This document shows positions 1 through 64,000 of a stretch of DNA of 64,000 bases, piece by piece. The translations under genes and the position numbers were made by a program. Under the pieces are notes generated by a model. The model made no database searches, was not told the origin of the DNA, and saw only the letters and a program-made list of their open reading frames with translations. Position 1 is the stretch's first letter; each line of letters starts with the position of its first letter. Origin of the DNA: Cellulophaga fucicola (lineage in GTDB: Bacteria > Bacteroidota > Bacteroidia > Flavobacteriales > Flavobacteriaceae); contig NZ_FPIY01000003.1 of assembly GCF_900119145.1 (NCBI RefSeq), forward strand, positions 62,001 to 126,000. Direction: 5' to 3'.

Positions 1-122
1 TAATTATTTTCTCTGTCTTATTTTTCAGTTTGCGAAAATAGGACTTTTTGTAAGAATCTCTCTCATTCATTTTTCATAGAACCCATTGTTTTGACTATTT
101 TTAATCTTTTTAATTTTATAAA

Positions 123-890
123 ATGAAAATAGTCTCATATAATGTTAACGGTATTCGTGCAGCAATAAACAAAGGTTTTATAGATTGGCTTACTGCCACA
201 GACCCAGATGTTATATGCCTTCAGGAAATTAAAGCCTTAAAAGAACAGCTAGATTTATCTTTGTTTGAAGATGCTGGATATGGCTATAATTATTGGTATA
301 GCGCACAAAAAAAAGGATATAGTGGTGTTGCCATTTTATCTAAAACTAAACCAGATCACGTAGAATATGGTACCGGAATAGACTATATGGATTTTGAAGG
401 ACGTAATATTAGAGCAGATTTTGGAGATGTATCTGTAATGAGTATGTACTTGCCTTCTGGAACAAACTTAGACAGGTTAGAATTTAAGCTTACTTATATG
501 GCAGATTTTCAGACTTATATAGACAAACTAAAAAAAGACATTCCAAATATCATAGTTCTAGGCGATTATAATATTTGTCATGAGGCAATAGATATACATG
601 ACCCTGTACGTAACAAAAATGTATCTGGTTTTTTACCTGTAGAACGCGAGTGGATAGGGAATTTTATGAATAGTGGCTTTATAGATAGCTTTAGACATTT
701 TAACAAAGAGCCACACAATTACTCTTGGTGGAGCTACAGAGCCAACTCTAGAAACAACAATAAAGGCTGGCGCTTAGATTACGGTATGGTAAGTAAAACC
801 TTAAAAGATCGCTTAAAAAGAGCTGTTATTTTATCCGAAGCAAAACACAGCGACCATTGCCCTATTCTAGTTGAGCTTCAAAAAAAATAA
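123..890 (+). CDS. xth: Exodeoxyribonuclease III (AP endonuclease)
   Basis: Predicted class II AP endonuclease / 3'-5' exonuclease of base-excision repair, cytoplasmic, 255 aa, the usual length of the ExoIII family. The endonuclease/exonuclease/phosphatase fold motifs are all visible: NVNGIRA at residues 7-13, the metal-binding Glu in CLQEIK (E35), the catalytic Tyr in SMYLPSG (Y109), GDYN (D148, N150), and the C-terminal SDHCP with the general-base Asp-His pair near residue 246. The ATG start gives M-K-I-V-S-Y-N, the canonical first strand. The next gene (aldose epimerase) follows after 21 nt on the same strand, so the two may be cotranscribed, though no functional link is evident. Identification rests on family motifs seen in the translation. 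Confidence 0.95.
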   Translation: MKIVSYNVNGIRAAINKGFIDWLTATDPDVICLQEIKALKEQLDLSLFEDAGYGYNYWYSAQKKGYSGVAILSKTKPDHVEYGTGIDYMDFEGRNIRADFGDVSVMSMYLPSGTNLDRLEFKLTYMADFQTYIDKLKKDIPNIIVLGDYNICHEAIDIHDPVRNKNVSGFLPVEREWIGNFMNSGFIDSFRHFNKEPHNYSWWSYRANSRNNNKGWRLDYGMVSKTLKDRLKRAVILSEAKHSDHCPILVELQKK

Positions 891-911
891 AACCAAATAA
901 CACCTTTTACA

Positions 912-1973
912 ATGTTGCCACAATTACTAAATGCCGCAGATTTTGATACTATTTTAAATGGCAAAAAAGTAGCGCTTTATACACTAACCAACAAACAAGG
1001 TTCTGTTGCTCAAATTACAAATTACGGAGGCACTGTTGTGTCTTTATGGGTAAAAGACAAAGAAGATAATTTTAAAGATGTTGTACTTGGCTATAAAACC
1101 TTAGAAGAATACAGAACCAACCCAAATGCATACTTTGGCTCTATTGTAGGCAGATACGCAAACCGCATTGCAAAGGGCAAGTTTACGTTAGATAACAAAA
1201 CCTATACACTAGCTACAAATAACGGAGAAAATCACTTACACGGAGGCACAACAGGTTTTGACGCTGCCGTATGGGTTGCCAAACAAACCTGCTCGCATAC
1301 ATTAGAACTAACTTACGTTTCTGGAGATATGGAAGAGGGCTATCCTGGTAATTTAGCCGTTACCGTACAATACCAATTAACAGAAGACAATGCCCTAAAA
1401 ATAACATACTGGGCCATTACAGATAAAACAACCATTATAAACCTTACCAACCACTCTTATTTTAATTTAAAGGGTGAAGGTAATGGCGATATTCTAGATC
1501 ACAACTTACAAATAAACGCAGAGAAATTTACAAGTGTAGATCAAACCTGTATACCAACAGGCGAGCTAATTCCTGTAAAAAATACACCCCTAGATTTTAC
1601 AAAAGAAAAAACTATTGGTAAAGATATTAATGCCAATTATGATCAACTTAAAATAGGAAACGGTTACGACCACAACTATGTTATAAATCAAACCGAAACA
1701 TTAAATTTAGCCGCTAAAGTAACAGAGCCCACAGCAGGCATTGTTATGGATGTATTTACCACAGAACCTGGCATACAATTATATACCGGCAATTTTATAA
1801 CCGACACTGTGTTAGGCAAAACAAATAAAAAATACCACCCAAGAGCTGCATTTTGCCTAGAGACACAACACTACCCAGACAGCCCAAACAAACCAAACTT
1901 CCCGTCTGTTATTCTACAACCAAAAGAAGAATACCATAGCGTAACTTTATATAAATTTAGTACTAAAGCATAG
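912..1973 (+). CDS. galM: Aldose 1-epimerase (mutarotase)
   Basis: Predicted to interconvert alpha and beta anomers of aldoses such as glucose or galactose. 353 aa, full length for the GalM family. Key residues are seen: NHLHGG (N107, H110) and the catalytic acid His in LTNHSYFNL (H181), and near the C-terminus the catalytic-base Glu in CLETQHYPDSPN, followed by the typical end with an Lx4E turn. No signal peptide is evident at the N-terminus (MLPQLLNAADF), so it is likely cytoplasmic, whereas many Bacteroidota homologues are lipoproteins. It lies 21 nt after xth and 116 nt before mqo. Confidence 0.92.
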   Translation: MLPQLLNAADFDTILNGKKVALYTLTNKQGSVAQITNYGGTVVSLWVKDKEDNFKDVVLGYKTLEEYRTNPNAYFGSIVGRYANRIAKGKFTLDNKTYTLATNNGENHLHGGTTGFDAAVWVAKQTCSHTLELTYVSGDMEEGYPGNLAVTVQYQLTEDNALKITYWAITDKTTIINLTNHSYFNLKGEGNGDILDHNLQINAEKFTSVDQTCIPTGELIPVKNTPLDFTKEKTIGKDINANYDQLKIGNGYDHNYVINQTETLNLAAKVTEPTAGIVMDVFTTEPGIQLYTGNFITDTVLGKTNKKYHPRAAFCLETQHYPDSPNKPNFPSVILQPKEEYHSVTLYKFSTKA

Positions 1974-2063
1974 CTAATAATCGTATTGTTGACTACTACA
2001 TATAATTAAAAACAGGGGCTAAAATTAATAAAGCACAACAACTAACCCTATTAAAACGTTTAG

Positions 2064-2071
2064 TAGCTTTG
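2064..2071 (+). promoter_or_regulatory. Candidate -7 box upstream of mqo
   Basis: TAGCTTTG matches the Bacteroidota -7 consensus TAnnTTTG and ends 18 nt before the mqo ATG. No clear TTG at -33 is seen, so this is a suggestion only. Confidence 0.35.
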
Positions 2072-2089
2072 TAATAAACACCTCCACAT

Positions 2090-3574
2090 ATGATAGCAAA
2101 ACAAGACTTTACACTTATAGGAGCAGGTATTATGAGCGCTACGCTTGGCGTTTTATTGAAACAATTAATGCCAGATGCCAAAATTTCTATTTATGAAAGA
2201 TTAGATAAGGTTGGCGCAGAAAGTTCTGATGCTTGGAATAATGCAGGTACTGGTCACTCTGCTTTTTGCGAACTAAATTACACACCAGAAAACGAAGATG
2301 GACAAGTAGATATTTCCAAAGCATTAAAAATTAGCGAGTCTTTTGAGGTTTCTAAACAGTTGTGGGCATACCTTGTAAAAAACAATTTACTCCCCGCAAA
2401 CGATCCTTTTATAAACGATATTGACCATATGAGTTTTGTTTGGGGTGATGAAAATATTGACTTTCTAAAGAAAAGACATACCGCACTTACAGCATACCCT
2501 ATATTTAAAGATATGTTACATTCTGAAAATTTTGAAGAAATTAGAGAATGGGTTCCTCTAATGATGACAGGACGTAATAAAGATCAAAAAGTAGGCGCAA
2601 CTAGAATGCCTATTGGTACAGATGTAAATTTTGGAACTATCACGAGAGGTATGATTGCTTATTTGCAATCTTGCGATGGCGTAGAAGTATTTTTAGGACA
2701 CCAAGTAGAAGACATAGACGATAGAAAAGATGGCACTTGGGAGATAGAAGTTAAAGATTTACATACAAATGAAGAAAAAACCATACACAGTAACTTTGTT
2801 TTTATTGGTGCTGGTGGTGGCGCATTAAAACTATTAGAAAAATCTGATATCCCTGAAGCAGATGGCTACGGAGGGTTTCCTGTAAGCGGACAGTTTTTAA
2901 AATGTAACAACCAAGATGTTATTTTACAACATGAGGCTAAAGTTTACGGTATGGCAGAAGTGGGTGCACCACCAATGTCTGTTCCGCATTTAGACACTAG
3001 AATGCTAAACGGAGAGCGCTCATTACTTTTTGGCCCATATGCTGGTTTTTCTACTAAATTCTTAAAAAACGGATCGTATTTTGACTTGCCTCTTTCTATA
3101 GATGCACACAATATTTTTCCGATGTTAAGAGCAGGTTTACACAACTTATCTTTAACTAAATATCTAATAGAACAAGTAGTACAATCACCAGAAGAACGCT
3201 TTAAAGCTTTAGAAAAATATTATCCAAATGCCAAAATAGAAGATTGGGAACTTATTACAGCAGGGCAACGTGTACAAATTATTAAAAAAGACGCAAAAGA
3301 AGGTGGTGTACTTAAATTTGGAACCGAGATTGTAACCAATAAAAATAAAACAATAGCTGCATTGCTAGGCGCGTCTCCAGGAGCATCTACATCTGTATCT
3401 ATTATGTTATCTGTACTAAACGAATGTTTTCCTATGCAGGTAAAATCTAAGGCTTGGCAACAAAAGTTAACCCAAATGATCCCTAGCTTAGGCAGGTCTT
3501 TAATTACTGACGAAAAACTATGTTTAAGCACTAGAGATTATACTACTGCAATTTTAAAGCTAGAAGACAAATAA
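2090..3574 (+). CDS. mqo: Malate:quinone oxidoreductase
   Basis: FAD-dependent, membrane-associated enzyme that oxidises malate to oxaloacetate and passes electrons to the quinone pool, replacing or supplementing NAD-malate dehydrogenase in the TCA cycle. 494 aa, normal Mqo length. The N-terminal dinucleotide-binding motif LIGAGIMSATLG (residues ~8-19) is followed by the family-typical AWNNAGTGHSAFCELNYTP segment; near the C-terminus the LLGASPGASTS motif that closes the FAD site is present. The gene ends in front of a strong bidirectional terminator shared with the convergent desaturase gene. Confidence 0.96.
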   Translation: MIAKQDFTLIGAGIMSATLGVLLKQLMPDAKISIYERLDKVGAESSDAWNNAGTGHSAFCELNYTPENEDGQVDISKALKISESFEVSKQLWAYLVKNNLLPANDPFINDIDHMSFVWGDENIDFLKKRHTALTAYPIFKDMLHSENFEEIREWVPLMMTGRNKDQKVGATRMPIGTDVNFGTITRGMIAYLQSCDGVEVFLGHQVEDIDDRKDGTWEIEVKDLHTNEEKTIHSNFVFIGAGGGALKLLEKSDIPEADGYGGFPVSGQFLKCNNQDVILQHEAKVYGMAEVGAPPMSVPHLDTRMLNGERSLLFGPYAGFSTKFLKNGSYFDLPLSIDAHNIFPMLRAGLHNLSLTKYLIEQVVQSPEERFKALEKYYPNAKIEDWELITAGQRVQIIKKDAKEGGVLKFGTEIVTNKNKTIAALLGASPGASTSVSIMLSVLNECFPMQVKSKAWQQKLTQMIPSLGRSLITDEKLCLSTRDYTTAILKLEDK

Positions 3575-3580
3575 AATTAA

Positions 3581-3613
3581 AAAACCCGATTCTAAATAAT
3601 AGAATCGGGTTTT
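3581..3613. terminator. Bidirectional hairpin terminator
   Basis: Perfect 13-bp inverted repeat AAAACCCGATTCT / AGAATCGGGTTTT with a 7-nt loop (AAATAAT). A- and T-runs flank the GC core on both sides, so it can end both mqo (+) and the convergent desaturase gene (-). Confidence 0.9.
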
Positions 3614-3632
3614 ACTTTTTTATACTATTGCA

Positions 3633-4628
3633 TTAAAGTAAGCCGTTAGCTTGCACCCACTTAAAGTGGTACTGGTCATCATCTATCTTCATACGGTCTG
3701 ATATACGTTGCAATCTAGATGGTAACTTTGTTAAATAATCTCTTGCTTTTTCAGCAGAATCATTTAAACCTCTTAAATTTTCTATATCCCAATAGCCGTT
3801 TAACTTGCTAAGAATTTCTATATAATCTTGAGCAGTATACACACCTAATCTCTGAGCACAATTACTAAAAGTTTCAAAAGCAGTACCTATGCTTCCTCCA
3901 GACTCACGTAAAAAATGAGCTGGCATTACAATCTTACGCTTCATCATATCTGCAAAAGCCAATATCATACCATTAGGATCTTGATCCATAATAATTTTTA
4001 CAAACTCTCTATATGCCAAGTGGTGACGCATTTCGTCTCCTGCAATAATATTGCACATTTTACCAAGCAAAGTATTCCCTTTTTTCTTAGCCATTTGTCC
4101 AACTCTCTTATGAGATATGTTTGTTGCTAATTCTTGAAAAGAAGTGTATACAAAGTTTTTGTACGGATCTCTATCTGTTCCAATATCAAAACCATCTGCG
4201 ATTAAATGCTGTGTAGTAATTTCTACTTCTCTCATATTTACCCTTCCAGATAAGTACAAGTATTTATTTAACACATCTCCGTGTCTATTTTCTTCTGCTG
4301 TCCAGTGTCTTACCCATTTAGACCAACCATTTTCTGGTCCGTCATGCTGGTCTACACCTTCTACATCCATTAACCAAGACTCGTACGTTGGTAAGGCCTC
4401 TTCAGTTATTGTATCTGCTACTAGTGTAACCCAAAAATCATAACCTAATTCTTTAGCCTCTTCTCTTATTTGCTCAACTTCATTAAAAAAGTTATCACTT
4501 TGAGAATCTGGTAAAAAATCTGTTGGCTGCCATATTTTATCAATAGGAACAAGGTAAGAGTCTATAAAACCATCTACCTTGCCTTCTATGGCTTTCATTA
4601 CTTCTAATCTTATATTGTGTGCAGACAT
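3633..4628 (-). CDS. Acyl-ACP desaturase (ferritin-like di-iron)
   Basis: Predicted soluble acyl-[acyl-carrier-protein] desaturase (FA_desaturase_2 family; plant stearoyl-ACP delta-9 desaturase relatives), introducing a double bond into saturated acyl chains for membrane fluidity. 331 aa. The two di-iron EXXH motifs are visible: EENRH at 112-116 and DEMRHH at 198-203; additional Glu ligands are likely in TEEALPTYE (~76-83) and FQELAT (~E166). The spacing matches the family. It is a single-gene unit: the convergent terminator lies downstream and a 37-nt gap separates it from the phosphatase start side. The exact double-bond position cannot be read from sequence. Confidence 0.92.
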   Translation of the reverse strand: MSAHNIRLEVMKAIEGKVDGFIDSYLVPIDKIWQPTDFLPDSQSDNFFNEVEQIREEAKELGYDFWVTLVADTITEEALPTYESWLMDVEGVDQHDGPENGWSKWVRHWTAEENRHGDVLNKYLYLSGRVNMREVEITTQHLIADGFDIGTDRDPYKNFVYTSFQELATNISHKRVGQMAKKKGNTLLGKMCNIIAGDEMRHHLAYREFVKIIMDQDPNGMILAFADMMKRKIVMPAHFLRESGGSIGTAFETFSNCAQRLGVYTAQDYIEILSKLNGYWDIENLRGLNDSAEKARDYLTKLPSRLQRISDRMKIDDDQYHFKWVQANGLL

Positions 4629-4665
4629 GTTTAATGATTGTTTTTACAAATGTCGTTAATAATTT

Positions 4666-5391
4666 TTAATTCCTTCCTCTTTCACTAGGATAAAACGAAG
4701 CTACCGGATCGCTTTGCCACACCTGTTTTGTTTCTACATCTAACATAGAAAGAGGTCCTTTAAAAGCAGCGCCTGTATCTATATTAAATACATTAGCAGC
4801 ATTGTGTGGCTCGGTTTTACCTATACGGGTAACAGGCGTATGCCCTATATATATTTCTTTATATCGCAATAATCGTTGCGGATATTTATTATCATCTTCG
4901 GTTAAAGTACGGTCTACAGCCAAAGCAAGCTCCCAAAGAGTTCTATCCCAATAAAAAGTCTTTTTAAAATACTCATGATCTACTCCTTTTAAATTGGTAA
5001 AACCTGCGTGTAAAAAAAGCCTATCGTTAGCATCTAAATAATAATTTTCTAGGTTTTCTAAAAAATCCATATGCCTCCTTTTTGTAGCATTATCTACATC
5101 TGCGTAAGACTTTTTTGTAGACTCACCTCCGTGTAAAACCCAAGTATCATTATGCTCATTTGTTTTTAACCAGTTGAGACAAAGCTCATCATGGTTACCT
5201 CTAATAAATGTACAGTTATGAGTTTTCTTCAATTCAATTAAAAAATTAACTGTTCCTACAGCCTCACTCCAACCATCTACATAATCTCCTAAAAAAATAA
5301 GGTGATCCCCTTTTGTAACATCTGCAACTTGCAACAATTGTTCTAAAGCCTGTAAACCCGAGTGTATATCTCCTATAACTAATGTTCTCAT
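4666..5391 (-). CDS. Calcineurin-like metallophosphoesterase (Ser/Thr phosphatase type)
   Basis: 241 aa protein with the metallophosphoesterase signature set in order: GDIH (7-10), GDYVDG (35-40), GNHDE (65-69), then LHGGE and YIGHTPV with the C-terminal metal-binding His residues. The pattern is that of PPP/ApaH-like bacterial phosphatases. The substrate (phosphoprotein, Ap4A or other) cannot be told. Its start overlaps the stop of the upstream zinc-ribbon gene by 4 nt (ATGA), which implies translational coupling, so it is the last gene of the SPFH / DUF1059 / zinc-ribbon operon. A role dephosphorylating or signalling in that cluster is inference only. Confidence 0.85.
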   Translation of the reverse strand: MRTLVIGDIHSGLQALEQLLQVADVTKGDHLIFLGDYVDGWSEAVGTVNFLIELKKTHNCTFIRGNHDELCLNWLKTNEHNDTWVLHGGESTKKSYADVDNATKRRHMDFLENLENYYLDANDRLFLHAGFTNLKGVDHEYFKKTFYWDRTLWELALAVDRTLTEDDNKYPQRLLRYKEIYIGHTPVTRIGKTEPHNAANVFNIDTGAAFKGPLSMLDVETKQVWQSDPVASFYPSERGRN

Positions 5392-6470
5392 TGAGTAAAT
5401 AAAATAAATAGCGCTATTATAAACACTATAGTTAGTACTAAAAAGAATATTTTCCAGAAAGAATATGGTCTTGTACCACTAATTTTTCCTGTTTGCCCGT
5501 TTACATAAAAACGATATTCTTTACCACTATAATTGTAAGAACTAACATAAATTGGCAATAAAATATGCTTAAATTTTTCTTCTGATAACTCTATATCCGT
5601 ACTAAGAACCTGCTGTGTATCACCACCAATATCCTTACAGATCCAATTATGAGCAATTTGTTTGGCCTTTTTAAAAGATTGATGATGCCCCTCTTTTAAC
5701 GAGATAGTATACTTCTCCGTAACAAAACCCGCTAAAAAACTAGAATTAAATGGTTTTAACTCTTTTAGATTCCAAAAGGCAACCTTGCTAGGTATTTCTC
5801 TTTGTTTTTTTTCTGATGCATTAATTAAAATATCATCTACAAAACCATTGACTCTTCCAGATGCTGGGTACCACCTTGTTCTACGTTCTTGCCTAGTACT
5901 TGTGCCATTTTTAGTTTTATAGGTTTTGGTAACATAATAATACTCACCTCTTTTACCTACGTAATCTGCGGTCATATCTGCATCAAAAGTCCAATGCGGC
6001 ACATACACACCGTGAATACCTTCTGCATCTAGAGCTGCTTTTTTAAGTTTATCGGGAGCAAACCAAAGGCTATTTACCCAACTCTTAAATATGCTTCTAG
6101 ACTTTTTAATATCTATCTGAAAAGGCACAACTGCACTTGGCAATATCCACCCTTCTCGCTCAATATCTTCTATAATTAGAGGCTCACTACAGTATACACA
6201 TTGTAACGATTTATAGTTCTCTTCTACATGCTGATTGGCACCACAATTTTTGCAATGCAATAGCTCTATAGTTTCTGTGTACGCATTATCGCCAACCACT
6301 TTTAAATAATGGTCTAACTCTAATTCTTCAAAACTACTTTTGGTCTGCTCTATAAATTCCTCGTACCCACAATACCCGCAGTTTAATTGCTGCGAGCCGG
6401 GTTTATATTTTAACTCTGCACCACAATTGGCACAAGATTTCTTTTGTTCAGATTGCTTTAATTCTTCCAT
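5388..6470 (-). CDS. Twin zinc-ribbon membrane-anchored protein
   Basis: Unknown function. Two CxxC...CxxC zinc ribbons are at the N-terminus (counting from an upstream GTG: C17/C20/C35/C38 and C77/C80/C95/C98), followed by ~240 residues of mixed alpha/beta including a basic, Tyr-rich stretch, and one C-terminal transmembrane helix (~last 25 residues), giving a tail-anchored topology. An in-frame GTG at 6482 adds four residues, but the ATG at 6470 (MEELKQ) is the more natural start. Relatives are often labelled as replication-restart or helicase-like zinc-ribbon proteins; no helicase motif is seen here. It sits with DUF1059 and SPFH-GYF genes upstream and is coupled to the phosphatase downstream. 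Confidence 0.75.
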   Translation of the reverse strand: MEELKQSEQKKSCANCGAELKYKPGSQQLNCGYCGYEEFIEQTKSSFEELELDHYLKVVGDNAYTETIELLHCKNCGANQHVEENYKSLQCVYCSEPLIIEDIEREGWILPSAVVPFQIDIKKSRSIFKSWVNSLWFAPDKLKKAALDAEGIHGVYVPHWTFDADMTADYVGKRGEYYYVTKTYKTKNGTSTRQERRTRWYPASGRVNGFVDDILINASEKKQREIPSKVAFWNLKELKPFNSSFLAGFVTEKYTISLKEGHHQSFKKAKQIAHNWICKDIGGDTQQVLSTDIELSEEKFKHILLPIYVSSYNYSGKEYRFYVNGQTGKISGTRPYSFWKIFFLVLTIVFIIALFILFTQ

Positions 6471-6527
6471 AAAAGTTACCACTTAATAAAGCAGTAAAAA
6501 ACTATTATTTTAGGATGATGACCAAAA

Positions 6528-6755
6528 CTAGAGCGCATTAAATTCTGCTCTTTTTTGCTGAAACCATTTTTGATAATCAGAAGGATCTTTACACAAATTT
6601 TGCATTTCTTTCATTGCTTCTAAATGTGCATTGTCTGCCAGCTTGTACATTTCTATACTATGCTGTTTACTTTGTTCAGATATTTCTTCAAAAGTAGCTG
6701 CAGAAAACTCTTTGTCACAAGCGCCTCCTAATTGTCTACAAGTCATTTTTTTCAT
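6528..6755 (-). CDS. Small DUF1059-like protein
   Basis: 75 aa protein beginning MKKMTCRQLGGACD with a following helical region rich in Glu, Met and Lys and a third Cys near residue 55. The N-terminal CRQLGGACD pattern and overall size fit the DUF1059 family of small conserved proteins of unknown function; the two N-terminal Cys could bind metal. It lies 15 nt after the SPFH gene and 57 nt before the zinc-ribbon gene, inside the same - strand run. No signal peptide or membrane helix is present. Confidence 0.7.
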   Translation of the reverse strand: MKKMTCRQLGGACDKEFSAATFEEISEQSKQHSIEMYKLADNAHLEAMKEMQNLCKDPSDYQKWFQQKRAEFNAL

Positions 6756-6770
6756 CAGCCTAAAAATTAA

Positions 6771-7907
6771 TTAAACTGTTGGTAATGGTGGTGGTGTATT
6801 ACCTCCTAAAAATACTTTCAATTCTTCAATTTCCTGTAAAGCTGTCCAACTTGGCATTCCTTGTTTCCATAATAAAGAATCTTTATTTATGGTTCTGTTT
6901 GCAAAAAGCTCTTTTAACTTATCAAAAGTAACAGGACCCATTTGCTGTCCGTTTGCTGCATAAAAATACTGCACTTGAGTTGGCATTGGTGGTGGCACTG
7001 CTGCACTTTGTGGCTGTACTGCTGGTTGTTGTTGCATCATTTGCGGATTCATCATTCCGCCCATTTGCTGCGCCATAACAAAGCCCATACCCATACCCAT
7101 ACCAGCACCTGCTGTTCCGCCATCGTTTTTAGCAGCTGCCTCTATAGCTTTAGCTGTTTTAAACTGAGTTAACTTTCCTAAATCTATTTTATCTAACCTA
7201 CTGTACTCAAAAATTTCCTTTTTAAGTTCTTCTGGCATAGAGACATTCTCTATGTAGAATTTCTCTAGCTCTATACCTACACGACCAAACTCTGGTTGCA
7301 TTACCTCTTGGCAAGTCTCAGACAACTCAGATGTATTTGCAGCGTATAACTCTATTGGCAAGTTAGCCTCACCAACGGTATCTGTAAAACGTGTTACAAT
7401 TAAACTTTTTAAATGTTCGTTAACCTCATAATTGGTAAAATTACCATCTGTACCAACAACATCTACAACAAATTTACCCGCATCTTTTATTCTAAAACTA
7501 TACGTACCAAAAGCTCTAATTTCTGTTAATCCAAAACGAGCATCGCTAAGCATAATTGGGTTTTTTGTTCCCCATTTTTCATCTGTAAATAAGCTCGTAT
7601 TTACAAAATAAACCTCCGCTTTAAACGGACTATTAAATTTATATTTCCAACCTTTTAAGGTTGTTAAAATTGGTAAGTTTTGCGTATTTAAAGTATATGT
7701 TCCTGGCTTAAAAACATCTGCCAACTGACCTTCGTTAATAAAAACAGCAACTTGCCCTTCTCTAACTATTAATTGTGCATTGTTTTTTATTTCGTTTTGG
7801 TAACGTTCAAAACGGTGTACAATTGTATCGTCTGTACTGTTTAACCACTCAATTATATCTATAAATTCGTGACTTAACTTCTTTTTTATTTCATCAAATA
7901 TTCCCAT
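6771..7907 (-). CDS. SPFH (band 7) domain protein with C-terminal GYF_2 domain
   Basis: 378 aa. Residues ~30-240 look like an SPFH/band-7 domain of the YdjI or 'virion core protein' type (LIVREGQVAVFINEGQ, FKPGTYTL, ELKKEIFEYSRLDKIDLG). A Gly/Met/Gln/Pro-rich linker (~265-310: GMGMGMGF, QMGGMMNPQMMQQQ) follows, then a GYF_2-like module (QYFYAANGQQMGPVTF ... LWKQGMPSW) at ~312-362, normally a proline-rich-peptide binding domain. There is no N-terminal membrane helix, so it probably attaches to membrane as a peripheral scaffold. First gene of a run with DUF1059, zinc-ribbon and phosphatase genes. The scaffold role is inferred from the family. Confidence 0.85.
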   Translation of the reverse strand: MGIFDEIKKKLSHEFIDIIEWLNSTDDTIVHRFERYQNEIKNNAQLIVREGQVAVFINEGQLADVFKPGTYTLNTQNLPILTTLKGWKYKFNSPFKAEVYFVNTSLFTDEKWGTKNPIMLSDARFGLTEIRAFGTYSFRIKDAGKFVVDVVGTDGNFTNYEVNEHLKSLIVTRFTDTVGEANLPIELYAANTSELSETCQEVMQPEFGRVGIELEKFYIENVSMPEELKKEIFEYSRLDKIDLGKLTQFKTAKAIEAAAKNDGGTAGAGMGMGMGFVMAQQMGGMMNPQMMQQQPAVQPQSAAVPPPMPTQVQYFYAANGQQMGPVTFDKLKELFANRTINKDSLLWKQGMPSWTALQEIEELKVFLGGNTPPPLPTV

Positions 7908-7998
7908 TCTGGTTGTGTTTTGTTTTTATTCAAAAAAGATAACGTTTTTAAGGCAATTTCTCAAACTAAAAATACAAATAGTTCTGCCAGCTGTCTTT

Positions 7999-9135
7999 TT
8001 AATTATACTTTACTTTTCTTAATATTCTGAAAGCTTCTTTTAGAGATTGATAGACTTTTTTATTATATTTTTTAATTAATGGCTTTGCTTTTTCCATTTG
8101 TATAAATGCTTCCGGAAAATTATTTAAATAGCAAATTAAATATGCGTCTGGCAAATGTTCTAAATCTTCCTCTTCTTGCTTTGTTAGTTTTTGTTTTTTC
8201 TCTAGCTTTTCAACTAAAACATTGTTCGTATTAAAAATATGATGCAGTGATTTTTTGTTATATTGTGGCGGCTCAAAAATTAAATCGCTATTTATATGAT
8301 ACTTACCATTATCATTAAAGTTTAGCACTACTTTTTCAAACGGATAGTATTTTTGCTGCTTTCCTAAACCCAACTGTACATATTCTGTGGTGGTAAAAGA
8401 GTCTTCATTAAACTCTATTGTTATTTCATCTAAATTAGAATAAAACAACTTAACCTGCTCATTAATTAACTCTATATCTACCCTAGAATAATACGTTTTA
8501 TCTTTTATTTTTTTCTGATTACCCGCCCAGCAAACCACAAACTGTTCTTTAAAAACTTTGTAACTGCTAGTTAAATTTTTATGTCTGTTATTTATAAAAT
8601 CTATTACACCATCTAATGTTAGTTCTATATTATTTTTTGCGTGTTGTTCTATGGTCGCAACGGCATCAGAATTAAAATCTTTTAACTCTACATTGTATGC
8701 TTTTGGCAGGCTAATACTACCTTCTCTAAAAAAGACCGAGCCACCATAATATTTCCAAATATTTTTGCGCAATGCGCAAACTTTGCCGTTAGATTTTATA
8801 GTAACCAAACCCACAACTTTACCTTCTGGCAACTGAGGAAACGGTATGTTCTCATAAGAAATTAAAGGAGGATTATCTAGGTATGCGTTTACAAGATTTT
8901 GTATTTTACTGTCATCAAAAAAATCTACACCAACTATTGTATTATCCTCATCTTCTACACCAATTACAATAAATGAATTGTTTTTAGGATTACTATTTGC
9001 TAAAGCACAAACGTGTTTTAAAAATTTTGCTTTTCCCTCTTTTTGTCCAATATCTATAAAGCGCTTTTTGTCATAAAAACTATTCTCGTCATTATGAGCC
9101 AGAAGGTTTTTAACTAAAAGACGCTTATTAATCAT
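7999..9135 (-). CDS. AlbA_2 / Schlafen-type ATP-binding protein
   Basis: 378 aa. Residues ~15-150 resemble the AlbA_2 (Schlafen AAA_4) putative DNA-binding or nucleotide-binding domain: a FLKHVCALANSNP helix, then NNSFIVIGVEDEDNTIVGVD and VGLVTIKS strands, and RKNIWKYYGGSVFFREGS. The C-terminal half has no family I recognise and is Lys/Asn-rich. Proteins with this domain include transcription regulators and some defence proteins; nothing here decides which. The 91-nt gap to the SPFH gene and 30-nt gap from the SDR gene make cotranscription possible in either direction. Confidence 0.7.
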   Translation of the reverse strand: MINKRLLVKNLLAHNDENSFYDKKRFIDIGQKEGKAKFLKHVCALANSNPKNNSFIVIGVEDEDNTIVGVDFFDDSKIQNLVNAYLDNPPLISYENIPFPQLPEGKVVGLVTIKSNGKVCALRKNIWKYYGGSVFFREGSISLPKAYNVELKDFNSDAVATIEQHAKNNIELTLDGVIDFINNRHKNLTSSYKVFKEQFVVCWAGNQKKIKDKTYYSRVDIELINEQVKLFYSNLDEITIEFNEDSFTTTEYVQLGLGKQQKYYPFEKVVLNFNDNGKYHINSDLIFEPPQYNKKSLHHIFNTNNVLVEKLEKKQKLTKQEEEDLEHLPDAYLICYLNNFPEAFIQMEKAKPLIKKYNKKVYQSLKEAFRILRKVKYN

Positions 9136-9165
9136 TTTAAAAAATGTTAGTTACAAAATAGAGAA

Positions 9166-9930
9166 TCAGCTTTTATTTACAATTGTACTACTTGCTTGTG
9201 CCGTACTCATAACTACCAAATCTGCAATATTTACGTGGTATGGTCTTGTAACTACAAAATGTATAATATCTGCAATATCTTCTGGTTGCAAAGGAGTAAA
9301 ACCTTGGTAAACTTTATCTGCTTTTGCCATATTTCCTTTAAATCTTACTTCACTAAACTCAGTCTCTACCATTCCTGGGTTTACTGCGCCAACCCTAATA
9401 TTAAACGGATTTAAGTCTATTCGCATTCCCTGATTTATTGCATCTACAGCGTGTTTACTTGCGCAATACACATTACCATTTGGATACACCTCTTTGCCTG
9501 CTGTAGAACCAATATTTATAATATGTCCAGATTTTTTAGCCGTCATTTTAGGAATTATAGCCTTAGAAACATACAACAAACCTTTAACGTTTATATCTAA
9601 CATAGCATCCCAATCTTCTAGACTACCTTCTTGTATAGGTTCTAAACCGTGTGCATTACCTGCATTATTTATTAGAATATCTACATTAGCAAATTCTGGT
9701 GGCAAAGAATCTATTTGCGTTATTACAGCCGATTTTTCTCTTACATCAAAATTTAAAGTATGTACTGCTACATCTTTTTCTAACTCTTTTTTTAATGCAT
9801 CTAAACGGTCTTGCCTACGTCCGCAAAGCACAACGTCTATATTGTTTTTAGCAAATATTTTAGCGGTTGCCATACCAATACCGCTTGTAGCACCAGTTAT
9901 TAGTGCAATTTTATTTTTATTCATTTTCAT
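9166..9930 (-). CDS. Short-chain dehydrogenase/reductase
   Basis: Classical SDR, 254 aa, with the cofactor motif TGATSGIG (12-19), NNAG (88-91), catalytic Ser in NIGSTAG (S142) and YCASK (Y155, K159). The Arg pair in LCGRRQDR favours NADP(H). The pattern resembles YdfG-type 3-hydroxy-acid / serine dehydrogenases, but the substrate is not fixed by sequence. Translation may start at M1 or at M3 (MNKNKIALITG). It follows the aldo/keto reductase by only 6 nt after that gene's stop, so both reductases are likely cotranscribed, perhaps as a carbonyl-detoxification or general-redox pair (inference). Confidence 0.9.
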   Translation of the reverse strand: MKMNKNKIALITGATSGIGMATAKIFAKNNIDVVLCGRRQDRLDALKKELEKDVAVHTLNFDVREKSAVITQIDSLPPEFANVDILINNAGNAHGLEPIQEGSLEDWDAMLDINVKGLLYVSKAIIPKMTAKKSGHIINIGSTAGKEVYPNGNVYCASKHAVDAINQGMRIDLNPFNIRVGAVNPGMVETEFSEVRFKGNMAKADKVYQGFTPLQPEDIADIIHFVVTRPYHVNIADLVVMSTAQASSTIVNKS

Positions 9931-9936
9931 CTATTT

Positions 9937-10812
9937 TTAAGGTACAGGGTGCCCTTGACTAGCTTTTAATAAAATAAACCAATCTTCTAATTCTAAATTA
10001 ATATGTAATGCGCCAACTGAGGCAGTTATACGCTCTGGTGTTGCTGTCCCAACTACAGGATGTACGTTAGCAGGGTGTTTTAAAACCCAAGCCAACAACA
10101 ACTGATCTTCGGTTGCGTTATATTTTTTGGTTAATGAACTTAAAGCTTCTTTTATACGAGTAGTTTGCTCATTTTTTGTTTTAAAATAAGACCCTAAAGA
10201 ACTCCAAGCCATTGCCATTCTTTTATTTGTAATACAGTCATCTAAAATACCGTCATACATAACAGTGTTTTGGGTTAATGAAAACTCTACTTGGTTACCT
10301 AAAACAGGAACCGCAGTCTCAATCATTTGTATTTGCGAAGGTGTAAAATTAGAGACTCCAAAATCTATTATTTTACCCTGGCTTTTAAGCTGATAAATAG
10401 CCTCTGATATTTCTAAAGGATGCATTAACGGGCCAGGTCTGTGCAGTAATAAAAAATCTAAATAATCTGTTTTTAAATTTTTTAAAGATTGATGAACCGA
10501 TTCAATAATATATTCCTTATTGTATTGGTAATGTCCAATTTTAGCCTCTCTGGCATCGCAAACGTGCTGTATTCCACATTTACTTATAAGTTGTATATTA
10601 TCTCTAGAAATGCTGCTATTTGCAAAAGCTTCACCAAACATAGCCTCATTTGTATAGCCACCATAAATATCTGCATGGTCAAAAGTGGTAATACCTGCAT
10701 CTAAAGAATGTTGCATTAGTTTTATAATTTCTGACTCAGATAAGTTTTTTCCCCAGCTTCCCCAGGTCATTGTACCTGCTATAATTCTCGAGTAATTTTG
10801 TGTTGTCTTCAT
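9937..10812 (-). CDS. Aldo/keto reductase
   Basis: NADPH-dependent aldo/keto reductase of the YdhF-like group, 291 aa from the ATG at 10812 (MKTTQNYSRIIAG). An upstream in-frame start at 10848 would add 12 hydrophobic residues that do not belong to the family and was not chosen. Catalytic tetrad: D45 and Y50 in FDHADIYGG, K78 in ISKCG, and His in FLLLHRPGP; GVSNFTPSQ and the C-terminal VGTATPERI cofactor-phosphate segment are also seen. First gene of a two-gene unit with the SDR. Substrate unknown. Confidence 0.9.
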   Translation of the reverse strand: MKTTQNYSRIIAGTMTWGSWGKNLSESEIIKLMQHSLDAGITTFDHADIYGGYTNEAMFGEAFANSSISRDNIQLISKCGIQHVCDAREAKIGHYQYNKEYIIESVHQSLKNLKTDYLDFLLLHRPGPLMHPLEISEAIYQLKSQGKIIDFGVSNFTPSQIQMIETAVPVLGNQVEFSLTQNTVMYDGILDDCITNKRMAMAWSSLGSYFKTKNEQTTRIKEALSSLTKKYNATEDQLLLAWVLKHPANVHPVVGTATPERITASVGALHINLELEDWFILLKASQGHPVP

Positions 10813-10957
10813 AATAGTTGTAAAAGTAAAAAATAAAATCTCCAACAAATAACAATAGAAAATGAATTATAGTAAGAAGTATTTTATTAACGTCCTTTTA
10901 TATTTTAGAGTTTTTTCTTAACTTCATTAAGTTGATTGTTTAACAAACGACTTAATT

Positions 10958-11311
10958 ATGAAAAATCTCATACTCATACTTTTCTTTTTAAACTCTTACA
11001 ATTGTTTTTCTCAACAAAACAATTCTAAAACTATACAAGAAATTAAACAAACTACAGAATACAAAGAATGGCATTCCGCGTTACTAGCCTATACCCTTTT
11101 TAATTATAAAAAATTTAACCTTACAACATCAAAAGTTTTAAATAAAAGTAGTTATTATTATATTCTAAATGAATTAGGAGATAACAAGGCTGAAAAGAGC
11201 TATGCTTTTAGAAAAAAACTAGCTACTTATGACTTAAACTTATCTCCAGATGAAGTTTCTAGTATATTTATACAACCGATTACTCTTGAAGCTAAAGAAA
11301 AAATGAACTAA
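10958..11311 (+). CDS. Small exported protein, unknown function
   Basis: 117 aa with an evident signal peptide (MKNLILILFFLNSYNCFSQ, cleavage likely before or after the SQ). It could alternatively be processed differently at C17. The mature part is helical and rich in Lys, Tyr and Asn, with no motif I recognise. It is a monocistronic + strand gene between the divergent reductase operon and the bat operon; base composition is even more AT-rich than its neighbours. Homology is unknown to me. Confidence 0.6.
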   Translation: MKNLILILFFLNSYNCFSQQNNSKTIQEIKQTTEYKEWHSALLAYTLFNYKKFNLTTSKVLNKSSYYYILNELGDNKAEKSYAFRKKLATYDLNLSPDEVSSIFIQPITLEAKEKMN

Positions 11312-11505
11312 TTTTTTGTCTGGTTTTAAAAACTTTTTTCAACTTTTTAAGTACATTCAAAAAATCCTCCTTTTAACTGCTATCACCTGTTTTTCATAAC
11401 ACTATGTGAAAATTAGAAATTAATTCCTTAAATAGTTCATAATAATAGTAGTATTACGCAACATTTAACCTATTATTAACAGCAGAAACGCAAATAAATT
11501 TAGAT

Positions 11506-11536
11506 TTTGCGTGTTATTAAATACTTTTATATTTTG
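11506..11536 (+). promoter_or_regulatory. Candidate promoter of the moxR-bat operon
   Basis: TTTG at 11506-11509 and TATATTTTG at 11528-11536, separated by 18 nt, approximate the Bacteroidota -33 TTTG / -7 TAnnTTTG promoter (the -7 box is one base long). The box ends 21 nt before the moxR ATG. Confidence 0.4.
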
Positions 11537-11557
11537 CACAACAATTTTTAATGGCTT

Positions 11558-12559
11558 ATGGAAGAAAATACTACAGTAGATATTAGTGCGGTTAATGAGA
11601 AGATAGCTCAAGAAAGTGCTTTTATAGATCTACTAATGCTAGAGATGAACAAAGTAATTGTGGGTCAAAAGCATATGGTAGAACGCCTACTAATTGGGTT
11701 GCTTGGTCAAGGTCACATTTTATTAGAAGGTGTACCTGGATTAGCAAAAACACTTGCAATTAACACTTTATCTAAAGCCGTAAAAGGCAAGTTTAGTAGA
11801 ATACAATTTACACCAGATCTTTTGCCTGCAGATGTTGTAGGTACTATGATTTTTAATATGAAAGAGAATGATTTCTCTATTAAAAAAGGTCCAATTTTTG
11901 CAAATTTTGTTTTAGCAGATGAAATTAACAGAGCTCCTGCAAAAGTACAGTCGGCATTACTAGAGGCTATGCAAGAAAAGCAAGTTACTATTGGTGATGA
12001 AACTTTTGTTTTAGAAAAGCCTTTTCTAGTAATGGCTACGCAAAACCCTGTAGAACAAGAAGGTACTTACCCATTGCCAGAAGCACAGGTTGACCGTTTT
12101 ATGCTAAAAACAGTAATTGATTATCCTAAATTAAACGAGGAACAATTAATTATGCGTCAAAACTTAACTGGTTCTTATGACGAGGTTAAACCAGTTGTAA
12201 CTGTACAGCAAATTCTAAATGCACAAAAAGCAGTTAGAGAGGTTTATATGGATGAAAAGATTGAAAAATACATTCTAGACATCATATTTGCAACACGTTA
12301 CCCAGAAAAATACAACCTAGAAAGCTTAAAACCACTTATTAGTTTTGGAGCATCTCCGCGTGGTAGTATAAACTTAGCTACTGCAGCAAAATGTTATGCT
12401 TTTATAAAACGTAGAGGTTATGTTATTCCTGAAGATGTTAGAGCAATTGTGCATGACGTTTTAAGACACAGAATTGGAATTACATATGAGGCTGAAGCAG
12501 AAAATATTACTTCTGAAGAAATTATTAATAAGATTATAAACGAAGTAGAAGTGCCTTAG
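11558..12559 (+). CDS. MoxR-family AAA+ ATPase
   Basis: 333 aa AAA+ chaperone-like ATPase. Walker A GVPGLAKT (58-65), Walker B LADEINRAP, sensor ATQNPVEQEGTYPLPEAQVDRF-type segment (shown in part), and an Arg-finger region FGASPRG. MoxR ATPases work with von Willebrand A proteins to mature or insert partners such as metalloenzymes or envelope complexes. Here it heads the bat operon, in the order MoxR, DUF58, membrane protein, BatA, BatB, BatC, BatD, BatE, as known in Bacteroidota. An 81-nt gap follows before the DUF58 gene. Confidence 0.95.
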   Translation: MEENTTVDISAVNEKIAQESAFIDLLMLEMNKVIVGQKHMVERLLIGLLGQGHILLEGVPGLAKTLAINTLSKAVKGKFSRIQFTPDLLPADVVGTMIFNMKENDFSIKKGPIFANFVLADEINRAPAKVQSALLEAMQEKQVTIGDETFVLEKPFLVMATQNPVEQEGTYPLPEAQVDRFMLKTVIDYPKLNEEQLIMRQNLTGSYDEVKPVVTVQQILNAQKAVREVYMDEKIEKYILDIIFATRYPEKYNLESLKPLISFGASPRGSINLATAAKCYAFIKRRGYVIPEDVRAIVHDVLRHRIGITYEAEAENITSEEIINKIINEVEVP

Positions 12560-12640
12560 ATCAGTCATCAGTTATATGTCGTGGTTAACTGTTTTTAAAC
12601 ACAAGCCACTTACTAGTTAATGTACACTGCAAACTGAAGA

Positions 12641-13507
12641 ATGGATACTAAAGAATTACTTAAAAAAGTTCGTAAAATTGAGATAAAGACTAGACGTCTT
12701 TCCAACCATATTTTTGGTGGGGAATACCACTCTACGTTTAAGGGGCGTGGTATGACGTTTAGTGAGGTGCGCCAATACCAATTTGGAGACGATGTGCGCG
12801 CCATAGATTGGAACGTAACAGCACGCTATAACGAGCCATACATTAAGGTTTTTGAAGAAGAACGAGAACTTACAATGATGCTTATGGTAGACGTAAGTGG
12901 ATCCGAAAACTTTGGAACTACCAATCAATTTAAAAAAGATGTTGTTACAGAAATATCTGCTACACTTACCTTTTCTGCATTGCAAAATAACGATAAGGTT
13001 GGGTTAATCTTATTTTCTGATCAAGTAGAACTTTTTATTCCGCCTAAAAAAGGAAAAAGTCACGCACTGCGTATTATTAGAGAACTTTTAGAGTTTAAAC
13101 CTAAAAGCACTAAAACCAACTTAACAGAAGCTTTAAAATATTTAACCAACGTAATGAAAAAGAAAGCCATTATTTTTGTGCTATCAGATTTTATTACCGA
13201 AGACTATTTACAAACCCTGCGTATAACAGGTAAAAAGCACGATGTTACGGGCATACGTATTTATGATGAACGAGAAGAAACGATACCTAATATTGGTATG
13301 GTACAAATGCAAGATGCCGAAACTGGAGCTATACAACTAGTAAATACACAATCTAAAAAAGTAAGACTAGCTTACGGTAAGCACTACCAAGATAAAGTGA
13401 CTTATTTTAAAGAAACATTTACCAAATCTGGTTGCGGCACACTAAGCTGTAGAGTAGATGAGAGTTATGTTAAAAAATTATTAGGCTATTTTAAGCGAAG
13501 AGGATAA
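12641..13507 (+). CDS. DUF58 domain protein of the bat operon
   Basis: 288 aa soluble protein with the DUF58 signature region DVRAIDWNVTARYNEPYIK, followed by a vWA-like fold: LMVDVSGSENFG (an incomplete MIDAS, DxSxS then E), and LSDFITEDY. DUF58 proteins always pair with MoxR ATPases and probably present substrates to them. Its stop shares one base with the next start (TAATG), so the membrane protein gene after it is translationally coupled. Confidence 0.9.
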   Translation: MDTKELLKKVRKIEIKTRRLSNHIFGGEYHSTFKGRGMTFSEVRQYQFGDDVRAIDWNVTARYNEPYIKVFEEERELTMMLMVDVSGSENFGTTNQFKKDVVTEISATLTFSALQNNDKVGLILFSDQVELFIPPKKGKSHALRIIRELLEFKPKSTKTNLTEALKYLTNVMKKKAIIFVLSDFITEDYLQTLRITGKKHDVTGIRIYDEREETIPNIGMVQMQDAETGAIQLVNTQSKKVRLAYGKHYQDKVTYFKETFTKSGCGTLSCRVDESYVKKLLGYFKRRG

Positions 13508-15180
13508 TGACAATTATTAAAGATCAAATAAAGAATAATAGTAACACATTGCTAAAAACAATGTGTGCCCTTGTGTGTCTTTTTTTAGGTTCGTTTATTA
13601 GCTACTCGCAAAATAAACCAAAAATAACCGCAGACATAGACACTACAACTATTAGAATTGGCGAACAAATAAAGTATACCATTTTAGTAGATGCCGATTC
13701 TACAGCGCAAGTTATATTTCCTGAAGACCAAACCTTTTCCCCTTTAGAAATGGTTGAAGCATTAGAAATAGACACTACAAAATACAAAGACCGCATTACT
13801 TTACAACGTGCGTATGCATTAACTCAGTTTGATTCTGGTGCGTACACAATACCAAGACAACGAATAGATGTAAACGGACAAGCTTTTTTTACAGACTCTT
13901 TAAGAGTAAATGTTGGTACAGTTAAAGTAGATACTTTTGCTCAAAAAATGTACGACATAAAGCCACTTATAGAAGTGCAAAAGCCATCTACATTTCCTTG
14001 GTTACTTGTTTCTATTATTGTGGTAAGCTTGTTACTTGTTGTCTTTTTAATCTATTGGTTTATTCTACGAAAAAAACCATTAACAGAACAAGAAAAAATA
14101 GCATTATTACCACCATATGATCGTGCTTTAATAGAACTTAAAAAATTAGAGAATTCTAAATATATTATTCAGGATGAGTACAAAGAGTATTATTCTGAAC
14201 TTACTACAATTGTACGTTCTTATTTAGAAGAAGATGTAAAAATATCTGCTCTAGAGAGTACAACAGATCAGCTTATAAGCAAATTAGAAATGCTTAAAGA
14301 TGCCGGACAGTTAAAACTAGACAACGATACAATCTCACAATTTAAGCGTGTATTACAAACTGCCGATTTAGTAAAATTTGCGAAGAAAAAACCAGAAACG
14401 TCTATTGCAGAGCAAGACCGTATGGCTATTGCACAAATTGTTGAAAAAACACACGAAGCTTTACCAGAGCCTACAGAAGAAGAATTGCTTAAGAATGAGG
14501 AATACTTAGAAGAACAGGCTCGAAAAAAAGAAAAGAAAAAATGGATTATTGCCATTGCTACTTTTGTTGGCGCATTGTTAATTGCTACAGGTGTTCTTGT
14601 AAAAGTTTACGGTTTTAAAACAGTTAAAGACACTGCTTTAGGACACCCTGTTAAAGAACTTTTAGAGAGCGATTGGGTACAGAGTTCTTATGGCTACCCA
14701 CCAATACATATAGAAACACCTAAGGTATTGGTTAGGCAAACTGTTGATTTACCTGAAGAGGCAAAAACTGTTATTAAAGAACTACAGTTGTTTACATACA
14801 ATAGCAACAACACATTATTTGCTGTTAGCGTTTCATCATCAACTTTTGCAAATCCAGAAACAGACCCAGATTTTAATCAGGTTGCAGAACAAGTTTTACA
14901 AAAACTAGAAGCTTCTGGCGCTAAAAACATTACAACAAAACAAGAAGAATTTACAACCTTTATATCAGAATCTAAAGGCCTTAAAATATATGGGTCGGGT
15001 AAATTTAAAACACCTAAATCTGATGAATTGGTTAACGGAGAATACGCTTTAATTTGCTTTGGAGGTAAAGGTTTTCAGCAGCAAATACTTATCACTTATT
15101 TAGCAGACGATATCTACGCTAAAGAAATTGCAGAACGTATTTTTAATTCAATTGAAGTTAAAGAAGATAAAACAGAATAA
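13507..15180 (+). CDS. Bat operon membrane protein with DUF4381-like core
   Basis: 557 aa. A signal-anchor or signal peptide is at ~15-34 (LLKTMCALVCLFLGSF), then an extracytoplasmic beta-rich domain (~38-150, IRIGEQIKYTI as in BatD-type Ig-like modules), a TM helix at ~165-187, a cytoplasmic helical part (PPYDRALIELKKL, ~202-340) resembling DUF4381, a second TM at ~346-368, and a final extracytoplasmic domain of ~190 residues. Its position between DUF58 and BatA, with 1-nt overlap upstream and direct abutment downstream, shows it is an integral part of the operon; it is the least characterised member. Naming is by context and topology. Confidence 0.75.
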   Translation: MTIIKDQIKNNSNTLLKTMCALVCLFLGSFISYSQNKPKITADIDTTTIRIGEQIKYTILVDADSTAQVIFPEDQTFSPLEMVEALEIDTTKYKDRITLQRAYALTQFDSGAYTIPRQRIDVNGQAFFTDSLRVNVGTVKVDTFAQKMYDIKPLIEVQKPSTFPWLLVSIIVVSLLLVVFLIYWFILRKKPLTEQEKIALLPPYDRALIELKKLENSKYIIQDEYKEYYSELTTIVRSYLEEDVKISALESTTDQLISKLEMLKDAGQLKLDNDTISQFKRVLQTADLVKFAKKKPETSIAEQDRMAIAQIVEKTHEALPEPTEEELLKNEEYLEEQARKKEKKKWIIAIATFVGALLIATGVLVKVYGFKTVKDTALGHPVKELLESDWVQSSYGYPPIHIETPKVLVRQTVDLPEEAKTVIKELQLFTYNSNNTLFAVSVSSSTFANPETDPDFNQVAEQVLQKLEASGAKNITTKQEEFTTFISESKGLKIYGSGKFKTPKSDELVNGEYALICFGGKGFQQQILITYLADDIYAKEIAERIFNSIEVKEDKTE

Positions 15181-16179
15181 ATGTTAGAGAATATCACTTT
15201 TGCTAATCCTCAGCTTTTTTGGTTGCTATTATTGCTACCATTGGCTATGCTATGGTATTTCTTTAAACGCAAAGAAGAAACTGCTGCTTTAAAAATATCT
15301 AGCATTAAAGGTTTTACAGATACTAGTATTTTAGCCAAACTAAAACCACTACTTTTTATATTTCGGTTATTGGCTTTAGCAGCCATTATAACTGCATTAG
15401 CAAGACCACAAACAAAAGATGTATCTACTAGAACAAAAACTACTAAAGGTATAGATATTGTTATGGCTATAGATGTATCTTCTAGTATGTTGGCTAGAGA
15501 TTTAAAACCAGACAGATTAACTGCCCTAAAACAGGTTGCAGCAGAATTTATTAAAAAGAGACCTAACGACCGTATTGGCTTGGTAGCTTATGCTGGCGAG
15601 AGTTATACAAAAACACCAATTACTAGTGACAAGTCTATAGTACTATCTTCTTTAAGACAAATTACACACGGACAGTTAGAAGACGGCACAGCAATTGGCA
15701 TGGGGTTAGCAACTGCGGTAAACAGATTAAAGGATAGCAAGTCTAAAAGTAAAGTTATAATTCTGCTTACAGATGGTGTAAATAACTCTGGTTTTATAGA
15801 GCCTAAAACTGCTGCAGATTTAGCTGTAGAGTACAAAATAAAAACATATACCATTGGCCTAGGTACAAATGGCAATGCATTAACACCTATTGCTTTTAAT
15901 CCAGACCACACCTATAGGTATGGTATGAGGCAGGTAGAGATTGACGAAAAATTACTTGAAGAAATAGCACAAGTTACAGGCGGAAAATATTTTAGAGCCA
16001 CTGACAATAAAAAGTTAGCTGCTATTTATGATGAAATTAATAAGCTAGAAAAAACAGATATAGAAGAAATTAAATACACCAATTTTGAAGAAAAATTTAG
16101 ACCTTTAATTCTTTTGGCTTGTATTTTGCTTTTACTAGAATGGGTAATGCGCAACACATTATTTAGAAGTTTTATCTAA
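15181..16179 (+). CDS. batA: BatA, membrane von Willebrand A protein
   Basis: 332 aa. Two N-terminal TM helices (~10-28, ~55-74), a periplasmic or cytoplasmic-face vWA domain with an intact MIDAS DVSSS (98-102), the Thr of TAIG, and LLTDGVNNSG, then a C-terminal TM helix (LILLACILLLLEWV). This is the aerotolerance/Bat protein A layout. It starts directly after the preceding stop codon, and BatB follows after 22 nt. BatA and BatB are paralogues that are thought to form a complex in the inner membrane; the biochemical role is not settled. Confidence 0.93.
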   Translation: MLENITFANPQLFWLLLLLPLAMLWYFFKRKEETAALKISSIKGFTDTSILAKLKPLLFIFRLLALAAIITALARPQTKDVSTRTKTTKGIDIVMAIDVSSSMLARDLKPDRLTALKQVAAEFIKKRPNDRIGLVAYAGESYTKTPITSDKSIVLSSLRQITHGQLEDGTAIGMGLATAVNRLKDSKSKSKVIILLTDGVNNSGFIEPKTAADLAVEYKIKTYTIGLGTNGNALTPIAFNPDHTYRYGMRQVEIDEKLLEEIAQVTGGKYFRATDNKKLAAIYDEINKLEKTDIEEIKYTNFEEKFRPLILLACILLLLEWVMRNTLFRSFI

Positions 16180-16201
16180 ACAATAAGATTAAGAAAGACA
16201 A

Positions 16202-17248
16202 ATGATACAAATAGACGAAAAATCATATTTCTATTTACTTTTCATCATTCCTGTAATGGTGATCATCTTTGTGCTACTCCTAATCTGGAAAAAAAGAGCG
16301 CAAAAGAAATTTGCAAATTCTCATTTATTAAAAAGGTTAACCCCAACAAAATCTGGCTTTAAATCAATCTTAAAATTTACTGTTTTTATTTTAGGCTTAA
16401 CACTCTTAATTATAGGTTTAACAAACCCCAAGATTGGCACAACGCTAGAAACAGTAAAAAGAGAAGGTGTAGATATTGTATTTGCCGTAGATGTATCTAA
16501 AAGTATGTTGGCAGAAGATATTGCCCCAAGTAGATTAGCAAAAGCAAAACGCATAGTATCAGAAGTTATATCACAACTTGGCAGCGACCGTATTGGTATT
16601 ATAGCCTATGCAGGACAAGCATATCCACAATTGCCAATTACAACAGACTATGGCGCTGCAAAAATGTTTTTACAAGGTTTAAACACCGATATGCTTTCTT
16701 CTCAAGGTACAGCTATAAACCAAGCGTTAGATTTAGCATCTACCTATTATGATGATGACGAACAAACCAACAGAGTTTTGTTTATTATCTCTGACGGAGA
16801 AGACCATTCTGAAGGCTCTACAGCAGGTCCTGTAGAAAAAGCAGTAGACCAAGGCATTAAAATATTTACCATTGGTGTTGGATCTGAAAAAGGAGCACCA
16901 ATTCCTATAAAAAGAAACGGCGTTCTAGAAAGTCTTAAAAAAGATTTACAAGGCGATGTTGTTATTACCAAACTAAACAAAGATGTTCTAGAAGATATTG
17001 CAGATGACGGAAACGGACAATATATAGATGGTACAAATACAGAAACTGCTGTAAATATTATAAAAGAAGAATTAAATAAAATGGATAAAACCGAGTTTGA
17101 AGCCAAACAATTTTCTGAATACAAAGACCAGTTTCAATGGTTTATTGGCGCAGGATTGTTCTTCTTGTTTTTAGACATTTTTCTTTTAGACCGAAAAACA
17201 AAATGGCTTCAAAAACTTAATTTGTTTAACGAAAAAGAAGTAGAATAA
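16202..17248 (+). CDS. batB: BatB, membrane von Willebrand A protein
   Basis: 348 aa paralogue of BatA with two N-terminal TM helices (~10-29, ~57-73), the MIDAS DVSKS (97-101), ISDGEDHSEG, and a C-terminal TM helix (FIGAGLFFLFLDIFLL). It lies between batA (22-nt gap) and batC, whose ATG follows the stop immediately. Both vWA proteins keep the metal-site residues, which favours metal-dependent ligand binding for both. Confidence 0.93.
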   Translation: MIQIDEKSYFYLLFIIPVMVIIFVLLLIWKKRAQKKFANSHLLKRLTPTKSGFKSILKFTVFILGLTLLIIGLTNPKIGTTLETVKREGVDIVFAVDVSKSMLAEDIAPSRLAKAKRIVSEVISQLGSDRIGIIAYAGQAYPQLPITTDYGAAKMFLQGLNTDMLSSQGTAINQALDLASTYYDDDEQTNRVLFIISDGEDHSEGSTAGPVEKAVDQGIKIFTIGVGSEKGAPIPIKRNGVLESLKKDLQGDVVITKLNKDVLEDIADDGNGQYIDGTNTETAVNIIKEELNKMDKTEFEAKQFSEYKDQFQWFIGAGLFFLFLDIFLLDRKTKWLQKLNLFNEKEVE

Positions 17249-18133
17249 ATGAAAAAGCTAGTATACATTGTTTTTTTAGTAGGATGCTTTACTTATGCAC
17301 AAGATGCAGACGTTAAAGAAAAAGAAAAAGCATTAAACACATCTAAAACTCTAACTTGGGAAGCTAATAAAGAGTTATCTGAAAATAAGTTTGCTGAAGC
17401 AGAAGCAAACTACCGTAAGGCAATTTCTAAAAGTAATGGTAATGCCGCCGCACCTTATAACTTAGGTAATGCTTATTACAGTAACGAAACATATAGCGAG
17501 GCATTTGGCCGTTTTAAACAAGCTGGTGAATTAGCTACAAATAAAAAAGATAAACATAAGGCATACCACAATATGGGTAATGTTTTTATGAAAAATAAAG
17601 AGTACGAGAAAGCAGTAGAAGCCTACAAACAAGCCCTTAGAAACAACCCAACAGACGAGGAAACTAGGTATAACTTTGCCTTAGCAAAAGAAATGTTAAA
17701 AAAGCAACAAGACGAAGACAAGAAAAACGACCAAAATAAGGACGATAAAAAAGACAACAAAGAAGACCAAAAAGATAAAAACGAAGACAAAGAAAAGAAC
17801 GAAGGAGACGGAGACGATAAAAAAGACGACCAAGGAAAAGACAAAGACAAGAAAGACGGCGAGGATAAAAAAGATAAGGGAGACGAAGGCGACAAGGAGA
17901 ACAAAGACGATAAAGATGGTAAGGGTGATGATGATAAAAAAGATCAGAAAAAACCTAATGATAAAGGTGATAAGCCGCAAGAACAGCAGCAACAACCAAG
18001 ACCAAACCAATTATCTAAACAACAGGTTCAGAACTTGCTAAAGGCAATGCAGAACGAAGAAAAGAAAGTTCAAGAAAAAATGGACGCTAAAAAGGTAAAA
18101 GGCGCTAAAGTAAAGAACGAAAAAGATTGGTAG
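17249..18133 (+). CDS. batC: BatC, TPR protein with long Lys/Asp/Glu-rich tail
   Basis: 294 aa. Signal peptide (~1-17, ending TYAQ), then two or three TPR repeats (~33-150: AEANYRKAIS, PYNLGNAYYSNE, AYKQALRNNPTDEE). From about residue 150 to 245 the chain is almost only K, D, E, N and G (DKKNDQNKDDKKDNKEDQ and similar), an unfolded polyampholyte, then a Gln/Pro part and a basic helix (QQVQNLLKAMQNEEKK). The tail is unusually long. The gene abuts batB and its stop lies 8 nt before the batD ATG. Confidence 0.88.
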   Translation: MKKLVYIVFLVGCFTYAQDADVKEKEKALNTSKTLTWEANKELSENKFAEAEANYRKAISKSNGNAAAPYNLGNAYYSNETYSEAFGRFKQAGELATNKKDKHKAYHNMGNVFMKNKEYEKAVEAYKQALRNNPTDEETRYNFALAKEMLKKQQDEDKKNDQNKDDKKDNKEDQKDKNEDKEKNEGDGDDKKDDQGKDKDKKDGEDKKDKGDEGDKENKDDKDGKGDDDKKDQKKPNDKGDKPQEQQQQPRPNQLSKQQVQNLLKAMQNEEKKVQEKMDAKKVKGAKVKNEKDW

Positions 18134-18141
18134 TAGATAAA

Positions 18142-19920
18142 ATGAAAACTAAGCTATACATACTATATATTCTAACTTTTTTTACTGTTTTAGGCGCAAA
18201 TGCTCAAGACAGTGAGGTTACGTTTTCTGTAAAGATTAGCAAAGAAAAACTAGGTCTTAACGAAAGGCTTAAAGTTGAATTTACCACGAATAAAGATGGT
18301 GATAATTTTACAGCTCCAGACTTTAATGGTTTTAATGTTTTAATGGGTCCGTCTACAGCTATTAGTAGATCTTGGAACAATGGTGTGCGCAAATTTTCAT
18401 TATCGTACTCTTATATTTTACAACCTAATAAAAAGGGGAGCATCACCATAAACCCTGCAACAATTACTATTGGCGGTCAATTGTACAAGTCAGATGCTAA
18501 AACAATAACTGTTACAGAAGCTGTTGTAAACCCTAATGCTCCACCGTCTGCAAGTGACATTGCTAAAGATGGCCTACACTTAGTAGCAGAAATAACAAAA
18601 GGAGATCCATATTTAAACGAAGCCATAACTGTAATCTACAAACTATATGTTAGTCCGTCTATAGAGGTTTCTGGCTTTCAGGCAGTAGACAATCCAAAAT
18701 ATAATAATTTTTGGAGTCAAGACATTCCTGTAAAAAGGTATGTTACTAAAGATGATAAATACAAAGGAGAAGAGTACAGATCTGTCATATTAAAACGTGT
18801 TGTTTTATATCCGCAAAAAACAGGAAAACTAGTATTAGAACCACTTTCTTTAGATGTTGGTGTACAAGTACCAACGCAAAGAAGAGATTTCTTTGGAGGC
18901 CCTATATATGCGCAGGCTAACTTAAGAGTTTCTGCTGGAAATAGATATATAAATGTTAAGGCATTACCAGAAGAAGGTAAACCTGCAAGCTTTACAGGTG
19001 CAGTAGGAGATTTTAATTTCTTTGTAACAACAAGTAAAACACATTTAAATGCAGCAGAGTCTTTACAAGCTAAAGTAGAGGTTACCGGTAAAGGAAACTT
19101 AAAATTATTTGACATTCCTACCTTAAATCTACCAGGATCTTTAGAAGTATACGATCCAGAACATAATGAAAAAATAAGCACCTCCTACTCTGGTATGGAA
19201 GGTAAAATTAGTGATAGTTATACAATTGTACCGCAATACAGAGGTAAATATCCAATACCTACAATAGCATTCAGTTACTTTAATCCTGCTACTAAAAAAT
19301 ACCACACTCTAAACTCGGCAGAGACAGTAATAAATGTTTTAGAAGGACCTACAAGTAACGAGGAAAAAGCAGATACGGCTTCTAACACACCTACTAAAAA
19401 ATCTGTAGAAACAAAAGGCAAACAGTTTAATTTTATTAAAACTGAAGGGAATTTAAAACCAATTGATACTAGTTACTTTTTTAATTCTACAAACTATTAT
19501 TTATGGCTCTTATTACCAATACTACTAATTCCAATTGCTATATTTTTGGGACGTAAAAGAGATGCCATTGCTAAAGATGTGGTTGGTAATAAAATAAGAA
19601 AAGCCAATAGATTGGCTCGCAAATATTTATCTGCAGCCAAAAAAACGTTAGGAAAAAAAGAGGCTTTCTATGTTGCATTAGAAAAAGCATTACACAACTA
19701 CCTAAAAGCTAAATTAAAAATTGAAACATCTGAATTTAGTAAAGACAAAATAACAGAGTTACTAAATGAAAAAGAAATAGACAATAGTACAATAGAAGGA
19801 TTTTTATCGCTCTTAAAAAACTGCGAAATGGCACGTTATAGTCCATTTTCTAACGTACAAATGAAACAAGATTACGATAAAGCAGGTGAAGTAATTTCAC
19901 AAATGGATAAACAACTATAA
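18142..19920 (+). CDS. batD: BatD, oxygen-tolerance type Ig-repeat membrane protein
   Basis: 592 aa from the ATG at 18142 (MKTKLYILYILTFF); an in-frame TTG at 18127 overlapping batC is unlikely to be the start. Signal peptide to about residue 22 (GANAQ), several extracytoplasmic Ig-like beta domains (~25-420), one TM helix (YLWLLLPILLIPIAIFLG), and a cytoplasmic four-helix region (KANRLARKYLSAAKKTLGKK onward). This is the BatD layout. The stop is 2 nt before the batE ATG. Likely the periplasm-facing part of the Bat complex. Confidence 0.9.
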   Translation: MKTKLYILYILTFFTVLGANAQDSEVTFSVKISKEKLGLNERLKVEFTTNKDGDNFTAPDFNGFNVLMGPSTAISRSWNNGVRKFSLSYSYILQPNKKGSITINPATITIGGQLYKSDAKTITVTEAVVNPNAPPSASDIAKDGLHLVAEITKGDPYLNEAITVIYKLYVSPSIEVSGFQAVDNPKYNNFWSQDIPVKRYVTKDDKYKGEEYRSVILKRVVLYPQKTGKLVLEPLSLDVGVQVPTQRRDFFGGPIYAQANLRVSAGNRYINVKALPEEGKPASFTGAVGDFNFFVTTSKTHLNAAESLQAKVEVTGKGNLKLFDIPTLNLPGSLEVYDPEHNEKISTSYSGMEGKISDSYTIVPQYRGKYPIPTIAFSYFNPATKKYHTLNSAETVINVLEGPTSNEEKADTASNTPTKKSVETKGKQFNFIKTEGNLKPIDTSYFFNSTNYYLWLLLPILLIPIAIFLGRKRDAIAKDVVGNKIRKANRLARKYLSAAKKTLGKKEAFYVALEKALHNYLKAKLKIETSEFSKDKITELLNEKEIDNSTIEGFLSLLKNCEMARYSPFSNVQMKQDYDKAGEVISQMDKQL

Positions 19921-19922
19921 TT

Positions 19923-20675
19923 ATGAAAAAGATACTCTTTATACTTGTTTTATGTATTTCATTTTTGGGATACTCCCAAAACAACGACCTATTTAAAAAA
20001 GCTACAGAAGCTTATAATGATGGCAAGTATGATGCTGCTATAAAAGATTATTTAGCAATTATAGAAAACGGAAAACATTCTGCCGAGCTCTATTATAATT
20101 TAGGTAACGCCTATTATAAACTTAACAAAGTAGCTCCTAGTATTTATTATTACGAGAAAGCATTGTTGTTAAAGCCTAATGACCCAGAAATAAAAAATAA
20201 CTTAGGGTATGCAAAAAATATGACTTTAGATGTTGTTAACCCATTACCTATTACAACTCTAAAATCTATCTATAACAAAATTGTTGGTTATTATACTTTT
20301 GATCAATGGGCCTACATTAGCATCTTATTTATGTTGCTATTTGTAGTTGCATACATTGCTTTTAAATTTTTTAATTACGCTACGCAAAAAAGAATCTCTT
20401 TTATTCTTAGCATAACCTTTCTATTACTTTCTTTACTAGCAATAACAGCAGCATATTTTAATTATTCCGACTTCAAAAAGAATAAACCAGCTATTGTTTT
20501 TAATGAAGAGTCTTTGGTTATAGAAGAACCAAACTCTAGAGGCAAAGAAGTTTTTAAGTTGCACGAAGGCACAAAGGTATTTGTATTAGAACAATTAAAA
20601 AACTATTATAAAATTAAACTAATAGACGGAAAAACTGGCTGGATAGAACAAGATGCCATTAAAGAAATTAAGTAA
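19923..20675 (+). CDS. batE: BatE, TPR-SH3 membrane protein
   Basis: 250 aa. Signal peptide ending SQ (~18-19), two TPR units (KATEAYNDGKYDAAIKDYLA; LYYNLGNAYYKLNKVA), two TM helices (~125-147 and ~158-180), and a C-terminal bacterial SH3 module (LHEGTKVFVLEQLKNYYKIK ... GKTGWIEQDAI). Last gene of the bat operon, 2 nt after batD. No terminator hairpin is seen after it. Confidence 0.88.
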   Translation: MKKILFILVLCISFLGYSQNNDLFKKATEAYNDGKYDAAIKDYLAIIENGKHSAELYYNLGNAYYKLNKVAPSIYYYEKALLLKPNDPEIKNNLGYAKNMTLDVVNPLPITTLKSIYNKIVGYYTFDQWAYISILFMLLFVVAYIAFKFFNYATQKRISFILSITFLLLSLLAITAAYFNYSDFKKNKPAIVFNEESLVIEEPNSRGKEVFKLHEGTKVFVLEQLKNYYKIKLIDGKTGWIEQDAIKEIK

Positions 20676-20743
20676 TTTTAAATCTTAATTTAACTAAACT
20701 CTAACTTCTGTTTTATATTTTAGCATACTCGCTAATCCAAAAT

Positions 20744-21034
20744 ATGCAAAAAAGAATTCTATCATTGTTTTTAACAATACTACTAACAGGTTTTATAATT
20801 ACTCCTGTTGTATTATTGACTATTGATGATTCTATAGACATATCTATATTCTATAATGTTAGCGAAGAAGAAGAAAATGTAAATGTCTTAAACTTAGAAG
20901 ATTTTAACATTACCAAAAACGTTGATCTAGCTTTTTTTAAACCAACAAAAGGCTTATACACACCAACATATTGCTTTAAGAATTACCTAAAACCACAATT
21001 AAACCTTTTATTACCTCCTCCTGAGGCAAATTAA
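20744..21034 (+). CDS. Small membrane-anchored protein, unknown
   Basis: 96 aa with one N-terminal hydrophobic segment (~5-27, LSLFLTILLTGFIITPVVLL) and an acidic exposed part (NVSEEEENVNVLNLEDF), ending in a Pro-rich LLPPPEAN. There is no motif I recognise. It lies between batE (68-nt gap) and the carbonic anhydrase gene (207-nt gap containing candidate operators), so it could belong to either unit. TATATTTTAG just upstream is a weak -7 candidate. Confidence 0.6.
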   Translation: MQKRILSLFLTILLTGFIITPVVLLTIDDSIDISIFYNVSEEEENVNVLNLEDFNITKNVDLAFFKPTKGLYTPTYCFKNYLKPQLNLLLPPPEAN

Positions 21035-21115
21035 TCTTAGGTTATATTTTTGACAAATCTTTGTCTATATTGTATACACCCTAAAGGATTATTCTATTTT
21101 TATTTAATATTTAAC

Positions 21116-21221
21116 TAGAACAATTTTACTTGTTCTATATAATATAATTGTATAGAGATAAAAAACTATATCTATATACATAACCTAATTGTTGTATTCT
21201 TTTCTGAATAGAACAATTTTA
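21116..21221 (+). promoter_or_regulatory. Candidate operator region of the carbonic anhydrase gene
   Basis: Perfect inverted repeat TAGAACAA-N6-TTGTTCTA at 21116-21137. The left half plus spacer (TAGAACAATTTTA) recurs exactly at 21209-21221, 20 nt before the ATG. Between them lies a second near-perfect dyad, TATAGAGATA-N6-TATATCTATA (21151-21176). The arrangement looks like operator sites for a dimeric regulator; the regulator is unknown. Confidence 0.45.
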
Positions 21222-21241
21222 AGATTACAAAAAACTTATTT

Positions 21242-21871
21242 ATGAAAGCACATACTAAAGAAACACAATCTACAATGACCCCAGAAAAATCATTGAGATT
21301 TTTAAAAGAAGGAAATCAAAGGTTTCAGAATAACCTAAAAGCTCACCGCAACCTGTTAGAACAGGTTAATGACACCAGTGAAGGTCAGTTTCCTTTTGCA
21401 ACTATTTTAAGCTGTATAGATTCTAGAGTGTCATCAGAATTGGTTTTTGACCAAGGTCTAGGTGATATCTTTAGCATACGTATTGCTGGCAACTTTGTAA
21501 ACCAAGATATTTTAGGCAGCATGGAGTTTGGCTGTAAATTAGCTGGTACAAAGTTAATTGTAGTTTTAGGTCATACTAGTTGTGGCGCTATAAAAGGAGC
21601 TTGTGACAATGCAGAATTAGGAAACCTAACAGCAATGTTAAGGAAAATAAAGCCTGCAGTAAATGCTGTAATAGAACCTAAAGACGATAACTTACGTACC
21701 TCTAAAAACTTAAACTTTGTAGATAGTGTTGCTGCTAAAAACGTAGAACTTACAATGAAAAGAATTATGGCTGAGAGTGAAGTTTTAGCTGAAATGGAAA
21801 AAAATGGTGAGGTAAAGATTGTAGGTGCTATGTATGATATTAATTCTGGTGCTGTAGACTTTATTGAATAA
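21242..21871 (+). CDS. Beta-class carbonic anhydrase
   Basis: Zn enzyme interconverting CO2 and bicarbonate, 209 aa, cytoplasmic. Zinc ligands and the active-site dyad are all present: C58, D60, R62 in SCIDSR, and H111, C114 in GHTSCGA. No signal peptide is seen, so it acts on internal CO2/HCO3-. It is followed after 142 nt by a SulP transporter, a pairing seen in marine bacteria for bicarbonate uptake or anaplerotic CO2 fixation. Upstream dyads suggest its own regulation. Confidence 0.95.
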   Translation: MKAHTKETQSTMTPEKSLRFLKEGNQRFQNNLKAHRNLLEQVNDTSEGQFPFATILSCIDSRVSSELVFDQGLGDIFSIRIAGNFVNQDILGSMEFGCKLAGTKLIVVLGHTSCGAIKGACDNAELGNLTAMLRKIKPAVNAVIEPKDDNLRTSKNLNFVDSVAAKNVELTMKRIMAESEVLAEMEKNGEVKIVGAMYDINSGAVDFIE

Positions 21872-22013
21872 CCTAAATACTTAAAATACTGGCTCTATAT
21901 GTTTTTAGTGCTGGTATTTTTAATTTCATTCTTTTTTTAATAACTTATTAAGCAAGCAGAAGTCGCTTTCAATATAAATAAAATTTTTAAACATTTAAAA
22001 ATCAACTTATTAT

Positions 22014-23879
22014 ATGAAAAATCTTTTCTCTAACATAAAAGGAGATATTTTTGGTGGTATTACCGCCGGTATTGTCGCCTTACCCCTAGCATTAGCCTTT
22101 GGGGTTAGTTCTGGTCTTGGCCCAGCTGCCGGACTATATGGAGCTATATTTATTAGTTTTTTTGCTGCGCTTTTTGGGGGTACAAGTACTCAAATTTCTG
22201 GTCCTACTGCACCAATGACAGCTGTAAGTATGGTTGTAATAGCAAGTATTATTGCTGTTCATGATGGTGATGTAGAAAAGGCCATGCCATTTATTTTAAT
22301 GGTATTTATTTTAGCAGGACTTATACAAATAGCACTTGGGTTATTAGGTATGGGTAAGTATATAAAATACATACCATACCCAGTAGTTTCTGGTTTTATG
22401 ACTGCTATTGGTGTTATTATTTTAATTACACAAATACTGCCTGCTATTGGCTACTATCCTAAAGAAGATACGGATTTTGTAAATAGTTTTAAACCACAAG
22501 CAGAAGAAGTAATTTTACAAAACATACTTAAAGAAGAAGCTGGCGAAGGCATTTTAGTTTTAGAAAACTTTAAAGAGACAATCACAAGAGCTAATTCTGT
22601 GTCTCAAGAAGATATGATGAAAGAGGCTAAAACTCTAGCTGCTAAGGAAGCATCTGGCGTAATGGGTGCTTTTAAAGTATTTCCAAGAGCTATACAACAA
22701 ATTAAGTGGCTAGAACTTGCATTAGCTTTGGCTACTATCCTTATTATTTATGGTTTTAAACGCATAACAACAGCTGTACCAAGTACATTAGTAGCACTTT
22801 TAACTGTATCTGGTGTCGCGTTTGCATTTAAGTTACCATACAGAACCATAGAAAAAATCCCTACTGGCATACCAAAGCCAAACTTAGAGGTTTTCTCCCA
22901 GTTTAGTGTAACAGCTATAACTCCTTATGTTTTTACTGCTTTAACATTAGCACTTTTAGGAGCTATAGATTCTTTACTAACATCTGTTGTTGCAGATAAT
23001 ATGACAAAGACTAAGCATAAACCAAATAAAGAATTAATTGGCCAAGGTATTGGTAATACTATAGCTGCCATTTTTAATGGTATACCAGGAGCTGGTGCAA
23101 CTATACGTACTGTTGTAAACATTAACTCGGGTGGTAAAACTAAATTATCTGGTATGGTTGCAGGTATAATGCTTTTAGTTGTTTTATTAGCATTAGGCCC
23201 TATTGCTTCTCAAATACCAGCTGCAGTATTAGCAGGTATCTTAATTACTGTTGGTATTGGTGTTATGGATTATAAAGGTTTAAAAGCTATTCCTAGTTTA
23301 CCAAGAGATTTTAAAATAGGTCCTTTTAAAATTAGTTCAGAAGTAGTAATAATGCTAATTGTAATGGTACTTTCTTCTATATGGAACTTAGTATATGCCG
23401 TGGGTATAGGTCTTGTAATTTCTTCTTTAATGTTTATGAAAAAAATAGGAGATCTTACTGCAGAGCGTTCTGATGTAAAATCTCTTTTAAAAGAAAAAGC
23501 ATGGAAAGACGAGTTAGATTTTCCTCAAGCTTTAAAAGAAGAAGTCTTTATTAAACATATAAAAGGCCCTTTATTCTTTGGTTCTACTAGTGATTTTCAA
23601 CAACTAGCGAGTCAAATACCAACTACAGCTAACACTGTAATTATTAGAACAGGAAGAATGCAATATATGGATCAGTCCGGTTTGTATGCTATGGAAGACG
23701 TTTTAGTAGACTTAAGAAAAAACAACATAAATGTTCTCTTTGTTAATCTGCTAAAACAACCTAGATATATGATGGAACGTATAGACATAATTCCAGACTT
23801 AATACCTAAAGAGCATATTTTTACTAGTTTTGATAATGCTGTACAGTGGACTAAAGAAAATGTAGAAGATAAACACTAG
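22014..23879 (+). CDS. SulP-family anion transporter with STAS domain
   Basis: 621 aa inner-membrane transporter. The SulP signature is at the N-terminus (GDIFGGITAGIVALPLALAF, ~10-29), about 10-12 hydrophobic segments follow, and a C-terminal STAS domain (~505-615: FGSTSDFQQLA, MQYMDQSGLYAMEDVLVDLR). Between early and late TM blocks (~residues 150-225) there is a polar stretch of roughly 75 residues (EEVILQNILKEEAGEG ... KEASGVMGAFK). Adjacency to a carbonic anhydrase favours bicarbonate rather than sulfate as the substrate; this is inference. Confidence 0.92.
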   Translation: MKNLFSNIKGDIFGGITAGIVALPLALAFGVSSGLGPAAGLYGAIFISFFAALFGGTSTQISGPTAPMTAVSMVVIASIIAVHDGDVEKAMPFILMVFILAGLIQIALGLLGMGKYIKYIPYPVVSGFMTAIGVIILITQILPAIGYYPKEDTDFVNSFKPQAEEVILQNILKEEAGEGILVLENFKETITRANSVSQEDMMKEAKTLAAKEASGVMGAFKVFPRAIQQIKWLELALALATILIIYGFKRITTAVPSTLVALLTVSGVAFAFKLPYRTIEKIPTGIPKPNLEVFSQFSVTAITPYVFTALTLALLGAIDSLLTSVVADNMTKTKHKPNKELIGQGIGNTIAAIFNGIPGAGATIRTVVNINSGGKTKLSGMVAGIMLLVVLLALGPIASQIPAAVLAGILITVGIGVMDYKGLKAIPSLPRDFKIGPFKISSEVVIMLIVMVLSSIWNLVYAVGIGLVISSLMFMKKIGDLTAERSDVKSLLKEKAWKDELDFPQALKEEVFIKHIKGPLFFGSTSDFQQLASQIPTTANTVIIRTGRMQYMDQSGLYAMEDVLVDLRKNNINVLFVNLLKQPRYMMERIDIIPDLIPKEHIFTSFDNAVQWTKENVEDKH

Positions 23880-23905
23880 AGTAGTTACAAAACATTAATT
23901 AATAC

Positions 23906-23955
23906 AATCCAATACGGGAATAATTGCTAAATTTGCCCCGTATTGGATTTTTTTG
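23906..23955 (+). terminator. Hairpin terminator after sulP, 10 nt before pheS
   Basis: Perfect 13-bp stem AATCCAATACGGG (23906-23918) / CCCGTATTGGATT (23937-23949), 18-nt loop, followed by a T-run to ~23955. It should end sulP transcripts. Because it ends only a few bases before the pheS ATG and holds a -7-like box in its loop, an attenuator function is an alternative. Confidence 0.8.
23928..23935 (+). promoter_or_regulatory. Candidate -7 box of pheS inside the terminator loop
   Basis: TAAATTTG, an exact TAnnTTTG match, lies in the hairpin loop 24 nt before the pheS ATG. A -33 TTG is not obvious. If used, transcription would start in the right arm of the hairpin, so pheS mRNA would escape the terminator. 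Confidence 0.4.
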
Positions 23956-23959
23956 TGTT

Positions 23960-24979
23960 ATGATAGATGAAATAAAAAAACATATTGCCTTAGTTAACGA
24001 GTTTACATCGACAGACTTAGACGCAATAGAAAGTTTTAGAATAAAATATTTAGGTAAAAAAGGATTATTAAATGACTTCTTTGCCGAGTTTAAAAATGTT
24101 CCTAACGAACAAAAAAAGGAATTTGGACAAACTATAAACGAGCTAAAAAATGCTGCAACAGATAAAGTTAATTCTTTAAAAGATGCCTTAGCTAGCACAA
24201 CTGCTAGTGATAGTGTTTATGGTGACTTAACACGCCCTGGACAACCTATGTCTATTGGTGCAAGACACCCAATATCTATAGTTAAAAATCAGATTATAGA
24301 GATTTTCTCTAGAATAGGCTTTAATGTTTCTGAAGGTCCAGAGATTGAAGACGATTGGCACAACTTTACTGCACTTAACTTGCCAGAGTATCACCCTGCA
24401 AGAGATATGCAAGACACATTCTTTATACAAACTAATCCAGATGTATTATTGCGTACGCACACATCATCTGTACAGGTTAGGTATATGGAAAATAACAAGC
24501 CACCTATACGTACAATATCTCCAGGTAGAGTATACAGAAACGAAGCGATTTCTGCTCGTTCTCATTGTTTTTTCCACCAAATAGAAGGTTTATATATAGA
24601 TAAAGACGTTTCGTTTGCCGATTTAAAACAAACACTACAGTTTTTTACAACTGAGCTTTTTGGAAAATCTAAAATTCGTTTACGCCCTTCTTACTTCCCG
24701 TTTACAGAGCCTAGTGCAGAAGTAGATGTGTATTGGGGACTAGAAACAGAGTCTGACTATAAAATTACCAAAGGAACTGGTTGGTTAGAAATTGGTGGTT
24801 GTGGTATGGTAGATCCTAATGTACTTAAAAACTGTGGTATAGACCCAGAAGAATATTCTGGCTTTGCTTTTGGTGTAGGTATAGATCGTATTGCTATGTT
24901 GTTACATCAAATAACAGATATTCGTTTGTTAAGTGAAAATGATGTACGCTTTTTAGAGCAATTTAAAAGCGCATTATAA
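23960..24979 (+). CDS. pheS: Phenylalanyl-tRNA synthetase alpha subunit
   Basis: 339 aa from the ATG at 23960 ([11 protein letters not shown]); an in-frame TTG at 23924 lies inside the terminator hairpin and was rejected. N-terminal coiled-coil tRNA-binding arm (~1-90), then the class II catalytic core with [14 protein letters not shown] (motif 2 region), [20 protein letters not shown], and motif 3 [14 protein letters not shown] near the C-terminus. It charges tRNA-Phe as an alpha2-beta2 enzyme; pheT is not adjacent, which is common in Bacteroidota. A small conserved gene follows after 22 nt. Confidence 0.96.
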
Positions 24980-25001
24980 ACAAGCATAAAGTTATTTTTA
25001 G

Positions 25002-25397
25002 ATGAAAAAAGACATCATAATCCCTGTTGTAAAAGACATACACGTTGCCATTATACATGAGTTTAACGAGGAGTTTTTAGACAAGGAATGGAATGCTTAC
25101 ATATTAAACAACAAAACAGAACCAATAGAAATGGTTCTTATAGTCTCTAAAGGCTATGAAGGTGAAACAATGACTTCTACAATGAGACATTCAGTTTCTA
25201 AATTAGAAGGTAAATCTTATGCCAAAATAGAAGTTGTACAAGAAGATGTTTTACAACTAAACAACGAGTTTTATGTAACTTTTTTTGCTGATGGAAAGCT
25301 TTTTGAAAAACGTTTTACATTTGAAAAAAACACAGTTACACCAGAAAATTTATCCACCATACCTCTAATTGAAAAAGAGGGAATATTTGCGAAATAA
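25002..25397 (+). CDS. Conserved small protein downstream of pheS
   Basis: 131 aa soluble alpha/beta protein starting MKKDIIIPVVKDIHVAIIHE. I do not recognise a functional family; similar proteins in Flavobacteriaceae sit next to pheS and sometimes inherit its name by mistake. There are no Cys residues, no signal peptide and no membrane segment. The spacing of 22 nt after pheS suggests cotranscription; a 69-nt gap separates it from the next gene. Confidence 0.65.
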   Translation: MKKDIIIPVVKDIHVAIIHEFNEEFLDKEWNAYILNNKTEPIEMVLIVSKGYEGETMTSTMRHSVSKLEGKSYAKIEVVQEDVLQLNNEFYVTFFADGKLFEKRFTFEKNTVTPENLSTIPLIEKEGIFAK

Positions 25398-25466
25398 TAG
25401 CATTAAGAAAACATAATCTTATTTCTTTTAAGTTAAATTCGCATTTTTTAAATTAATATATTACCT

Positions 25467-26858
25467 ATGAGCAACACTACTAAATTTGAAGGACTACAAG
25501 TTATTGGAGCAGAGGAATGGTGCGTTTTTAGTGAACTAGGAATACCTGCTATTAAAGCACGTGTAGATTCTGGCGCAAAAACATCATCTATACAAGCCAA
25601 TAATGTAAAAGTATATAACAAAGGTTTAGAAGAGTGGGTAAAATTCGAGGTTAACCCAATACAAGAAAACAGAAGTGTAACTATTACCTGTGAAGCTCCT
25701 TTAGTAGACCGTAGAACCGTAAAAAGTTCTGTAGGTATTTCTGAAGAACGCTTGGTTGTAAGAGCAGATGTTAAATTAGGAGACAATCTACACAGTATAG
25801 AACTTACGCTTGCCAACAGAGATACTATGGAGTATCGTATGCTGTTAGGTCGCGAAGCTTTAAACCAACGCTATATAGTAAACCCAGCAGAAAGCTATTG
25901 TGTGCAAAACTTTACTGAAGAAGAAATTCAGGAAAAATACGCATCTCATATGGCAGAAAAATCTGGACTAACTATTGCTTTATTAGCTAGTAACCCCAAT
26001 TTATATAGTAACAAAAGAATTATAGAAGCTGGTGAAGCTAGAGGCCATGAAGTTGTTTTTTTAAATGTAGAAAACGCTTATATGAAACTAGATACAAAAT
26101 CGCCACAAATACGTTACAGAGGTGGTAATGTTCTAAATAAGTTTGATGCCGTAATTCCTAGAATTAAGCCTGCCGTTACTTTTTATGGCTGCGCATTAAT
26201 TAGACAGTTTGATAATCTTGGCGTGTATTGCTTAAATACTGCAGAAGCTATTACGCAGTCTAGAGATAAATTATTTGCTTCCCAATTATTCTCTAAAAAC
26301 GATATTGATATTCCTATTACAGGTTTTGCAAAATCCCCAATGGACACTAAAGACCTTATACATATGGTAAACGGTGCACCATTAATTATTAAATTATTAG
26401 AAAGCACACAAGGTAAAGGTGTTGTTTTAGCAGAAACAAACAAAGCGGCAGAGAGTGTTATAAACGCTTTTAAAAGTGTACAAACAAACATTTTGGTACA
26501 AGAATTTATTAAAGAAGCAAACGGCCAAGATATACGTTGTTTTGTAGTTAATGGTAAAGTTGTAGCATCTATGCAACGCCAAGCTCAAAAAGGAGAGTTT
26601 AGAGCTAACATTCATCAAGGTGGCGTAGCGTCTTTAATTAAAATAACTTCTGAGGAACGCAAACTTGCTGTAAAAGCTGCAAAAATATTAAACCTTGCTG
26701 TTGCTGGTGTAGATATTATACGCTCTAACAAAGGGCCATTATTACTAGAAGTAAATTCTTCTCCTGGCCTAGAAGGCATAGAGGCCGCTACTGGCTTAGA
26801 TATAGCTAATGTTATGATTAGAGCTATTGAGAAAAAACTAAACTATACCTCTAACTAA
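25467..26858 (+). CDS. Fused RimB-like aspartic protease and RimK-like ATP-grasp ligase
   Basis: 463 aa. Residues ~15-150 are a retropepsin-like 'ATP-dependent zinc protease' (RimB) domain with the [11 protein letters not shown] motif (D34) and the [10 protein letters not shown] segment. Residues ~165-460 are a RimK-type ATP-grasp ligase: [30 protein letters not shown], the ATP-binding [34 protein letters not shown], and the metal-site [14 protein letters not shown]. RimK adds glutamates to protein C-termini (ribosomal S6 in E. coli) and RimB-type proteases are associated with removing them, so writer and eraser may be joined here. Substrate is inferred. It ends at a strong terminator shared with the convergent CYTH gene. 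Confidence 0.88.
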
Positions 26859-26871
26859 ATAAAAGAAACAC

Positions 26872-26907
26872 AAAAAAAGTCTAGTAAAATTTACTAGACT
26901 TTTTTTT
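26872..26907. terminator. Bidirectional hairpin terminator
   Basis: Near-perfect palindrome: AGTCTAGTAAA at 26878-26888 and TTTACTAGACT at 26890-26900, flanked by an A-run before and a T-run after. It lies between the convergent ATP-grasp (+) and CYTH (-) genes and can serve both. Confidence 0.9.
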
Positions 26908-26910
26908 ATT

Positions 26911-27384
26911 TTATACACTCCACTTTTTAAAGGGATTTTTACTTAACTGAGAATTATAATATTTAATATCACCAGTAACCTCATCTGCTAACCAATCTGG
27001 TTTTACAAATTCATCAGTTTCAGATTTTAGTTCTACTTCTGCAAGTATTAGTCCTTCATTAGCATCATAAAACTCATCAACCTCAAAAATACAATCTCCT
27101 ACATTAACATTATAACGTGTTTTGCTAATTACACCTTCTTCGCAAATGTTTAACAATTGTTCTGCTTCTGTAACTGGTATTTCTTTTTCCCACTCAAATC
27201 TAGACATACCAGATGCGTTAGAAATTCCTTTTACGGTAATAAAACCTGCATCACCTTTAATTCTAACTCGTACAGATCGTTCTGGGTTAGTACTTAAATA
27301 GCCTTGTACTATTCTTTTTTTAGAAATTGCTTCAGCTTTAAAAGCATCACTCTTTACTAAAAATTTACGCTCTATCTCTATCAT
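26911..27384 (-). CDS. CYTH domain protein (triphosphate tunnel metalloenzyme)
   Basis: 157 aa with the diagnostic ExExK motif EIERK at 3-7, alternating basic residues on tunnel strands (RSVRVRIKG, FITVKG, SRFEWEKEIP, KTRYNVNVG), and acidic pairs in the EVDEF and AEVELKSE strands. Family members hydrolyse inorganic tripolyphosphate or make cAMP; the short bacterial form most often acts on tripolyphosphate. One nucleotide separates its start from the stop of the upstream NAD(P)-binding gene, so the two form an operon. Confidence 0.88.
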   Translation of the reverse strand: MIEIERKFLVKSDAFKAEAISKKRIVQGYLSTNPERSVRVRIKGDAGFITVKGISNASGMSRFEWEKEIPVTEAEQLLNICEEGVISKTRYNVNVGDCIFEVDEFYDANEGLILAEVELKSETDEFVKPDWLADEVTGDIKYYNSQLSKNPFKKWSV

Positions 27385-27385
27385 A

Positions 27386-28054
27386 TTACTCCTCTCCTAA
27401 TTCTTTAATTTTATCAGACTGTATTTTTATAGTGTTTTCTTCATTATTCCCTAACCAAACCATAGCTTTTGCAATAGTTTCTGGATGTATTGGTTTGTAT
27501 TTTTTTAAAGAGCCAATTAATAAAAACTGAAACACCTTAAAAAACTGTTTTGCCAACCACTCTCCCATTCTTTTTTCATCTCTTTTACCTGCAATTAAAG
27601 ATGGTTGCAGTATATGCGTTTTGGGTATTTGCAATGCAATTACAGCATCTTCCATTTGGCCTTTAACCTTATTGTAAAAAACAGAACTACTTGCGTTTGC
27701 TCCTAAGGCAGATATAACCATAAATGTTCCTATATCATTTTCTTTACATAATTTAGCTGCCTGCAAAGGTATACCATAGTCTATACTCTTATACAATTCT
27801 TTATCTGGAGTTTTTGCTTTTGTTGTACCAATACAGCAATACACCTCATCTGCAACAAAGCTTCCTTTATGACTTTCTAAATCTTGTAAGTCTACTAAAT
27901 ATTCTTCAATTTTTGGATGTGTTAAACCGCTTACAGATCTAGAAAATAGCTTTATTTTTGCATAGGCTTTATGGTTAGTTAATAGTGATACTAAAACACT
28001 ACCCGTTACCCCAGTTGCCCCTAAAATAATGGCTGTTTTTTCTTTTGTTTTCAT
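27386..28054 (-). CDS. NAD(P)H-binding atypical SDR
   Basis: 222 aa from the ATG at 28054 (MKTKEKTAIILGATG); a second ATG two codons upstream (28060) is also possible. The Rossmann motif LGATGVTGSVL is at the N-terminus, followed by VYCCIGTTKAKT and an LGAN..SVFYNKVKGQME segment (Y-x3-K). The architecture is that of YwnB/Oxidoreductase-HTATIP2-like atypical SDRs, whose substrates are mostly unknown. Divergent from dinB, with a 27-nt shared intergenic region; upstream of the CYTH gene in the same unit. Confidence 0.85.
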   Translation of the reverse strand: MKTKEKTAIILGATGVTGSVLVSLLTNHKAYAKIKLFSRSVSGLTHPKIEEYLVDLQDLESHKGSFVADEVYCCIGTTKAKTPDKELYKSIDYGIPLQAAKLCKENDIGTFMVISALGANASSSVFYNKVKGQMEDAVIALQIPKTHILQPSLIAGKRDEKRMGEWLAKQFFKVFQFLLIGSLKKYKPIHPETIAKAMVWLGNNEENTIKIQSDKIKELGEE

Positions 28055-28070
28055 CAACATAAATATACCT

Positions 28071-28078
28071 TAAATTTG
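28071..28078 (+). promoter_or_regulatory. Candidate -7 box of dinB
   Basis: TAAATTTG (TAnnTTTG) ends 3 nt before the dinB ATG at 28082. If real, the transcript would be leaderless or nearly so. A TTTG lies 23 nt further upstream, which is too far for the normal -33 spacing. Confidence 0.35.
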
Positions 28079-28081
28079 TAT

Positions 28082-29179
28082 ATGGTCAAGGATATACCTT
28101 TACGAAAAATTATTCATGTTGATATGGATGCATTTTACGCATCTGTAGAACAACTAGATAATCCGGAGCTTAGAGGCAAACCTTTAGCTGTTGGCGGTGG
28201 CGAAAAAAGAGGTGTTGTTTCTGCTGCTAGTTACGAAGCACGTAAATTTGGTGTACGCTCTGCAATGAGTGGCTATATGGCAAAACGCAACTGTCCAGAT
28301 TTAATTTTTGTGCCACCACGATTTGATAGGTATAAAGAAATATCGCAAAAAATTAGAACTATTTTTTACGACTATACAGACCTTGTAGAACCACTTTCTT
28401 TAGACGAGGCTTATTTAGATGTTACCGTAAATAAAAAAGGAAACCCATCTGCGTCTCTAATTGCTAAAGAAATTAGAGAGCGTATTTTTAATGATCTTGG
28501 ACTTACTGCTTCTGCTGGGATTTCTATAAATAAATTTATAGCAAAAGTAGCTAGTGATTACAACAAACCAAACGGACAAAAAACAGTTAACCCTGAAGAG
28601 GTTTTTTCCTTTTTAGAAGATTTAGAAATTCGCAAATTTTATGGTGTAGGTAAGGTCACTGCAGAAAAAATGTATAAGGTTGGTATTTTTACTGGACTAG
28701 ATCTTAAAAATAAAACATTACCGTTTTTAGAAGAACACTTTGGAAAAAGCGGAAGCTATTATTACAACGTAGTTAGGGGCATACACAATAGTCCGGTTAA
28801 ACCAAACAGAATACCAAAATCTGTGGGTGCAGAACGTACATTTAATGAAAATTTAAGTAGTGAAATTTTTATGCTAGAGCGATTAGAAAATATTGCTGGA
28901 GAATTAGAACGTCGACTTAAAAAAACTAAAATTGCAGGTAAAACAATTACGTTAAAAATTAAGTATAGCGATTTTACATTGCAAACTAGAAGTAAAACAA
29001 TTCCATATTTTATTGCAGATAAAGACCTTATTCTAGAGATAGCAAAAGAGTTATTATACCAAGAAAAACTAGAGAATTCTGTGCGTTTATTAGGCATCTC
29101 TTTAGCCAACCTAAACACAGAAGATCGGAAAACACCAGCACAAAAAACAATTAGCGTGCAGCTAAAAATTCAGTTTTAA
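28082..29179 (+). CDS. dinB: DNA polymerase IV (Y-family)
   Basis: 365 aa translesion polymerase. Catalytic acidic residues: D14 and D16 in HVDMDAFYASVEQ, D108 and E109 in LSLDEAYLDV. The dNTP-contact segment SYEARKFGVRSAM, thumb helix-hairpin-helix (FYGVGKVTAEKM) and little-finger domain (KSVGAERTF onward) are all present. The last residues (VQLKIQF) could be a beta-clamp binding peptide. The ATG at 28082 was chosen over an upstream TTG because it gives the normal N-terminus. Followed after 101 nt by the peroxiredoxin gene. Confidence 0.95.
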   Translation: MVKDIPLRKIIHVDMDAFYASVEQLDNPELRGKPLAVGGGEKRGVVSAASYEARKFGVRSAMSGYMAKRNCPDLIFVPPRFDRYKEISQKIRTIFYDYTDLVEPLSLDEAYLDVTVNKKGNPSASLIAKEIRERIFNDLGLTASAGISINKFIAKVASDYNKPNGQKTVNPEEVFSFLEDLEIRKFYGVGKVTAEKMYKVGIFTGLDLKNKTLPFLEEHFGKSGSYYYNVVRGIHNSPVKPNRIPKSVGAERTFNENLSSEIFMLERLENIAGELERRLKKTKIAGKTITLKIKYSDFTLQTRSKTIPYFIADKDLILEIAKELLYQEKLENSVRLLGISLANLNTEDRKTPAQKTISVQLKIQF

Positions 29180-29236
29180 GTACTTAATTTACACAAAGTT
29201 TAACCTATTTTAACGCTCTACAAGCTATTAATCTAT

Positions 29237-29244
29237 TAATTTTG
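29237..29244 (+). promoter_or_regulatory. Candidate -7 box of the peroxiredoxin gene
   Basis: TAATTTTG matches TAnnTTTG, 36 nt before the ATG. No convincing -33 TTG is seen. Confidence 0.35.
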
Positions 29245-29280
29245 TAGGGTAACTAGATTTTTAATTTAAAAAACAAGAAT

Positions 29281-29919
29281 ATGGCAAGTTTAAGATTAGG
29301 TGATGAAGCTCCAAATTTTATTGCAGATAGTTCTGTAGGAACAATAAATTTATACGATTATTTAGGTGATAGTTGGGGAATTCTTTTTTCTCACCCTGCA
29401 GATTTTACACCAGTTTGTACTACAGAATTAGGTACAGCTGCACAATTTAAAGATGAGTTTGATAAGCGTAATGTAAAAATGATAGCATTAAGCGTAGATG
29501 GTTCCGAGTCTCATAAAGAGTGGATTAAGGATATTAACGAAGTGCAAAACACAACTGTTACTTTTCCTATAATTGCAGATGAAGACAAAAAAGTATCTAC
29601 TTTGTATGATATGATTCACCCTAACGCAGATAGCAGTTTAACCGTGCGTTCTGTATTTATTATTGGTCCAGACAAAAAAGTAAAATTAACACTTACATAC
29701 CCAGCATCTACAGGTCGTAATTTTTACGAGTTGTTACGTGTAATAGACTCTTTACAATTAACAGCAAACCATAAAGTAGCTACACCTGCTAACTGGAAAA
29801 ATGGCGAAAAAGTTGTTGTTAGTCCGGCTATAGCAACTAGCGATGCCATAAAAATATTTCCTAAAGGAGTAGAAGAAATTAAGCCTTATTTAAGGATGAC
29901 ACCAGACCCTACTGCCTAA
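29281..29919 (+). CDS. 1-Cys peroxiredoxin (Prx6 type)
   Basis: 212 aa thiol peroxidase that reduces H2O2 and organic peroxides. AhpC/TSA domain with peroxidatic Cys46 in HPADFTPVCTTELG and the supporting Arg in TVRSVFIIGP; C-terminal 1-cysPrx extension (~150-212, NFYELLRVIDSLQLT, TPANWKNGEKVVV). C46 is the only Cys in the protein, so an external thiol must resolve the sulfenic acid. It has its own terminator, and is followed by a sensor kinase gene. Confidence 0.95.
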   Translation: MASLRLGDEAPNFIADSSVGTINLYDYLGDSWGILFSHPADFTPVCTTELGTAAQFKDEFDKRNVKMIALSVDGSESHKEWIKDINEVQNTTVTFPIIADEDKKVSTLYDMIHPNADSSLTVRSVFIIGPDKKVKLTLTYPASTGRNFYELLRVIDSLQLTANHKVATPANWKNGEKVVVSPAIATSDAIKIFPKGVEEIKPYLRMTPDPTA

Positions 29920-29943
29920 CACAAGTTGTTTGTATAAAACCTG

Positions 29944-29980
29944 GCTCTAGTAGACTTTTTGTTTACTAGAGCTATTTTTT
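29944..29980 (+). terminator. Hairpin terminator after the peroxiredoxin gene
   Basis: 9-bp stem GCTCTAGTA (29944-29952) / TACTAGAGC (29964-29972), 11-nt loop, then TATTTTTTT. It separates the peroxiredoxin gene from the kinase/activator unit. Confidence 0.85.
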
Positions 29981-30014
29981 TGTAGTAAATTTAACCTTCC
30001 TTAATTTATGGTTT

Positions 30015-31106
30015 ATGGTAACTGCTGAAGAAAAATTAAAAGAACGTATTAAAGAGCTTACTTGTTTGTATGACGTTACTTCTATTATAGTTAATTGCGA
30101 TTATAATGAAGTTGAAGTTGGTCTACGTGCCATTGTATTTTGTTTAAAAAATGCTTGGCAATATACAGATGATACCTATGTTGTTCTAAAGACTGATGAT
30201 TATTCTATTACTTCTAAAAAAGAACACAAAGACTATGTTTTTTTAACATCTGCTATTACACTTTTTAATAAAGAAATTGGAACCATAAAAGTTGGTTACC
30301 CATCTGAAAAATTTAGTGTTTTAGATTTTCTTGAAGAAGAACAACAGCTTTTAAACAATGTATGCTTAGAGGTAGGAAACCTACTTGAACGAAAAGAGAT
30401 TAAAGAGAACGAAATTCTAATTAAAAGGCAAGTAGAACAGTCTGATAGGTTACGTATTCTTGGAGAAATTACAGCTGGTATTGCACACGAGTTAAATACT
30501 CCGCTTGCAAATATTCTTGGTTTTGCAGAGCTTTTAAAAGACAGAACCAAAGAAGATAAACAAGCTAGTAAAGATGTAGATAAAATTATAAATAGTGCTA
30601 TTTACTCTAGAGAAGTAGTTAAAAAACTTATGTTCTTTGCTTGCGAGATGCCACAACAAAAAAGTTTAGTTAACATTATTCCTATATGTAAAGAGGCCAT
30701 AGAATTGCTTAAACCTATATTAAAAACAAAAGGCATTACTCTTAACCTTAACTCTAGCAATACAGAAATTGCATTAAAAATAGACCGCATACAGTTAACA
30801 CAAGTACTTTTCAATTTGGTTATTAATGCTATTTATTTTTCTAAAGAAAAGGGAATCATCGACCTAGAAATAAAAGATAAATCTGCTACTGTAGAAATAC
30901 AAATTAAAGATCAAGGTTCCGGAATAGATAACAGCCTAGGAAATAAAATTTTTGAACCCTTTTTTACTACCAAACCAGTTGGCGATGGTTCTGGATTAGG
31001 ATTAAGTGTAGTACACGGTATTGTTAAAAGTCATAAAGGAAATATAACCTATAGCACAAATACACCTAGAGGAACTATATTTACAGTTACTTTTCCTAAA
31101 TTGTAG
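30015..31106 (+). CDS. Cytoplasmic sensor histidine kinase
   Basis: 363 aa without transmembrane helices. N-terminal ~125 residues form a GAF-like sensor region (LTCLYDVTSIIVNCDYN ... FNKEIGTIKVGYP; Cys at 17, 28 and 43), followed by a helical linker, HisKA with phosphoacceptor H158 in GIAHELNTPL, N-box NLVINAIYFS, and ATP-lid motifs DQGSGID and GSGLGLSVVHG. The NtrB/ZraS-like catalytic pattern matches the sigma-54 activator encoded 3 nt downstream. The signal must be cytoplasmic, perhaps redox, oxygen or metabolic; this is inference. Confidence 0.92.
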   Translation: MVTAEEKLKERIKELTCLYDVTSIIVNCDYNEVEVGLRAIVFCLKNAWQYTDDTYVVLKTDDYSITSKKEHKDYVFLTSAITLFNKEIGTIKVGYPSEKFSVLDFLEEEQQLLNNVCLEVGNLLERKEIKENEILIKRQVEQSDRLRILGEITAGIAHELNTPLANILGFAELLKDRTKEDKQASKDVDKIINSAIYSREVVKKLMFFACEMPQQKSLVNIIPICKEAIELLKPILKTKGITLNLNSSNTEIALKIDRIQLTQVLFNLVINAIYFSKEKGIIDLEIKDKSATVEIQIKDQGSGIDNSLGNKIFEPFFTTKPVGDGSGLGLSVVHGIVKSHKGNITYSTNTPRGTIFTVTFPKL

Positions 31107-31109
31107 AAA

Positions 31110-32438
31110 ATGGGATTACAAAAAGAAAACATATTAATTGTAGATGACGACATACATATTTTAGAACTTTTACAACGTCATTTACAATCTTTAAATTACC
31201 ACGTGTACCAAGCTGTTTCTGTAAAACAGGCTTTGTATGTGCTGCACGACTCTACCATAGATTTATTAATTACAGACATACAAATGCCAGAAATAGATGG
31301 CTTACAACTGCTTAAATATACTGCAGAACATTACCCACATATTCCTAAATTGGTTATTACTGGTTACCCATCTGTAGACGATGCTATGACTGTTATAAAA
31401 TCTGGAGCTACAGATTATTTAACCAAACCATTTACAAAAGAAGAATTAAAGCAGGCTGTTCACAGATCTTTGGACTGTGCAGAAAAAGAAAAGCAAAAAC
31501 AGCCTAAGCAAAAAAATAAAAGTACAAGTTCTAGTTACGGACAAATGATTGGTACTTCTGCTGCTTTTGAGAAAGTAACAGAAATTATAGAACGTGTAAA
31601 AGATAATAAGGCTACCGTTTTAATACAAGGAGAAAGTGGTACAGGTAAAGAGCTTGTTGCTAGAGCAATTCACTATTCTGGTAAATTTGCAAAAGCCCCT
31701 TTTATTGCTGTTAACTGTGGTGCTATACCAGAAAACTTATTAGAGTCCGAATTGTTTGGATACACAAAAGGTGCTTTTACTGGTGCTAACGAAAATAGAA
31801 ATGGTTTTTTTCAGGCAGCAAATAATGGCACTTTGTTTTTAGATGAAATTGGAAATGCATCTACGGCTGTGCAATCTAAATTACTTAGAGCACTACAAGA
31901 AAAAGAGATTACAAAGGTAGGATCTCAGAAAGTAGAAAAAGTAGACTTGCGCATTATTGCAGCTACCAACAACAATTTACAAGAAGACATTACTAATAAA
32001 AGCTTTAGAGAAGATTTATACTACAGACTAACAGTGGTGCAAATAAATGTGCCTCCGCTAAGAGAACGCAAATCTGATATTCCTTTATTAGTAGAGCAGT
32101 TTCTAAAAAAATACGGTGTAGAATACAAAGACCGTTTATTACAAATTACAGATGAAGCCTTAGAAATGTTACAAAGATACCATTGGCAAGGCAACATTAG
32201 AGAGTTAGAAAACGTAATACAGCGCGCTGTTATTATGAGCGATGGAAAAATAGATATTAAAGATTTTCCTGATTATTTAAAATATAAAATAGAGTTTCCA
32301 GATGCTTCTTTTGCTAGTTTACAGCAAATGGAAAAAGAGTACATACTTAAAGTTTTAGCGGCAACGAATAACAATAAAACTAAAGCTGCAGAAATTCTTC
32401 AGATAGACCGTAAAACACTTCGTCAAAAGCTTAAATAA
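31110..32438 (+). CDS. Sigma-54 dependent response regulator (NtrC family)
   Basis: 442 aa with three domains: receiver (~5-120; D12/D13 acidic pocket, phosphoacceptor D56 in ITDIQMP, K107), AAA+ (~145-375; Walker A GESGTGKE 174-181, sigma-54 loop GAFTGA 221-226, Walker B LFLDEIG, R-finger region), and a Fis-type HTH at the end (NKTKAAEILQIDRKTLRQKL). An intact GAFTGA loop means it should activate sigma-54 RNA polymerase. The cognate kinase is directly upstream, and an excellent sigma-54 promoter with upstream repeats lies directly downstream. Confidence 0.94.
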   Translation: MGLQKENILIVDDDIHILELLQRHLQSLNYHVYQAVSVKQALYVLHDSTIDLLITDIQMPEIDGLQLLKYTAEHYPHIPKLVITGYPSVDDAMTVIKSGATDYLTKPFTKEELKQAVHRSLDCAEKEKQKQPKQKNKSTSSSYGQMIGTSAAFEKVTEIIERVKDNKATVLIQGESGTGKELVARAIHYSGKFAKAPFIAVNCGAIPENLLESELFGYTKGAFTGANENRNGFFQAANNGTLFLDEIGNASTAVQSKLLRALQEKEITKVGSQKVEKVDLRIIAATNNNLQEDITNKSFREDLYYRLTVVQINVPPLRERKSDIPLLVEQFLKKYGVEYKDRLLQITDEALEMLQRYHWQGNIRELENVIQRAVIMSDGKIDIKDFPDYLKYKIEFPDASFASLQQMEKEYILKVLAATNNNKTKAAEILQIDRKTLRQKLK

Positions 32439-32447
32439 TACCGGGTA

Positions 32448-32492
32448 ATTTCTCCCCATCTGGGGTATTTCTCTCCGCCCCATCTTTTTTTT
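32448..32492 (+). promoter_or_regulatory. Candidate enhancer (UAS) for the NtrC-type regulator
   Basis: Palindrome CCCCATCTGGGG (32454-32465), with CCCCATCT repeated 24 bp later at 32478-32485. Both sit in similar contexts (ATTTCTC before each). They lie about 105-137 bp upstream of the predicted sigma-54 start, the usual distance for activator sites. The segment TGGGG...CCCCA plus T-run (32461-32492) could also end the regulator transcript. Confidence 0.5.
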
Positions 32493-32564
32493 AAAATTAT
32501 TTTAACTTGTTTATTTAATTGACAATCAATTATTTACAATAAAACTACATTTTTAAATCTTTTT

Positions 32565-32580
32565 AGGCACACAGCTTGCC
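32565..32580 (+). promoter_or_regulatory. Sigma-54 promoter
   Basis: AGGCACACAGCTTGCC: GGCAC and TTGC are exact matches to the -24/-12 consensus TGGCAC-N5-TTGC, with GG (32566-67) and GC (32578-79) 12 bp apart as required. Predicted start near 32591. It reads into the small Cys protein, dehydrogenase, Rnk-like and coiled-coil genes. Confidence 0.75.
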
Positions 32581-32733
32581 AATACACATACGAGTAAGTT
32601 ATTATAAAAATGATTTTAGATTTTTTATAGTTGATTGATTGATTTGTCTACTTGGCTTTCTAAATGTTTAACTCAAGTGGTGTGGTTTTTTTGTGAAAGT
32701 CAAGTGGCATTTTAATGGACTAATACTAAAGTA

Positions 32734-32901
32734 ATGATAAAAATAAATGAAAAGAGCCTCTGTGGTACTTGTGAGCATTTACAGTTTTGTGTAATAACAA
32801 CAAATAAGAGTTTTATACACTCTTGCAGTGAGTATCAAACTTTTTTAAAAAGTGATATTAACACAGAAACAGTTAACAAAAAAGAATTAGTATTAAATTA
32901 A
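32734..32901 (+). CDS. 55-aa Cys-motif protein
   Basis: A short gene with ATG at 32734 and TAA at 32899-32901, ending 5 nt before the dehydrogenase ATG, so almost certainly cotranscribed. The protein contains C10-x2-C13-x5-C19-x11-C31 (SLCGTCEHLQFC, then IHSCSEYQ), which could bind Zn2+ or an Fe-S cluster or act as a redox switch. No membrane segment is seen. Similar tiny CxxC...C...CxEY proteins occur in Flavobacteriaceae as far as I recall, without a known function. It lies ~143 nt downstream of the predicted sigma-54 start. Confidence 0.7.
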   Translation: MIKINEKSLCGTCEHLQFCVITTNKSFIHSCSEYQTFLKSDINTETVNKKELVLN

Positions 32902-32906
32902 ATATA

Positions 32907-34190
32907 ATGATAGCAAAACAGCAGAAAAAGTTGAAGCAAGGGATGCTAGATAATGTTATGCGCCAATTTAATTATAGCGCAGATAATATTAACTTAAATC
33001 CTAATATTAGAAAAATATTAAGCATCACTAACAACGAACTTGTTGTGCATTTTCCTGTAAAGATGGATAATGGCGATGTAGAGGTGTTTACAGGCTACAG
33101 AGTGCAACATAACAATGCGCTTGGTCCTTACAAAGGTGGTTTACGTTACCACCCAACAGTAGACATAGATGCTGCTAGAGCATTAGCTATGTGGATGACC
33201 TGGAAAACATCTTTGGCTGGTTTGCCATATGGCGGCGCTAAAGGTGGTATACAATTAGATCCGTCTAAATACTCACAAGCAGAACTAGAGCGTATTACAA
33301 GAAGATTTACCTATGCTTTAGGAGACAATATTGGTCCAGAATTAGATATTCCTGCTCCAGATGTAAATACTAACCCGCAAACAATGGCGTGGATTTTAGA
33401 TACATATATGTCTACAAAAGCACCATCTGAACGTTCTAAAAATATGCACGTTGTTACAGGTAAGCCTGTTGGCGCTGGTGGTTCTGAGGGTAGAGATAGA
33501 GCTACTGGTTACGGTGTGTTTTTAAGTATTCAGTTTTGGGCCGAAAACAAAAAAGTAGACCTAAAAGGCAAAAAATATATTGTACAAGGATTTGGTAATG
33601 TAGGTTATTGGACTTCTCATTTCTTAGAAAAAGAAGGCGCTATACTAGTTGGAGTACAAGATGCTTCTGGTTCTATTTTAAATGAAAACGGTATATCTGT
33701 AGAAGATTTGTACAAACACACAATGGAACACAAAGGTGCTGTTGCTGGTTTTACTAATGCTGAACCAATAGATAAAGAAAATTTCTTTGGTATTAATTGC
33801 GATATCTGTGTGCCTGCAGCATTAGGAAACCAAATTACTGCAAACAATGCAGATAGTATTAAAGCTTTTTTAATTGCAGAAGGTGCAAACGGACCTACAG
33901 ATGTAGAAGCCGAGAAAATATTACTAGACAAAGGTGTAGCAATTATACCAGATATCTTATGTAATTCTGGAGGTGTAATTGGTAGTTATTACGAGTGGCT
34001 GCAAAACCGTAACGGAGAAATTTGGCAACTAGACGAGGTAATGGCTAAAATGCATAAAAAGCTAAAAGAATCTTTTAATAAAGTGATGAAAACTTCTTTA
34101 GACAAAGATATAGATATGCGTACTGCAGCATTTAATATTGCTATAGAAAGACTAGAACAGGCATATGTACAAAGAGGGATTTTTCCATAA
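32907..34190 (+). CDS. Glu/Leu/Phe/Val dehydrogenase (glutamate dehydrogenase type)
   Basis: 427 aa. N-terminal substrate domain with GYRVQHNNALGPYKGGLRYHP (K76), MTWKTSLAGLPYGGAKGG (K100, catalytic K112), and the catalytic Asp in PAPDVNT (~152); C-terminal Rossmann domain with QGFGNVG. The hexameric-type motifs and length fit glutamate dehydrogenase (2-oxoglutarate + NH3 to glutamate), though leucine-type specificity is not excluded. NAD or NADP preference is unclear. It is in the sigma-54 operon after the Cys protein, which points to nitrogen or stress control rather than housekeeping. Confidence 0.92.
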   Translation: MIAKQQKKLKQGMLDNVMRQFNYSADNINLNPNIRKILSITNNELVVHFPVKMDNGDVEVFTGYRVQHNNALGPYKGGLRYHPTVDIDAARALAMWMTWKTSLAGLPYGGAKGGIQLDPSKYSQAELERITRRFTYALGDNIGPELDIPAPDVNTNPQTMAWILDTYMSTKAPSERSKNMHVVTGKPVGAGGSEGRDRATGYGVFLSIQFWAENKKVDLKGKKYIVQGFGNVGYWTSHFLEKEGAILVGVQDASGSILNENGISVEDLYKHTMEHKGAVAGFTNAEPIDKENFFGINCDICVPAALGNQITANNADSIKAFLIAEGANGPTDVEAEKILLDKGVAIIPDILCNSGGVIGSYYEWLQNRNGEIWQLDEVMAKMHKKLKESFNKVMKTSLDKDIDMRTAAFNIAIERLEQAYVQRGIFP

Positions 34191-34205
34191 ATAACAGAAA
34201 AGAAG

Positions 34206-34625
34206 ATGAAATACGGAGGTTTAATTATTGAAAAAAAAGAATATGTACTGCTTAAAAAATTGATGAACCTTTCTGGTTATCATAAAGACATTACATATAA
34301 AAAATCTATTGCAAAGTTACATGAAGAGCTAAAAACTGCCATTGTTAAAGACGAAAGAGATATGCCTACAGATGTTATTAGGTTTAATTCTATTGTTACA
34401 ATCGCGGCAGAAGAAGGCTGGCAAAAGAATTTTCAATTGGTTAAGCCTTCAGATAGTGATCTTAAGAATAATAAACTTTCCATTTTAACTCCAATGGGTA
34501 CTGCCGTAATTGGTTACGCTAAAGGCGATAAACTATTATGGGAGTTCCCTTCTGGAGAAAAAACACTTACTGTGGCTAATGTAGAGCAGAAAAATAATTA
34601 TATAGATGTAAATACGGTATTATGA
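34206..34625 (+). CDS. Rnk / GreA-GreB C-terminal domain protein
   Basis: 139 aa. N-terminal helical part (KKEYVLLKKLMNLSGYHKD, KLHEELKTAIV) and a C-terminal GreA/GreB-type FKBP-like domain (~55-130: VIRFNSIVTIA, LSILTPMGTAVIGYAKGDKLLWEFPSGEK). This is the layout of Rnk-like proteins, which bind RNA polymerase or affect nucleoside diphosphate kinase. The N-terminal coiled coil is short, so it probably lacks transcript-cleavage activity. It overlaps the next gene by 4 nt (ATGA), implying coupling. Confidence 0.82.
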   Translation: MKYGGLIIEKKEYVLLKKLMNLSGYHKDITYKKSIAKLHEELKTAIVKDERDMPTDVIRFNSIVTIAAEEGWQKNFQLVKPSDSDLKNNKLSILTPMGTAVIGYAKGDKLLWEFPSGEKTLTVANVEQKNNYIDVNTVL

Positions 34626-35008
34626 GTTCAAAATTGTTTTACAACCACGAGGAAGACGCCAGCATAATGATGAAGAAAGATAAGGAAGAGCTGCGCAACT
34701 GGATAGATAACTTAGAATTTATAGCTGAAGAGCTGGCTTATTTAATGGAGATTGAAGAACGCATTGCCAATAACAAAGCTATACACCAAGAACTAATAGA
34801 ACTAAAGCAAGAGAACACAGATAAACTAGCAGAACTGCGCAGATATAATAATTCTACGCTAAGCAACTTAGAGTGCGACACTATGGAGTGCGATGCTTTT
34901 TATCTTGAAAATCACGAATCTAAAAGAAATGCTTACTTGGAGTACATTAAAAAGTACAGACAAACCAAAACAAAAACATTTTCTATGATTTTACTTAAAG
35001 CTAAATAA
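34622..35008 (+). CDS. Coiled-coil protein, unknown
   Basis: 128 aa, highly charged and almost entirely helical (KDKEELRNWIDNLEFIAEEL, KAIHQELIELKQENTDKLAE), with two Cys (LECDTMECDAF) in the middle and a basic C-terminus. No family is recognised. It overlaps the Rnk-like gene by 4 nt and is the last gene of the sigma-54 operon, followed by a terminator. A partner role with the Rnk-like protein is an inference from coupling. Confidence 0.7.
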   Translation: MSSKLFYNHEEDASIMMKKDKEELRNWIDNLEFIAEELAYLMEIEERIANNKAIHQELIELKQENTDKLAELRRYNNSTLSNLECDTMECDAFYLENHESKRNAYLEYIKKYRQTKTKTFSMILLKAK

Positions 35009-35077
35009 TTTATATAAGAAGGTTTTAAATAAGTTGATCCTTCTTACTATAACTAGGTTTTGCATTTAGGCCTAGAT

Positions 35078-35115
35078 AGAACACAACGGTGGGGGCTGTT
35101 GTGTTCTTTTTTTTT
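35078..35115 (+). terminator. Hairpin terminator of the sigma-54 operon
   Basis: 10-bp stem AGAACACAAC (35078-35087) / GTTGTGTTCT (35098-35107), 10-nt G-rich loop, then a run of nine T. It lies 7 nt before the stop codon of the convergent ATPase gene. Confidence 0.9.
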
Positions 35116-35122
35116 ATGACTT

Positions 35123-35785
35123 TTATATTTTTCTTCCGTCTAATAAATTTATAGTTCTAGATCCGTATGTAGCATTTTTTTCTGAATGTGTTACTTGTAC
35201 AATCGTAACTCCGTCTTTATTCAATTCTTTAAAAATCTCCATTATTTCTTCTCCCTGCTTAGAGTTTAAATTCCCTGTTGGTTCATCTGCTAAAATAAGT
35301 TTAGGACTAGAAATTAAAGCTCTTGCTATACCAACTAATTGCTGCTGCCCACCACTAAGCTGACTAGGAAATAGGTTTTGCTTACCAACAATATTAAATT
35401 TATCTAGCATATCTGCTACCAACGCTTTGCGTTCTGACGAGCTATACTTTTTATACAACAAAGGCATTTCTAAGTTTTCATACACCGTAAGCTCATCTAA
35501 TAAATGATATGCCTGAAAAACAAACCCAATATATTGTTTGTACAAATTAGAACGATGCTTTTCTTTTAAGCTATGTACCGGTTCATCTAAAAAATTATAT
35601 TCGCCCTCATTAAAAACATCTAACATACCAATTATGTTAAGTAAGGTAGATTTTCCTGAACCAGACGGCCCCATAATAGAAATAAACTCGCCTTCTTCTA
35701 CTTTTAAATTGATGTCTTTTAGCAAAAAAATCTTTTGTCCGCCAGACTGTACCCACTTGTATATATTGTTTAATTCTAATAACAT
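35123..35785 (-). CDS. MacB/LolD-type ABC ATPase with altered D-loop
   Basis: 220 aa nucleotide-binding subunit: Walker A GPSGSGKS (39-46), Q-loop FVFQAYHLLDELT, signature LSGGQ (143-147), Walker B LILADEPT (163-170), H-loop His200. Two odd points: the signature continues QQLVGIARAL where family members have QQRVAIARAL, and the D-loop reads GNLNSKQG where Asp (GNLDS) is normal. The other ATPase at 51-52 kb has the canonical residues. Last gene of the second permease block, 10 nt after the permease at 35.8-38.2 kb. Probably active but with modified coupling (inference). Confidence 0.9.
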   Translation of the reverse strand: MLLELNNIYKWVQSGGQKIFLLKDINLKVEEGEFISIMGPSGSGKSTLLNIIGMLDVFNEGEYNFLDEPVHSLKEKHRSNLYKQYIGFVFQAYHLLDELTVYENLEMPLLYKKYSSSERKALVADMLDKFNIVGKQNLFPSQLSGGQQQLVGIARALISSPKLILADEPTGNLNSKQGEEIMEIFKELNKDGVTIVQVTHSEKNATYGSRTINLLDGRKI

Positions 35786-35795
35786 AATTTGTATT

Positions 35796-38240
35796 TTATT
35801 CTGTTCGTAAACTTTTTATTGGGTTTTTTGTTGATGAAATATAGGTACGCACACCCATAATTAACATTGCAATTAATAGCATTATAACTCCACTTACTGC
35901 AAAAATCCACCAACTTAATTTTGTTTTATGTGCAAAATCTTGCAGCCAATAATCTATACCAAAATAAGCTATTGGGGCAGCAATAATAAAGGCAATTAAT
36001 ACCAAGCTTAAAAACTCTTTACTTAACAATACATTTAGCTCTAGTAAAGATGCCCCTAATACTTTGCGTATCCCTATCTCTTTGGTTCTGCGCTCTGTAG
36101 TATAAACCACAAGACCTAATAACCCTAAACAACTAATTACAATAGCCAAACCGGTAGCCCAATTAAGTAACAAAGCTGTTTTACGTTCTTGACTGTAAAA
36201 ACGTTTTATAGTATTATCCATAAAAACAAGCTCAAAAGGTTCATCTGTATACACCTCATTCCAGGCACTTTCTAATTTTTTAGTGGTAACTGGTAAATTT
36301 TCCCCGTTTACGTTTGCAAAAGAGATGTGAAACGTTTTAAAACTACTATTTGCTCCGCCTGTACCTACAAAAGCCAACGGTTTAATTGCTGTTTTTAAGG
36401 AACGCTGATTAAAATCTTTCATAACACCAACAATTGGGTTTTGCTCACCATCAGCTTTAATAATTTTACCCAAAGCATCTTCTGGTTTTTTAAACCCTAG
36501 CATACGCATATAGGTTTGGTTTATTACGTATTCTGTAATACTGTCATTGTTTTGTTTTCTACCTGCAAGTAGTTCTATTCCGTAAATATCTAAATAGTTT
36601 TTATCTCCATATAGCAATTGCAATTCTGTATGCACAGGTGCGTTGGTATCATCAAAATAACTAGTATTTGTGGCGCTGGTACTAAAAGATGCTGGCGGAT
36701 ATTCTGCTAAACTAACTTTATTTACTTCTGGTATTGCTTTTATTTTTGTTAACAAGCGTTGTTGTTTTTCTGGCGTCATAGCAAACCAAGGCGCTCTTAC
36801 AGATGCTATGGCTTCGGTTTTAAAACCCATATCTTTTTGCAATAAAAATGATATTTGCTTACCCACTAAAAGCGTAGCTATTATAAAAACCTGTGCTATT
36901 ATAAACTGAAAAACAGTTAGGTATTTGCGTAACGATGTTTTATCATTAGTTGCAATAATTTGATTTTTTAACACCGCTATTGGTTTAAAATGAGAAAGCA
37001 CTACTGCCGGATAAAACCCAGATAAAAACGTAACAGCTAATAGCAATAAAACAACAAATATTATTACCGTTGGCTCTGCAAATAACTCTGAACTTAAACC
37101 TGCTGGTATATAGTCTGAAAAAATATTTAACAACCAAAAAGAAAGTACAATAGACACAATTGCAGCACAGGTGGTTAATAAAAATGTTTCTCCTAAAAAC
37201 TGATAAATTAGTTGTTTTTTAGATCCTCCTAATGTTTTTCTAACACCTATTTCTTTTGCTCTTTGTGTAGCTTGTGCTGTATTTAAGTTGATAAAATTTA
37301 TACTACCTAACAGCAGTAAAAAAAGAGCAACACAACCTAAACTTATTAAAACCGATTTACTTGCTAGCTCAGAGTCAAAATCAAAAGTATAGTAATTGGT
37401 ATCAAAATGCATTTTTTGTAATGGTTGCATATAAAACTTACGTTCATTACCAAACTCTGCTTCATTAGGATCTTTATGTTCTTTTGCCAACTTATTTAGT
37501 GCAAGCTGTACATTTTTGGCATTTGCATTTTTACTTGTTTTTATAAATAATTGTGAGGCCGAGTTTGTTCCGTTCCAATTGCTACTTAAAACTGCGCTTG
37601 TCATATCTGACTGGTGAGCAGTTTTTAATGATATAAACTCTTCAAAAACAATATCTGTACGCTCTGTAAAATTAGCTACAACTCCAGTTACTTGCATATT
37701 TATAGTATCATTGTACACCATATGAGCACCAATTATATCTGTATAGTTGGTATTTGGAAAATATTTTTTAGCCCTTTTTTCTGATAGTACTAACTGATTT
37801 GGACTCTCTAGCGCACTTTCTTTAGAGCCAGCCAACCATCTATATTTAAATACATTAAAAAAACCTTTATCGGCATAAATAACATAATCCGGATTTTTAA
37901 ATGTTTTATCTGTAACTGTATTTTTTATGTGTAACGGATACGTAGTTAAAAAAGGGGCAACAGCAGCCAAACTAGCCGAGTTTTGTTTTAAGGCATCACC
38001 CAAAGGAAATGAAACTCCCGGATTGTAAAAACTCCCTTCTGGTGTTACAAACTCTGTTGTTACTCTGTATATATAATCTTTATCTGGATGAAATTTATCA
38101 AAAGTAAAATCGTAATACACCATTAAACCTATAACAAAAGACACGCTTAGGCCAATAGCCAAACTACTAATCTTAATTAAAGAAAAGAGCTTATTATTCC
38201 ATAGATTTCTAAACGCTATTTTAAAATAATTCTTAATCAT
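35796..38240 (-). CDS. FtsX/MacB-like ABC permease (1 of 6)
   Basis: 814 aa with a duplicated layout: TM1 (~20-42), a MacB_PCD periplasmic domain (~43-285), three TMs (~288-411), TM5 (~434-460), a second periplasmic domain (~461-685), and three TMs to the C-terminus, eight in total. The cytoplasmic coupling-helix motif occurs twice: AKEIGVRKTLGG and TKEIGIRKVLGAS. It ends NPIKSLRTE, a tail shared by five of the six paralogues. This type of double-length permease pairs with a separate LolD/MacB ATPase and pulls substrates from the inner membrane outward by mechanotransmission. Nearest ATPase is 10 nt downstream. Confidence 0.93.
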   Translation of the reverse strand: MIKNYFKIAFRNLWNNKLFSLIKISSLAIGLSVSFVIGLMVYYDFTFDKFHPDKDYIYRVTTEFVTPEGSFYNPGVSFPLGDALKQNSASLAAVAPFLTTYPLHIKNTVTDKTFKNPDYVIYADKGFFNVFKYRWLAGSKESALESPNQLVLSEKRAKKYFPNTNYTDIIGAHMVYNDTINMQVTGVVANFTERTDIVFEEFISLKTAHQSDMTSAVLSSNWNGTNSASQLFIKTSKNANAKNVQLALNKLAKEHKDPNEAEFGNERKFYMQPLQKMHFDTNYYTFDFDSELASKSVLISLGCVALFLLLLGSINFINLNTAQATQRAKEIGVRKTLGGSKKQLIYQFLGETFLLTTCAAIVSIVLSFWLLNIFSDYIPAGLSSELFAEPTVIIFVVLLLLAVTFLSGFYPAVVLSHFKPIAVLKNQIIATNDKTSLRKYLTVFQFIIAQVFIIATLLVGKQISFLLQKDMGFKTEAIASVRAPWFAMTPEKQQRLLTKIKAIPEVNKVSLAEYPPASFSTSATNTSYFDDTNAPVHTELQLLYGDKNYLDIYGIELLAGRKQNNDSITEYVINQTYMRMLGFKKPEDALGKIIKADGEQNPIVGVMKDFNQRSLKTAIKPLAFVGTGGANSSFKTFHISFANVNGENLPVTTKKLESAWNEVYTDEPFELVFMDNTIKRFYSQERKTALLLNWATGLAIVISCLGLLGLVVYTTERRTKEIGIRKVLGASLLELNVLLSKEFLSLVLIAFIIAAPIAYFGIDYWLQDFAHKTKLSWWIFAVSGVIMLLIAMLIMGVRTYISSTKNPIKSLRTE

Positions 38241-38274
38241 AATGTTCTTGTATTAATGATCTTTTCTATAACTT

Positions 38275-40692
38275 TTACTCGTCTTTTAATGCATCTACCG
38301 GATTAGCTAAAGCAGCTTTTAGACTTTGCCAACTTACAGTAAGTAGTGCAATTACTAAAGCGGTACATCCTGCAACAGCAAAAACCCACCAGCTTATTGC
38401 TGTTCTATACGCAAAACCCTCTAACCATTTAAGCATAGTAAACCAGGAAATTGGTACAGCAACTATAAAAGCTAACGTTATCCACTTAACAAAATCCTTA
38501 TTTAACGTAGCTAAAATATTTACAATATTAGCTCCGTTTACTTTACGAACTCCAATTTCCTTTCTTCGTTGTACAACAGTATATGATGTAAGGCCAAATA
38601 AGCCCATAGATGCAATTAAAATTGCTAGAACCGTAAAGATTAAGAATGCACTTCCAAAATTTTTATCTTCGTTATATTGAGACTGAAACTCTTTGTCTAA
38701 AAAAGTGTAATTGAACACATTTTGAGCATATGCATTATCCCAAATATTTTCTACCTTTTTTAAAACAGTACCAAAGCCTGCTACCGACGTAACACTTTTA
38801 TCGAACTTAACCAACAGGTTATTCTTATCTTCATAGTGTCTAATTAGAATTGGTTCTATTGCCGTTTTTAAACCAAAATGATGGTAATCCTTAATTACTC
38901 CAGAAATAACCCAATCTTCTCCCCAAAACTTTACCGTTTCATCAACGGCCTCTGCTAGGTTGGCAATTTGCATATGCTTTGCCATTTTCTCATTAATGAC
39001 TATTTTATTGCTACTCCTTTTTGCTGTTTCTAAAAAAGAACTTCCAGCAACAAACTCCATATCTAAAAGATTAAAATAACCTGGACTTACGTTATAGGTA
39101 TAAAATATTCTATTCTCATCTACTGTACCATTAGGGAACGTAATACCCACTGTAGAAGACAAATTATCATAACCGCCTCCTGGGTATGTCTCCGCAGAAA
39201 CTACATTTTTTACATATGGTAATTTTCGTAATTCAGATTCAAATAATTTATTATCTCTTTTTAGTACAGAGTCTTTACTTTTACTTAAAACCTCCCAATT
39301 AAATGCAACCACGTGATCTAAATTTGCTCCTATAGGCTGATTTTCTAAAAATTTAATTTGTTTAGCTACTACAATAGTGCCTATAAGCAATACAATTGTT
39401 GCAAAAAACTGAGTTATAATAAGACCTTTTCTAATATTAAGTCCGTTAGAAGAAGCTCTTACTTTTCCTTTTAAAGCTACAACAGGAGAATAACCACTTA
39501 ATATAATTGCAGGATATAATCCTGATAAAACCGTACCTAAAAAAATAAAACCGAGGTAGGGAAGCAAGCCTAATACTACAGCTGAATTTACAATTAAATC
39601 TTCACCTGTATAACTATTAAAAAAGGGTAATGTAAATACAACAACTATTGTAGCTATTACAATTGCAATACAATTAATAAGAACAGATTCTAATAAAGAT
39701 TGAAAAATAAGTTGTGGTCTTTGGGCTCCAGAAACTTTTCGTATTCCTATTTCCTTAGCACGTTCTAAAGATTTTGTAGTTGCAAGATTAACATAATTAA
39801 GCCACGATAATATTAAAATTATAAATGCAATAGCCAATAAAAACTTTACTCTACTTTCGCTACCATTAGCTTCTGCTTCATACGGCTTATTAGAATTTAA
39901 ATGGATGCTTTCTAAAGACTCTATATTATGACGTTCATCTAAATCGTCTTCAAAATTAGTTTTAATTATTTTTTGTTGTAAAGCATCTATATCAGTATTT
40001 TTATTAACCTTTATATATGTAAAAAAATTATTCTGACTCCAATTAGGTTCATATTGTCTAGGAATAGCCTTCCACGTTTTTAAGGTCTCAAAAGAAACTA
40101 GAAAATTGTTTTTTATGTGTGTGTTTTTAGGAATATCCTTTAATATCCCTGTAACCGTAACTGTTGTTTCACCTTTCCAAAAGATAGAAAGGGTTTTACC
40201 TATAGGACTCTCTTTACCAAATATTTTTTCAGCTAGATTTTCTTGTAATACTATACTATTAGGAGCTGCTAGCGCATCTTTTACATCTCCTTTTACCAAC
40301 GGATAATCAAAAACACTAAAGAATGAAGGATCTACAATTGCTCCTTTATTGCCCTCAAAAACTTCATTTTCATTAATAAAAGTAGTCTTTTGAAGATGAA
40401 AAAAACGAACATATTCCTTTATTTCAGGGAATTCTTTTTTTAAGGTTGGTCCACTTAAATTGTAACTCTGTGCATCTCCAGGAGAAAATGTGTTTCCTTC
40501 CAAATAATCCATATACACACGGTATACGTTTTCTGAACCATTAAACTTGTCGTAATTACGCTCATTAGCAACGTACATCATAATTAATACAAAAGATGCT
40601 ATCCCTACAGATAAACCCATTATATTAATAAAAGAGTATAGCTTATTCTTTAACAAGAATCTTGAAGCAATTTTTAAATATAAATTGTACAT
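38275..40692 (-). CDS. FtsX/MacB-like ABC permease (2 of 6)
   Basis: 805 aa, same eight-TM duplicated layout. Coupling motifs AKEIGIRKVSGAQ and RKEIGVRKVNGAN differ from the L-G-A form of the others, and the C-terminus ends ANPVDALKDE instead of KSLR[TA]E. This makes it the most divergent member of the array. 34 nt separate its stop from the next permease start and 14 nt its start from the previous stop. Confidence 0.92.
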   Translation of the reverse strand: MYNLYLKIASRFLLKNKLYSFINIMGLSVGIASFVLIMMYVANERNYDKFNGSENVYRVYMDYLEGNTFSPGDAQSYNLSGPTLKKEFPEIKEYVRFFHLQKTTFINENEVFEGNKGAIVDPSFFSVFDYPLVKGDVKDALAAPNSIVLQENLAEKIFGKESPIGKTLSIFWKGETTVTVTGILKDIPKNTHIKNNFLVSFETLKTWKAIPRQYEPNWSQNNFFTYIKVNKNTDIDALQQKIIKTNFEDDLDERHNIESLESIHLNSNKPYEAEANGSESRVKFLLAIAFIILILSWLNYVNLATTKSLERAKEIGIRKVSGAQRPQLIFQSLLESVLINCIAIVIATIVVVFTLPFFNSYTGEDLIVNSAVVLGLLPYLGFIFLGTVLSGLYPAIILSGYSPVVALKGKVRASSNGLNIRKGLIITQFFATIVLLIGTIVVAKQIKFLENQPIGANLDHVVAFNWEVLSKSKDSVLKRDNKLFESELRKLPYVKNVVSAETYPGGGYDNLSSTVGITFPNGTVDENRIFYTYNVSPGYFNLLDMEFVAGSSFLETAKRSSNKIVINEKMAKHMQIANLAEAVDETVKFWGEDWVISGVIKDYHHFGLKTAIEPILIRHYEDKNNLLVKFDKSVTSVAGFGTVLKKVENIWDNAYAQNVFNYTFLDKEFQSQYNEDKNFGSAFLIFTVLAILIASMGLFGLTSYTVVQRRKEIGVRKVNGANIVNILATLNKDFVKWITLAFIVAVPISWFTMLKWLEGFAYRTAISWWVFAVAGCTALVIALLTVSWQSLKAALANPVDALKDE

Positions 40693-40706
40693 AGATTATT
40701 TTATAA

Positions 40707-43094
40707 TTACTCTGTTCGCAAACTTTTTATTGGATTTGCTGTTGCTGCTTTAATAGCTTGAAAACTTACTGTTATTAGCGCTATAATAACAGCACACATA
40801 CCTGCTATAAAGAATACCAACCAACCAATATCTATTCTATACGCAAACTCTTGCAACCATTTTTGCATAAGTATATACGCAACCGGAAAAGCAACTAACA
40901 GTGATACTATTACTAGTTTTAAAAAGTCTGCAGAAAGCATTTGTGTAATTCCTAAGACACTTGCCCCAAGTACTTTTCTAACTCCAATTTCTTTTTTACG
41001 TTGTTCTGCTGTAAAAGCTGCCAGTCCAAATAAGCCTAAACAAGCAACAAAGATGGCTAGTAAACAGAATAAGAGTCCAACTTTAGCTATTTTACGATCT
41101 TGAGCATATAATTGTTCCATATTCTTATCTAAAAATGTATAATCAAAACTAGAGTCTGGAGATACTTTAGCATAAGCAGCCTCTAATTGCTGCATTGTAT
41201 TAGTTACAGAAACACTATTAAAACGCACCAATAAATAAGATTTAGGCTCGTAGTTGTTATTATGAAACGCATAAGCCCCAACAGGTTTGTGTAAAGACTC
41301 AAAATTAAAATCGTCTACAACACCAATTATTGTTGCTCCGTCTCCTAATTGCATATCTACTTTTTTACCAATTGCTTCCTCTGGTGTATATCCTAAATAA
41401 TCTATTGCTTTTTTGTTTAAAACAACATCTACAAGAGTATCTCCTTCTTGCTTTAAATTTGGCAGCTTTTTACCCGCCAAAAGCTTTAATTGCAATACAT
41501 CTAAAACACTTGCATCAGATACGTTTGTTTGTATGCCTTTACCATTTTCATCTTGATCGTTTTTATGGATTGTTCTTCCACTAACTTCCATCCCAGGGAA
41601 ACCTTGCGCTAAACCAACCTCTAAAACAGAACTTACTCTTTTTACCTCTTCTGCCAAGGCGTGCTTATTATTATATGTTTTTATGGCTGCAGTAGATACT
41701 GCAACAACATTTTGCGGAGTATAGCCTAAGTCTTTATTTTTCATAAATTCCAACTGCTGGTATACTACCAACACTCCCACAATTAAAACTACTGAAGCAG
41801 TAAACTGTAGTACTACTAATGCTTTTCTAATTACTGAATTGCCAACCATTCTGTTTGCTGGTTTTAATATAGAACTTGGCGAAAAACCAGATAAGTAAAA
41901 TGCAGGGTAAGACCCCGCAACCAAAGTAGTTATAAGCCAAACCAAAAACATCCCTAAAATAAAGTCTGGTTTTAAAAGAAAACTAAACTCTAAATTACCA
42001 TCTGTTAATGTATTAAAAACCGGAATTATAGCTACAGATAATAACACACCAATACATAATGCAATTAAAGTTAATAGCCCTGTTTCTGCATAAAACCTGG
42101 CAATTAAATTTTTAGACGATGCACCTAACGTTTTATTTATGCCCACATCTTTTGCTCTTTTTTGAGAACGAGCGGTCATCAAATTCATATAATTAACACA
42201 CGCTATAAGTAAAATAAGTAATGCTAAAAACGATAAATTTTTAATTTCAGAAATATTTCCAGGTCTAGAAGTATAGCTATTTGTATAGTCTTTAGAGTAT
42301 AAATGCACCTGATCTAAAGGCTGTAAAGAAAGTGTATACCACTGTCCTTCTTTATCTATATTTTTATCTATAATTTGTTGTATTTGATTTTTTAAAGACG
42401 ATTTAGATGTATTTTCTTTTAGTTGTACATAAGTTTCGAAACTAGAATTACCCCAACTTGGTTCTTTATAAAAATATGTAGTATTAAATGATGCTATTAA
42501 ATTAGCATCTATGGTACTATTTTTTGCATAATCTACATAAACACCCGTAACCTCTAACTCTGTTTTATCATCAACCTTTATAGTTTTACCCATTGGGTCT
42601 TGCTCTCCAAAATATTTTTTAGCTGCACTAACAGATAAAACAACTGTATTAGGCCTACTTAAAGCAGACGCCGCATTACCCTTAACAAACTCGGTTTCAA
42701 AAATTGAAAACAATTCTTGATCGCACCAAAACAATCTTTTTTCAAGAAAATTACTGTTGTTCGCTTTTATAAAAGCAGTTTCTCCAAAACTATGCTGCAA
42801 CATTCTTGCCGCGTGTTTTACTGTTGGCAATTCGGATTTTAAAGCTGGCGCAACTGCAGCTGGTGCAGTAGCCATAATTTCTTTATCAAAAGCATCGCCA
42901 GTTGTATTAACCAAAACCCTGTATATGTCTTTGTTGTTTTTATACTGTGTATCGTAACTTTTCTCAAAAGTGATAAAAGAGAACAACAGAATAGCTATTG
43001 TTAAACCAATAGATAGCCCTAAAATGTTTAATACAGAAAACATTTTGTCCATTTTTAAGCTTCGCCAAGCTATTTTTATATGATTTTTAAACAT
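40707..43094 (-). CDS. FtsX/MacB-like ABC permease (3 of 6)
   Basis: 795 aa. TM1 is in FSVLNILGLSIGLTIAILLF; the first coupling motif is degenerate (AKDVGINKTLGAS, Asn for Arg), the second normal (KKEIGVRKVLGAS); it ends NPIKSLRTE. Follows the GIN-domain gene by 22 nt. The loss of Arg in the first motif may alter how it docks on its ATPase (inference). Confidence 0.92.
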   Translation of the reverse strand: MFKNHIKIAWRSLKMDKMFSVLNILGLSIGLTIAILLFSFITFEKSYDTQYKNNKDIYRVLVNTTGDAFDKEIMATAPAAVAPALKSELPTVKHAARMLQHSFGETAFIKANNSNFLEKRLFWCDQELFSIFETEFVKGNAASALSRPNTVVLSVSAAKKYFGEQDPMGKTIKVDDKTELEVTGVYVDYAKNSTIDANLIASFNTTYFYKEPSWGNSSFETYVQLKENTSKSSLKNQIQQIIDKNIDKEGQWYTLSLQPLDQVHLYSKDYTNSYTSRPGNISEIKNLSFLALLILLIACVNYMNLMTARSQKRAKDVGINKTLGASSKNLIARFYAETGLLTLIALCIGVLLSVAIIPVFNTLTDGNLEFSFLLKPDFILGMFLVWLITTLVAGSYPAFYLSGFSPSSILKPANRMVGNSVIRKALVVLQFTASVVLIVGVLVVYQQLEFMKNKDLGYTPQNVVAVSTAAIKTYNNKHALAEEVKRVSSVLEVGLAQGFPGMEVSGRTIHKNDQDENGKGIQTNVSDASVLDVLQLKLLAGKKLPNLKQEGDTLVDVVLNKKAIDYLGYTPEEAIGKKVDMQLGDGATIIGVVDDFNFESLHKPVGAYAFHNNNYEPKSYLLVRFNSVSVTNTMQQLEAAYAKVSPDSSFDYTFLDKNMEQLYAQDRKIAKVGLLFCLLAIFVACLGLFGLAAFTAEQRKKEIGVRKVLGASVLGITQMLSADFLKLVIVSLLVAFPVAYILMQKWLQEFAYRIDIGWLVFFIAGMCAVIIALITVSFQAIKAATANPIKSLRTE

Positions 43095-43116
43095 AATTTT
43101 TCAGTTTTACATAAGA

Positions 43117-43869
43117 CTATTGTATTCTGTGTATTGTTGCCTCACCTATAATTAGCCCTTTATCTAATTCTGGGTTTCCTTGGTAAGCAACAGTTGCTTC
43201 ACCATAAGCTGTAACTTTTAATCTTTTAGAAACCTGTACACGGTAACTACCCTCACCATAAGCCGTAATCTTTGTGGTTTCATTTTTTATACCCAAAGTG
43301 TTAATTGTAGTTTCGCCGTAAGCTGTAATTTTTAGGTCTTGCACATTACCCTTTTTTATTTCTAGGAAACTCTCGCCATATATTGTTGCGTGTAATTCTT
43401 TAAGGTCCGTATCATATAAAAACACTTGTGATTCTCCATATATTTTTAAGCGTAACTTTTTTTGAGTAAATGTGCTTTTACATATTATAGTTTCTTCTCC
43501 TCGTAACGACAATTCTTCTATTTCCTTATACGTTACAATAGCTTTTACTACTGTTCCTTTGTAAATAGATTTACGTTGTTTATACCCGTTTTTATTAGTT
43601 TTTTCACTTTTAGTATATTCTTTTGCTCCTTCTAAATACACACGTAAAGTTTTACCAGAAACCTCAATATTTATCTTATGCTCTTCTACTGTGCTACTTT
43701 CTATTGTAACACTTTCTGTTGCTCCTTCTACAAAAGTTACTTGTATATGCGGACTAACAATTACTTTGTTAAAGGCCGCTACGTTGGTTACATTATTTTG
43801 TGCTATAGCACTCACACTCATCACTACGAAAAAAAGTGATGCTAGTTTTTTTATTTGATTGATTTTCAT
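43117..43869 (-). CDS. Secreted head-GIN (DUF2807) protein
   Basis: 250 aa from the ATG at 43869 (MKINQIKKLASLFF); an upstream open frame to 44067 runs into the preceding permease and is not credible. Signal peptide to ~A22 (SAIAQ). The mature part is a right-handed beta-repeat: short strands ending in YGE or RGE recur at least six times (LSLRGEETI, LKIYGESQV, ATIYGESFL, ITAYGETTI, ITAYGEGSY, VTAYGEATV). GIN-domain proteins are envelope or surface proteins of unknown role. It is embedded between two permeases (26 and 22 nt gaps), so it may be a substrate or accessory of the transporter. Confidence 0.85.
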   Translation of the reverse strand: MKINQIKKLASLFFVVMSVSAIAQNNVTNVAAFNKVIVSPHIQVTFVEGATESVTIESSTVEEHKINIEVSGKTLRVYLEGAKEYTKSEKTNKNGYKQRKSIYKGTVVKAIVTYKEIEELSLRGEETIICKSTFTQKKLRLKIYGESQVFLYDTDLKELHATIYGESFLEIKKGNVQDLKITAYGETTINTLGIKNETTKITAYGEGSYRVQVSKRLKVTAYGEATVAYQGNPELDKGLIIGEATIHRIQ

Positions 43870-43895
43870 ATGTTCTATTTTTTTGATTGATGAAT

Positions 43896-46325
43896 TTATT
43901 CTGCTCGTAAACTTTTTACTGGGTTTGTTATTGCTGCTTTTATGCTTTGGTAGCTTACCGTTATAACAGAAATTGCAAGTACCAAAAGTGCTATAAAAAC
44001 AAAAGACCAACCGTTTATTTCTATTCGGTACGAGAAATCTTCTAACCACTTTGTCATTACAAACCAAGCCAATGGTATAGATATTACTATAGATACCACT
44101 ACTAACTTTAAAAAGTCTAGTGTTAACTTGTACACAATGTTGCCTATACTTGCTCCTAAAACTTTGCGTACACCTATTTCTTTTATTCTTTTTTCTGCAT
44201 TAAATGTTGCCAAACCAAACAAGCCTAAACAAGCTATTAATATGGATAAAATTGTAAATGCAATAAATATTTTTCCCAAACGCTCTTCTGCTTGGTATAC
44301 ATCATTAAAAGAATCGTCTAAAAAATAGTAATTAAACGGTTGTCCAGAAGCAACGTTTCCCCAAAGTCCTTGAATACTTGCAATAGATTTTGCAAAATCT
44401 CCCTGACTTAATTTTACCACTAATTTACTACTTACTCTACGGCTTAATCTAAAACTTACCGGATCTATAGCATTACGTAATGTAGAGATATGAAAATCTT
44501 TAACTACGCCAATAACTTTATATTCAACTTTATCACTGTCGTCTACCAATGTCATTCCTATAGCATCGGCAGGCTTAATTCCCAATCTAGATATTGCTGT
44601 TTCGTTTACAATAATAGCGGTAGAATCTGTTTTGTACTTTGTATTAAAATCTCTTCCTGCTAAAAGGTTTATATTTAAAGTTGATACATAATCTTCATCT
44701 ACATCCCATTTTTGCATTTGTACCACAGCATCTTCAACAGCTTTTCCTTTTGCCGTAAAAGATTGGTCTGTTCTGTTAGATGGTGTTGGTAAAAAACTAG
44801 TAAGTGATACACTTTTTACACTCGCCAGTTTTTCTATTTCTTGCTTAAACGATGCTACTTGGTCTCCTGCAGCATACACATCATCTAAAACCAAAACCTG
44901 TTCTTTGGTGTAACCAATATCTTTACCTTTTATATATTGTAATTGCTGAAAAACCACTAACGTACTCCCCATTAAAAACACAGAGATTGCAAATTGAAAA
45001 ATCACTAATCCATTTCTTATTTTTCCTCCTCCTGCGTTAGATTTTTCGCCTCCTTTTAACACCTTAACGGGCTTAAATTTTGACATAAAAAATGCAGGAT
45101 AACTACCAGACAGTAAACCTAAAATTAAAGCAAAACCTAAAAGAATAAGCCAAAAAAGTGGATTTAAAAACGGAATTTCTATTGATTTATCTGCTAAATT
45201 ATTAAAGTAAGGCAGAATTAAAATGGTTGTTAGTACTGCAAAAATTAACGCTATTAATGACACCAATCCTGACTCTATTAAAAACTGTTTTATTAAGTCT
45301 GACTTAGAAGAGCCTAGTGTTTTACGCACACCTACTTCTTTTGCTCTTTTTAAAGATTGTGCCGTAGAAAGATTCATAAAATTTACACACGCTAACACTA
45401 TTAAAAACAGCCCTATAAAAGATAAAATATAGATGTTTTGTATGTTGTTATTCTGATTTAGCTCTGCAATACGGTCTGAGTGTAAATGTATTTTACCAAG
45501 CGGAATGGTATTAAAAACATAGAAGTTTCCTTCGCTTTTAAAACTCTCTACCGTCATTGTTGGAGCAAATGTTTTTTTCGCGTAAGGAGCAACGTAGTTT
45601 ATAAATATATTTTGCAACCTTTTATTAAAACTAGCTATGTTAGTATTAGGGTTTAACTTTACAAAAGTGCTAAAGTTGTTGCTGCCCCAACCAACTTCTT
45701 TTGCGTTAGGGTTGCTCGCCATAGACATTAACATATTGTAATCTCTTAAAAAAGAATTTTTAGGAAAATCTTCTATAACTCCTGTTACTGTATATACCTC
45801 ATCATTATCTAAAACTACCTGTTTACCAACAACCTCTTCTTCTGTAAATAGAGTTTTTGCTCCTGACCTGCTTAGTATTAAAGTATTTGGCTCTACTAAT
45901 GCTGTTTCTTTAGTGCCTTGCAACAATTCTAAACCAAACATTTTAAAAAATGATGGGTCTGCATAAGCATTACCATTAACCTTTATATTTTTATCAGAAT
46001 TTGTTTGACGCACCAACATTCCGCCCCAACCTCTTAATCTTGTTGTAAGTTGTACTTCTGAGTATTCACTTTCTAAAACCGAAGCCATTGGCGCCGTTAC
46101 AACAGCTAAATTATTAGACTGTGTTCCAAACTTAATATCTACATTTATTCTGTGAATTAATTCTTCATCAGCAAACATTTTATCATAACTAAGCTCATCA
46201 TAAATATATAATGAAATTAGTAGCGCACCTGCAACACCTATAGCTAAGCCAAATACATTTAAAAATGTAAAAAACAGATTATTTTTTAAATTACGCCACG
46301 CTATTTTTAGTTGATTCTTAAACAT
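43896..46325 (-). CDS. FtsX/MacB-like ABC permease (4 of 6)
   Basis: 809 aa, eight-TM duplicated permease; coupling motifs AKEVGVRKTLGSS and IKEIGVRKVLGAS; ends NPVKSLRAE. First gene of the second block: the 175-nt gap upstream contains a sigma-54-like element and a dyad, so it likely begins its own transcript. The leader includes the recurrent ATCAATCAAAA motif. Confidence 0.93.
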   Translation of the reverse strand: MFKNQLKIAWRNLKNNLFFTFLNVFGLAIGVAGALLISLYIYDELSYDKMFADEELIHRINVDIKFGTQSNNLAVVTAPMASVLESEYSEVQLTTRLRGWGGMLVRQTNSDKNIKVNGNAYADPSFFKMFGLELLQGTKETALVEPNTLILSRSGAKTLFTEEEVVGKQVVLDNDEVYTVTGVIEDFPKNSFLRDYNMLMSMASNPNAKEVGWGSNNFSTFVKLNPNTNIASFNKRLQNIFINYVAPYAKKTFAPTMTVESFKSEGNFYVFNTIPLGKIHLHSDRIAELNQNNNIQNIYILSFIGLFLIVLACVNFMNLSTAQSLKRAKEVGVRKTLGSSKSDLIKQFLIESGLVSLIALIFAVLTTILILPYFNNLADKSIEIPFLNPLFWLILLGFALILGLLSGSYPAFFMSKFKPVKVLKGGEKSNAGGGKIRNGLVIFQFAISVFLMGSTLVVFQQLQYIKGKDIGYTKEQVLVLDDVYAAGDQVASFKQEIEKLASVKSVSLTSFLPTPSNRTDQSFTAKGKAVEDAVVQMQKWDVDEDYVSTLNINLLAGRDFNTKYKTDSTAIIVNETAISRLGIKPADAIGMTLVDDSDKVEYKVIGVVKDFHISTLRNAIDPVSFRLSRRVSSKLVVKLSQGDFAKSIASIQGLWGNVASGQPFNYYFLDDSFNDVYQAEERLGKIFIAFTILSILIACLGLFGLATFNAEKRIKEIGVRKVLGASIGNIVYKLTLDFLKLVVVSIVISIPLAWFVMTKWLEDFSYRIEINGWSFVFIALLVLAISVITVSYQSIKAAITNPVKSLRAE

Positions 46326-46372
46326 AATTTTTATTCTTTACTGTTCGTTTTTTGATTGATGCTTACTAATAC

Positions 46373-46387
46373 CCTAATTCTGTGCCA
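46373..46387 (-). promoter_or_regulatory. Possible sigma-54 promoter for the second permease block
   Basis: On the - strand, TGGCACAGAATTAGG: an exact -24 TGGCAC, and TAGG at the -12 position where TTGC is expected, with correct 12-bp spacing. The missing C at -12 weakens the call. Predicted start near 46361, 36 nt before the ATG. Confidence 0.4.
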
Positions 46388-46450
46388 AAATCTCAAACAC
46401 ATAACAAACAGCTACTTACATATTATTTTTGATTAAAAAATTGATGCAAC

Positions 46451-46467
46451 TGTAAAAAAAATTTACA
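46451..46467 (-). promoter_or_regulatory. Candidate activator site (TGTAAA-N5-TTTACA)
   Basis: Perfect inverted repeat TGTAAA-N5-TTTACA centred about 98 bp upstream of the predicted sigma-54 start. The half-site TGTAAA is shared with the dyad between tolC and the response regulator gene. Confidence 0.45.
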
Positions 46468-46500
46468 CAGACTGTCCATATTTTGTACGTTAAAAAAGAA

Positions 46501-48933
46501 CTATTCTGTTCGTAGGCTTTTAACTGGGTTTGCTATTGCAGACTTTATAGACTGAAAACCAACAGTTACAATTGTTATTAGCATTGCAAAACCACCTGCT
46601 AATAAAAATACCCACCATTTAATTTCAATTTTATAGGTAAAATCTTGTAACCAATTTTGCATAAGATAGTATGCTATAGGAGATGCAATGACAAATGCAA
46701 CCAATACTAGCTTTAAAAAATCTTTGGTTAATAACTGTACAACAGATTTTACACTGGCACCTAAAACTTTACGTATCCCAATTTCTTTCTTCTTTTGCTC
46801 TGCAACATAAGACACCAAACCAAATAACCCTAAACAACTAATTAAAATGGCCAAAATGGTAAATGCTATAGATATTTTAGATAATTTTTGTTCTTCTGCG
46901 TATAACTTTTCGGTTTCTTTATCTACAAAAACATACTCAAATGGCGCATACGGATTCACTTTTTTCCAGTTGGCCTCTAAACCGCTCAATACACTTTTTA
47001 AATTGTTGGTTTCTAACTTAGCAACTATCCAATCTGGTTCTGTTTCACTATAAATAAGCATAGGTGAAATTGCTTGTTTAAAATCTTCAAAATGAAAATT
47101 CTCTGTAACACCCACAATTTCATAATTCTCTGTTTCACTGCCATAACTGCTAACAATTGTAGCTGCTAAGGCGTTTTCTATATCAATATTAAAAGCCTTT
47201 AGGGTTGCCATATTTACCAATACGCCTGTAGAGTCTGTTGCTCTAAGCTTACGACCTTTAATAATTTTGGTTCCAATGGTTTCTAAATAATTAGGAGTAA
47301 TACCATTGTAAAAAACAGAGGTTAGGTTATTATCATCTTGACTAGGTAAACGCATTGCCAAATCGCCCATAATAGATCTGGATGGGTAATTATTACTCCC
47401 TGTAACAGAGCTAACACCAGATACTCCTTGTAATTGTGATTGTATAGCACTAAAATTTTGTTGTAATTCTTGTGTTCCTAAACGTATTGCTAACAAATTA
47501 TCTTTGTTAAAGCCTAAATCTTTTTGCTTAGCAAATTTTAGTTGTTGTGATACTATTATAACACTTACTGTTAAAACTATTGATACTACAAACTGAAAAA
47601 CAACCAAACCACGCCTTAATAAACCATTGCTAGATTGTAGTTCTGTTGCCCCTTTTAGCACTTTAGACGGTTTAAAAGAAGACAACACCAATGCCGGATA
47701 AATACCTGCTATTAAGCCTGTTAAAAAACCCATAGACCCCAACAACAATAAAATTTTAAGGTTTAATATATGTTCTGGCTCTATGTTACCGCCTGTTAAT
47801 ACATTAGCAACCGGAAGCAATAATAAAACTATAGGTATGCTAATAAATACTGCTAAAAATGCAATTAAAATAGACTCACTTAAAAACTGCTGTACCAAAG
47901 AGCTTTTTTGCGCTCCAATGGCTTTTCTTACCCCTATTTCTTTTGCTCTTTTACTAGCTCTGGCTGTACTTAAATTAATAAAGTTTACACAGGCAACTAG
48001 TTGTACTATAAAGGCTAAAAACAATAGTGCATACAAGTATTCTATATTAGATACTTCTTCTATTTGCTTGTCTATACCTTTAGAGTGCAAATGAATATCT
48101 GTAACAGATTGTAATAGTAATTTTTTATCAAAACCCATATCAGCCAAATCAATTCCTCCACGATCTAGTAAAAACTTAGGTATCTTTTTTTCTAATCTGG
48201 TTTTGCTGTCATTGGCTCCTAGTTTTATATAACTGTACGCAAAGTTTTGCGTTGCAAAATTGCTAATATTGTTAGTGTATTCACCAATGCCAGGCGAGTT
48301 CATACACAGTATATAATTAGGATTTAAATGCGTTGGGTTGGTTGGTTCATTAAAAACTCCGGTAATGGTTGCGTTAAATTGGTCTTCTCCTGCACCAATA
48401 ACTAATGTTTTGTTTACAACTTGTTTGGTGTCTTTAAATAATTTTGAAGCTAATTTTTTTGATAAAACAATGCTATTTGGTTTTTCTAAGGCTGTAGCCA
48501 AATTACCTTCTGCGGCTGTATAATTAAAAAATTTAAAAAAGGTAGAATCGGCCACATATCCTTTACTCTCATAATAACTTTGGTTGTTTTTGGGGTTACG
48601 AATTAGAGCTTCTTCTCCAGACCCAAAATAAACAACCCTACAAGCATCTACCACTTCTGGTAAATCTTCTTTTAAAGCAAAAGCTATTGGAGGGCTACTT
48701 GTAGCTACATCTGCATTTATACTGTTGTTACTTTTTGATTTTATTTTAGTACGTATTCTGTATACAGAAGCAACATCTTTATGGTGCGTATCATACCCAA
48801 ATTGCGCATTAACATAAGATATTATAATTAAGCAACATATTGTACCTACAGTAAGGCTAAGAATATTTATACCTGTCTGCAACGGATTTTTTTTAAGACT
48901 ACGCCACGCTATTTTTAGTTGATTTTTAAACAT
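46501..48933 (-). CDS. FtsX/MacB-like ABC permease (5 of 6)
   Basis: 810 aa. TM1 is in INILSLTVGTICCLIIISY, with two Cys not found in the other paralogues. Coupling motifs AKEIGVRKAIGAQ and KKEIGIRKVLGAS; tail NPVKSLRTE. Last gene of the first block (TolC, adaptor, ATPase, two permeases); 30 nt after the preceding permease. Leader carries ATCAATCAAAA 12 nt before the ATG. Confidence 0.93.
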   Translation of the reverse strand: MFKNQLKIAWRSLKKNPLQTGINILSLTVGTICCLIIISYVNAQFGYDTHHKDVASVYRIRTKIKSKSNNSINADVATSSPPIAFALKEDLPEVVDACRVVYFGSGEEALIRNPKNNQSYYESKGYVADSTFFKFFNYTAAEGNLATALEKPNSIVLSKKLASKLFKDTKQVVNKTLVIGAGEDQFNATITGVFNEPTNPTHLNPNYILCMNSPGIGEYTNNISNFATQNFAYSYIKLGANDSKTRLEKKIPKFLLDRGGIDLADMGFDKKLLLQSVTDIHLHSKGIDKQIEEVSNIEYLYALLFLAFIVQLVACVNFINLSTARASKRAKEIGVRKAIGAQKSSLVQQFLSESILIAFLAVFISIPIVLLLLPVANVLTGGNIEPEHILNLKILLLLGSMGFLTGLIAGIYPALVLSSFKPSKVLKGATELQSSNGLLRRGLVVFQFVVSIVLTVSVIIVSQQLKFAKQKDLGFNKDNLLAIRLGTQELQQNFSAIQSQLQGVSGVSSVTGSNNYPSRSIMGDLAMRLPSQDDNNLTSVFYNGITPNYLETIGTKIIKGRKLRATDSTGVLVNMATLKAFNIDIENALAATIVSSYGSETENYEIVGVTENFHFEDFKQAISPMLIYSETEPDWIVAKLETNNLKSVLSGLEANWKKVNPYAPFEYVFVDKETEKLYAEEQKLSKISIAFTILAILISCLGLFGLVSYVAEQKKKEIGIRKVLGASVKSVVQLLTKDFLKLVLVAFVIASPIAYYLMQNWLQDFTYKIEIKWWVFLLAGGFAMLITIVTVGFQSIKSAIANPVKSLRTE

Positions 48934-48963
48934 AACTGCTTGTTTTTTTGATTGATGAATGAA

Positions 48964-51321
48964 TTACTCTGTTCGCAAGCTTTTTACAGGGTTAGTTATT
49001 GCTGCTTTTATAGCTTGAAAACTTACCGTTAACAAAGCAATTGCAACTGCTCCTATGCCTGCCAAAGCAAACATCCACCATTGCATATTTATACGGTAAG
49101 CGTAGTCTTCTAACCAGCTAGACATTGCCCACCAAGCTACAGGTATTGCTATAACAATAGATAAAACCACAAGTCTTATAAAATCTTTAGATAATAGATT
49201 TACAATATTAACCACACTTGCACCTAACACTTTACGTACACCTATTTCCTTACTTCTTTGTTCTGATGTATATGCTGCCAAACCAAATAAGCCCAAGCAG
49301 GAAATAAATATAGCCAGTAAAGCAAATATTTGTGATAGTCTACCAACCAACATTTCACTTTTAAATTTTTGGTTAAAAGCATCGTCTACAAACTCGTACT
49401 CAAACGGAAAAGCAGAGTTGTGTTTCTGCATAATACTTGCCATACCTGCAAGTGCATTTTTTACATCTACATCTTGCTTAATACGTACGTACATATATTG
49501 CGCTTCGCTAGGCGCGTTAATAAACATAACCGGATCGCTTTTACCATACATATCTCCGTATAAAAAATCTTTAACAACACCCACCACAGTAATTTTATCT
49601 TCTCCAAAATAAATATCCTTGCCTACTGCAGATTCTGTATCTATAAGCTTAGCAAACGATTCTGTAATTATTACACTAGTACTATCTAACTCTTGGTTTT
49701 GTTTAAAATTTCTGCCATCTACTAAATCCATACCAGCAGTACTTAAAAAGTCCGGATTTATATATCTAAAAGAAATAAGCATTTCACTATTAGCATCTGC
49801 CATTCCAGACCAAGTTGCTCCAGATCCATTATTACCAATAGACAGTGTGTTATAGCTATTTAACCCTGTATTTTCTATCATACCAGTAGCTAGCATTTCT
49901 TGCTTTATTGCCGTGAAATTTTTAACCATATCTCCTCTAACATTCATTGTTACAAGATTGGTTTTATTGTATCCTAACTGTCTGTTTTTTACGTGCTGTA
50001 CTTGCTTGTACACCACAATAGTGCTTATTATTAATATTATTGATGCTGCAAACTGAGTTACCACAAGCCCTTTTCTAATAAACACAGAACCTTTTTGATT
50101 GCTACTTATGCCTTTTAAAACAGTTACTGGCAAAAATGAAGACAAATAAAACGCCGGATAACAACCTGCAAAAACACCACAAAAAATGGTAATACCAAAC
50201 AGAGCTAACCAGTGTAAAGGATTGCTTATTCCCATTATTAATTCTTTTTCTATAACAGTATTAAACTGTGGCAACAATAAAAACACTAATAAAATACTTA
50301 CCAGTGTAGCTATACTTGCAATAACTAAAGATTCTGTTATAAATTGAAAAATTAAGCGTTTACGACCCGCACCTAAAACTTTACGCACTCCAACTTCATT
50401 GGCTCTTTTTGCACTACGAGCTGTAGACAAGTTCATAAAATTAATACAAGCTATTATTAAGATAATCCAAGCTATTACGGAGAATAGATTTACGTACATA
50501 ATTCTGCCTCCTACTTGTTTTCCGCCTTCAAAATTATCTCTTAAACGCCAGTCTAACATACTATGCATAAAGGCATACGTATCATTACCTTCCATTTTAG
50601 TTTGTAAAAACTTTTTTATAGTAGTATTTACAACTGCTGCATCTACTTTATGGTCTAATTGTATATACGTGTCTACAGAGTTATTTCCCCAAGCATTTAA
50701 ATAATCTTTGTCTTTAGCGTATGCATCAAAAGACGCTAGCCAGTCAAAATTTACAGTAACATTTTTAGGAAAATCTACAACAACACCTGTAACGGTGTAA
50801 CTGTATTTATTGTCTAGTTCTATAGTTCTACCAACCGCATTATTGCCAGCTCCAAATAATTGTGATGCTGTTTTTTGAGTAAGTATTATGGCGTCTGTAT
50901 CTTCCAATGCTGTGTTTGCATCTCCTTGTATAAATTCTAGACTAAAAATGTCTAAAAAATCTGAATCTACATAACTCCCTTTTTTATATAAAGACTTGTC
51001 TCCTTGTTTAAAAAGTCGTTCTTCATCTCTATACCTAGTAGCATTTATAATCCCAGGAACTTCCTTTTTTAAAGCTTCTGCTAAAGGTCCGGGAGTAGAA
51101 GTAAATGTGCGCCACTCACCATTATATTTTTGGTTGGTTGGCAAATAATACACCTGCTCTTTATTAGAAAAAACTGCGTCGTAGTTTACCTCATCTTCTA
51201 CCCATAAAAAAATAAGACTGGCACAGGTAATACCCATTGCTAACCCAAAAATATTGAGAAAACTATAGCCTTTATTTTTTAACAAGCTCCTAAACGCAAT
51301 TTTAAAATAATTCTTGAACAT
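48964..51321 (-). CDS. FtsX/MacB-like ABC permease (6 of 6)
   Basis: 785 aa, the shortest of the six. Coupling motifs ANEVGVRKVLGAG and SKEIGVRKVLGAS; tail NPVKSLRTE. It lies 52 nt downstream of the canonical ATPase, so it is the most likely primary partner of that ATPase and of the adaptor. Its leader has two copies of ATCAATCAAAA. Confidence 0.93.
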   Translation of the reverse strand: MFKNYFKIAFRSLLKNKGYSFLNIFGLAMGITCASLIFLWVEDEVNYDAVFSNKEQVYYLPTNQKYNGEWRTFTSTPGPLAEALKKEVPGIINATRYRDEERLFKQGDKSLYKKGSYVDSDFLDIFSLEFIQGDANTALEDTDAIILTQKTASQLFGAGNNAVGRTIELDNKYSYTVTGVVVDFPKNVTVNFDWLASFDAYAKDKDYLNAWGNNSVDTYIQLDHKVDAAVVNTTIKKFLQTKMEGNDTYAFMHSMLDWRLRDNFEGGKQVGGRIMYVNLFSVIAWIILIIACINFMNLSTARSAKRANEVGVRKVLGAGRKRLIFQFITESLVIASIATLVSILLVFLLLPQFNTVIEKELIMGISNPLHWLALFGITIFCGVFAGCYPAFYLSSFLPVTVLKGISSNQKGSVFIRKGLVVTQFAASIILIISTIVVYKQVQHVKNRQLGYNKTNLVTMNVRGDMVKNFTAIKQEMLATGMIENTGLNSYNTLSIGNNGSGATWSGMADANSEMLISFRYINPDFLSTAGMDLVDGRNFKQNQELDSTSVIITESFAKLIDTESAVGKDIYFGEDKITVVGVVKDFLYGDMYGKSDPVMFINAPSEAQYMYVRIKQDVDVKNALAGMASIMQKHNSAFPFEYEFVDDAFNQKFKSEMLVGRLSQIFALLAIFISCLGLFGLAAYTSEQRSKEIGVRKVLGASVVNIVNLLSKDFIRLVVLSIVIAIPVAWWAMSSWLEDYAYRINMQWWMFALAGIGAVAIALLTVSFQAIKAAITNPVKSLRTE

Positions 51322-51373
51322 GGTGATTGGCTATTTTGATTGATTGATGATTTTGATTGATGATGAACTCTGC

Positions 51374-52072
51374 TTATTTTACTACTGCCTCAAAAGGTTT
51401 ATTATGACTTTCGGTTACTATTTGACCGTCAAAAAGATTTACAACCCTGTGTGCGTAATGCGAGTCTCTATCTGAGTGTGTTACCATTACTATAGTTGTA
51501 CCTTCTTGGTTTAGTTCTGTTAGCAAATTCATTACTTCTATTCCGTTTTTAGAATCTAAGTTACCTGTTGGCTCATCTGCTAGTATTAATTTTGGATTTG
51601 TAACTACGGCTCTTGCTATGGCAACACGCTGTTGTTGACCACCAGATAATTGCTGTGGAAAATGCTTTTCTCTGTGGGCAATTTTCATACGTTCTAGAAC
51701 TGCTCTTACTTTTTGTTTGCGTTCTGCCTTATCCATTTTTAAATAGATTAATGGTAATTCTACGTTTTCAAAAACAGTAAGCTCGTCTATTAAATTAAAA
51801 CTCTGAAATACGAACCCTAAATTACCTTTACGCAAACCTGTACGTTGGTTTTCTTTTAAACCACCTACTTCATGACCTGCAAATTGGTAACTGCCGTCTG
51901 ATGGATTGTCTAACATACCTATTATATTTAGTAAGGTAGATTTACCACAACCAGATGGCCCCATTATGGCTACAAACTCGCCCTGGCCTACATTTAAGTT
52001 TACACTGTTTAGTGCCAAAGTTTCTACTTCTTCGGTTCTAAAGCTTTTTTTAAGGTCTTTTATTTGTATCAT
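51374..52072 (-). CDS. MacB/LolD-type ABC ATPase
   Basis: 232 aa. Walker A GPSGCGKS (38-45), Q-loop FVFQSFNLIDELT, canonical signature LSGGQQQRVAIARA, Walker B LILADEPT with a normal D-loop GNLDSK, and H-loop in VTHSDRD. This is the fully canonical partner for the permeases, unlike the ATPase at 35 kb. It lies between the adaptor gene (152-nt gap containing a repeat element) and permease 6. Confidence 0.94.
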   Translation of the reverse strand: MIQIKDLKKSFRTEEVETLALNSVNLNVGQGEFVAIMGPSGCGKSTLLNIIGMLDNPSDGSYQFAGHEVGGLKENQRTGLRKGNLGFVFQSFNLIDELTVFENVELPLIYLKMDKAERKQKVRAVLERMKIAHREKHFPQQLSGGQQQRVAIARAVVTNPKLILADEPTGNLDSKNGIEVMNLLTELNQEGTTIVMVTHSDRDSHYAHRVVNLFDGQIVTESHNKPFEAVVK

Positions 52073-52145
52073 TTTTGATTGTTTTTTTATTCTTCCTTTA
52101 CCCTCTAAAGGAGGGAGTTAGTTACGAATTAATTATTTATTTTAT

Positions 52146-52227
52146 GTGTTAGGGATTGTAGTGTAAATCCTTTTTTTTCTTCTTAAAAAAGATTGCAACG
52201 TAAAGCCCGCCCAAAGGGAACACCCTA
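52146..52227 (-). repeat. Dispersed ~82-bp intergenic repeat, copy 1
   Basis: Begins GTGTTAGGGATTGTAGTG and ends GGAACACCCTA on the + strand; about 80% identical by eye to 61481-61563. Inside it a GATTGyAryG unit occurs twice, and TAGGG/CCCTA can pair at the ends. It starts at the last codon of the adaptor gene (the TAG stop is the CTA end of the repeat). It resembles the REP-like GGGCGGGCTTT elements seen at gene 3' ends in Flavobacteriaceae. Confidence 0.75.
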
Positions 52228-53475
52228 TTTTAAAACTATTTTTTCTGCTTCTCCAAAACTATCGTAATTAGAGGTTATTACATTTTCACCTGCCTGCAAG
52301 CCTTCTAAAACTTCGTAATATTTAGAGTTTTGCTTGCCTATTCTTATGTTGCGTTTTAAAGCTTCGCCACCATCTGGATTTACTACAAAAATCCACTGTC
52401 CGCCTGTACTTTGAAAAAAGCTACCTTTAGATACCAAAAGCGCATCTGAAGAGGCTCCTAATTGTAGTTTTACATTAAAGCTTTGTCCTGCTCTTATGTT
52501 TTCTGGTTTTTCTGATGTAAATACTAGATCTACTTTAAATTTACCACCGCGAACTTCTGGGTATACTTTGCGTAAACGCAGATTATACGTTTTTCCATTG
52601 CGCTCAAAAGAGGCATTTAAATCTCTTTTTACACGGTCTATGTAATGCTCATCTATCTCGGCTTCTATTTTATAATCTGTTAGTACATTTATTTGCCCTA
52701 TACGCTGACCTTGGTTTATACTTTGACCAATTTCTGCATCTAAAAATCCTAATTGGCCATCTGCTGGTGCACGCACATTTAAGTGATCTAGACGCTCGTA
52801 AACCATAGATAATGTTTTTTGCATTCTGTTTAAATCTGTGTCTAAACCAGCAAGTGATGTATTACGCATTTTATCGTCTTGCTCTGTCTGTATTTTTACA
52901 ATATCATGTTGTTTTAAAGATAGCTCGTAGTTCTCTTTTGCGGTTAAAAATGCTTCTTTAGAGATTAACCCGTCATTGTAAAGCTCTTGGTTTTGTTGGT
53001 AATTACGCTTTAAACGGGTTAACTCATAAGATGTGGTTGCTAAAGATTTACGGCCTTCTACTTGTCTAGAGTCAAAGGTTAGTTTGGTAGATCTTAAATC
53101 GTTTTGTTTTAGCGCAAGGTTACTCTCACTTGCTAAAATTTGCTCGTATAAATTACTATTTTCTAGCCTTAGAATAATGTCGCCTTTTTTTACCATTGCA
53201 CCTTCTTCTATCAATTTTTCGGTAACTCTACCGCCTTCATAAGCATCCATATAAATGGTTGCTATTGGTGCAGCACTACCATTAATTGTAATGTAATCGT
53301 CGAACTTACCTTGAGTTACTTCTGCTATAGATAATTTGTCTTTCTCTGTTCTAAAAGTAGCTACAGAATTACTCCAAATTATTTTGTATGCTGCAAAAGC
53401 AACTACTAGTCCAATAGCAATGTATGCATAGTGTTTTGGACGTAATCCTTTTCTTTTTTCTAATTGAATATCCAT
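52225..53475 (-). CDS. HlyD/MacA-type periplasmic adaptor
   Basis: 416 aa membrane-fusion protein. One N-terminal TM helix (~17-34), a first beta-barrel/lipoyl half (TINGSAAPIATIYMDAYEGG, KKGDIILRLEN), a long coiled-coil hairpin (~100-215), lipoyl second half (VRAPADGQLGFLDAEIGQSI), and beta-barrel/MP domains at the C-terminus. It should link an inner-membrane MacB-type transporter to the TolC protein encoded 14 nt upstream. It is the only adaptor for six permeases in the cluster. Confidence 0.92.
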   Translation of the reverse strand: MDIQLEKRKGLRPKHYAYIAIGLVVAFAAYKIIWSNSVATFRTEKDKLSIAEVTQGKFDDYITINGSAAPIATIYMDAYEGGRVTEKLIEEGAMVKKGDIILRLENSNLYEQILASESNLALKQNDLRSTKLTFDSRQVEGRKSLATTSYELTRLKRNYQQNQELYNDGLISKEAFLTAKENYELSLKQHDIVKIQTEQDDKMRNTSLAGLDTDLNRMQKTLSMVYERLDHLNVRAPADGQLGFLDAEIGQSINQGQRIGQINVLTDYKIEAEIDEHYIDRVKRDLNASFERNGKTYNLRLRKVYPEVRGGKFKVDLVFTSEKPENIRAGQSFNVKLQLGASSDALLVSKGSFFQSTGGQWIFVVNPDGGEALKRNIRIGKQNSKYYEVLEGLQAGENVITSNYDSFGEAEKIVLK

Positions 53476-53489
53476 CTATATTGTAATTG

Positions 53490-54836
53490 TTAGTTTATGG
53501 TAAATACTGGTAATCCTTGATAAAAAGCCAATGTACTTTGGTTTACTTTTAATCTTATTTGCACTTGTAAATTCTCGTTTTTTGCGGTAGTGTACAATAC
53601 TTTTGCTTGGTACAACTCTACGGCAGAAATCATCTCTTTCTCGTATTTCTTCTGTGCTATAGAAAAGCTAAGCTCTTGTGCTTTTAGTTTTTGTATGCTT
53701 TGTAAATTCTCGATCTCTAAAGCACTTTTTTCTTGTACCAATTGTTGTATTAGTTTGTACAACTCTTGCTCTTGAATTTTTAAATTATTCTCTGCTTGTT
53801 GCAATGCTATTTTTTGTTGCTTTACTTGCGATCTTCCAGACCATTTATTACTAATTGGTATGTTCACAGATACACCAATAGATCTAGATGCATTATCTCT
53901 TATTTGGTTTTTAAATGATATTATTTCTCTACTAATATCGTCTATATTTGTCTCGTAATATCCTGTGCCGTAACCTGCAAAAAGTGATATTGAAGGGTAC
54001 AAACCTCCTCTAGCAATGGCTACTTCTTTCTCTGCTGCCTTTACACGCAATTGTCCAGATTTTATGCTTGGCAAAAACGCTTGTGCTTTTGTATAAACAG
54101 AATCTGTTTTTGTTGTTTCAACTAGATTCTCTTGTATATTTAAAACATCTGTTTTTAAGTCTATTGTAGACACGCCTTCTAAATTCATTTCTTGTATTAA
54201 ATTTAGTTTTGCTGCTGCTAATTGGTTTTCGGCTTGTGTAACTGCTAACTTATCTGTTAATAAAACAGATTCTGCCTCGTACATATCTGCCTGCGCTATT
54301 AACCCTAATTCTAATTGTTTTTTTACAAACGCATAGTTGGTGTCTGATATACTTACTTGTTCTTCTGTAATTTCTAACAAACCTTGGTAAAATCTTATAT
54401 CGTAAAAAGCAGACATTACTCTAAATGCTAATAAATACTTCTGTTGTTGCGCATCTTCTTGTACAGCTTTATAAATATACTTTGTTGCTTTAATTGTATT
54501 TACTCTTTGGAAACCTCTAAAAATATCTATAGAAGAATTTAACCCGTAATTATTAGAAAAGAAATCTGTATCTATTATATTGTTATTATTTGGATCTGTA
54601 GATCTACCATATCTAATAACATAATCTGCAGAACCATTAATGCTAGGCAACAAATTACGTATAGCTTGTTTGTGTGTTTCTTTACTAGATGCAACAGTAT
54701 AAGCTTGGTTGTTTAATTCTAAGTTATGAGAAACTGCATAGTTAATACACTCGTCTAAAGACCAACTTTCTTGTGCTTTAATTGGCAAACTAACCAGCAG
54801 TAGCAAAAATAGAATATGTGTTATTTTTAAGTTCAT
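53490..54836 (-). CDS. TolC-family outer membrane efflux protein
   Basis: 448 aa from the ATG at 54836 (MNLKITHILFLLLLVSLP); an in-frame TTG at 54854 precedes it. Signal peptide to about residue 21 (IKAQ), then two repeated outer-membrane-efflux-protein halves of long helices (SWSLDECINYAVSHN at the start, RSIGVSVNIPISNKWSG in the second half). It forms the trimeric exit duct. First gene of the first export block, with a sigma-54-like promoter directly upstream. Confidence 0.93.
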   Translation of the reverse strand: MNLKITHILFLLLLVSLPIKAQESWSLDECINYAVSHNLELNNQAYTVASSKETHKQAIRNLLPSINGSADYVIRYGRSTDPNNNNIIDTDFFSNNYGLNSSIDIFRGFQRVNTIKATKYIYKAVQEDAQQQKYLLAFRVMSAFYDIRFYQGLLEITEEQVSISDTNYAFVKKQLELGLIAQADMYEAESVLLTDKLAVTQAENQLAAAKLNLIQEMNLEGVSTIDLKTDVLNIQENLVETTKTDSVYTKAQAFLPSIKSGQLRVKAAEKEVAIARGGLYPSISLFAGYGTGYYETNIDDISREIISFKNQIRDNASRSIGVSVNIPISNKWSGRSQVKQQKIALQQAENNLKIQEQELYKLIQQLVQEKSALEIENLQSIQKLKAQELSFSIAQKKYEKEMISAVELYQAKVLYTTAKNENLQVQIRLKVNQSTLAFYQGLPVFTIN

Positions 54837-54860
54837 AATTTTATTGTGTGCCAAAACTAA

Positions 54861-54876
54861 AGCTATTGTTATGCCA
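54861..54876 (-). promoter_or_regulatory. Sigma-54-like promoter of the tolC block
   Basis: - strand TGGCATAACAATAGCT: TGGCA at -24 and TAGC at -12, with GG and GC exactly 12 bp apart. Predicted start near 54850, 14 nt before the tolC ATG. Only one base of TTGC deviates. Confidence 0.6.
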
Positions 54877-54936
54877 AAAACATAAATTACTGAAAAACAA
54901 TATTTTAACTACAAAAAACTAAATATACGAATATGT

Positions 54937-54981
54937 AAGTGTAAAATATATATACAAATAATGTCAATTTTTTTTACACTT
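54937..54981. promoter_or_regulatory. Candidate shared activator sites (AAGTGTAAAA / TTTTACACTT)
   Basis: Perfect 10-bp inverted repeat AAGTGTAAAA (54937-54946) and TTTTACACTT (54972-54981), centres 35 bp apart, in the intergenic region between the divergent tolC and response regulator genes. From the predicted tolC start the arms lie at about -91 and -126, typical for a sigma-54 activator. Confidence 0.5.
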
Positions 54982-54992
54982 TTAAAATACTA

Positions 54993-55008
54993 AGGCATAT
55001 CATTTGTA
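54993..55008 (+). promoter_or_regulatory. Weak sigma-54-like element before the response regulator
   Basis: AGGCATATCATTTGTA: GGCA and TTG match with correct spacing, but the -12 C is T. If used it would make the regulator autoregulated; the predicted start is near 55019. Confidence 0.22.
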
Positions 55009-55062
55009 ATTTTAAACTACACCAGTTATTACATAGCTGTTACCAACTAAAACAATTTTATA

Positions 55063-56433
55063 ATGCAAAAAGGTAAAGTATTAATCGTAGACGACAATAA
55101 AAGTGTGCTAAGTGCATTAGAGATTTTATTGCAATTTGAATATGAAAAGGTCGATACACTTGGCAACCCTAACCTTTTATCTTCTTTTAAAAATTTAGAA
55201 GATTATGATATTGTTTTATTAGATATGAATTTTTCTGCAGGTGTAAATACCGGCAATGAAGGCTTGTATTGGAACAGAGAAATTAAAAAACGTGCGCCCC
55301 ATATTTCTGTAATTATGATGACTGCTTATGGCGCAATAGACCTTGCTGTACAAGCATTAAAGGAGGGTGCAACAGATTTTATTTTAAAACCTTGGAATAA
55401 TGACAAGTTGCTTGCTACATTAAAATCTGCTTACCAGTTACGTAAATCGCAAAAAGAAGTTTCTATATTAAAAGAGAAAGAGAACTCTTTAAAGCAGGTT
55501 ATTAATCAGAATAAAAATTACATAATTGGTAATTCTAAAGCATTAACCTCTGTTCTAAACCTAGTACAAAAAGTAGCTAAAACAGACGTAAATGTATTGG
55601 TAACCGGAGAAAATGGAACAGGTAAAGAACTAATAGCAAGAGAACTACATAATTTATCTAACCGCAAAAATGAGGTTTTTATAGGGGTTGATATGGGTTC
55701 TATATCTGAAACCTTATTTGAAAGTGAACTTTTTGGGCACACCAAAGGAGCTTTTACAGATGCCAAAGAAGATAGAGCTGGTAAGTTTGAAGCTGCAAAT
55801 GGCGGAACCTTATTTTTAGATGAAATAGGAAACCTAAGCTTACAAACTCAGGCTAAACTACTATCTGCTATACAAAACAGAGTTGTGGTGCGTGTAGGCT
55901 CTAACAAACCTATACCTGTAGATATACGCTTAATTTGTGCCACCAATTGCAATCTAGAAAAAATGGTTGCTGATGGTCTTTTTCGGGAAGATTTAGTATA
56001 CCGTATAAATACCATACACGTAGAAGTACCCGCACTTAGAGAAAGAGATGGCGACATTTTAATTTTGGCTGATTTTTACCTCACTAAATTTATGACTAAA
56101 TATGGCAAACTTGGTTTGCGTATTAATAACCTTGCACAAGAAAAATTACTAGCATATAGTTGGCCTGGTAACGTTAGAGAATTACAACATACTATGGAAA
56201 GAGCTGTTATTTTATGTGATGGAAGCGTGCTAAAACCAACCGACTTTATTTTAAATGAAAAAGGAACACCTACATTAGATACTGCAAATGTTACCTTATC
56301 AGAAATGGAATTACTATTGATTAATGATGCTCTAAAAAAGCACGACGGTAATTATAGTGCTGCAGCAAACCAACTAGGAATTTCTAGACAAACATTGTAT
56401 AACAAAATTAAAAAATCTGAAAATGGCGAGTAA
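55063..56433 (+). CDS. Sigma-54 dependent response regulator (GAFTDA variant)
   Basis: 456 aa. Receiver domain with phosphoacceptor D54 in LLDMNFSAG and K109; after D54 there is a short insertion (SAGVNTGNEG) typical of Bacteroidota. AAA+ domain with Walker A GENGTGKE (182-189), sigma-54 loop GAFTDA (229-234) instead of GAFTGA, Walker B LFLDEIG, and a C-terminal Fis-type HTH (YSAAANQLGISRQTLYNK). It probably controls the divergent export genes. The kinase gene overlaps its 3' end by 11 nt. Confidence 0.93.
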   Translation: MQKGKVLIVDDNKSVLSALEILLQFEYEKVDTLGNPNLLSSFKNLEDYDIVLLDMNFSAGVNTGNEGLYWNREIKKRAPHISVIMMTAYGAIDLAVQALKEGATDFILKPWNNDKLLATLKSAYQLRKSQKEVSILKEKENSLKQVINQNKNYIIGNSKALTSVLNLVQKVAKTDVNVLVTGENGTGKELIARELHNLSNRKNEVFIGVDMGSISETLFESELFGHTKGAFTDAKEDRAGKFEAANGGTLFLDEIGNLSLQTQAKLLSAIQNRVVVRVGSNKPIPVDIRLICATNCNLEKMVADGLFREDLVYRINTIHVEVPALRERDGDILILADFYLTKFMTKYGKLGLRINNLAQEKLLAYSWPGNVRELQHTMERAVILCDGSVLKPTDFILNEKGTPTLDTANVTLSEMELLLINDALKKHDGNYSAAANQLGISRQTLYNKIKKSENGE

Positions 56434-57772
56434 AAGTTTCTATTTTCAGTTAGTTCTTAGGGTTATCTTTATTACACTTTCTGCCATTGGGCTAGCTTAT
56501 TTTGGGGTGCAAAAAGAGTACATTATTGCTGCTGTATTTTTAATTGTTTTGGTTTTGCTAACCGCATATTTAATAAAATATGTAAACCATACCAATCGTA
56601 AAATTGCATACTTTTTTGAGTCTATAAAAAATGAAGATTTTACGTTGCGTTTTCCTGAGTATGAAAATGTAAAATCTTTAAAAGAACTTAATCGCAGTCT
56701 TAACATGCTTAATGCTATGATACATAAAGTACATGTTAAAAACCAAGTACAAGAAAAATACTATCAGGAAATACTTAAACACGCAGATATTGGTATTTTA
56801 ACCATTAATAGCAAAGGACACATTTTATTTGCCAACCCTAGAGTAGAACATTTACTAAATTACAAACCGCTAAACCATATTAAACAGCTAGAGCAAGTAG
56901 ATAAAAAATTATACGATTTGTTTGCCAAGCTAGAGCCTTTTCAACGTAAGTTAATTGAGTTAACTAACGAAAGAGAGAAAATACAACTTACCTTAAAATC
57001 TACAACCGTTACACTAGACAATCAGAATTTATTATTGGTAGTTGTACAAGATATACAAAGAGAGTTAGAAGAAAAAGAGGCCGATTCATGGGAAAAACTT
57101 ATACGAGTTTTAACCCACGAAATTATGAATACTATAGCGCCAATAACATCAATATCTGAATCTATTTTAAATTATTACAAAAAAGAAGACGGATTAATAC
57201 CACTTGAAGAATTAACCGAAAAACATATACAAAACACCTCTAAAGGCTTAGCTGTTGTAAAAGAACAAGGAAATAATTTAATGGACTTTGTACAAAGTTA
57301 CCGTAGTTTTTTAAGTATTCCGACACCAGACAAAAGTCTTGTAAAAGCAGAACAATTAATACACAAAGTGTTTGTGCTAATAGATCAGGAAAACCAGAAT
57401 ACCAATATTAATTTTGTATTTAATTTAACAACAGAAAACTTAGAGTTTTTTATAGATGAAAAACAAATTACTCAAGTACTTTTAAACTTGTGTAAAAATG
57501 CAGTACAATCTATAGGCGAACAAGAGAACGGAAATATTACTGTTACCGCTGGTATCACAGATGAAAAAGAAAAATTTATTACTGTTACAGATAATGGTCC
57601 TGGTATTCCTCCAGAATTAATAGATGAGATTTTTATTCCGTTTTTTACAACCAAAAATACCGGAACCGGAATTGGACTTAGCTTGTCTAAACAGATCTTA
57701 AGATTACACGGCGGAAGCTTAAAATTAAGAAGTACACCAAACCAAGAAACTGTTTTTACGTTGTTGTTTTAA
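56423..57772 (+). CDS. Membrane sensor histidine kinase
   Basis: 449 aa. Two TM helices close together (~10-28, ~33-53) with almost no periplasmic loop, a HAMP-like and helical region, a PAS-like domain (~112-215: ILKHADIGILTINSKGHILF), HisKA with H232 in VLTHEIMNTIAPI, N-box NLCKNAVQSIGE, and DNGPGIPPE / GTGIGLSLSKQ. The tiny loop suggests that it senses in or at the membrane, as kinases of envelope-stress or antibiotic-sensing systems do. Start overlaps the regulator stop by 11 nt (translational coupling). Six nt separate it from the convergent arfB gene. Confidence 0.92.
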   Translation: MASKSFYFQLVLRVIFITLSAIGLAYFGVQKEYIIAAVFLIVLVLLTAYLIKYVNHTNRKIAYFFESIKNEDFTLRFPEYENVKSLKELNRSLNMLNAMIHKVHVKNQVQEKYYQEILKHADIGILTINSKGHILFANPRVEHLLNYKPLNHIKQLEQVDKKLYDLFAKLEPFQRKLIELTNEREKIQLTLKSTTVTLDNQNLLLVVVQDIQRELEEKEADSWEKLIRVLTHEIMNTIAPITSISESILNYYKKEDGLIPLEELTEKHIQNTSKGLAVVKEQGNNLMDFVQSYRSFLSIPTPDKSLVKAEQLIHKVFVLIDQENQNTNINFVFNLTTENLEFFIDEKQITQVLLNLCKNAVQSIGEQENGNITVTAGITDEKEKFITVTDNGPGIPPELIDEIFIPFFTTKNTGTGIGLSLSKQILRLHGGSLKLRSTPNQETVFTLLF

Positions 57773-57778
57773 GTATTA

Positions 57779-58183
57779 CTACTCTAAACTTGGCCTTTTT
57801 CGGTTTACTTTCTTTAAAGCCGATTTCTTTTTGCTATTTAACCGTTTTTCTATGGCAGATCTAGATGGCTTTGTTTTTTTACGCTTTTTAGGCACCACTA
57901 AAGCCGACTTTATAAGCTCTAAAAAACGTTTTATAGCCAAATCTTTGTTTTTATGCTGACTTCTAGAGTCATCGCACTGTAACAACAATACATTTTCTTT
58001 TGTAAGTCTGTTACTTAGTTTTAGTAACAGTCGTTCTTTTTCTTTATCTGTAACTGCTGTAGAGTTTTGCAAATCATAAGTAAGCTCTATTTTAGTAGAA
58101 ACTTTATTTACGTGCTGACCACCAGCGCCACTACTACGCACTGCTTTAAATTGTAATTCTTGTATTATTTGTGTTGTATTCAA
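57779..58183 (-). CDS. arfB: Alternative ribosome-rescue factor (ArfB/YaeJ-like)
   Basis: 134 aa peptidyl-tRNA hydrolase acting on stalled ribosomes. GGQ motif in SSGAGGQHVNKVSTKIEL, a globular RF-1 domain, and a strongly basic C-terminal tail (KKRKKTKPSRSAIEKRL) that in ArfB occupies the empty mRNA channel. Codon-recognition domains of true release factors are absent. 2 nt downstream of the ABC ATPase gene, so cotranscribed. Confidence 0.92.
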   Translation of the reverse strand: MNTTQIIQELQFKAVRSSGAGGQHVNKVSTKIELTYDLQNSTAVTDKEKERLLLKLSNRLTKENVLLLQCDDSRSQHKNKDLAIKRFLELIKSALVVPKKRKKTKPSRSAIEKRLNSKKKSALKKVNRKRPSLE

Positions 58184-58185
58184 AA

Positions 58186-59157
58186 TTAAGCTAGTCTTTT
58201 ATTTAGTACTTCTAAAGAAACATTTAAGAATACATTTTTACCAACCTCAATACTTTTACTATCCGTAAAAAACAAACTCTGATCTTCTGTTATCCCTTCC
58301 ATTAAATAATAAGATCCCATTGCATAACTATTAATTACACGTACTTCTATTCCAGAAGTTTCAGACACCTTAAACTCGTGTGCATATACCACAATATCTT
58401 TTTTAGCTTCTGTATATTCTTTAATAGTAGAAATAGGAAGTAGGTTTGCCTCTGCAAACAAACTTGCTACATATAACGACTTTGGATTGTTATATAATGT
58501 TTCGGTTTTTTCGTTTGCTAATATTTCCTGATCTTTTACAACCAATATACGATCTGCAAATGGCAATACTTCTTTCTCGTCATGAGTTGCAACAATGCAC
58601 GTAATTTTTTTACGCTTTAAGTATCCAAAAAGTCGTCTACGCAGACTATTTTTTCTAAAATTATCTATGTGACTAAAAGGTTCATCTAACAGCAAAATCT
58701 CTGGTTCTTGTGCCAATACTCTAGCTAAAGCCACTCTTTGTTGTTGTCCTCCGCTTAATAGCTTTACTTTGGTCTTTGCAAAACTAGTCATCTCTACCAT
58801 TTCTAAAAGCTCTTCTGTTCTTGCTTTTAGTTCTTCTGGATAAAACACAGATAAGTACTGACTCACATTTTCTTCTACAGTAATAAAAGGCATTAAGTCA
58901 AAATCTTGAGACAAGTATTTCATATACTTTTCTCCTGGAATTAAATTATAATCTGGTCCTAAAACCTGATTGTCATCCCAAAAAATAGTTCCCTTATCTA
59001 ACTGTAAAATACCGTAGATAATTTTTAAAAGTGTACTTTTTCCACTGCCGCTTTCTCCTAAAATGGCAAGGTATTCACCATCATTAACAGTAAAATCAAT
59101 GTCTTTTAGAACTGGCGTTGTATTGTATGAAAATGTTATATTGTTTACGTGTAGCAT
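58186..59157 (-). CDS. Solitary ABC ATPase, PotA/FbpC-like
   Basis: 323 aa. Walker A GESGSGKS (~34-41), Q-loop YLSQDFDLMPFIT, signature LSGGQQQRVALARVLA, Walker B ILLLDEPFSHID, H-loop ATHDEKE, then a ~90-residue C-terminal extension that resembles a TOBE-like regulatory domain (VRVINSYAMGSYYLMEG). No permease or binding protein is adjacent; the partner must be elsewhere or it is a non-transport ATPase. It precedes arfB by 2 nt. Confidence 0.88.
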   Translation of the reverse strand: MLHVNNITFSYNTTPVLKDIDFTVNDGEYLAILGESGSGKSTLLKIIYGILQLDKGTIFWDDNQVLGPDYNLIPGEKYMKYLSQDFDLMPFITVEENVSQYLSVFYPEELKARTEELLEMVEMTSFAKTKVKLLSGGQQQRVALARVLAQEPEILLLDEPFSHIDNFRKNSLRRRLFGYLKRKKITCIVATHDEKEVLPFADRILVVKDQEILANEKTETLYNNPKSLYVASLFAEANLLPISTIKEYTEAKKDIVVYAHEFKVSETSGIEVRVINSYAMGSYYLMEGITEDQSLFFTDSKSIEVGKNVFLNVSLEVLNKRLA

Positions 59158-59163
59158 AAATTG

Positions 59164-59197
59164 AAAAAATCCGTCTCTCTTAAGAAACGGATTTTTT
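59164..59197. terminator. Hairpin terminator
   Basis: 11-bp stem AAAAAATCCGT (59164-59174) / ACGGATTTTTT (59187-59197) with a 12-nt loop. It lies after the prolyl oligopeptidase gene and before the ABC ATPase gene, both on the - strand. Confidence 0.88.
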
Positions 59198-59212
59198 TAT
59201 AATTTTTAGTTC

Positions 59213-61360
59213 TTATTCTTTAAAATCTTTTAAAATTGCCTTATTTGGCAATTCTTTATACCCCATATTAAATAGTGTAAATGCCTGTATATCTACTTGT
59301 TCATTAATGGTGGCCTCAGTAGATTTACCCGCTCCGTGACCAGCATTAATATCTATTCTAATTAATGTAGGGTTAGCACCTGTTTGTTTTTCTTGCAATT
59401 CTGCTGCAAATTTAAAACTGTGCGCTGGCACTACACGGTCGTCATGATCTCCCGTAGTTATTAAAGTTGCAGGGTATGCTACTCCCTTTTTAACATTGTG
59501 TACTGGTGAATACTCTAATAAATAGTTAAACATTTCTTTATCGTCTTCTGCTGTACCATAGTCATAAGCCCAACCTGCACCGGCTGTAAATGTGTGGTAA
59601 CGTAACATATCTAAAACACCTACTGCAGGCAATGCTACTTTAGCTAAATCTGGACGCTGCGTCATTGTTGCACCAACCAGTAAACCTCCGTTAGAACCAC
59701 CTCTAAGTGCCAAATACTCTGGTGTTGTGTACTTGTTTTCTATTAAGTATTCTGCTGCTGCAATAAAATCATCAAAAACGTTTTGCTTTTGTAATTTTGT
59801 ACCTGCATTATGCCATTTTTTACCGTACTCACCACCACCTCTTAAATTAGGCACAGCATATACGCCACCTTGCTCCATCCAAACAGCATTGGCAATACTA
59901 AAACTTGGAGTTAAACTTACATTAAAACCACCGTAGCCGTATAGTATGGTTGGGTTTTTACCATTTAGTTCTATTCCTTTTTTATAGGTAATTATCATTG
60001 GTATTTTTGTACCGTCTTTAGAAGCATAGAATACTTGTTTAGACTCGTAATCTTCTGAGTTAAAATCTATGTTTGGGCTCCAATATTGTTTGTATTTTCC
60101 TGTTTCTACGTTATAACTGTAAGATGATCCAGGAGTATTATAATTTGTAAATGAGAAGTAAAACTCTTTTTCTTCTTTTTTACCTCCAAAACCTGAAGCT
60201 GTACCAACACCTGGCAACTCTATGGTACGCACTAAATCTCCATCATAATTATATTGCAATACTTTAGAAATAGCATCTACCATATAATTGGCAAAAAAGT
60301 AACCGCCACCAGTACCTGCAGTAAGTACATTCTCGGTTTCTGGAATAAAGTCTACCCAATTCTCTGGTGTTGGGTTAGCAGCATCTACTGTAACTACTTT
60401 TTGATTAGGAGCATCTAAATTTGTTGCTAAATATAATTTAGAACCTACATTTTCTATTACATAAGTATCTGATTTAGTATGGTCTAAAATGGTTGTAACT
60501 TTATTTGTTTCTAAATCTTTTAAAAACAATTTATTACCTGATGTAGAGACAGATGCAGATATTAATAAATATTTACCGTCTTCTGTAACAGTGCCACCAA
60601 CATACCTGTGTTTTTCTTCTGCTGTACCACCAAAAACTAATTCGTCTTGACTTTGTGGTGTTTTTAGTTTGTGGTAGTATAATTTGTGCTGGTCTGTTTT
60701 TGCAGATAACTCGCTCCCCTTTGGCTTGTCATAACTAGAGTAAAAGAACCCCTCGTTACCTTTCCAAGATAAACCACTAAATTTTACATCTACCAAAGTA
60801 TCTTCTACAACGGTTTTTGTTTTTGCGTCTAGAATTATAATTTTTCTCCAGTCACTACCACCTTCAGAAATTAAGTATGCTGCCAAAGAACCATCTTTAG
60901 AAAAACTTAACCCAGCTAATGATGTTGTACCGTCTTCTGAAAACTTGTTGGGGTCTAGAAAAACTTCTTCTTTATCGTCTTTTTTTCTGTAGATCACGGA
61001 TTGATTTTGTAATCCGTTATTTTTTGAAAAATAGATATAATCTCCCTCTTTAGATGGTGATCCTAGTTTTTCATAATTCCATAATTTTTCTAGCCTTTGC
61101 CTTATGTCTTTACGAAACGGAATCTGATCTAAATACCCAAATGTTGTTTTGTTTTGTTCTTTTACCCAAGATTCGGTTTCTGTACTACGGTCATCTTCTA
61201 ACCAGCGGTAAGGGTCTGCTACATTTGTACCAAAATAATTTGTTACAGTATCTACCTTATTGGTTGTTGGATATGAGGTCATAATTGCTTCTTTTTTTGA
61301 AGGTGATTTACAGGCTACAAAGGTAATAGCAGTAAAAATAAATATGCTTAATTGTTTCAT
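59213..61360 (-). CDS. Prolyl oligopeptidase, probable lipoprotein
   Basis: 715 aa from the ATG at 61360 ([14 protein letters not shown]); an open frame extends 11 codons further but gives an unnatural N-terminus. C17 in TFVACKS may be the lipidation site, though Phe at -3 is not ideal. N-terminal seven-bladed propeller (~45-440), then an alpha/beta hydrolase with Ser in RGGSNGGLL, Asp in GDHDDRVVP and His in NAGHGAGKS. It cleaves short peptides after proline (S9A family). It is likely periplasmic, for peptide nutrition. Flanked by terminators on both sides. Confidence 0.93.
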
Positions 61361-61432
61361 AAGAATTTGTTTATTTTTAGGTTGATAAAACATAACCGTT
61401 TTGTATTAAACGTTTTACGCTTTTAAAAATAA

Positions 61433-61471
61433 TACAAAAAAACCTTTAAGAAGAATTCTTCTCAAAGGTTT
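61433..61471. terminator. Hairpin terminator between asd and the peptidase
   Basis: 14-bp stem with one mismatch, AAACCTTTAAGAAG (61440-61453) / CTTCTCAAAGGTTT (61458-61471), loop AATT, with a T-run on the - strand side. It ends asd transcripts. Confidence 0.85.
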
Positions 61472-61480
61472 CTATTTTTT

Positions 61481-61563
61481 GTGTTAGGGATTGTAATGAA
61501 AATCCTTTTTTATTTTTCTTAAAAAAGATTGTAATGCAAAGCCCGCCCGTTAGGAACACCCTA
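61481..61563 (-). repeat. Dispersed ~82-bp intergenic repeat, copy 2
   Basis: GTGTTAGGGATTGTAATG ... GCCCGCCC ... GGAACACCCTA, same order and orientation as 52146-52227. Like copy 1 it lies directly downstream of a - strand gene (asd, 15 nt past its stop) and beside a terminator. Confidence 0.75.
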
Positions 61564-61578
61564 AGCTAAACATACGTA

Positions 61579-62568
61579 TTAAAGTAAGTTGTTGTTGTTT
61601 AGGTATTCTGCAATTTGTACTGCATTTGTTGCTGCTCCCTTACGTAGGTTATCTGCAACGATCCACATATTTAATGTATTTGCTTGCGACTCGTCTCTAC
61701 GAATACGTCCCACAAAAACATCGTCTTTATTATGTGCATAAACTGGCATTGGGTAGGTGTTTGTGTCTGGATTATCTTGCACTACTACGCCTGCCGTTTT
61801 GCTTAAAATTTGTCTTACCTCGCTAACATCTGCATCGTTATAAAATTCTACGTTTACAGATTCTGAGTGTCCACCTGCTGTTGGTATGCGTACTGCTGTT
61901 GCTGTTAATGAGAAGGTACGATCGTTAAATATTTTTTGTGGCTCACGAGATAGTTTCATCTCTTCTTTTGTATAGCCATTATCCATAAAAACATCGCAAT
62001 GTGGTAATGCATTTCTACTAATTGGATAAGGGTATGCCATTTCGCCTTTTATACCTGCAATCTCGTTTTCTAATTGCTGTACTGCTTTTACACCTGTACC
62101 AGAAACAGATTGGTAGGTAGATACCACAACACGTTTCATCTTATATTTTTTATGCAAAGGCGCCAAAACCATTACCAATTGTATGGTAGAGCAGTTTGGA
62201 TTTGCAATAATTTTGTCTTCTTTGGTTAGTTCACTTGCATTAATTTCTGGAACTATTAATTTTTTTGTAGGATCCATACGCCAAGCAGAAGAATTATCTA
62301 CTACGGTTGTACCAACCTCTGCAAATTTTGGAGCCCACTCTAAAGAGGTATCTCCGCCTGCAGAAAAAATAGCTAAATCTGGTTTAGCTGCTACTGCATC
62401 TGCTAAACCAATAACGGTGTGTTCTTTGCCGTTATAGGTCATTTTTTTACCTACAGAACGTTCTGAGGCTACTAATAACAACTCTGTTAATGGAAAATTA
62501 CGTTCGCGTAACACGTTAAGCATTACTTCTCCTACCATTCCTGTGGCACCAACTACGGCTACTTTCAT
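61579..62568 (-). CDS. asd: Aspartate-semialdehyde dehydrogenase
   Basis: 329 aa NADP-dependent enzyme that makes aspartate semialdehyde from aspartyl phosphate for Lys, Thr, Met and diaminopimelate synthesis. NADP motif GATGMVG (7-13), active-site C126 in NPNCSTIQL, and catalytic His in PTAGGHSESV. Its promoter region shows a good TAnnTTTG box; downstream are a repeat element and terminator, so it is a single-gene unit. Confidence 0.96.
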   Translation of the reverse strand: MKVAVVGATGMVGEVMLNVLRERNFPLTELLLVASERSVGKKMTYNGKEHTVIGLADAVAAKPDLAIFSAGGDTSLEWAPKFAEVGTTVVDNSSAWRMDPTKKLIVPEINASELTKEDKIIANPNCSTIQLVMVLAPLHKKYKMKRVVVSTYQSVSGTGVKAVQQLENEIAGIKGEMAYPYPISRNALPHCDVFMDNGYTKEEMKLSREPQKIFNDRTFSLTATAVRIPTAGGHSESVNVEFYNDADVSEVRQILSKTAGVVVQDNPDTNTYPMPVYAHNKDDVFVGRIRRDESQANTLNMWIVADNLRKGAATNAVQIAEYLNNNNLL

Positions 62569-62588
62569 TTTTTTAATATTTAGAATAA

Positions 62589-62618
62589 CAAATGTAGTTT
62601 AATGTAGTTTAACCGCCA
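62589..62618 (-). promoter_or_regulatory. Candidate promoter of asd
   Basis: On the - strand, TTG at 62618-62616 and TACATTTG at 62596-62589 with a 19-nt spacer match the Bacteroidota -33/-7 promoter; the -7 box ends 20 nt before the ATG. Confidence 0.5.
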
Positions 62619-62683
62619 AGCAAGTTTTAATAGAATAAAATAAATATAACAAATTGTTTTATTTGTAACACTTAAAAAAGAAA

Positions 62684-62721
62684 TAAAAAAAACCGCCAAG
62701 CTTAATGGTGAGCTTGGCGGT
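62684..62721 (-). terminator. Terminator of mscL
   Basis: 11-bp perfect stem ACCGCCAAGCT (62692-62702) / AGCTTGGCGGT (62711-62721), 8-nt loop; on the - strand it is followed by a run of T (the A-run before 62692). Confidence 0.9.
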
Positions 62722-62741
62722 AGTATATAGTTATTAGGGAA

Positions 62742-63146
62742 TTACTTTTTTAGTAAATCTCTAATTTGTGCTAATAACTCTTCTTGTGTTGGTCCTGCTG
62801 GTGCAGCTGGAGCCGGAGGAGTTTTTGTTTTGTTGTAAGCTTTTACGATTAAGAACATTACAAAACCTACTATTAATAAGTTAATAATTGTGTTAATCCA
62901 AGCACCGTAAGCAATTACAGCTCCACCTGCTTCTTTAGCTGCTGCTAAAGTTGCATAGTCTTTACCGTCCATTGCTACGTGAAGGTCTTCAAAGTTCATA
63001 CCTCCTGCAAAGTAACCTACAAATGGCATTGCAATGTTGTTTACAAAACCATTAATAACTCCGCCTAAAGCCGTAGCCATAATAACCGCAACTGCAAAAT
63101 CAATTACATTACCGGTCATAATAAAATTCTTAAATTCTTTTAACAT
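62742..63146 (-). CDS. mscL: Large-conductance mechanosensitive channel
   Basis: 134 aa. The N-terminal amphipathic helix (MLKEFKNFIMTGNVIDFAVAV), TM1 (~16-40), a periplasmic loop with GMNFEDL, TM2 (~78-101) and a cytoplasmic C-terminal helix (PTQEELLAQIRDLLKK) fit MscL. It releases osmolytes on hypo-osmotic shock. A Pro/Ala linker (TPPAPAAPAGP) separates TM2 from the C-terminal bundle. Own terminator downstream. Confidence 0.95.
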   Translation of the reverse strand: MLKEFKNFIMTGNVIDFAVAVIMATALGGVINGFVNNIAMPFVGYFAGGMNFEDLHVAMDGKDYATLAAAKEAGGAVIAYGAWINTIINLLIVGFVMFLIVKAYNKTKTPPAPAAPAGPTQEELLAQIRDLLKK

Positions 63147-63210
63147 GTTTAGTGTATTTATTTAGTTAATAGCTGCAAGATACTAAAAAATACAGTTTCT
63201 TAAAATTTTC

Positions 63211-64000
63211 TTAAAAAATAAAAACTCTGTTAACACGTTGAGATATGCCTGTAACCAATTCATAAGAGATTGTACCTGCTGCAGTAGCTAATGCATCTGC
63301 AGTATACACTTCATTAAAAACAATAGCCTCATCACCTTCTTTACAGTTTATATTGGTTACGTCTACCATAATCATATCCATACAGGTATTGCCAACTATT
63401 GGTGCTTTTTTACCATTAATAAATACAAATCCTTTTTGGTTACCGTAAATTCTATAAATACCATCTGCATGGCCTAAAGGCAAGGTGGCTGTAACCATTT
63501 TATGGGTGGCTTTGTATGCCATATTGTACCCTACGCTTTGGTCTGGCTCTAAATTATGTAACTGAGAAATTACTGTTTTTAAACTAGCTATTGGTTTTAA
63601 GTGTACATCATACTTAGGGTCGTTACCAAAACCATACAAACCAATACCGCTACGTACCATATTAAAATGTGCTTCTGGATAATTTAATATACCAGATGTA
63701 TTACACATATGCTTAATGGGCGAATAACCCAATAAACCATCTAACTTGGTATTAATAGCAATAAAACGCTGTATTTGTTGTTCTGTAAACTCTTTCTCGT
63801 TTACATCTTCTGATGCTGCTAAATGAGAAAAAGCAGAAGCTACTTTTATAGCTGTAGTTTCTTTTATTTTTTTTACAATTTGATCAATGTCAACCTCTAA
63901 AAAGCCTAACCTATTTAAACCTGTATTAAATTTTAAATGTACAGGGTAATCCTCTTTATTTATTGATGAAGTATATTTTATAAACTGATCTAAAATTCTG
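63211..64000 (-). CDS. alr: Alanine racemase, 3' part
   Basis: Incomplete: the frame is open to the window edge at 64000, so the N-terminal PLP-lysine region lies outside. Visible are FNTGLNRLGF, a FSHLAASED segment, MVRSGIGLYG, the second catalytic Tyr in SVGYNMAY, and GNTCMDMIMVDVT, ending QRVNRVFIF. It makes D-alanine for peptidoglycan. In some Bacteroidota the racemase is fused to MurF at its N-terminus; this cannot be judged here. Confidence 0.93.
   Translation of the reverse strand, partial: RILDQFIKYTSSINKEDYPVHLKFNTGLNRLGFLEVDIDQIVKKIKETTAIKVASAFSHLAASEDVNEKEFTEQQIQRFIAINTKLDGLLGYSPIKHMCNTSGILNYPEAHFNMVRSGIGLYGFGNDPKYDVHLKPIASLKTVISQLHNLEPDQSVGYNMAYKATHKMVTATLPLGHADGIYRIYGNQKGFVFINGKKAPIVGNTCMDMIMVDVTNINCKEGDEAIVFNEVYTADALATAAGTISYELVTGISQRVNRVFIF

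Follow-up and report, generated by a model that had tools for sequence, protein, structure and literature searches.

The array described here is best read as a hub-and-cassette form of tripartite type VII ABC transport that differs from the systems known so far. It lies in a 64,000-nucleotide stretch of Cellulophaga fucicola DNA (the window) and is one form of a widespread Bacteroidota system in which, in our assessment, single-chain permeases quite probably share one hub of ATPase, adaptor and duct, both in cis and in trans. In relatives the number of permeases ranges from one to about forty, with some scattered across the genome under the same promoter signature, and this makes it probable that a single engine serves many exchangeable transport heads. 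We also lean, less firmly, toward the broader proposal that dozens of exchangeable single-chain permeases genome-wide, in cis and in trans, draw on one ATPase-adaptor(-TolC) hub for power and belong to one sigma-54 regulon. No description of arrays of this kind, or of their hub, was found in titles and abstract openings of the open-licence literature.

An earlier reading of the DNA (the sequence-only reading) had listed six permeases of about 800 aa, two ATPases, an HlyD adaptor, a TolC and a GIN protein, and the ORF list and Pfam bear this out as 11 genes in the same direction at 35123-54836, with a regulator and a kinase gene on the opposite strand that, like the two promoters described below, the sequence-only reading had left unmentioned. 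An inner-membrane engine, an adaptor and TolC, the parts of a tripartite efflux system, are encoded together at the locus, as follows (window coordinates).

53490-54836, minus strand: TolC-family outer membrane duct (Pfam OEP), gene 1 of the operon; ATG at 54836, where the ORF list began at TTG 54854
52225-53475, minus strand: HlyD/MacA-like periplasmic adaptor (ADP; Pfam HlyD_3)
51374-52072, minus strand: ATPase NBD1, at the head of the permeases (Pfam ABC_tran)
48964-51321, minus strand: permease P1, 785 aa, 8 TM segments, two periplasmic domains (Pfam, hydropathy, AlphaFold2)
46501-48933, minus strand: permease P2, 810 aa (Pfam, hydropathy)
43896-46325, minus strand: permease P3, 809 aa (Pfam)
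43117-43869, minus strand: GIN-domain protein whose start resembles a signal peptide (Pfam DUF2807, matched with the first codon left off); ATG at 43869, where the ORF list used an upstream TTG
40707-43094, minus strand: permease P4, 795 aa (Pfam, hydropathy)
38275-40692, minus strand: permease P5, 805 aa (Pfam)
35796-38240, minus strand: permease P6, 814 aa (Pfam, hydropathy)
35123-35785, minus strand: ATPase NBD2, closing the array at its tail (Pfam ABC_tran)
55063-56433, plus strand: NtrC-type response regulator with receiver, sigma-54 activation domain and Fis HTH (Pfam)
56423-57772, plus strand: histidine kinase with two TM segments (11-29, 33-51) and nearly no periplasmic loop, then PAS and HATPase (Pfam, hydropathy)

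Each of the six permeases exceeds the curated Pfam cut-offs for both MacB_PCD and FtsX and has eight TM segments in a 1+3+1+3 pattern by hydropathy, and the two coupling-helix motifs that the sequence-only reading had claimed are seen by eye in each of them. Every permease is a single-chain pseudo-dimer, with two TM halves, two coupling helices and a pair of periplasmic domains, and therefore one chain plus an ATPase dimer would make a complete inner-membrane engine. The AlphaFold2 model of P1, the sole permease modelled (mean pLDDT 87.1, pTM 0.81), shows the hallmarks of the type VII ABC fold, coupling helices and, in each half, a large periplasmic domain inserted between TM1 and TM2. Its best full-length Foldseek match is YbbP (TM-score 0.47), the halves of MacB come next, and LolE (of LolCDE), BceAB and BceABS are among the others. 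Distinct periplasmic domains, which had been named in advance as support for a multi-substrate system, were found, since these domains are 22-26% identical vs 40-50% in the TM/coupling blocks; this pattern is weak evidence, because TM cores are often the better-conserved part of permeases. The KSLR[TA]E tail was correctly noted in five of the six (P5 ends in DALKDE), and it occurs in 225/366 array permeases and 9/24 scattered ones, for which reason a KSLRxE tail was rejected as a diagnostic of the array. The C. fucicola genome contains no further double-length permease at E <= 1e-30, the six matches all being in the array.

The array is part of a larger pattern. Maps of 18 genomes (its own included), with 80 named loci and 53 arrays, contain a constant hub of a divergent NtrC-type regulator plus kinase, TolC, adaptor and NBD1, usually with NBD2 at the tail, and in the 80 named hub loci TolC mostly occupies the same position. 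The motifs LSGGQQQ-R and GNLD are present in 92/92 distinct NBD1 proteins, while LSGGQQQ-[LI]-VG and a non-Asp D-loop residue mark 41/41 distinct NBD2 proteins, which were found in 44 of the 53 mapped arrays. A second NBD1-like ATPase is encoded elsewhere in genomes G033 (86%) and G090 (85%), and therefore one NBD1 per genome is not universal. Permease number, counted in the mapped arrays, varies from one or two to about 41 per hub, with 2 as the smallest number in a complete array, and neither the set nor the identity of the permeases is fixed. Adaptor and permease occur together in 18/60 genomes (own included) and are both absent from the other 42; among 148 genomes surveyed class-wide, with at most six candidates scored per genome so that permease counts are lower bounds, 22 have both, 124 neither and two a permease alone, the last being assemblies of 210 and 290 contigs. 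The surveyed genomes are partly related, hence these are non-independent observations.

Single permeases have been gained or lost between close Cellulophaga. P2 is missing from the relative G003 and P5 from G015, G002 and G011; the P3 group is the most widespread (37/43 arrays). Among five close arrays third-codon identity is uneven from gene to gene (G000-G002: P2 89%, P4 63%, the flanking gene GDH 67%), which suggests exchange by recombination. An empty site between the flanking markers ABCx and GDH was not found in 11 hub-less genomes of the same genus, of which three had their neighbourhoods mapped; the markers are far apart or on separate contigs in seven, and GDH has no match in four. 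Other proteins accompany the permeases. DUF2807 and DUF4097 proteins recur within arrays and under the same promoter elsewhere, with at most one BLAST-recognised GIN gene per array in the 53-array set and additional DUF2807 proteins recognised by Pfam among unnamed ones. Arrays also encode hydrolases with signal-peptide-like starts, namely an alpha/beta hydrolase, an esterase, a beta-lactamase-fold protein and an M61 peptidase.

Permeases also occur away from the hub. BLAST detected no hub-like ATPase, adaptor or TolC within the 15-20 kb stretches around 24 scattered permeases (13 loci, four genomes). Genomes G103 and G115 each have one adaptor and one NBD1-like ATPase in a stretch that is permease-free as far as examined (in G115 this excludes contig C9 336000-353000, between the hub and the next permeases), and their permeases lie elsewhere in the genome. 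Flavobacterium panici and F. cupreum have a hub, the one closest to that of Cellulophaga, with no permease over the next 10 kb downstream; all five permeases detected in the two genomes adjoin an ATPase gene of another locus, and 2/5 are also beside their own adaptor, regulator and kinase. The permeases of these two species look self-sufficient. In the system as a whole, another ABC ATPase of the same genome, of which there are many, could serve the permeases.

Hubs and a number of the scattered permeases have a promoter signature in common, which in the window consists of the following sites.

54940-54956, minus strand: palindrome TGTATATATATTTTACA, putative activator site upstream of tolC (composite scan)
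54861-54876, minus strand: sigma-54-like -24/-12 site TGGCATAACAATAGCT of the tolC promoter, beginning 80 bp past the palindrome start
46451-46467, minus strand: palindrome TGTAAATTTTTTTTACA, putative activator site upstream of P3 (composite scan)
46372-46387, minus strand: sigma-54-like -24/-12 site upstream of P3, beginning 80 bp past the palindrome start

These two composite promoters, before tolC and, inside the array, before P3, are the only ones found in the whole genome. The locus has the sequence features of a sigma-54 (NtrC-type) regulon, in that a -24/-12 site and a putative activator site upstream of it accompany a regulator bearing a sigma-54 activation domain. In most hub loci the regulator gene diverges from tolC or from the adaptor gene, and the activation loop reads GAFTDA or GSFTDA in 87/89 regulators, vs the usual GAFTGA. 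By hydropathy 70/71 hub kinases have two TM segments, with a median gap of 4 aa. They resemble the BceS-like intramembrane-sensing histidine kinases, which have two TM segments and a very short outer loop, and the hub kinase probably senses within the membrane.

The composite of palindrome and sigma-54-like site is present in 65 of the 72 hub intergenic regions found within the 80 named loci and in 5/7200 shuffles, with thresholds and a 78-82 bp window that were chosen after viewing an earlier survey covering many of the same sequences. Among genes with an upstream gap of at least 100 bp, it precedes 11/17 scattered and 16/64 array permeases, and is missing from the other 6 and 48, vs 0/72 unrelated genes in the scattered loci and 0/200 in other loci (161 in array loci, 37 in Flavobacterium/Robiginitalea loci and two in a G048 locus), or none of 272 (Fisher p 3e-10 and 3e-11). 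Beyond these main counts, it stands in array loci before 10/12 tolC, 1/3 GIN and 1/8 NBD2 genes and one broken permease piece, and further before 2/2 Flavobacterium tolC genes and 0/2 Flavobacterium/Robiginitalea permeases. The sigma-54-like site scored alone was found before 9.6% of array permeases vs 6.5% of other genes, and the signal rose only when both elements were scored. A genome scan, more independent yet with a pattern derived from that same earlier survey, gave matches in 15/16 hub genomes vs 1/14 hub-less ones. Its 42 matches lie before tolC (15), a permease (19), a GIN/DUF4097-like gene (5) or another gene (2), and the remaining one, in the hub-less genome, has no gene found after it.

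These observations can be assembled into a working model. TolC, adaptor and NBD1, plus in most arrays the variant NBD2, would form the constant hub, and the permeases would physically share NBD1 and the adaptor by competing for, or alternating on, this common hub. Each diverged periplasmic domain would recognise its own periplasmic or membrane-embedded ligand, our guess being amphiphilic toxins or lipids, and ATP-driven mechanotransmission would act in the efflux direction, pushing the ligand out via the common adaptor and TolC. The kinase would activate the NtrC-type regulator, which in turn would bind the palindrome 80 bp upstream of the sigma-54-like promoters and switch on the hub plus the permeases in the array and elsewhere in the genome.

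The sequence-only reading had offered two possibilities, permeases that share one ATPase, adaptor and duct, or permeases that form hetero-oligomers. The former now has good support: permease content varies while the hub stays constant, adaptor and permeases co-occur exactly in the 60 genomes, dispersed permeases lie without an ATPase or adaptor nearby, and the promoter signature is shared. The latter, in which the whole set would be one machine, is very improbable. Array permeases do lie in one operon and their order is conserved in part, 1472 comparisons of shared permease groups giving the same order vs 563 the reverse (in array pairs with at least one member outside the five closest Cellulophaga). 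Complete arrays, however, hold 2 to about 41 permeases without a fixed set, close Cellulophaga differ by the presence of single permeases, and eight TM segments and both coupling helices are already present per chain, such that obligatory hetero-oligomers were rejected. The pseudo-symmetric YbbP also functions as one chain with two YbbA (PMC12646458). It is scarcely credible that the array consists of recent tandem duplicates without functional meaning, the outcome that had been put forward as one that would undo the idea of a conserved system. Some arrays do point that way: G031, G052 and L140 hold the seven permeases whose nearest relative is in the same array, 12/43 arrays have two members of one 50% group, and many ORFs are broken in G094 and G081, perhaps by sequencing error or decay. 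Those seven, however, are from 262 permeases with an array-mate (269 in all, the near-identical loci L061, L062 and L073 having been dropped), and in a second set, of full-length permeases only, the count is 5/366; this set covers 43 of the 53 arrays, omitting G085, G094, G034, G036, G032, G048, G057, G021 and also G031 and G052, which have same-array nearest relatives in the first set, and it includes G061, G068, G083 and G090 in a shorter, unextended form. ORFs are intact in most arrays and promoters are conserved. For the present array recent tandem duplication is refuted, since P2-P6 are 28-36% identical to P1, while P1-P6 all have their nearest relatives in other genomes, with 86-97% identity to their counterparts there. 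The permeases appear from these comparisons to be mostly ancient paralogues.

It is unlikely, in our estimate, that the permeases are sensors or mechanotransmitters similar to FtsEX or BceAB, which either each detect a compound active on the envelope and signal via the shared ATPase to the loop-less kinase, or drive periplasmic enzymes. Consistent with such a role are the two closely spaced TM segments of the hub kinases (median gap 4 residues), the BceAB and BceABS matches of the P1 model, the array hydrolases with signal-peptide-like starts and the partnership of YbbAP with the hydrolase TesA (PMC12646458). On the other hand, a dedicated adaptor and a TolC that is mostly gene 1 in the 80 named hub operons suggest a trans-envelope conduit, and the permeases have MacB-type periplasmic domains. 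A system like Lol, with one permease per cargo and lipoproteins or GIN/DUF4097-type proteins carried to the outside of the cell, is distinctly unlikely: LolCDE is among the fold matches, and DUF2807/DUF4097 proteins occur in arrays and under the same promoter, but permeases far outnumber GIN/DUF4097-type genes.

Descriptions of tripartite ABC pumps usually give each pump a single type of permease. If the shared-hub reading is true, transport breadth is gained by changing the head and keeping the engine, with two to about 41 permeases per hub, and the 'orphan' duplicated permeases of Bacteroidota, and perhaps Acidobacteria, are heads for a common engine and not orphans. Duplicated orphan permeases of unknown function would gain a testable partner and regulator, the promoter signature would locate further members, and permease repertoire would be a readable trait of marine Bacteroidota.

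Several known systems have parts in common with the array. The double-length, pseudo-symmetric permease of E. coli YbbAP-TesA works with a separate ATPase dimer, and in the passages of PMC12646458 drawn on here it is a single permease with 10 TM segments and a TesA partner, with no mention of an adaptor or TolC. MacAB-TolC has the adaptor, TolC, MacB-type periplasmic domains and fold in common with the array. MacB, however, is a fused ATPase-permease with 4 TM segments that forms a homodimer, while in the array the ATPase has a gene of its own, the permease is a pseudo-dimer with 8 TM segments and one hub is accompanied by many permeases; the MacB model PRK10535 scores far below its cut-off. 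The darobactin exporter DarBCD also has a permease (DarB), an adaptor (DarC) and a separate ATPase (DarD), and in NCBIfam the adaptor is matched best by DarC and both ATPases by DarD, but it has one permease per system vs six here. Filing the array as DarBCD was rejected, as all its scored proteins are far below the NCBIfam equivalog cut-offs (permeases 74-174 vs 700, adaptor 201 vs 450, ATPases 243 and 296 vs 375); the adaptor is above the cut-off of RND_mfp. The best NCBIfam match of all six permeases is the ADOP duplicated permease model TIGR03434, and at 253-353 bits vs a cut-off of 622.3 this assignment was also rejected. ADOP families are large paralogous expansions of double-length permeases described without ATPase genes, whereas two ATPases bracket the Cellulophaga array and a hub is present. 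In Dyadobacter 28 and 33 ADOP-named genes were counted and called 'of unknown function' (PMC11573002).

The sharing of an energising module has precedents among importers. The ATPase MsmK energises several substrate-specific ABC importers (PMC4519317). The likeness to MsmK and to ECF transporters lies in the common energising module; here the adaptor and outer-membrane duct would be common too. Group II ECF transporters combine one energising module with several substrate-specific partners, and both they and the shared-ATPase ABC systems are importers with an unrelated fold.

The sequence-only reading described one run of six double-length MacB/FtsX permeases, two ATPases, one HlyD adaptor, one TolC and a GIN protein, and gene calls and Pfam confirmed this composition at its coordinates. 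By hydropathy, each permease (P1 to P6, numbered from the end of the first ATPase, NBD1) has eight hydrophobic segments arranged 1+3+1+3, with two FtsX stretches and two MacB-type periplasmic stretches in Pfam (in P2 just one MacB_PCD stretch passes), and P2 to P6 are 28-36% identical to P1. That reading had included neither the sigma-54-type regulator and kinase found by Pfam beside the array nor the two like promoters, one ahead of tolC and one ahead of P3. The features are:

35123-54836, minus strand, the array
35123-35785, minus strand, tail ATPase (NBD2)
55063-57772, divergent from the array, sigma-54-type response regulator (55063-56433) and kinase
54877-54939 and 46388-46450, intervals between palindrome and sigma-54-like site, where many such promoters share a further motif by eye
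30015-32438, about 3 kb off the array, another pair of kinase and sigma-54-type regulator (regulator RR2, 31110-32438)

In most of 80 named loci, drawn from 423 relatives reported by a scan of public genomes, kinase and regulator run in one direction and TolC, adaptor, NBD1 and permeases in the other; more distant relatives have a head without TolC, some with a TolC-like gene after the array. NBD2 lies at or near the tail in 44 of 53 mapped arrays, with one permease beyond it in G089 (G-numbers denote genomes or their arrays, L-numbers fetched loci) and another gene before it in a few, and is absent from nine (G085, G027, G018, G036, G048, G057, G021, G031, G052), of which G057 and G031 reach contig ends. 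Among the Cellulophaga arrays, the five closest (including that of the window) carry five or six permeases each; P2 is missing from G003, P5 from G015, and G002 and G011 have a different permease and no P5. Arrays closed by NBD2 hold 2 (G071), 18 (G070), 27 (G033) or, in Ulvibacterium marinum, about 41 permeases (42 pieces over ~105 kb, two taken as one gene), and more distant hubs go down to one (G021). The G094 and G081 arrays have many broken ORFs, so their permease counts are counts of pieces, and the G094 adaptor is itself split in two. Many broken ORFs were seen in the permease arrays of Maribacter litopenaei (L168, L169) and Maribacter halichondriae (L149-L151), where they possibly reflect assembly error or decay.

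With the hub constant and the permeases variable, the proposal that one ATPase, adaptor and duct serve several permeases became the best-supported reading: a hub shared, in cis and in trans, by interchangeable single-chain permeases under the control of one sigma-54-type regulon, in which physical sharing and the export direction are presumed. The adaptor is found in 18 of 60 genomes, counting that of the window, seven of them in the genus (among these Cellulophaga omnivescoria W5C, adaptor identity 96%, and Cellulophaga sp. F20128, 85%); the same 18 have permeases and the remaining 42 have neither, and class-wide (148 genomes) all 22 adaptor-bearing genomes fall within the 24 with permeases, counts that are not fully independent because the genomes are related. 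The two exceptions, G138 and G247, are assemblies in 210 and 290 contigs. None of 11 hub-less genomes of the genus has such a permease at E <= 1e-30. Public genomes with the adaptor include Maribacter, Arenibacter, Muricauda, Flagellimonas, Zobellia, Aquimarina, Lutibacter, Ulvibacterium and other genera.

Permeases are also dispersed. Thirteen loci in G033, G070, G072 and G090 carry 24 permeases, and the 15-20 kb retrieved per locus shows no recognised hub-like ATPase, adaptor or TolC. In G103 and G115, the sole adaptor and sole NBD1-like ATPase (E <= 1e-70) stand with regulator and kinase, with no permease within the fetched stretch; the permeases are on other contigs and, in G115, also ~24 kb downstream of the hub, the 17 kb preceding these lying outside that stretch. 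G235 has two permeases after the hub and others elsewhere. Dependence on the hub is, however, challenged by a second NBD1-like ATPase in G033, near permeases, and in G090, neither with an adaptor in its 1.5-kb flanks. In Flavobacterium panici and F. cupreum (L123, L124) the hub has no permease in 10 kb downstream, but all five detected permeases adjoin an ATPase gene, two of them also with adaptor, regulator and kinase, which slightly lowers confidence in a shared hub. A scattered permease in G103 (L279, contig C71) stands beside another regulator and kinase, with no ATPase or adaptor recognised.

The proposed regulon is marked by a composite promoter. A sigma-54-like site (score >=16) occurs in 68 of 72 hub intergenic regions (4.8% of shuffled ones) and a palindrome fitting TGTAAAANNNTTTTACA (score >=12 of 14) in 69 of 72 (shuffled, 1.5%); the pair, spaced 78-82 bp apart, is present in 65 of 72 regions (in 51 of them at 80 bp), versus 5 of 7200 shuffles. 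Among genes with an upstream gap of >=100 bp, the composite precedes 11 of 17 scattered-locus permeases and 16 of the 64 in arrays, but no unrelated gene (0/72 and 0/200). In a strict genome scan, 15 of 16 genomes with a hub and 1 of 14 without one contained it, and a mirrored control pattern gave 3 matches across all 30. The 42 scan matches precede tolC (15), a permease (19; four of these, two in G090 and one each in G033 and G070, outside the stretches mapped until then), a DUF2807/DUF4097-type protein (5; three called via Pfam or BLAST, two via likeness to those) or other genes (a glucosaminidase and a 69-codon HTH-like frame); one, in the hub-less genome, had no gene found downstream. The window's genome has exactly two, both inside the window. 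By eye, many of these promoters hold a further motif between the two sites (roughly ATCANNNNNTTA, read on the printed strand) that may be a second site for a protein. At L274 (G033:C2:628000-637300), a composite is followed by a DUF2807 protein, then by what looks by eye like a PadR-type regulator, and then by another permease.

The sigma-54 contact loop is usually GAFTGA, as in RR2; in hub regulators it is GAFTDA or GSFTDA in 87 of 89, with two unmatched. Hub kinases have two transmembrane segments, a median gap of 4 residues apart, in 70 of 71.

The permeases are rarely each other's nearest relatives within an array (5 of 366 full-length permeases, 43 arrays; 7 of 262 in a set that also has more distant arrays, all in G031, G052 and L140); in the latter set the nearest array-mate is 35% identical (median) versus 78% for the nearest permease elsewhere. 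Single-linkage clustering at 50% identity sorts the 366 into 55 groups. Two permeases of one group co-occur in 12 of the 43 arrays; the group of P3 is represented in 37 arrays and those of P1, P2, P4, P5 and P6 in 13 to 18. Leaving aside pairs within the five closest, arrays have little content in common (median Jaccard 0.2 over 893 pairs), and the order conservation envisaged earlier is partial, with 1472 comparisons agreeing and 563 reversed; the permeases therefore come from an ancient shared pool, with their order retained in part.

The periplasmic domains of P1-P6 are distinct, as anticipated, with mean identities of 25.6% and 22.2% versus 40.2% and 50.2% for the transmembrane/coupling blocks (27% versus 46% and 54% in 57 diverse permeases). 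This pattern is expected if permeases with different ligands use one ATPase, but transmembrane cores are often better conserved anyway. Arrays also contain genes whose products have signal-peptide-like starts by eye, and the families (ten genes scanned with Pfam) include GIN/DUF2807, alpha/beta hydrolase, esterase, beta-lactamase-fold, DUF2911, 3-keto-disaccharide-hydrolase-like and M61 peptidase proteins; by analogy with YbbAP-TesA, some permeases may hand extracted compounds to a periplasmic hydrolase. NBD1 motifs are canonical in 92 of 92, and NBD2 is altered in the signature flank and D-loop (a conserved non-Asp residue) in 41 of 41 homologues, with Walker A intact, including in three that the search pattern missed. 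These changes hint at an asymmetric ATPase pair, and an NBD1-NBD2 heterodimer with one weakened site is a possible, if speculative, arrangement; NBD2 is absent from nine mapped arrays.

No description of such a system was found in the open-licence papers searched. Strict MacB identity was rejected, as was DarBCD or ADOP (TIGR03434) membership, where scores fell under curated cut-offs. The AlphaFold2 model of P1 (pLDDT 87.1, pTM 0.81) best matches E. coli YbbP along its length (TM-score 0.47, rmsd 11.9), followed by MacB, LolE and BceAB. YbbP is described in PMC12646458 as a pseudo-symmetric chain acting with two YbbA, a precedent for the single permease chain per engine put forward here. The proposed system resembles a tripartite pump with a shared-ATPase logic.
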